From: Opitutaceae bacterium
Lineage (GTDB): Bacteria > Verrucomicrobiota > Verrucomicrobiia > Opitutales > Opitutaceae
NCBI GenBank assembly: GCA_031272375.1
Contig: JAISTY010000056.1
Coordinates: forward strand, 1 to 22,624
Direction: 5' to 3'
Length of the DNA: 22,624 nt
Part shown: piece after piece, positions 1 through 22,624 of the stretch
Layout of the letters: each line of letters starts with the position of its first letter
Position numbering within the stretch: the stretch's first letter is position 1
Translations under genes and position numbers: made by a program
Notes under the pieces: generated by a model
What the model was told of the DNA's origin: nothing
Databases searched by the model: none
The model's input: only the letters and a program-made list of their open reading frames with translations

Positions 1-960
1 ATCATCAAAGACCACGCACTCCAATCCGCGACCGTCCCCGACCCGGTCCTCAAACCCGGCGAAATCCTCGTCCGCGTGAAGGCCGCCGCCGTCAACCGCG
101 CCGACCTTATGCAGGTGGATGGCAACTACCCGCCCCCTCCAGGCGCCCCCGACTGGCCCGGCCTCGAAATCTCCGGCGAAATCGCCGAAATCCCCACCGG
201 CACCCCAGGCAATTGGAAGGTCGGCGACCCAGTCTGCGCCCTCCTCGGCGGCGGCGGCTACGCCGAACAAGTCGCCGTCCCCTGGGACATGCTCATGCCC
301 GTCCCCAAAAACCTCCCCCTCGTCGAGGCCTCCGCCCTCCCCGAAGCCTTCGCCACCGCCTACCTCAACCTCTTCATCGAGGGCGCCGCCAAACCAGGAC
401 AAACCTTCCTCATGCACGCCGGCGCCAGCGGCCTCGCCAGCGTCATCATCCCCATGGCTCGCGCCTTCGGCCTCCGCGTCATCACCACCGTCACCGACCC
501 CGAAAAAGCCCGCATGATCGCCCACCTCAACGCCGACGTCGTCGTGGACGCCTCCAAGGAAAACATCGCCGACGTCCTCAAACGCGAGGCCGACGCCGGC
601 CACCCCCTCAACCTCGCCATTGACTGTCTCGGAGGCGAACAACTCGCCGCCTGCCTCCCCCACGTCGCCTACATGTGCCGCTGGATCATGATCGCCACCC
701 TCGCCGGCGACATCGCCCCCGTGAACCTCCGCACGATGTTCATGAAAAACATCCGCCTCATCGGCAGCACCCTCCGCAGCAAGCCGCCCGCGACCAAGGC
801 CCAGATCCTCCAAAACCTCGTCCGCGACGTCTGGCCGAAAATCGAAAGCGGCGAACTCCGCCCGACCATCTTCAAAATCCTCCCGATAACGGAGGCCAAC
901 GCCGCCCACGCCCTCCTCCGCGAAAACAAAAGCGCCGGCAAAGTCATCCTTACCCTCTGA
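1..960 (+). CDS. NAD(P)H-quinone oxidoreductase, PIG3/QOR type (5' truncated by window edge)
   Basis: The frame is open from base 1, so the gene starts outside the window; 319 residues are visible. It belongs to the medium-chain dehydrogenase/reductase superfamily, in the zinc-free quinone oxidoreductase branch that reduces quinones or related carbonyls with NADPH in the cytosol. Seen in the sequence: the GroES-like start with VNRADLMQ followed by YPPPPGAPDWPGLEISGE, the usual PIG3-family signature; the nucleotide-binding turn HAGASGLASVIIPMA at about residues 139-153 with a Rossmann pattern after it; and a C-terminal region ending in AGKVILTL, typical of the family. No zinc-ligand cluster is seen. 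A GTG at 76 is in frame but lies inside the conserved N-terminal domain, so it is not the start. An MFS gene follows after 109 bp on the same strand. The physiological substrate cannot be read from the sequence. Confidence 0.9.
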   Translation: MIKDHALQSATVPDPVLKPGEILVRVKAAAVNRADLMQVDGNYPPPPGAPDWPGLEISGEIAEIPTGTPGNWKVGDPVCALLGGGGYAEQVAVPWDMLMPVPKNLPLVEASALPEAFATAYLNLFIEGAAKPGQTFLMHAGASGLASVIIPMARAFGLRVITTVTDPEKARMIAHLNADVVVDASKENIADVLKREADAGHPLNLAIDCLGGEQLAACLPHVAYMCRWIMIATLAGDIAPVNLRTMFMKNIRLIGSTLRSKPPATKAQILQNLVRDVWPKIESGELRPTIFKILPITEANAAHALLRENKSAGKVILTL

Positions 961-991
961 CCCGCCCCGCCCGCATTCCCGTCCCGCCGCG

Positions 992-1029
992 CGGCAACTT
1001 GTCGCCGCCCGGCGCGGCGGCTTGCCGCC
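992..1029. repeat. Intergenic 12-mer copy plus GGCGGC-TT-GCCGCC hairpin
   Basis: The gap between the oxidoreductase and the MFS gene holds a reverse-orientation copy of the dispersed 12-mer (CGGCAACTTGTC, 992-1003). A perfect 6-bp hairpin, GGCGGC-TT-GCCGCC, follows at 1016-1029 and itself begins like another copy (CGGCGGCTTGCC at 1015-1026). It could act as a weak terminator for the upstream gene, but there is no T-tract. Confidence 0.6.
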
Positions 1030-1069
1030 ACGCCCCTGAAATCCCATCCACCCGTCCCTCAACCCAACC

Positions 1070-2353
1070 ATGTTCAAATCCGCCAATCCCCTCCGTCCCT
1101 CCTACAAATGGGAGATGCTCACGCTGCTCTCCCTCGCCTTCTTCCTCAACCAGGCCGACCGCGCCATCTACGGCGTCGTCCTCCCCCACATCCGCGAGGA
1201 CCTCGGCCTGACCGCCTCCCAGGTCGGCCTCGTCGGCACCATCCTCTTCTGGACGATGGGCGTCATGATCCCCTTCGCCGGCTTCGTCGGCGACCGCGTC
1301 CCCAAGGCCCCCCTCATCACCTTCTGCCTCTTCTTCTGGAGCATCTCGACGCTCTTCACAGGCGCCGTCGGCGGCATCCTCGGCCTGATTCTGCTGCGCA
1401 GCGTCGCCACCGGCGGCAGCGAGGCCTTCTACGCCCCCTCCGCCTACGCGCTGATGGCCAAGTTCCACACCACCACGCGCTCCATCGCCCTCTCCATCCA
1501 CCAGGCCGCCTTCTACACCGGCATCATCACCAGCGGCTTCCTCGCCGGCGGCATCGCCGAGAAATGGGGCTGGCGCCACGCCTTCTACATCTACGGCGGC
1601 TGCGGCGTCGTCCTCGGCGTCGTCTTCCTCTTCCGCCTCCGCGACACCAGGGGCGCCACCCTGCAAACCGCCGGACAAGCCGCCGCCCCGCAACCCGCCG
1701 CCGAACCGCCGCCGTCCTTCCGCGAGTCCTTCCTCCTCGTTTTCCGCGTGCCCACCGCCCTGCTGATCGCCTGCGGCTTCGCGGCCCTCAACAGCGTCCA
1801 CACCGCCCACATCGTCTTCGGCTCGGAGCTGTTCCTCGAAAAATTCCCCAAACTCTCCCTCACGCAGGCCGGCTTCTACTCCATGTCCATCCACTACAGC
1901 TTCGCCTTCGTCGGCATCATCGCCGGCGCCGCGCTCTCCGACTGGATGGTCCGGCGGCGTCCGGGTTTCCGCCTCGAAATGCAGACCCTCTCGATGATTC
2001 TGGGCGCGCCGGCGATTGTCTGGATGGGCCTTTCGCCGGACCTCTTCTCCATTTGCGCGGCGATGGCTGTCTTCGGCCTGATGCGCGGCTTCTACGAGAG
2101 CAACACGCAGGCCGCCCTCTTCGACGTGATACCGCCGCGTTTCCGCGCCATGTCCTGGGCGGTCGTGGGGCTTATCGGCCTTGCCCCCAGCTCCTTCTCC
2201 CCGCTGGTGATGGGCATGGTCAAAGGCCGCTTCCCCGAGCACGGCTACGCCTGCGGCTTCGCCTGCATGGGCATCCTCTGGGTCCTCGGCGCCATAGCCA
2301 TCCTCGTCGCCAGAACCCGCACCTTCAAACGCGACCGCATCGCCCTCTGCTGA
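1070..2353 (+). CDS. MFS transporter (sugar-phosphate/organic-anion permease-like)
   Basis: A 427-residue inner-membrane permease of the major facilitator superfamily with about 12 hydrophobic segments. The first half has TM1 with LNQADRAIYGVVLPHI, then a cytoplasmic loop GDRVPKAPLI, which is the MFS loop 2-3 signature in the form G-D-R, then LRSVATGGSEAFYAPSAYAL, a TM4 typical of the hexuronate/glycerol-3-phosphate permease side of the family. A hydrophilic Ala/Pro linker (about residues 200-220) joins the two six-helix halves and contains a copy of the dispersed 12-mer encoding GQAAA. The start codon has no Shine-Dalgarno sequence; the leader is C-rich. Substrate is not determinable. The gene converges on the abiE pair, with a GC hairpin between them. 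Confidence 0.85.
   Translation: MFKSANPLRPSYKWEMLTLLSLAFFLNQADRAIYGVVLPHIREDLGLTASQVGLVGTILFWTMGVMIPFAGFVGDRVPKAPLITFCLFFWSISTLFTGAVGGILGLILLRSVATGGSEAFYAPSAYALMAKFHTTTRSIALSIHQAAFYTGIITSGFLAGGIAEKWGWRHAFYIYGGCGVVLGVVFLFRLRDTRGATLQTAGQAAAPQPAAEPPPSFRESFLLVFRVPTALLIACGFAALNSVHTAHIVFGSELFLEKFPKLSLTQAGFYSMSIHYSFAFVGIIAGAALSDWMVRRRPGFRLEMQTLSMILGAPAIVWMGLSPDLFSICAAMAVFGLMRGFYESNTQAALFDVIPPRFRAMSWAVVGLIGLAPSSFSPLVMGMVKGRFPEHGYACGFACMGILWVLGAIAILVARTRTFKRDRIALC
1674..1685 (+). repeat. Dispersed 12-mer, GACAAGCCGCCG
   Basis: Exact consensus copy in the central cytoplasmic linker of the MFS permease; it encodes part of GQAAA, in a stretch that is poorly constrained in this family. Confidence 0.8.
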
Positions 2354-2362
2354 AAACCGCCC

Positions 2363-2393
2363 GCGCGCCGCGCGCGTCAGCCCCGCGGCGCGC
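2363..2393. terminator. Bidirectional GC hairpin between convergent genes
   Basis: GCGCGCCGCG (2363-2372) pairs perfectly with CGCGGCGCGC (2384-2393) across an 11-nt loop. It lies between the stop of the MFS gene and the stop of abiEii, so it could end transcription from both sides. There is no T-run on either strand, so it is not a classic intrinsic terminator. CGCGCGTCAG is also directly repeated here, at 2371-2380 and around 2390-2399. Confidence 0.5.
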
Positions 2394-2394
2394 G

Positions 2395-3189
2395 TCAGAG
2401 AAGTTTCAAAATGGCGTTTTTCTCAAAGAGCGCGGCGTCCTCCTTGCGCTCAAGGAAGGGGCGGACATCGAGGAGAAGCGCGTCCATCGCGAATGTCTCC
2501 AGACGATCGCGGACAAGCTGCCGCCATTGGGCGGCTTGGAAGGTTCCGGCGCCGTTTGTCTGGTCGAACGCGTTTTGAAGAAACGGAAGATTGGGTTCCT
2601 GCGGCGGCACTTTGGAACGATACCAGATGAGGTCGAACCAGTCGCGCCCCTTGGGATAAGCGCGGCATATGAGCGCGTGCAGCTTGCCGGCAAAGAGTGA
2701 CGGAAGATTGTAATGTTGAACGAGAAATGTCAGGTTGCGCGTGACGATTGTGCGTTCGCAAACCGCTCCGGCGGGCGGACGGGTGTCAATTTCAAGTTTG
2801 ATGGAGAGTTTTTGATCGGGGTAGGCGGACAAGCCCGCGTCATGGAGCAGGCCGGCGATGCGAATCCAGGCGGTGTTGACGGTTTTCCGGTCGTTCCAGG
2901 TCAGTTCCGCCGGCAGGTTGTTGAGGGCGAGGTCGCGCTTCACTTTTGCGAGCCACTTTTTGCCATCGTAGCCATCCGGCGAGACAAGGGAGAAATCAAG
3001 GTTCTCGGAGAAGCGCGGCAGGTTGTGCAGGAACCGCAACGCGGTGCCGCCGACAAACGCGATGCTCGCGGCGGCCTCGCTTTCATGGAGCGAGCGCAGG
3101 ACGAGCGCCTGGACGTATTCGCGCAACAGGTTCAGGGCGGCCTCCGGCGTGCCGGCGGAGCGGGCGAGTTGAAGGGCTTGTTCTTTCAT
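2395..3189 (-). CDS. abiEii: AbiEii-type nucleotidyltransferase toxin
   Basis: A 264-residue protein of the AbiEii/AbiGii family, the toxin half of type IV toxin-antitoxin systems. Members carry a DNA polymerase beta-like nucleotidyltransferase fold; related toxins such as MenT modify tRNA 3' ends. Seen here: FVGGTALR (about residues 45-52), PRFSENLDFSL (58-68), KLSIKLEIDTRPP (127-139) and FAGKLHALICRAYPKGRDWF (166-185). These are the four motifs in the expected order, with catalytic-site candidates D65, K169 and D183. Position 63 is Asn, where many relatives have Asp (SEDLDF). The start at 3189 is chosen because GGAGG lies six bases upstream and because ATG overlaps the upstream gene's TGA as ATGA. 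This is the only strong Shine-Dalgarno sequence seen in the window. A longer in-frame extension runs into the antitoxin gene and is not credible. Confidence 0.9.
   Translation of the reverse strand: MKEQALQLARSAGTPEAALNLLREYVQALVLRSLHESEAAASIAFVGGTALRFLHNLPRFSENLDFSLVSPDGYDGKKWLAKVKRDLALNNLPAELTWNDRKTVNTAWIRIAGLLHDAGLSAYPDQKLSIKLEIDTRPPAGAVCERTIVTRNLTFLVQHYNLPSLFAGKLHALICRAYPKGRDWFDLIWYRSKVPPQEPNLPFLQNAFDQTNGAGTFQAAQWRQLVRDRLETFAMDALLLDVRPFLERKEDAALFEKNAILKLL
2512..2523 (+). repeat. Dispersed 12-mer, variant GACAAGCTGCCG
   Basis: Copy lying antisense within the 3' part of abiEii; it is the only one inside the toxin-antitoxin segment. Confidence 0.6.
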
Positions 3190-3839
3190 GGGATTTCCTC
3201 CGTGCCAATGGTGTTGTCGCCCTCGTTGTCGCGCAGGGCGAGCCAGGTTTTCGCGGCCCGCAAAAGGCGCGGTCGCCCGGCGCGTTCCGCGTATCCCAAA
3301 AGGCGGGCGGCGTCCACGACACCGGTGTTTTGGTAGCGCATTTCGCCGAGGCGCGCGGGCGTCCATTCGCCCGTTGAAAGATGCCAGTGGTCAAGCAGGG
3401 CTTTCTCGGGTTCCGCAACGAGGAGGGTTCCTCCGGCGAATGTTGTCTGATGATAGCCGAAGAACGCCCCGTTCTTGAGGTGGCGATAGGAGAAAACGCC
3501 GAGCGCGTTTTCAAAGCGGCGCGGAACGCGGGTGGTGACGGCGGTGAGTTCCGAAACGCGTTCGGGAATCAAATCGTAAAATCCCAGCGCCCAACGGTCG
3601 CTCAAATAGGAGGGCGCGTAGAGCAACGCGGAAAGCGCGGCGGGATTGCGCGGGACGTGGGCGAAGGGTTCCGCCAGACAATACATACCCCGCCGCAACG
3701 GGAGCAGCTTGCCTTGCGCAATCCATCGGGAGAGCTGGACTTTGAGCGATGCGCGCGAGCCTGGTTCGATTTGGAAAAGCAGGGCGAAATCAAAGCAGGG
3801 CAGCATCGCGGTATGCGCCAATAAATCGTCAAATCTCAT
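3186..3839 (-). CDS. abiEi: AbiEi-type antitoxin / transcriptional autorepressor
   Basis: A 217-residue protein upstream of, and overlapping by four bases, the AbiEii toxin. AbiEi antitoxins have an N-terminal winged helix that binds operator DNA and a C-terminal domain that counteracts the toxin; in the known systems they repress their own operon. Seen here: SLKVQLSRWIAQGKLLPLRR followed by GMYCL (about residues 32-56), the expected winged-helix start; YAPSYLSDRWALGFYDLIPE (about 74-93), a conserved AbiEi core motif; and EPEKALLDHWHL (about 142-153), also typical. The start ATG at 3839 has no Shine-Dalgarno sequence, in contrast to the toxin. A perfect 25-bp palindrome lies 72 bp upstream and is the best operator candidate. 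Composition is less GC-extreme than the flanks, which fits a mobile defence cassette. Confidence 0.88.
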   Translation of the reverse strand: MRFDDLLAHTAMLPCFDFALLFQIEPGSRASLKVQLSRWIAQGKLLPLRRGMYCLAEPFAHVPRNPAALSALLYAPSYLSDRWALGFYDLIPERVSELTAVTTRVPRRFENALGVFSYRHLKNGAFFGYHQTTFAGGTLLVAEPEKALLDHWHLSTGEWTPARLGEMRYQNTGVVDAARLLGYAERAGRPRLLRAAKTWLALRDNEGDNTIGTEEIP

Positions 3840-3911
3840 GAATGTTGGTTAGCATTTATGTTATGTTTTGCAAACGGTTCTTGATGGCGTTTGGGGAGGG
3901 GGGATTGGTCG

Positions 3912-3936
3912 CGAAATTACGAAATTCGTAATTTCG
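3912..3936. promoter_or_regulatory. Perfect 25-bp palindrome, candidate AbiEi operator
   Basis: CGAAATTACGAA and its exact reverse complement TTCGTAATTTCG flank a single A. It is AT-rich in a GC-rich region and sits between the divergent abiEi (-) and the small exported-protein gene (+). AbiEi proteins are known to bind inverted repeats in their own promoter, so autoregulation is the leading explanation; control of the rightward gene is also possible. Confidence 0.55.
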
Positions 3937-4001
3937 GAGCAAACTTTGGCATGGCGAAAAATCGGCTTTTCATTTTCCGGCGCGGCGGGTTGGGTGCGGG
4001 C

Positions 4002-4316
4002 ATGAATCGGCATGACAGCGGTCCGTCGGTTGTGTGGCGCGTGTTCGCGGCCCCGCTCGCGGCGCTGTTGCTCGCGGTGTCAACAGCCGCCGCGGCGCCG
4101 GGGGCGCACCAATTTTTCCACGCGGACGCGGCGGAGCCGGGACACGTCTGCGCGGTGACTTTGTTCGCCCATGGCGTCGAGGAGGCTGTGCCGCCGGCGT
4201 TGGAAATCGCCGTGCCGGTCGCGGTTGAAACGCCGCGGCAACTTGTCGGCGGGGACGCGGTTTTTGCCGCGCCAGAACGCCGGCTGCCGCCGGGTCGCGC
4301 GCCGCCGGCCTGTTGA
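4002..4316 (+). CDS. Small exported His/Cys protein preceding the TonB receptor
   Basis: A 104-residue predicted exported protein. Residues about 10-30 (VVWRVFAAPLAALLLAVSTA) form a signal-peptide core with cleavage plausible after AAAA. The mature part begins GAHQFFHADAAEPGHVCAVTLF, with three His and one Cys spaced as in a possible metal-binding motif, then a Pro/Ala/Val-rich tail ending in Cys. I do not know a named family; the H-x3-H plus HxCAVTLF pattern and the position ahead of a ZnuD-like receptor suggest a role in metal uptake or sensing, which is inference. An in-frame ATG at 3951 with a GGAG 11 bases upstream would add 17 residues, but would place a charged segment before the signal peptide. 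A reverse copy of the dispersed 12-mer lies at 4236-4247 inside the gene. Confidence 0.55.
   Translation: MNRHDSGPSVVWRVFAAPLAALLLAVSTAAAAPGAHQFFHADAAEPGHVCAVTLFAHGVEEAVPPALEIAVPVAVETPRQLVGGDAVFAAPERRLPPGRAPPAC
4236..4247 (-). repeat. Dispersed 12-mer, variant GACAAGTTGCCG
   Basis: Identical to the intergenic copy at 992-1003, here inside the small exported-protein gene, where it encodes RQLVG on the gene strand. Confidence 0.7.
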
Positions 4317-4358
4317 AAAAAGGCATCGCCGAAGTCGCTCCGATTTTCCGCGCGCGCC

Positions 4359-4370
4359 GACAAGCCGCCG
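4359..4370 (+). repeat. Dispersed 12-mer, GACAAGCCGCCG
   Basis: Consensus copy in the gap between the small exported-protein gene and the TonB receptor gene, where no coding constraint could have created it. Confidence 0.8.
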
Positions 4371-4398
4371 CGCGTTTTTCAACAACAACGTCCGTGAA

Positions 4399-4430
4399 CA
4401 CCCGTTCGGGTTAATAAACCCCTTTTGGGG
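4399..4430. promoter_or_regulatory. Two adjacent short hairpins in TonB-receptor leader
   Basis: ACCCG-TT-CGGGT at 4400-4411 and CCCC-TTTT-GGGG at 4419-4430 are separated by AATAAA-like sequence. They could terminate read-through from the small upstream gene or fold in the leader of the receptor mRNA. The stems are short and no T-tract follows. Confidence 0.3.
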
Positions 4431-4480
4431 AAACCGCCGGATTACCCGCGGGGTTTGCGGATTTTAACGGACAACATAAG

Positions 4481-4511
4481 CATATTCTATTAACTATAAA
4501 TAGATTATATG
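4481..4511. promoter_or_regulatory. AT-rich inverted repeat, candidate promoter/operator of TonB receptor
   Basis: TCTATT (4486-4491) and AATAGA (4499-4504) are perfect inverted arms around the 7-nt centre aactata, and the outer bases CATAT and ATATG continue the symmetry with a 2-nt offset. It lies 47-77 bp before the receptor ATG and is sharply AT-rich against its surroundings. A Zur/Fur-type metal regulator site is possible by context, but the sequence does not match the enterobacterial Zur or Fur consensus. Confidence 0.4.
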
Positions 4512-4557
4512 TCCATGAAAAGGCTTCCATTTAACGGCGGACAAAATCTGTTTTATC

Positions 4558-6807
4558 ATGAAATTCCCCAACGCACTTCAAAACGCGCGGCTGTTTGCGG
4601 CCGTGTTCGCCTTAACTCCCGCCCTGCGCGCGGACGGACAAGCCGCCGCCGTGCAACCACCATCCACCCAACCTCTTGCGGAAAACCCTGCCCCAAATAA
4701 GGGACAGGTTAATAACGCCGCCGGCAAGGGACAGGTCAAAAATACCGGCGACGGCGATAGCCCCGATAAGGGACAGGTTAATCGCGGACGGGTTGTCGGC
4801 GGCTTGTCCGCGGACGGGGGGGCGACTGCCGATAAGGGACAGGTTAAAAATAAGGGACAGGTTATTAACGGGGAGGCGGGCGGCGGGCGGAGGGACGCGC
4901 GACAAGCTGCCGTCCGGCTTGACGCTCAACAAGTTGCCGACGACGAGGTTGTTCTGCTGGAGGCGCAGGTGGTGACGGCGGCGCCGTTCCGCCGGGACAG
5001 GGCGGAGCTGGCGGCGGCAACCAATGTGCTGGCGGGGGAACAGTTGCGACGGGCCGCCGCGACGTCGTTGGGGGAGACGCTGGACGGGGAGCCGGGGCTG
5101 GCGGCGTCGGGGTTCGCGCCGGGGGCAAGCCGTCCGGTCATCCGCGGGTTGGGCGGGGCGCGAGTGCTGGTGCTGGAGGACGGGTTGGGGACGTTGGACG
5201 CGTCCGTTGTCAGTCCGGATCATGCGGTTGCGTTGGAGCCGCTTTTGGGCGGGCGTGTGGAGGTGGTGCGGGGGCCGGCGGCGTTGTTGCACGGGAGCGG
5301 GGCGGTCGGCGGGGTCGTTAACGTCATTGACGGCCTGATCCCCGAAAGCGCGGGGTCGGCGGCTTGCTCGGGGCGGTTTGGGGGACAGGTTAATTCCGAT
5401 GACAACGGGCGCGTCGGCGGCGGGCGGTTGGAGGGCGCGGCGGGCGGGGCGGTGGCGTGGCGGCTGGACGGGTTGCGCCGCGAGGCGGGGAATCGGCGGA
5501 CGCCGGCGGGGGTTGTCGAGAACAGCGCGGTGGAGACGGAGGTGTTGCGCGGCGGCTTGTCGTGGGTGGGGGCGCGCGGGCGCGCGGGGGTGTCGGCGAC
5601 GGGTTTTGGGAGCGATTACGGGGCGGTCGCGGAGGAGGATGTCACGATACGGTTGAAACGGCGGCAGCTTGCGGCGGAGGGGGCGTTGGAGCGGTTGGGC
5701 GGGTTTTTCAGCGGGTTGCGGACAAAGGCGGGGTTCACGGATTACCGGCACACGGAGTTCGAAGGGGACGAGACGGGGACGGTTTTTAAGAGCCGGGGAG
5801 GGGAGGCGCGGGCGGAATTGCTGCACGGGCGGACGGGCGGGTTTGAGGGGGCGTGGGGCGCGCGGGCGGGCGCGGACCGCTTCTCGGCGGAGGGCGAGGA
5901 GGCGTTCCTGCCGGCGTCGCGGACGGTTTCGGGGGAGGTGTTCGCGTTCGAGGAATGGGCGCGCGGCGGGACGCGGGCGCAGCTGGCGGCGCGGGCGCAA
6001 TTCCAACGCGTCCGGCCCGAGGGCGGCGCCGCGCGGAGGGACTGGACGGGGGCGTTTTCGGCGGGCGTCGTGCGGGACATCGGGGGCGGTTGCGCGGTGA
6101 CGCTCTCGGTGACGCGGAGCGGGCGGGCGCCGTCGGCGCAGGAGTTGTTCGCCGACGGGCCGCACGCGGGGACGGGCGCGTTCGAGATCGGCGACAGCGC
6201 CCTCGCCTGCGAACGCGTGTGGTCGGGCGATCTCGGCATCACTCGGAAAACGGGGCGCGTGACGGGGGCGTTGCGGGTGTTTGCGACGCGGTTCGACGGG
6301 TTCATTTCCGAGCGGGCGACGGGGGAGGTCAGGGACGGGCTGCCGGTGTATCGGTTCGCGCAAAGCGACGCGGTGTTTTGGGGCGCGGAGGCGGAGGCCG
6401 TTTTCAAATTGCTGGACGCGCCGGACAACGCGGTGGAGCTGCGCGTGACGGCGGACGCGGTGCGGGCGGAGACGCGCGGGGGCGCCCGCGGCAGGCTGCC
6501 GCGGATGACGCCGTCGCGGGCGGGGGCGGAGCTGACCTGGCGCGGACGGTGGCTGACGGCGACGGCGGGGTTGCGGGCGGCGGACCGCGCGCGGCGGCCC
6601 GCCGCGGAGGAGACGGCGACGGCGGGGTGGTGCCTCGTGAACGCGGAGGTCGCCGTCCCAGTGAGGGCGGGAGGGTTTTCGGGGGAGTTTTTCCTGCGGG
6701 GGACGAACCTGACAAACCAGTTGGCGCGAAACCACGTCTCGCTGCTGAAGGACAAAATGGCGGCGGGCCGGCGCGGCGTGACCGCCGGCGCGCGCGTGGC
6801 GTTTTAA
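4558..6807 (+). CDS. ZnuD-like TonB-dependent outer-membrane receptor with repeat-built linker
   Basis: A 749-residue outer-membrane receptor. Residues 1-25 form a signal peptide. Residues about 30-125 are a low-complexity linker with five KGQV-N/K/I units made by an inserted DNA repeat. A TonB-box-like VVLLEAQVVT (131-140) leads into the plug. PGASRPVIRGLGGARVLVLE (188-207), VSPDHAVALEPLL (218-230) and VEVVRGPAALLHGSGAVGGV (234-253) closely match the ZnuD zinc-receptor plug. Barrel motifs typical of the same branch follow (DYRHTEFEGDETGTVF, then AFLPASRT and FAFEEWA), and the chain ends in Phe as barrel proteins do. Uptake of zinc or another metal is inferred from the branch and from the convergent CDF exporter; the His-rich loops of neisserial ZnuD are not evident. 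Codons end mainly in G, unlike the C-ending codons of neighbouring genes. The start has no Shine-Dalgarno sequence. Confidence 0.88.
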   Translation: MKFPNALQNARLFAAVFALTPALRADGQAAAVQPPSTQPLAENPAPNKGQVNNAAGKGQVKNTGDGDSPDKGQVNRGRVVGGLSADGGATADKGQVKNKGQVINGEAGGGRRDARQAAVRLDAQQVADDEVVLLEAQVVTAAPFRRDRAELAAATNVLAGEQLRRAAATSLGETLDGEPGLAASGFAPGASRPVIRGLGGARVLVLEDGLGTLDASVVSPDHAVALEPLLGGRVEVVRGPAALLHGSGAVGGVVNVIDGLIPESAGSAACSGRFGGQVNSDDNGRVGGGRLEGAAGGAVAWRLDGLRREAGNRRTPAGVVENSAVETEVLRGGLSWVGARGRAGVSATGFGSDYGAVAEEDVTIRLKRRQLAAEGALERLGGFFSGLRTKAGFTDYRHTEFEGDETGTVFKSRGGEARAELLHGRTGGFEGAWGARAGADRFSAEGEEAFLPASRTVSGEVFAFEEWARGGTRAQLAARAQFQRVRPEGGAARRDWTGAFSAGVVRDIGGGCAVTLSVTRSGRAPSAQELFADGPHAGTGAFEIGDSALACERVWSGDLGITRKTGRVTGALRVFATRFDGFISERATGEVRDGLPVYRFAQSDAVFWGAEAEAVFKLLDAPDNAVELRVTADAVRAETRGGARGRLPRMTPSRAGAELTWRGRWLTATAGLRAADRARRPAAEETATAGWCLVNAEVAVPVRAGGFSGEFFLRGTNLTNQLARNHVSLLKDKMAAGRRGVTAGARVAF
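4637..4648 (+). repeat. Dispersed 12-mer, GACAAGCCGCCG
   Basis: Copy right after the signal peptide of the TonB receptor, encoding GQAAA as in the MFS linker and FtsY copies. Confidence 0.8.
4697..4866 (+). repeat. Array of five GGGACAGGTTAA units inside the TonB receptor gene
   Basis: Cores start at 4701, 4728, 4770, 4836 and 4854: GGGACAGGTTAA three times, GGGACAGGTCAA once and GGGACAGGTTAT once, mostly preceded by ATAA or TAA. Every core starts at the same codon phase, so each is read as (N/D/G)KGQV(N/K/I). That phase avoids the in-frame TAA that another phase would create. Spacing is irregular (27, 42, 66 and 18 bp), so this is not simple slippage of one unit. Confidence 0.9.
4797..4808 (-). 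repeat. Dispersed 12-mer, GACAAGCCGCCG
   Basis: Reverse-orientation copy among the GGGACAGG units of the receptor linker. On the minus strand it runs directly into a second partial unit, GACAACCCG (4789-4797). Confidence 0.8.
4901..4912 (+). repeat. Dispersed 12-mer, variant GACAAGCTGCCG
   Basis: Copy at the end of the receptor linker. A near-copy with AACAAGTTGCCG lies at 4928-4939. Confidence 0.7.
5382..5393 (+). repeat. Sixth GGGACAGGTTAA unit, in first barrel strands of TonB receptor
   Basis: The unit is read as GGQVNS, in the same phase as the linker copies but about 520 bp downstream, inside the transition from plug to barrel. The preceding bases (5357-5368) also contain a 12-mer variant, CGGCGGCTTGCT. 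Confidence 0.75.
5550..5561 (-). repeat. Dispersed 12-mer, GACAAGCCGCCG
   Basis: Reverse copy within the receptor barrel, read on the gene strand as RGGLSW. Confidence 0.75.
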
Positions 6808-7706
6808 CGGGGGCGGTTGTCCGACGGCTCGATGTGAACGGAGACGTCCGCGACGCGCAGGGGCGAGCGGACGAGGGCGTCCTTCACCTCGTGCGCGATC
6901 GCGTGCCCGCGCCGGACGGTCAGGCCGGCGTCAACGACCACCTGGATGTCCACGAGGTAAAAGGAGCCGCTTTTGCGGATGCGGCATTTGTGGACGTCGA
7001 GGGCGCCGGGGACGCCGAGGGCGGCGGCGCGGACCGCGCGCTCGATTTCCGGCGGCGCGGCGGCGTCCATGATGTCCACCAGCGCGCGTTGCAGGATTTG
7101 GGTGCCGTTGGCGGCGATGACGACGCAGGCGAAGAGGGCGGCCCAGGCGTCCGCGCAGCGCCATTTTTCGCCGCCGGCGAGGGCGAGCAGGATGCCAACG
7201 AAGGCCGCGGCGGAGGTGATGGCGTCGGCGAGGTGGTGGCGGGCCTCCGCGTGCAGGAGCGCGCCGCCGCCGCTCGCGCGGGAGGCCCCCGCGACGCGCC
7301 GCGCGTAGGCGAATTTGACGAGGATGATGACGGCGAGCAGCGGGAGCGTCCACCAGCCCGGAGCGGCGTCCGGCGCCGGCTCGCGGAGGCTGCCGATGGC
7401 GCCGGCGGCGACGAAGCCGGCGGTCGCGTAGATGAGGAGCGCGATGGCGCAGGCCACGAGCGCCTCGGCCTTGCCGTGGCCGTAGGGGTGGTTGGCGTCG
7501 GGCGGCGCCGCGGCGAGGCGGAAACCCGTCCACGCGATGGCGGAGGTCAGGGTGTCGAGGAGCGACTCGGCGGCGTCCGCCACGAGCGCCTGGCTGTGAC
7601 CGAGGGCGCCGCCGGCGAGCTTGAGGGCGCCGAGGGCGGCGTTGAGAAGAATGCCCTTGAGCAAAAGCCCGTCGGGGCGGTTCTCGCTTGTGCCGTTTGC
7701 GGACAT
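6804..7706 (-). CDS. Cation diffusion facilitator (CDF) family metal exporter
   Basis: A 300-residue inner-membrane transporter that would export divalent metal (zinc, iron, cobalt or manganese) by proton antiport. Six hydrophobic segments occupy residues about 12-210, followed by the cytoplasmic CDF domain (216-293) with DVHKCRIRKSGSFYLVDIQV. Metal-site pattern: ADAAESLLD (43-51), giving E47 and D51 in TM2, and ARHHLAD (155-161), giving H157 and D161 in TM5; NHPYGHGKAEAL (72-83) is the conserved loop. Glu at the first TM2 position, where zinc exporters usually have His or Asp, makes the metal uncertain. The ATG at 7706 is preferred over 7745 because the conserved domain begins soon after it. 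The gene is convergent with the ZnuD-like receptor; their stop codons share TTAA (6804-6807). Pairing an importer with an exporter suggests a metal-homeostasis module. Confidence 0.88.
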   Translation of the reverse strand: MSANGTSENRPDGLLLKGILLNAALGALKLAGGALGHSQALVADAAESLLDTLTSAIAWTGFRLAAAPPDANHPYGHGKAEALVACAIALLIYATAGFVAAGAIGSLREPAPDAAPGWWTLPLLAVIILVKFAYARRVAGASRASGGGALLHAEARHHLADAITSAAAFVGILLALAGGEKWRCADAWAALFACVVIAANGTQILQRALVDIMDAAAPPEIERAVRAAALGVPGALDVHKCRIRKSGSFYLVDIQVVVDAGLTVRRGHAIAHEVKDALVRSPLRVADVSVHIEPSDNRPR

Positions 7707-7759
7707 CGCGGGAAGGTAAGCGCGGATTTTCCAAACAAACCACACCGTTTTCCCTCCAC

Positions 7760-8680
7760 ATGGGCCTTTTCCAGAAATTCAAAACCGGCCTCGCCAAAAC
7801 CTTCGCCGCCATCAGCGGGAAGGCGCGCGGGCTTTTCGGCGGGCGCGCCATTGACGCCGCCTCCATCGAATCCCTCGAGGAGGCGCTTTACACCGCCGAT
7901 TTCGGCTCCGAAACCACCGCCGAGATCCTCTCCGAAATCAAAACCGCCTTCAAAAAGGAACGGGAGCTGCGCGGACAAGCCGCCGCCGAAATCGGCGCCG
8001 CCGTCCTCACCCGCGCCCTCGCCGGCTCCGAGGGGAAATTTCCCGGCGACAAGCCGCCGCCGCCCCCCGGCGTCATCGTCCTCACGGGCGTCAACGGCTC
8101 CGGCAAGACCACCACCGCCGCCAAGCTCGCCTGGCGCATCCGGCAGTCGGGGCAAAAGGTCACCCTCGCCGCCTGCGACACCTTCCGCGCCGCCGCCGTC
8201 GAGCAGCTCAAGACCTGGGCGGCGCGCCTCGACCTCGACATCGTCGCCTCGCGCACGGGCGCCGACGCCGCGGCCGTTGCCTTCGACGCCCTTGCCGCCG
8301 CGCGCGCCCGCGGCTCCGACTGGCTGATCGTGGACACCGCCGGGCGCCTGCACACCAAGGACAACCTCATGGCCGAACTCGCGAAAATCCGCCGCGTCCT
8401 CCAGAAGCAGATTCCCGATGCGCCGCACCACAGCTGGCTCGTCGCCGACGGCAGCCTCGGTTCCAACACCATCGAGCAGGCCCGCGTTTTCCACAAAAGT
8501 TTCGGACTCACCGGCCTTGTGGTCACCAAGCTCGACGGCACCAGCCGCGGCGGCGCGCTCGTCGGCGCGTGGCGCGAGTTGAAGTTGCCCGTTTATTTCA
8601 TCGGCCTTGGCGAGCAGCCCGACGACCTCCAGCCCTTTGACGCCCCCGCCTACGCCCGCGCCGTCTTCGGCCTCGATTGA
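7760..8680 (+). CDS. ftsY: Signal recognition particle receptor FtsY
   Basis: A 306-residue SRP receptor GTPase that docks ribosome-SRP complexes at the membrane for cotranslational insertion. The N domain covers residues about 1-100, with EEALYTADFG (40-49). The G domain has GVNGSGKT (110-117), DTFRAAAVEQL (140-150), DTAGRLH (192-198), TKLDGT (256-261) and GLGEQPDDLQPFD (282-294), all in FtsY order. There is no acidic A domain; the protein begins directly with a short amphipathic segment, MGLFQKFKTGL. The insertion-box-proximal motif, usually DATTGQNA, reads ADGSLGSN (229-236). The start at 7760 fits the family; an upstream in-frame start at 7688 lies in the gap and adds no conserved sequence. 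Two 12-mer copies encode GQAAA and GDKPP in the poorly conserved N-G region. The gene is divergent from the CDF gene and convergent with ligA, 15 bp away. Confidence 0.96.
   Translation: MGLFQKFKTGLAKTFAAISGKARGLFGGRAIDAASIESLEEALYTADFGSETTAEILSEIKTAFKKERELRGQAAAEIGAAVLTRALAGSEGKFPGDKPPPPPGVIVLTGVNGSGKTTTAAKLAWRIRQSGQKVTLAACDTFRAAAVEQLKTWAARLDLDIVASRTGADAAAVAFDALAAARARGSDWLIVDTAGRLHTKDNLMAELAKIRRVLQKQIPDAPHHSWLVADGSLGSNTIEQARVFHKSFGLTGLVVTKLDGTSRGGALVGAWRELKLPVYFIGLGEQPDDLQPFDAPAYARAVFGLD
7974..7985 (+). repeat. Dispersed 12-mer, GACAAGCCGCCG
   Basis: Copy in the FtsY N domain, encoding GQAAAE. Confidence 0.8.
8048..8059 (+). repeat. Dispersed 12-mer, GACAAGCCGCCG
   Basis: Copy read in a different phase from the other ftsY copy (GDKPPPP), at the variable N-G domain boundary. 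The phase change shows that the DNA word, not a peptide, is what recurs. Confidence 0.8.
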
Positions 8681-8685
8681 GGCGG

Positions 8686-8695
8686 CGGCGGGTTG

Positions 8696-8697
<2 letters not shown>
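8686..8697 (-). repeat. Dispersed 12-mer, GACAACCCGCCG, at ftsY/ligA junction
   Basis: Reverse copy filling the 15-bp gap between the convergent ftsY and ligA genes. The ligA TGA stop overlaps it (TGACAACCCGCCG on the ligA strand). Confidence 0.8.
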
Positions 8698-12812
<4,115 letters not shown>

Positions 12813-12827
12813 AACACCCCCGCGCCC

Positions 12828-13211
12828 ATGCCGGCCATGCCCCTCACCTTCGACAGCGACGACGCCCCCGAGCGCAAGGCGGACGCCTGCCGCCGCTGGC
12901 TGGACGAACTCCCCCTCGACACCCGCTTCCGCCAGAAGGAACTCGCCGGCGGCGCCGCCGCGCCGGGCGCCCTCGCCGCCTTCTTCCGCCGCTTCGCCGG
13001 CGTCTCCCCGAAACGCTACTTCGACCGCCGCCGCGTCCAGTTCTGCCGGCGGCAGCTTGCCGACCCCCTCGTCCCCATCAAAACCATCGCCATAGACCTC
13101 GGCTTCCGCCGCCTCTCCGACTTCTCCGAATGGGTCAACCTCCGCTTCGGCGCCCCGCCCCGCCGCCTCCGCGAACGCCTCCTCGCCCGCAAACAGCCGC
13201 CCGCGCCCTGA
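12828..13211 (+). CDS. Stand-alone AraC-family DNA-binding domain protein
   Basis: A 127-residue protein consisting essentially of an AraC/XylS DNA-binding domain. The first helix-turn-helix spans about residues 20-60 (FRQKELAGGAAAPGALAAFF, then RRFAGVSPKRYFDRRRVQFC). The second is at about 78-120: VPIKTIAIDLGFRRLSDFSE, then WVNLRFGAPPRRLRERL, matching the usual IADIALECGFSSQSYFSRxF pattern. It has no N-terminal sugar-binding or receiver domain, so it resembles SoxS/MarA/Rob-type small regulators rather than AraC itself. It lies between the glycosidase and the ABC ATPase with 15- and 16-bp gaps, so it is probably cotranscribed and controls this operon; how it senses the sugar is not visible. 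An ATG at 12837 is an alternative start. No Shine-Dalgarno sequence lies at a usable distance. Confidence 0.85.
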   Translation: MPAMPLTFDSDDAPERKADACRRWLDELPLDTRFRQKELAGGAAAPGALAAFFRRFAGVSPKRYFDRRRVQFCRRQLADPLVPIKTIAIDLGFRRLSDFSEWVNLRFGAPPRRLRERLLARKQPPAP

Positions 13212-13213
13212 AC

Positions 13214-13225
13214 GACAACCCGCCG
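13214..13225 (+). repeat. Dispersed 12-mer, GACAACCCGCCG, immediately before ABC ATPase start
   Basis: It ends two bases before the ATG of the ATPase gene and fills most of the 16-bp gap, the place where a ribosome-binding site would normally lie. Confidence 0.8.
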
Positions 13226-13227
13226 CC

Positions 13228-14772
13228 ATGCCGCCGCCCTCCTCGATAACCTGCCGCGCCCTCACCAAACGCTTCGACCGCACCCTCGCCCTCGACGCCG
13301 TGGACTTCTCCGTCAACGCCGGCGAGGTCCACGCCCTCTGCGGCGAGAACGGCGCCGGCAAAAGCACCCTCGCCCGCATCCTCGCCGGCGTCGTCACCCC
13401 CGACTCCGGTACGATAAGCGTCGGCGGCGTCCCCGCCGAAATCACCACGCCCGCCCGCGCCCGCGAACTCGGCATCGGCATCGTCTTCCAGGAACTCGAC
13501 CTCTTCAACGGCCTCTCCGTCGCCGAAAACATGGCCCTCGGCCACCCCGACGCCGAACGCTTCTTCGTCCGCCGCCGCGCCCTCGCCGCCTGGTGCCGCC
13601 CCTTCCTCGCCCGCGTCGGCCTCCCGGAACTCGACCCCGCCTCGCCCCTCGGCTCCCACGGCATCGCCACCGCCCAGCTCGTCGCCATCGCCCGCGCCCT
13701 CGCCCTCAACGCCCGCTTCCTCCTCCTCGACGAACCCACCAGCTCCCTCACCGAGGAGGCCGCCGACCGCCTCCTCGCCCTCGTCTCCGAACTCAAAAAC
13801 ACCGGCACCGGCATCGTCTATGTCTCCCACAAAATGCGCGAAATCTTCCGCGTCGCCGACCGCGTCACCGTCCTCCGCGACGGCTCCCTCGTCTCGACCA
13901 AACCCGCCCGCGACACCTCCATCGGCGAAACCGTCTCCCTCATGGTCGGACGCGCCATAGACACCTCCGCCCGCATGACAACCGCCCCGCGCGACGCCAT
14001 CGCCCTCCGCCTCGACAACCTCTCCACCCGCCGCGTCCGCGGCGTCTCCCTCTCCGTCCGCCGCGGCGAAATCGTCGGCGTCGCCGGCCTTGTCGGCTCC
14101 GGCCGCAGCGCCCTCGGCAAGGCCCTCTTCGGCATGGAACCCTGGACGGACGGCTCCGCCACCCTCGCCGGCGAACCCTACCGGCCCCGCTCGCCCGCCG
14201 ACGCCATCCTCTCCGGCTGCGCCTACCTCCCCGAGGACCGCCGCGGTCAGGGCCTCTTCCTCCAGACAAGCGTCCGCCACAACGCCTCCGCCGCCATCCT
14301 CTGCCGCCTCCGCCGCGGCCCCTTCGTCCGCCGCTGGCAGGAAACCAAACTCGTCCGCGACGAACTTGCCCGCACCCGCGCCAAAGTCCCCTCCCTCGCC
14401 GCCCCCGTCAGCGCCCTCTCCGGCGGCAACCAGCAAAAAGTCCTCCTCGCCAAATGGCTCCTCACACGCCCCGCGCTCCTCTACCTCGACGACCCCACGC
14501 GCGGCGTGGACATCGGCGCCAAGGCCGACGTCTATAAAATCATCGCCGAACTCTCCGCCGCCGGCACCGCCATCCTCCTCGCCAGCTCCGAAATGCCGGA
14601 ACTCCTCCGCCTCTCCCACCGCATCCTCGTCCTCCACGAGGGCCGCCCCGCCGGCCTCCTCGACGCCGCCACCGCCACCCAGGAGCAAATCATGGCCCTC
14701 GCAACCGACACCGCCCGACAACCCGCCGGCAACTCCGCCACGCGACAACCCGCCGCCTCCTCCCAATCGTAA
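13228..14772 (+). CDS. Sugar ABC transporter ATPase (RbsA/MglA/XylG family)
   Basis: A 514-residue tandem ATPase of the CUT2 sugar-importer class, cytoplasmic and paired with the RbsC-type permease at 17887. NBD1 has Walker A GENGAGKST (39-47), FQELDLFNGLSVAENM (about 90-105) and Walker B FLLLDEPTSSLTEE. Its signature segment reads SHGIATAQLVAIARAL, where relatives usually have LSxGxxQxVEIAxAL. NBD2 has the family's degenerate Walker A GLVGSGRSALGKALFG (about 287-302), a good LSGGNQQKVLLAKWL signature (about 397-411) and Walker B LLYLDDPTRGVDIGAK, with Asp in place of the usual catalytic Glu of LDEPTRG. Hydrolysis is therefore expected mainly at NBD1. The C-terminal tail carries two 12-mer copies encoding RQPA. 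A 27-bp gap separates it from the GH116 gene, an unusual interruption of an ABC operon. Confidence 0.93.
   Translation: MPPPSSITCRALTKRFDRTLALDAVDFSVNAGEVHALCGENGAGKSTLARILAGVVTPDSGTISVGGVPAEITTPARARELGIGIVFQELDLFNGLSVAENMALGHPDAERFFVRRRALAAWCRPFLARVGLPELDPASPLGSHGIATAQLVAIARALALNARFLLLDEPTSSLTEEAADRLLALVSELKNTGTGIVYVSHKMREIFRVADRVTVLRDGSLVSTKPARDTSIGETVSLMVGRAIDTSARMTTAPRDAIALRLDNLSTRRVRGVSLSVRRGEIVGVAGLVGSGRSALGKALFGMEPWTDGSATLAGEPYRPRSPADAILSGCAYLPEDRRGQGLFLQTSVRHNASAAILCRLRRGPFVRRWQETKLVRDELARTRAKVPSLAAPVSALSGGNQQKVLLAKWLLTRPALLYLDDPTRGVDIGAKADVYKIIAELSAAGTAILLASSEMPELLRLSHRILVLHEGRPAGLLDAATATQEQIMALATDTARQPAGNSATRQPAASSQS
14717..14755 (+). repeat. Two 12-mer copies (GACAACCCGCCG) in the ATPase C-terminus
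   Basis: Copies at 14717-14728 and 14744-14755, 27 bp apart and in the same phase, give RQPAG and RQPAA in a tail that lies beyond the conserved ABC fold. Confidence 0.85.
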
Positions 14773-14799
14773 GCGTAATTGTTCATTCATTCTCCCCCC

Positions 14800-17700
14800 A
14801 TGCGCCTCCAAACCCTCTTCTCCGCTCTCCTCCTCGCGCTCCTCGCGCGACAACCCGCCGCCGCCGCCCACGCCTTCAACGGTCCCCACACCGGCCCCAA
14901 CCTCGCCCGCGTCGCCTTCCCCGTCGGCGGCCTCGGCGCCGGCATGTTCTGCGTCGAAGGCTCCGGCGCCATCGCCTCCCTCTCCGTCCGGCATTCGATG
15001 GACTTCCACAACGAACCCTCCGTCTTCGCCGCCCTCTGCCTCCTCTCCGACTCCGGCAACCCCGCCGACAACACCGTCCGCGTCCTCGAAGGCCCCGTCC
15101 CCGACTGGAAATATTTCGGCCTCCCCGACAGCGGCAACGGCCTCGGCGGGCGCACCTACGGCCTCCCGCGCTTCCGCGAGTGCGCCTTCCTCGCCCGCTT
15201 CCCCTTTGCCACCGTCTTCCTCCGCGACCCCGCCGTCCCCCTCTCCGTCGAACTCACCGCCTGGAGCCCCTTCACCCCGCCCGACGCCGACAGCTCCAGC
15301 CTCCCCGCCGGCGCCCTCGAATACCGCTTCAAAAACACCTCCCAAAAAAACCTCCGCGCCGTCTTCTCCTTCAACTGCCGCGGCAACTTCATGGCCCGCG
15401 CCAAAGGCGCCTCCAACGGCGCCCTCGCCGACTCCGCCGGCTCCATAGGTCCCATCGCCGGCGGCTTCGTCCTCCACGAGCAACAAGCCGCCGCCACCCG
15501 CGCCGGCGGCCCCTCCTTCGCCTTCTTCGTCAACGACCCCGCCGTCGTCGTTGACCACTGCTGGTTCCGCGGACGCTGGTTCGACGCCATGACCGTCGCC
15601 TGGGACAACGTCGCCGGCGGCCGCCCCGTCGCCAATCCCCCCGTCCCCGGCAACGCCCCCGGCGCCTCCCTCGCGCTGCCCTTCACCCTGAAGCCCGGCG
15701 AGGAGCGCGTCGTCCGCCTCAACACCGTCTGGTTCGTCCCCTCCGGCAACCTCAGCAGCGGCGTCTCCAAAACCGCCGCGCCCGTCCCCACCCCCGGCGC
15801 CGCCTTCGGCGCCGGCCCCGTCCGCCCCGAAAACTACCCCAACCCCCGCGTCCGCTCCGCCTTCAACCAGCGCGGCCAACGCTTCCTCTCCTCCTACAAC
15901 ACCCCCCACCTCGACGACGCCACCGGCGTCCTCGCCTCCGCCCCCTTCACCCTCCAGCGCCCGCGCCTCAACCTCCTCGTCTCCGGCGGCGCCTTCCCCG
16001 GCGCCACCTGCGTCAACCTCCTCGTCGCCGGCAAAATCGTCCGCACCGCCACCGGCGACGGCGACGAAACCCTCCGCTGGAAATCCTGGGACGTCTCCCC
16101 GTTCGCCGGACAAGCCGCCGTCATCGAAATCGTTGACAGGCGAACCGGACCCTGGGGCCACATAAACGTGGACGACATCGTCCAGTCCGACGTCCCCGCC
16201 ACGACCTCCGTCCCGCCCGGCAGCCTCGCCGTCTGCGACTTCGAGTTCGCCTCCTGGAAAAACTCCGGCTGGACCGCCCGCGACGAGGCCGCCCCCGGCA
16301 AGGCTTCCTACGCCCCCTGGTATGCCTCCAAATTCAACTCCATCCACGCCGCCGCCGCCCACTGGCGCGACAACGCCCCCGCCCTCCGCGAACGCAGCGC
16401 GAAATTCCGCGACGCCCTCTTCGCCTCCACAATCCCCCCGGAGGCCCTCGAAGCCGTCGCCGCCAACCTCTCCATCCTCAAATCCCCCACCGTCCTCCGC
16501 CAGACCGACGGGCGCCTCTGGTGTTGGGAGGGCAACTTCGACAACCGCGGCGCCTGCGCCGGCTCCTGCACCCATGTCTGGAATTACGAACAGGCCCTCT
16601 GCCGCCTCTTCCCCTCCCTCGCCCGCGACGCCCGCCGCTCCGTCTTCTTCGAGGGCCAGGACGCCAAAGGCCGCCAGGCCTTCCGCCTCAACCTCCCCCT
16701 CTCGCCGGGCGGCACCGCCTTCGACGCCGCCGACGGCCAGCTCGGCGAAATCATGAAGGTCCACCGCGAATGGAAATTCTCCGCCGACGACGCCTTCCTC
16801 CGCGCCCTCTGGCCCAAGGTCAAAACCGCCATCAACTATGCCATCGCCAAATGGGACCCCCGCGAAACCGGCCTCCTCGAGGAGTCCCACCACAACACCT
16901 ATGACATCAATTACTACGGCCCCGACGGACACTGCGGCACCTTCTACCTCGGCGCCCTCGCCGCCGTCTCCAAAATGGGCGCCGCGATGGGCGAGGACGT
17001 TTCCCGCTACCAAACCCTCCTCGCCAAAGGCCGCGCCCGCCTCGAAACCGAACTCTTCAACGGCGAATACTTCGTCCAGCGCGTCGCCAAATCCGGCCTC
17101 GTCGAAAACTTCAAACCCCTCAACCCCGACGACCAGAGTGCCGCCTACCGCGACACCGCCCGCCGCATCAACGACGAGGGCCCCAAATACCAATACGGCG
17201 CCGGTTGCCTCTCCGACGGCGTCCTCGGCCTCTGGCTCGCCAGACTCTGCGGCATCACCGACGACCTCGTTGACCCCAAACTCGTCCGCTCCCACCTCCT
17301 CGCCGTCCACCGCCACAACCTCAAAAACAACCTCTCCACCCACGCCAACCCCCAGCGTCCAAATTACGCGATGGGCGACGACGCCGGTCTCCTCCTCTGC
17401 ACCTGGCCCCGCGGCGGCAAACCCCTCCTCCCCTTCGTCTATAGCGACGAGGTCTGGACCGGCATCGAATACCAGGTCGCCTCCCACCTCGCCCTCTCCG
17501 GCGAACCCGCGAAGGCCCTCGAAATCGTCCGCGCCGTCCGCAACCGCTACGACGGCGTCCGCCGCAACCCCTTCAACGAATACGAATGGGGGCATTGGTA
17601 TGGCCGCGCCCTCTCCAGCTACGCCCTCCTCCCCGCCTTCTCCGGCGTCTCCTACGACCCCGCCGCGCAAAAAATCCTCGTCGCCCCCAACGCCCCCCGC

Positions 17701-17808
17701 GACGGTGCCTTCCTCCTCAACGCCCCCGCCGGCACCGGCCTCGTCACCCTTAAAAACGGACGCCCCTCCCTCGCCGTCATCGAGGGCCAAATCCCCCTCA
17801 AAAACTAA
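14800..17808 (+). CDS. Exported GH116-type glycoside hydrolase (DUF608) with inserted beta-sandwich module
   Basis: A 1002-residue exported enzyme of the GH116 type (non-lysosomal beta-glucosylceramidase GBA2 relatives, mostly acting on beta-glucosides and beta-xylosides). Residues 1-27 are a signal peptide (MRLQTLFSALLLALLARQPA). The N-terminal domain starts VAFPVGGLGAGMFCVEGSGA (about 44-63). The catalytic alpha/alpha barrel has DGRLWCWEGNF (about 569-580) with E577 as a nucleophile candidate, CTHVWNYEQAL (589-601), and HHNTYDINYYGPDGHCGTFY (697-716), where D702 aligns with the TYD of the GBA2 acid/base region. Residues about 350-465 are an extra module with FLSSYNT, VSGGAFPGATCVNLLVAGK, RWKSWDVSPFAG and GPWGHINVDDIVQSD. 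This pattern is familiar from C-terminal modules of GH32 levanase-like proteins and is probably carbohydrate-binding. The start at 14800 is preferred over TTG 14779. Substrate unknown. Confidence 0.85.
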   Translation: MRLQTLFSALLLALLARQPAAAAHAFNGPHTGPNLARVAFPVGGLGAGMFCVEGSGAIASLSVRHSMDFHNEPSVFAALCLLSDSGNPADNTVRVLEGPVPDWKYFGLPDSGNGLGGRTYGLPRFRECAFLARFPFATVFLRDPAVPLSVELTAWSPFTPPDADSSSLPAGALEYRFKNTSQKNLRAVFSFNCRGNFMARAKGASNGALADSAGSIGPIAGGFVLHEQQAAATRAGGPSFAFFVNDPAVVVDHCWFRGRWFDAMTVAWDNVAGGRPVANPPVPGNAPGASLALPFTLKPGEERVVRLNTVWFVPSGNLSSGVSKTAAPVPTPGAAFGAGPVRPENYPNPRVRSAFNQRGQRFLSSYNTPHLDDATGVLASAPFTLQRPRLNLLVSGGAFPGATCVNLLVAGKIVRTATGDGDETLRWKSWDVSPFAGQAAVIEIVDRRTGPWGHINVDDIVQSDVPATTSVPPGSLAVCDFEFASWKNSGWTARDEAAPGKASYAPWYASKFNSIHAAAAHWRDNAPALRERSAKFRDALFASTIPPEALEAVAANLSILKSPTVLRQTDGRLWCWEGNFDNRGACAGSCTHVWNYEQALCRLFPSLARDARRSVFFEGQDAKGRQAFRLNLPLSPGGTAFDAADGQLGEIMKVHREWKFSADDAFLRALWPKVKTAINYAIAKWDPRETGLLEESHHNTYDINYYGPDGHCGTFYLGALAAVSKMGAAMGEDVSRYQTLLAKGRARLETELFNGEYFVQRVAKSGLVENFKPLNPDDQSAAYRDTARRINDEGPKYQYGAGCLSDGVLGLWLARLCGITDDLVDPKLVRSHLLAVHRHNLKNNLSTHANPQRPNYAMGDDAGLLLCTWPRGGKPLLPFVYSDEVWTGIEYQVASHLALSGEPAKALEIVRAVRNRYDGVRRNPFNEYEWGHWYGRALSSYALLPAFSGVSYDPAAQKILVAPNAPRDGAFLLNAPAGTGLVTLKNGRPSLAVIEGQIPLKN
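14849..14860 (+). repeat. Dispersed 12-mer, GACAACCCGCCG
   Basis: Copy at the signal-peptide cleavage region of the GH116 enzyme (ARQPAAAA). Confidence 0.8.
16109..16120 (+). repeat. Dispersed 12-mer, GACAAGCCGCCG
   Basis: Copy inside the inserted beta-sandwich module of the GH116 enzyme, encoding AGQAAV. Confidence 0.75.
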
Positions 17809-17837
17809 CCGACCGCACCCACCCGCCCGCTTGACAC

Positions 17838-17864
17838 CTCCGCGCCCTCCGCGCCCTCCGTGAG
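17838..17864 (+). repeat. Three 9-bp CTCCG(C/T)G units before the permease gene
   Basis: CTCCGCGCC at 17838 and 17847, then CTCCGTGAG at 17856, in perfect 9-bp register. The same CTCCGTG word makes up the arms of the inverted repeat after the permease gene. An alternative GTG start of the permease (17860) lies in the last unit. Confidence 0.75.
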
Positions 17865-17886
17865 AAACCTCCCAACCGCTTCCGCC

Positions 17887-18861
17887 ATGAAACTCCCGCC
17901 CGCACTCGCCCGCTTCCGCGAAATCCTCGGCCTCGCGCTTATCTTCGCCGCCGCCGTCATCTTCAGCCCGACAGGCTCCGGCGGCGAAAACATCTTCCTC
18001 CAGCCCGACAACCTCACCGACATCCTCCGCCAGCAGGCCGAGATCGGCATCATCGCCCTCGCCATGACCCTCGTCATCATCTCCGGCGGCATAGATCTCT
18101 CCGTCGGCAGCCTGCTCGCCTTCGTCGCCTCCCTCACGGCCCTGCTCCTCGTCAAATGGCAGCCCGCCCTCGGCCCCGCCGCCCACATCACCGTCGCCCT
18201 CCTCGCCGCCCTCGCCTCCGCCTTCCTCCTCGGCTTCCTCAACGGCGCCGTCATCGCCCGCCTCCGCCTCCAGCCCTTCATCGCCACCCTCGCCACCATG
18301 ATCGGCGTCCGCGGCCTCGCCCGCTGGATGTGCGACAACGCCAACATTGACTTCGGCTTCGGCGGGCATGTCTCCGCCCGCTTCGCCGACATCTTCTCCG
18401 ACAAACTTTTCGTCATCGGCCTCTGGGCCGCCGCCGCCGCGTTCTTTTACGTCCTCCTCGAATACACCGTCTTCGGACGCCACGTCCGCGCCGTCGGCGA
18501 AAACGAGCGCACCGCCGGCTACACCGGCCTCCCCATCCGTTTCACCAAGGTCGCCGTCTATTCCCTCTGCGGCCTCGCCGCCGGCGTCGCCGGCCTCATC
18601 CACGCCGCCCGCAGCTACCAGGGAAACCCCAACGACGGCTCCGCCTACGAACTCGACGCCATCGCCGCCGTTGTCATCGGCGGCACCGCGCTCTCCGGCG
18701 GCAAGGGCAGCATCCCCGGCACGATCATCGGCGCGCTCATCATGGGCGTCCTCACCAACATCCTCCGCCTCCGCCTGATAGACACCAACGTCGAATTCAT
18801 GATCAAGGCCGTCATCATCGTCGCCGCCGTCTGGCTCCAATCCCCCCGCAAGGCCAGGTAA
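17887..18861 (+). CDS. Sugar ABC transporter permease (RbsC/XylH family)
   Basis: A 324-residue inner-membrane permease of the CUT2 class. Eight to ten hydrophobic segments are visible. Family signatures: ISGGIDLSVGSLLAFVASL after TM2 (about residues 66-84), AVGENERTAGYTGLPIRFTK (about 203-222) and AAVVIGGTALSGGKGSIPGT (about 260-279). It would form the channel with the ATPase at 13228 and receive sugar from the binding protein at 19021. ATG 17887 is preferred; GTG 17860 is in frame, would add nine residues and lies within the 9-bp repeat. The gene follows GH116 after 78 bp, so an enzyme gene separates the ATPase from the permease. The sugar transported cannot be read from the sequence; CUT2 systems usually move monosaccharides, including ribose, xylose, galactose and furanose-form arabinose. 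Confidence 0.93.
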   Translation: MKLPPALARFREILGLALIFAAAVIFSPTGSGGENIFLQPDNLTDILRQQAEIGIIALAMTLVIISGGIDLSVGSLLAFVASLTALLLVKWQPALGPAAHITVALLAALASAFLLGFLNGAVIARLRLQPFIATLATMIGVRGLARWMCDNANIDFGFGGHVSARFADIFSDKLFVIGLWAAAAAFFYVLLEYTVFGRHVRAVGENERTAGYTGLPIRFTKVAVYSLCGLAAGVAGLIHAARSYQGNPNDGSAYELDAIAAVVIGGTALSGGKGSIPGTIIGALIMGVLTNILRLRLIDTNVEFMIKAVIIVAAVWLQSPRKAR

Positions 18862-18869
18862 GGCAAATC

Positions 18870-19019
18870 ACACGGAGATCACGGAGTTTTAATCCATTAA
18901 ATAACAACAAAATAAACACAACCTCCCGACAACCCGCCGCATCACAAAACCGCCTTCGTTTCCCTTCTTAACTTCCACCCTTCTCCGTGCCCTCCGTTAA
19001 AACTCCGTGACTTCCGTGT
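18870..19019. repeat. Long inverted repeat enclosing the permease/binding-protein gap
   Basis: The 23-nt arm at 18870-18892 and the reverse complement of 18997-19019 match at 21 of 23 positions; the two differences are adjacent. A transcript could fold into a 23-bp stem around a roughly 104-nt loop that holds a 12-mer copy. The right arm ends one base before the binding-protein ATG. The arms contain CTCCGTG words, and 18983-19019 carries four degenerate units (CTCCGTGCC, CTCCGTTAA, CTCCGTGA, CTTCCGTG). Confidence 0.85.
18928..18939 (+). repeat. Dispersed 12-mer, GACAACCCGCCG
   Basis: Intergenic copy near the middle of the loop enclosed by the inverted repeat. Confidence 0.8.
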
Positions 19020-19020
19020 A

Positions 19021-19956
19021 ATGAAAAAACTCTCCACCACCATGAAACCCAAACGCCTCCTCGCCCTCCTCGCCTTCGCCGCGACCTTCGCCAACGCCGC
19101 CGACAAACTCGTTGTCTTCAGCCAGTGCAACAACGCCGAACCCTACCGCGCCGCCCAAAACGCCCGCATGTCCGAACGCTTCGCCAAAATCCCCGGCGTC
19201 CGCCTCGAAATCATGGACGCCCAGCAGGACAACACCCGCCAGATCGCCCAAATCGAAACCGCCATCCGCCGCCGCCCCGCACTCCTCATCGTCGCCCCCA
19301 ACGAATCCGCCCCCCTCACACGCGTCATGGGCCGCGCCCTCGCCGCCAAAATCCCCGTCATCTGCCTCGAACGCGACATCTCCCAGCCCCTCTACACAAG
19401 CTACGTCCGCGCCGACAACCGCGAGATCGGCCGCCTCGCCGGCGAATACATCGTCGAACTCCTCAAACGCAAAAACGGCTCCCCCGCCGGCGTCGTCGTC
19501 GAAATCTGCGGGCTGAAGGGCGTCGAAGCCGAAATCAACCGAGAGGGCGGCGCCCACGACGTCTGGAAAAACCACCCTGGCATCCAGGTCGCTGCCGCCC
19601 CCGTCGCCGACTGGCTCCAAAGCCGCGCCAAGGACCGCATGACCGAGGTCCTCGGCGCCCTCCCGAAAATTGACGTCGTCTATGCCCACAACGACCCCAT
19701 GGCCATGGGCGCCTGGCTCGCCGCCAAAGACAAGGGCCGCGAAAAGGAAATGCTCTTTGTCGGCGTTGACGGCCTCTCCGGCCCCGGCGGCGGCATCGAA
19801 AAAGTCAACGAGGGCCTCCTCGCCGCCACCTTCATCTATCCTCTCTGCGTGGATGAGGCCGTTGCCATCGCCGAAAAAATCCTCTCCGGCGACACGGCGA
19901 ACCTTCCCAAAACCCAGACCGTCCCCTCCCGCATGGTGACAAAAGGGACGCCCTGA
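19021..19956 (+). CDS. Periplasmic sugar-binding protein of the ABC importer (RbsB-like)
   Basis: A 311-residue exported protein of the periplasmic-binding-protein type I fold (Peripla_BP_4). The signal peptide is MKPKRLLALLAFAATFANA (residues 8-26), with no lipobox Cys, so it should be soluble in the periplasm. The fold shows in LEIMDAQQDNTRQIAQIETA (about 61-80), LLIVAPNESAPLTRVMGRAL (about 88-107), the hinge segment PVICLERDI, ADNREIGRLAGEYIVE and VVYAHNDPMAMGAWLAAKD (about 219-237), followed by FVGVDGLSG. It completes the importer with the ATPase at 13228 and the permease at 17887. The first ATG (19021) sits directly after the inverted-repeat arm; ATG 19042 is a second candidate that starts the signal peptide cleanly. 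No Shine-Dalgarno sequence precedes 19021. The ligand is unknown. Confidence 0.92.
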   Translation: MKKLSTTMKPKRLLALLAFAATFANAADKLVVFSQCNNAEPYRAAQNARMSERFAKIPGVRLEIMDAQQDNTRQIAQIETAIRRRPALLIVAPNESAPLTRVMGRALAAKIPVICLERDISQPLYTSYVRADNREIGRLAGEYIVELLKRKNGSPAGVVVEICGLKGVEAEINREGGAHDVWKNHPGIQVAAAPVADWLQSRAKDRMTEVLGALPKIDVVYAHNDPMAMGAWLAAKDKGREKEMLFVGVDGLSGPGGGIEKVNEGLLAATFIYPLCVDEAVAIAEKILSGDTANLPKTQTVPSRMVTKGTP

Positions 19957-20035
19957 CGCGCGGCGGCTTGCCGGACGGATTTGCGGGGGGGGAAACGCGG
20001 ACGCGGAGATTTTGACGCGTGCCGCCCCGTCTGAA
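19957..20035. other. Gap between binding-protein gene and tRNA
   Basis: 79 bp with no gene. A GC hairpin-like stretch, CGGCGGCTTGCCGG (19961-19974), is a 12-mer variant with GCC in place of GTC and may help end the operon transcript. No T-tract is seen. Confidence 0.4.
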
Positions 20036-20112
20036 TGGCGCGCCCGGCGGGAGTCGAACCCACGACCACCTGCTTAGAAGGCAGATGCTCTATCCAGCTG
20101 AGCTACGGGCGC
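20036..20112 (-). tRNA. tRNA-Arg (anticodon TCT)
   Basis: Read on the minus strand, the acceptor stem GCGCCCG pairs with CGGGCGC; the D arm is GCTC...GAGC; the anticodon stem TCTGC/GCAGG closes a 7-nt loop CTTCTAA with anticodon TCT, decoding AGA; the T arm is GTGGG-TTCGACT-CCCGC. The discriminator base is G (20039) and CCA is encoded (20036-20038). AGA is a rare Arg codon in the C-rich genes here. tRNA genes are common integration sites; composition changes just to its upstream side (higher coordinates). Confidence 0.97.
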
Positions 20113-20411
20113 CCTTGTGTTCGCGGCACGTTAGGCGCGCCCCCCTCACCCGCAAGGTGAAACCCCCCGTCCCCTGTTTTAACCTGTCCCCTACCTGTTC
20201 CTCAATGTGTTATGATAAATTGCATATTGTCTTAATCAGACAGCCGTGGGGTTGGAAGTGTCCGCGCCTTCGCGTGAGAAAATCCTCGCCCGCCTGTTCC
20301 TCTTTGAATTGTCCGGCGGAACGCCGGTGCCGGGGCTTCGTGTGAGTAAAAAAATCATTTTTAGGAATGCCCTTGAATCTTCGGAGGTGTGTGTTAGTTA
20401 CCGATGTTCAA
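20113..20411. other. Gene-free gap between tRNA-Arg and araD
   Basis: 299 bp with no convincing coding region. It holds a TCACC-CGCAA-GGTGA hairpin (20146-20160), the GGGACAGG-type cluster (20169-20202), an AT-rich stretch around 20203-20240, and a perfect hairpin CCGGCG-GAA-CGCCGG (20313-20327). No promoter can be assigned with confidence to either flanking gene. Confidence 0.5.
20169..20202 (-). repeat. Degenerate cluster of GGGACAGGTTAA-type units beside the tRNA
   Basis: On the minus strand the order is GGAACAGGTA, GGGGACAGGTTAA, then AACAGGGGAC. The central unit (20179-20190) is identical in its 12-bp core to the copies in the TonB receptor 15 kb away, in the opposite orientation. Confidence 0.8.
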
Positions 20412-21116
20412 ATGAGTTCCACCTACAGCGCCCTCCAAGATGAGTGTCTTTACGCAAACCTTTCACTTCCGAAGACCGGTCTTGTTGACCTCACGTTCGG
20501 GAACGTCTCCGTCGCAGATCCGCAACTGCGCGTCTTCGCAATCAAGCCAAGTGGCGTCGAATACCCGCGACTGACGATTCACGACATCGTCGTTCTCGAC
20601 TTCGAGGGAAAGGTTCTCGAAGGGCAATTGCGCCCGTCGTCGGACACGCCGACGCACCGGTATCTCTATTTGCACTTTCCGGGTATCCGCGCCGTTGTGC
20701 ACACACACTCGCGCAACGCCGTCGCCTTCGCGCAGGCCGGTCTCGACTTGCCGGTGCTTGGGACGACGCATTGCGACTACTTTCGCGGCCCCGTGCCCGT
20801 CACCCGCGCGTTGACTCCCGAAGAGACTGCCGGTGCCTACGAATGGGAGACGGGCAAGGTCATCGTCGAGCGTTTTCGACAAGACAATTTGAACCACTTT
20901 GAAATCTCCGCCGCGCTGGTTCGCAATCACGGACCGTTTGTGTGGGGACCATACGGCGGGGCTGCTGTCGAGACCGCTCTTGCTCTCGAAATCGTTGCAG
21001 ACATGGCGTTGAAGACGCTTGCGCTGAACCCCGCCGCGCCGCTGGCACCGGCGCACATTCTCGACAAGCATTTCCTGCGTAAGCACGGTCCCAACGCTTA
21101 TTATGGGCAACGTTAA
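20412..21116 (+). CDS. araD: L-ribulose-5-phosphate 4-epimerase
   Basis: A 234-residue class II aldolase/epimerase that converts L-ribulose 5-phosphate to D-xylulose 5-phosphate, feeding L-arabinose into the pentose phosphate pathway in the cytosol. It follows E. coli AraD nearly end to end: ECLYANLSLPKTGLVDLTFG (11-30), FAIKPSGVEYPRLT (42-55), PSSDTPTHRYLY (75-86), the zinc motif VVHTHSRNAVAFAQAG with H97 and H99 (95-110), GTTHCDYF (117-124), YEWETGKVIVE (143-153), and NHGPFVWG with the third zinc His, H173. The C-terminus DKHFLRKHGPNAYYGQ is also conserved. ATG 20412 fits the E. coli start; ATG 20367 would add 15 non-conserved residues. No araA or araB is in view. It converges on the exosortase gene and the stop codons overlap in TTAA. 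The AbiE and araD-to-symporter segments use a less C-extreme codon set than the operon. Confidence 0.96.
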   Translation: MSSTYSALQDECLYANLSLPKTGLVDLTFGNVSVADPQLRVFAIKPSGVEYPRLTIHDIVVLDFEGKVLEGQLRPSSDTPTHRYLYLHFPGIRAVVHTHSRNAVAFAQAGLDLPVLGTTHCDYFRGPVPVTRALTPEETAGAYEWETGKVIVERFRQDNLNHFEISAALVRNHGPFVWGPYGGAAVETALALEIVADMALKTLALNPAAPLAPAHILDKHFLRKHGPNAYYGQR

Positions 21117-22363
21117 CGTTGCCGGTGGTGCCGGCGTTGCTCGGCCTCCGCGTCGCTCAAACGCAGTTTCAGCGCGGAGAGGTGGAAGTTCACGAGCGGA
21201 ATGAGCGCGAGCAAGAACAGGAACGTGAACGCCATTGCGACGTAGCCGGCGATGTCGTGAATTGCGCCAATGCTGAACGCCGGGTTCTCAATCATCGGCG
21301 CGGAGCCGTCGGGCAGGAGTGGTGCCGGTGAGCCGTCGGCGAGCGGCGGTGCCGGCAGTTTCGGCGGTTGCCCCCACGGGTCGAGTTCGATGCTCGCGGA
21401 ACCGTATTTGTATGCCCAGATGCTCAAGAAGGTCGTTCGTATAAAATTCAAAACGAGCGCGAGACCGAGCGAGAGAACAACGAGCATAATTTTTCGCCAG
21501 CGTCCGTGAACCATTATCGCCGACAAAAACGACCCCATAAAAATACACGCAGTCAGCGAGCGGACACCGGAGCAGGCGTCGGCGACGCCCACGGCGTCGG
21601 GCGCGCCGCCTTCGAGCCGCGCCGGCAGTATGATGTAGTTGGCGGAGACGCCGACGTGCAGGTCAAGCGCGTTCATCAGTGCGGCGACGAGTTTCGTGAC
21701 GTTCATCAGAAGGAAAATTTTGATTTGCGTGTCCATCAGGAACAGCGCGGGACCGGAGACAATCCAGACGAGTCCGGGGAAAACGAGCAGTGCAAGTAGT
21801 CGCCGGCGGCTGCCGGTTGTGAGCGGAGTGCCGGCGGCGTCGCGCTCGGAGACGAGCCAGATAGTCGCAAAGAAGAGGGCGACAAAACCGCCGGTGTTAA
21901 AGTAAGTCGCAAAGACGTTGGGACCGCCGATGGCTCGCATCGCCGCGCCAAGCGCGAAGAGCAAAACGCCGGCGATGACGATGAGGCGGGGCAGGGCAGT
22001 GAGGAGGCGGGGGAAGCGGGGAGGGTGGAGCGGGGAGCAGGAAGGTTGTGCGGCATTTGCGTCGTTTGTAAATGAGGCGGCAGTGGCGGTGCTGCCGGTA
22101 AACGTGCTGCGGATTTCTCCCCAACGTTCGTAGAGCACGTAGAGCATCAGTGGCAGCGTGAAGTAGCCGAAGAAGTAGTCGTCGCGCAGTGCCCATTGGT
22201 AACTCTGTTCCCAAATGACAACGCCGAGGAACACCGGTAGCAGCGCGAGGGCGAGGCGCGACGGTGCACTCAAATGCGCAAAGGTTCCGAAGAACTCGCG
22301 GGCGCCGGCGCGCCATTGCAGAAGGATGCCGGCACTGCCGGCGGCTGTTTTTTCGCTGCTCAT
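21113..22363 (-). CDS. Exosortase/archaeosortase family transpeptidase
   Basis: A 416-residue polytopic inner-membrane protein of the exosortase family, proposed cysteine transpeptidases that cut and anchor PEP-CTERM-type proteins during export. Seven or more hydrophobic segments are visible. The triad residues are C264 in ADACSGVRSLTAC (261-273), R309 in VLNFIRTTFLSIWA (304-317) and H369 in IGAIHDIAGYVAM (365-377), the expected order and spacing class. Two hydrophilic inserts are notable: Ser/Thr/Ala-rich at 86-115, and a Pro-rich loop with PPLADGSPAPLLPDGSAP at about 339-356 between the Arg and His motifs. ATG 22363 is chosen because upstream sequence lacks family features and contains a 9-bp repeat. 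No PEP-CTERM substrate or exopolysaccharide genes are visible in the window, so its partner proteins are elsewhere. The subfamily cannot be assigned from the sequence alone. Confidence 0.88.
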   Translation of the reverse strand: MSSEKTAAGSAGILLQWRAGAREFFGTFAHLSAPSRLALALLPVFLGVVIWEQSYQWALRDDYFFGYFTLPLMLYVLYERWGEIRSTFTGSTATAASFTNDANAAQPSCSPLHPPRFPRLLTALPRLIVIAGVLLFALGAAMRAIGGPNVFATYFNTGGFVALFFATIWLVSERDAAGTPLTTGSRRRLLALLVFPGLVWIVSGPALFLMDTQIKIFLLMNVTKLVAALMNALDLHVGVSANYIILPARLEGGAPDAVGVADACSGVRSLTACIFMGSFLSAIMVHGRWRKIMLVVLSLGLALVLNFIRTTFLSIWAYKYGSASIELDPWGQPPKLPAPPLADGSPAPLLPDGSAPMIENPAFSIGAIHDIAGYVAMAFTFLFLLALIPLVNFHLSALKLRLSDAEAEQRRHHRQR

Positions 22364-22375
22364 TGGTTTTCGGAG

Positions 22376-22411
22376 ACAATGGAGAGAATAGACAAAATGG
22401 ACAGATTGGAC
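22376..22411 (+). repeat. Four 9-bp ARAATGGAC units between exosortase and symporter genes
   Basis: ACAATGGAG, AGAATAGAC, AAAATGGAC and AGATTGGAC follow one another in exact 9-bp register. They lie in the 121-bp gap between divergent genes, which must hold both promoters, although none is clear by eye. Confidence 0.8.
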
Positions 22412-22484
22412 TGCAAACGGGAAGGGGTCTTGTCTATGATTTCTCCTTGCCGGCGACGCCGCGCCACACACCGTTTCGCTTCAC

Positions 22485-22624
22485 ATGTCTTCCACAACAT
22501 CTTCTAACTCCGTCCCAACGTCCTCTAACTCCGCCCACCAGACCGGCACCCAATACCTCATCAGCATCTCCATCATCGGTGCGCTGTTTTTCATTTTCGG
22601 GTTCGTGACGTGGCTCAACCGCGC
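22485..22624 (+). CDS. FucP/NagP-type sugar:H+ symporter, 5' end only
   Basis: The first 46 codons of a gene that runs off the window. A Ser/Thr/Asn-rich N-terminus is followed by TGTQYLISISIIGALFFIFG and then FVTWLNRA. The FFIFGFVTWLN pattern is the first transmembrane helix of the FHS branch of the MFS (fucose, glucose/galactose and N-acetylglucosamine symporters). Relatives often have LNG or LND where LNR is read here. The N-terminus contains a 21-bp imperfect duplication (22500-22514 and 22521-22535) encoding SSNS twice. The gene is divergent from the exosortase gene and has no Shine-Dalgarno sequence. It has no stop within the window; the substrate cannot be told from this fragment. Confidence 0.8.
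   Translation, partial: MSSTTSSNSVPTSSNSAHQTGTQYLISISIIGALFFIFGFVTWLNR

Follow-up and report, generated by a model that had tools for sequence, protein, structure and literature searches.

A highly iterated 12-base word in an Opitutaceae genome is a candidate DNA-uptake signal

A 12-base word, GACAA[GC][CT][CT]GCCG, is scattered through the genes and gaps of an Opitutaceae genome, and on balance our analysis favors it as a candidate DNA-uptake signal, unrelated in sequence to the DUS and USS words. Its excess is genome-wide and unique among the genomes compared, it acts at the DNA level, it arose by base substitution at six sites, it recurs about every 1.4 kb and it stands in both orientations. 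DNA-uptake sequences are described as showing the same pattern, and the word is best read as a candidate of that kind. We infer a protein that recognizes the word, and further that this protein works in DNA uptake and belongs to the pilins.

A word in large excess in a single genome

The window, a stretch of 22,624 nucleotides from contig JAISTY010000056.1 of assembly GCA_031272375.1, holds 18 strict copies, 13 forward and 5 reverse (Table 1). A sequence-only reading had listed these 18, and all were found at the positions and on the strands that it gave, with no others in the window. It had also put the chance expectation far below one copy, and an order-3 Markov model agrees: it predicts 2.70 copies in the 266,035 unmasked bp that we sampled, and hence about 0.2 in a stretch of the size of the window. 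In fact, the sample contains 196 copies, one per 1357 bp. The commonest form alone occurs 57 times in 184 kb, and even a fifth-order model trained on those bases predicts only 2.91. The word is carried by 33 of the 34 unmasked sampled contigs, window included, the exception being a contig of 3.1 kb; 7 of the 40 sampled contigs, each under 3 kb, were all N and contributed no data.

The whole draft (1.46 Mb) contains 909 copies of GACAASYYGCCG and 11 of a control word spelled backwards. Across 626 further Verrucomicrobiota genomes, the count never rises above 48 (densities of other genomes were estimated by eye from count tables). In the relatives examined, the word stays close to the chance expectation, and its excess is unique to the Opitutaceae genome among those compared. 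When five relatives were searched (80 kb each, a depth at which weaker words are possible), no 10-mer had a comparable excess, genome G019 being set aside; there, overlapping 10-mers with 9-12 copies each resemble one longer repeat. In a viral collection, two contigs matched two words 15 bp apart, and the piece retrieved from each has no further copy; we took these matches as chance. By our own reading, the pair in one of them (L152) codes a DKPP pair.

Table 1. Strict copies of the word in the window, with their strand and setting.
Sequence	Positions	Strand	Setting
GACAAGTTGCCG	992..1003	-	gap between alcohol-dehydrogenase-type gene and MFS gene
GACAAGCCGCCG	1674..1685	+	MFS transporter (1070-2353), variable loop; codes GQAAA
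GACAAGCTGCCG	2512..2523	+	antisense in AbiEii-type gene (2395-3366, minus); gene reads RQLV
GACAAGTTGCCG	4236..4247	-	gap, no called gene
GACAAGCCGCCG	4359..4370	+	gap, no called gene
GACAAGCCGCCG	4637..4648	+	TonB-dependent receptor (4558-6807), N-terminal region; codes GQAAA
GACAAGCCGCCG	4797..4808	-	antisense in TonB receptor; gene reads GGLS
GACAAGCTGCCG	4901..4912	+	TonB receptor; codes RQAA; near-copy AACAAGTTGCCG 27 bp further
GACAAGCCGCCG	5550..5561	-	antisense in TonB receptor; gene reads RGGLS
GACAAGCCGCCG	7974..7985	+	ftsY, ungapped site; codes GQAAA; word in 0 of 29 fetched orthologues
GACAAGCCGCCG	8048..8059	+	ftsY, length-variable linker before G domain; codes DKPP
GACAACCCGCCG	8686..8697	-	begins inside ligA stop codon
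GACAACCCGCCG	13214..13225	+	16-bp gap between HTH_18 gene and ABC transporter gene
GACAACCCGCCG	14717..14728	+	ABC ATPase (13228-14772), C-terminal tail; codes RQPA
GACAACCCGCCG	14744..14755	+	ABC ATPase, C-terminal tail, 27 bp past 14717 copy
GACAACCCGCCG	14849..14860	+	GH116 protein (14779-17808), near N-terminus, apparently at the end of a signal peptide; codes RQPA
GACAAGCCGCCG	16109..16120	+	GH116 protein; codes GQAAV
GACAACCCGCCG	18928..18939	+	gap between BPD_transp_2 permease and periplasmic binding protein genes

Action at the DNA level

Genes and gaps alike contain word copies, in either orientation. All six reading phases are used, though three of them account for most copies, and the variants sort by phase. 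Within reading frames, 92 copies are sense and 38 antisense; a prevalence of one orientation in reading frames is also stated for uptake sequences (PMC2346458). When the codons of 200 called genes were shuffled so that every protein and the codon use of each gene were retained, the expectation was 5.49 sense copies (sd 2.23) and 0.96 antisense copies (sd 0.94). The excess therefore acts at the level of the DNA and not of the peptide, and a protein-level explanation of the word was rejected on the strength of this shuffling. The likeness to highly iterated words such as DNA-uptake sequences or HIP1, which the sequence-only reading had proposed, is borne out by the genome-wide excess, the codon-preserving test, the several phases and the use of both strands. 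The findings that it had named as refuting, namely counts at Markov or codon-level expectation or copies explained by conserved peptides alone, did not materialize.

Copies outside called genes number 62 of 196. This is an upper estimate, because the TonB receptor, at least, escaped the custom codon-usage caller, whose genes at the threshold applied span 72% of the sample, masked sequence included. The word is about 1.7 times as dense in gaps as in genes: the 40,042 bp that separate called genes (score over 15) contain 43 copies, and the 205,344 bp of called genes (score over 30) contain 130. Several of the copies in the window do lie in or touch gaps, as first noted; their number is six (992, 4236, 4359, 8686, 13214 and 18928) rather than five.

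Grammar, placement and origin of the copies

What kind of DNA-level word is this? Its grammar consists of two fixed arms, GACAA and GCCG, flanking a three-base centre that is limited to a few combinations. The commonest form is S-GACAAG[C/T][C/T]GCCG-CC; position 6 is C in some copies and is then almost always followed by another C. The word could be a HIP1-like site, maintained by a DNA methyltransferase or by methyl-directed repair rather than by uptake, since like HIP1 it is genome-wide, acts at the DNA level and occurs in genes and gaps (PMC4390886). This we hold to be unlikely: HIP1 and its alternates are described as palindromes in the same source, whereas the 12-mer differs from its own complement, with no dyad symmetry and with a centre that the variant grids show to be degenerate.

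A high copy number under DNA-level selection would also suit the target of some other protein that tracks or organizes DNA, be it a Chi-like recombination site, a KOPS-like site or a nucleoid or segregation site. Chi and KOPS sites have a polarity along the replichore, and twelve bases are long for Chi. Here, among adjacent copies separated by more than 60 bp, 83 pairs have the same orientation and 63 have opposite ones, which on short contigs is only a weak lean. Tandem clusters of the word also occur. We hold a target of this type to be, by a shade, less probable still.

The copies also form clusters: 27 gaps between copies are shorter than 100 bp, against an expected 13.1 (sd 3.4). Some clusters, in protein tails and in a gap upstream of a pckG-like gene, have a 15-bp period. 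The copies could be insertions of a small element that moves or amplifies (RPE-, SDR- or REP-like), with these arrays as its traces, and some genic copies do lie in length-variable linkers, sites that are uninformative on insertion. In conserved genes, 20 to 29 orthologues were aligned per tested site. For FtsY and HisF, the 29 returned loci of each were used (37 and 34 other genomes matched, respectively); for a PrmC-like protein we used 28 loci, L263 being omitted as outside the chosen range, and rows under 45% identity were dropped before the count. All six sites tested in these proteins align to word-free orthologues, without a gap in 148 of the 149 rows; the gap in the remaining row lies at a local alignment end. 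At the six tested sites the word thus arose by base substitution and not by insertion, as is described for uptake sequences (PMC1939737). The flanks, moreover, have little in common beyond about 2 bases, and variants that sort by reading phase also speak against an element. We therefore regard mobile insertion as quite improbable, and the earlier suggestion of remnants of a small mobile repeat is unsupported at those sites.

Two further explanations are very improbable. Selection in proteins for repeated peptides (DKLP, RQAAA, GGGLS), which do recur in linkers and tails, is very hard to believe when codon shuffling leaves means of only 5.5 of the 92 sense and 1.0 of the 38 antisense copies and when so many copies lie outside called genes. 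An assembly or binning artefact or contamination, which a draft in 242 contigs and 67.59% complete might invite, is just as improbable given a contamination of 0.23% and the presence of the word on nearly every unmasked contig sampled.

Word peptides are retained in some of the nearest relatives. The nearest HisF from another genome (P0243, 84%) has the word peptides at both sites, which none of the other 117 listed has. Similarly, the nearest FtsY (P0122, 77%) has the DKPP of the linker, found in none of the other 118 listed, while the GQAAA of FtsY is present in P0122 and two others, 3 of the 119 listed relatives. The nearest MFS relative has not kept the word peptide, a point against the uptake reading. 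When the three proteins are pooled, the sister shares the unusual residues of our genome at 6 of 8 word-site positions and at 150 of 296 others, numbers too few to prove a conservation driven by the word. AbiEii-type genes are often acquired. The word copy in the one in the window also counts against the uptake reading, since DUS are described as absent from recently acquired genes (PMC2397512).

A candidate DNA-uptake word

To explain these results we propose that the word is a DNA-level recognition word, which would have accumulated at least partly by base substitution and would be kept by biased gain or loss. The most probable mechanism is that known from DNA-uptake sequences: a putative receptor on the cell surface, part of a type IV pilus-like uptake apparatus, would bind the word, and fragments that bear it would be taken up and recombined preferentially. 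Through this bias the word would accumulate at every place where the encoded protein can accommodate it. Competence genes, which the sequence-only reading had suggested looking for, are indeed present: PilT and DprA above cut-offs, a ComEC domain, PilB/GspE-like ATPases and prepilin-type proteins. These families are widespread and do not discriminate for the uptake reading, since among 14 control genomes ComEC is matched in 10, DprA in 11, T2SSE in 14 and N_methyl in 8.

To our knowledge, 'self' tags for DNA uptake have so far been described in two families of Proteobacteria. The literature that we searched, with subscription journals mostly outside its reach, yielded no uptake sequences in Verrucomicrobiota, and five spellings of the word returned only matches that were unrelated by title. 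We would give even chances that the word serves self-recognition in DNA uptake and evolved independently, which would make it the third such word and the first from outside the Proteobacteria, with its own grammar and its own putative receptor. If so, it would represent an independent third origin, the drive-versus-sex question on the spread of uptake words would become testable in a new lineage, and a new pilin-DNA code would be available for comparison with ComP. Should uptake prove not to be its role, the word still stands as a strong and lineage-specific one at the DNA level.

Comparison with known systems

REP, RPE and SDR repeats occur in many copies, some in frame in proteins and some clustered. 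The word resembles them in all these respects and differs from them in lacking a long common unit or flank and in its ungapped origin at the tested sites. Cyanobacterial HIP1 (GCGATCGC) is likewise highly iterated, with an abundance that varies between lineages, and is a palindrome tied to methyltransferases (PMC4390886). Strict identity with HIP1 does not fit, because our word is not a palindrome.

With the Pasteurellaceae USS (Hin AAGTGCGGT, Apl ACAAGCGGT; PMC12616744) the word shares a high copy number and, at the tested sites, an origin by point mutation (PMC1939737). Both the Apl-type USS and the commonest form of the word contain ACAAGC; given that Pasteurellaceae and Opitutaceae belong to different phyla, this likeness is probably due to chance or convergence. 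The invariant GCGG core of the USS is not invariant here: the forward word lacks it, and the reverse strand has it only where positions 7-8 are CC (82+33 of 196 copies). The word is also longer than the USS.

The Neisseriaceae DUS is unrelated in sequence, and the CTG core of all DUS dialects is present only in some variants of the word (at positions 7-9 in 33+15 of 196 copies). Unlike the DUS, the word has a degenerate three-base centre, more so than in the published uptake words that we compared, and few inverted pairs. Opposite copies able to form terminators are reported for DUS and USS (PMC3630211, PMC5217627); here such pairs are rare, with an opposite copy within 60 bp of just 4 of 55 intergenic copies. 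Use as a terminator would accordingly be rare, and this too counts against the uptake reading. In other respects the DUS (12-mer AT-GCCGTCTGAA and its dialects) is much like our word: both are 12 bases long and occur on both strands, at permissive sites, genic as well as intergenic (PMC3630211, PMC2397512). Like the Neisseriaceae hosts, the word-bearing genome has type IV pilus genes. The spacing of the two words is similar as well, at 1357 bp here and 1,128-1,150 nt for the Neisserial DUS (PMC2397512).

Abundance and form of the word

The lineage of the Opitutaceae draft genome G000 carries a genome-wide word of 12 bases, GACAA[G/C][C/T][C/T]GCCG, and this DNA-level word is real and strong. 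All 18 copies that the sequence-only reading had placed in the window (22,624 bp, 67.3% G+C) are correctly positioned; 13 of them are plus-strand and 5 minus-strand. The draft (1,461,740 bp in 242 contigs, the window being one entire contig; completeness 67.59%, contamination 0.23%) holds 498 forward and 411 reverse copies of GACAASYYGCCG, a density of 622 per Mb, vs 5 and 6 copies of a backwards-read control word. In an unmasked 266-kb sample, 196 strict copies were observed where an order-3 Markov model expects 2.70. Proteins of G000 point to Opitutaceae: Opitutaceae and Opitutales drafts are among the best matches of the ligase, and the named relatives of the MFS transporter and HisF include Termitidicoccus mucosus, Ereboglobus luteus, Rariglobus and further Opitutaceae.

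Comparison with 94 relatives, 251 other genomes of the family and 386 of the phylum (626 different genomes) gave at most 48 copies (G147, 9.1 Mb); the densest genome, G563, has 21 in 2.4 Mb, about 9 per Mb as estimated by eye from tables. No further member of the genus of G000 was among these relative, family and phylum sets, and 80 kb sampled from each of five relatives contained no comparable iterated word. Stretches L188-L191 of genome G019 carry overlapping words, e.g. TTTCGGTAAG and ATCTACCTTA, in 9-10 copies in 80 kb, which look like one dispersed repeat.

Variant counts from the 266-kb sample show positions 3-5 and 9-12 to be near-invariant. Position 6 takes G or C and position 8 takes C or T, and at position 7 C and T are joined by an occasional G; copies with C at 6 almost never have T at 7 (1+1 of 196 copies). 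The chief tolerated departures are A at 1 (38 vs 2.3 expected), G at 2 (25 vs 2.9) and G at 7 (20 vs 1.7). Around 137 aligned copies little is shared beyond C or G before the 12-mer and C-C after it.

Copies occur once per 1357 bp, with gaps below 100 bp enriched (27 seen vs 13.1 expected, sd 3.4). Close copies are partly tandem with a 15-bp period, in protein tails and in an intergenic gap upstream of a pckG-like gene (a name read from sequence), where four tandem copies face one inverted copy. The orientation of neighbours is near random (83 same, 63 opposite), and few copies are paired with an inverted one (4 of the 55 that are intergenic).

A word in DNA, not in protein

The excess is at the DNA level, not the protein level. 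A codon-usage script called 200 genes above threshold (205,344 bp in all); 92 copies read in the sense and 38 in the antisense direction of called genes, 62 lie outside them and 4 at their edges. Both orientations and several reading phases, as noticed in the window, recur: sense copies fall 44 in phase 0 (DKLP, DNPP, DNLP, DKPP), 45 in phase 1 (RQAAA, GQAAA, RQVAA) and only 3 in phase 2, and antisense copies 7, 5 and 26 (the last GGGLS and similar). Variants differ by phase, GACAAGCTGCCG being commonest in phase 0 (15/44) and GACAAGCCGCCG in phase 1 (27/45). In phase 1 the word imposes CGA or GGA ahead of CAA; in the called genes CGA accounts for 1.8% of the codons for arginine, and GGA for 6.7% of those for glycine. 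When synonymous codons are permuted inside each gene (200 rounds), most copies disappear: sense copies average 5.49 (sd 2.23, maximum 12) vs 92 observed, antisense 0.96 (sd 0.94, maximum 4) vs 38.

Other repeats and genes

A second iterated word, GGACAGGTTAA, has 12 copies in a 285-kb sample. Three lie N-terminally in the TonB-dependent receptor, reading GQVN or GQVK, with one more farther in; none of the others falls within a called gene, and some form short arrays. We take it to be reminiscent of transposase-linked repeats. Close to the receptor's N-terminus is a stretch that consists for the most part of iterated words, read in several phases, and protein linkers seem a landing ground for such words. 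Contigs L036, L038, L039, L042, L047, L050 and L138 carry, away from the called genes, a longer repeat built around TTGAACAGAAGATAAGAAG, with 12 copies of GAACAGAAGATAA in all; in several of these contigs it is accompanied by a TTCGTGTGAG motif. The AbiEii-type gene (Pfam above cut-off) is overlapped at its start by a second minus-strand gene that has no Pfam match; the two would perhaps form an AbiE-like toxin-antitoxin pair. The exosortase-family gene may point to a PEP-CTERM-type sorting system.

Coordinates of repeats and genes accompanying the word
Feature	Sequence	Position	Strand
AbiEii-type gene with overlapping second gene	window	2395-3839	
TonB-dependent receptor, iterated-word region	window	4558-4960	
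GGACAGGTTAA	window	4702, 4771, 4837, 5383	+
GGACAGGTTAA	window	20179	-
GGACAGGTTAA	L050	13449-13591	
Exosortase-family gene	window	21113-22471	

Origin of the copies

Were the copies remnants of a small mobile repeat, as had been suggested, orthologues should lack an insertion. This was not borne out at testable sites. The FtsY site at 7974 (RGQAAAEIG) is ungapped in 28 of 29 fetched orthologues, the remaining one being at an alignment end; both HisF sites are ungapped in 29/29, and three in a PrmC-like protein in 20/20, 21/21 and 21/21 (rows below 45% identity excluded). None of these orthologues has the word. The word-creating changes are part synonymous, part amino-acid altering, for example LTRQVAD in HisF vs LTRAVSD, most frequent among relatives. 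Thus, at testable sites, the word arose through substitution; the loop and linker copies at 1674 (MFS transporter) and 8048 (FtsY) fall outside this test.

The nearest HisF from another genome (P0243, 84% identity) has RQAAA and RQVA at its two word sites, seen in 0 of 117 other listed relatives. The nearest FtsY (P0122, 77%) has the linker DKPP, found in 0 of 118 others, and GQAAA, found in 2 of 118; the nearest MFS transporter (P0002, 77%) is without the word peptide. At protein positions where G000 departs from the majority residue, the sister agrees with it at 4/4 word-site and 27/53 other positions in HisF, 2/3 and 14/63 in FtsY (linker poorly aligned), and 0/1 and 109/180 in the MFS transporter. 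Sharing at the word sites of HisF and FtsY, not of MFS, is no more than suggestive that the word may have been retained.

Comparison with known words

G000 encodes a protein with a ComEC domain, DprA and PilT above their cut-offs, PilB/GspE-like ATPases below the PilB cut-off (their genes extend past their loci), and a GspG-like pseudopilin above cut-off with further prepilin-type proteins. This predicted set is consistent with DNA uptake, yet common.

The word is not HIP1, going by the available part of PMC4390886. Nor is it a dialect of the Neisseriaceae DNA uptake sequence (DUS), whose CTG core it does not retain, or a Pasteurellaceae uptake signal sequence (USS), whose GCGG core it does not retain; ACAAGC, common to Apl-USS and the word, is given no weight. 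The safest statement is that of a lineage with a DNA-level, genome-wide 12-base word, substitution-built at testable sites, and a putative reader.

In the portions of the sources available, DUS are spaced 1,128-1,150 nt apart in permissive core-genome sites (PMC2397512), uptake words are 9-12 nt long (PMC3630211, PMC12616744), favour one orientation within reading frames (PMC2346458) and originate by point mutation (PMC1939737), although on a contrary view many DUS were acquired through recombination (PMC2397512). Because the word of G000 resembles the DUS/USS class, so far as these portions describe it, in spacing, permissive core-genome sites, point-mutation origin, favoured reading-frame orientation and length, the best supported reading on present evidence, which we lean towards by a little, is that it would work like an uptake word.
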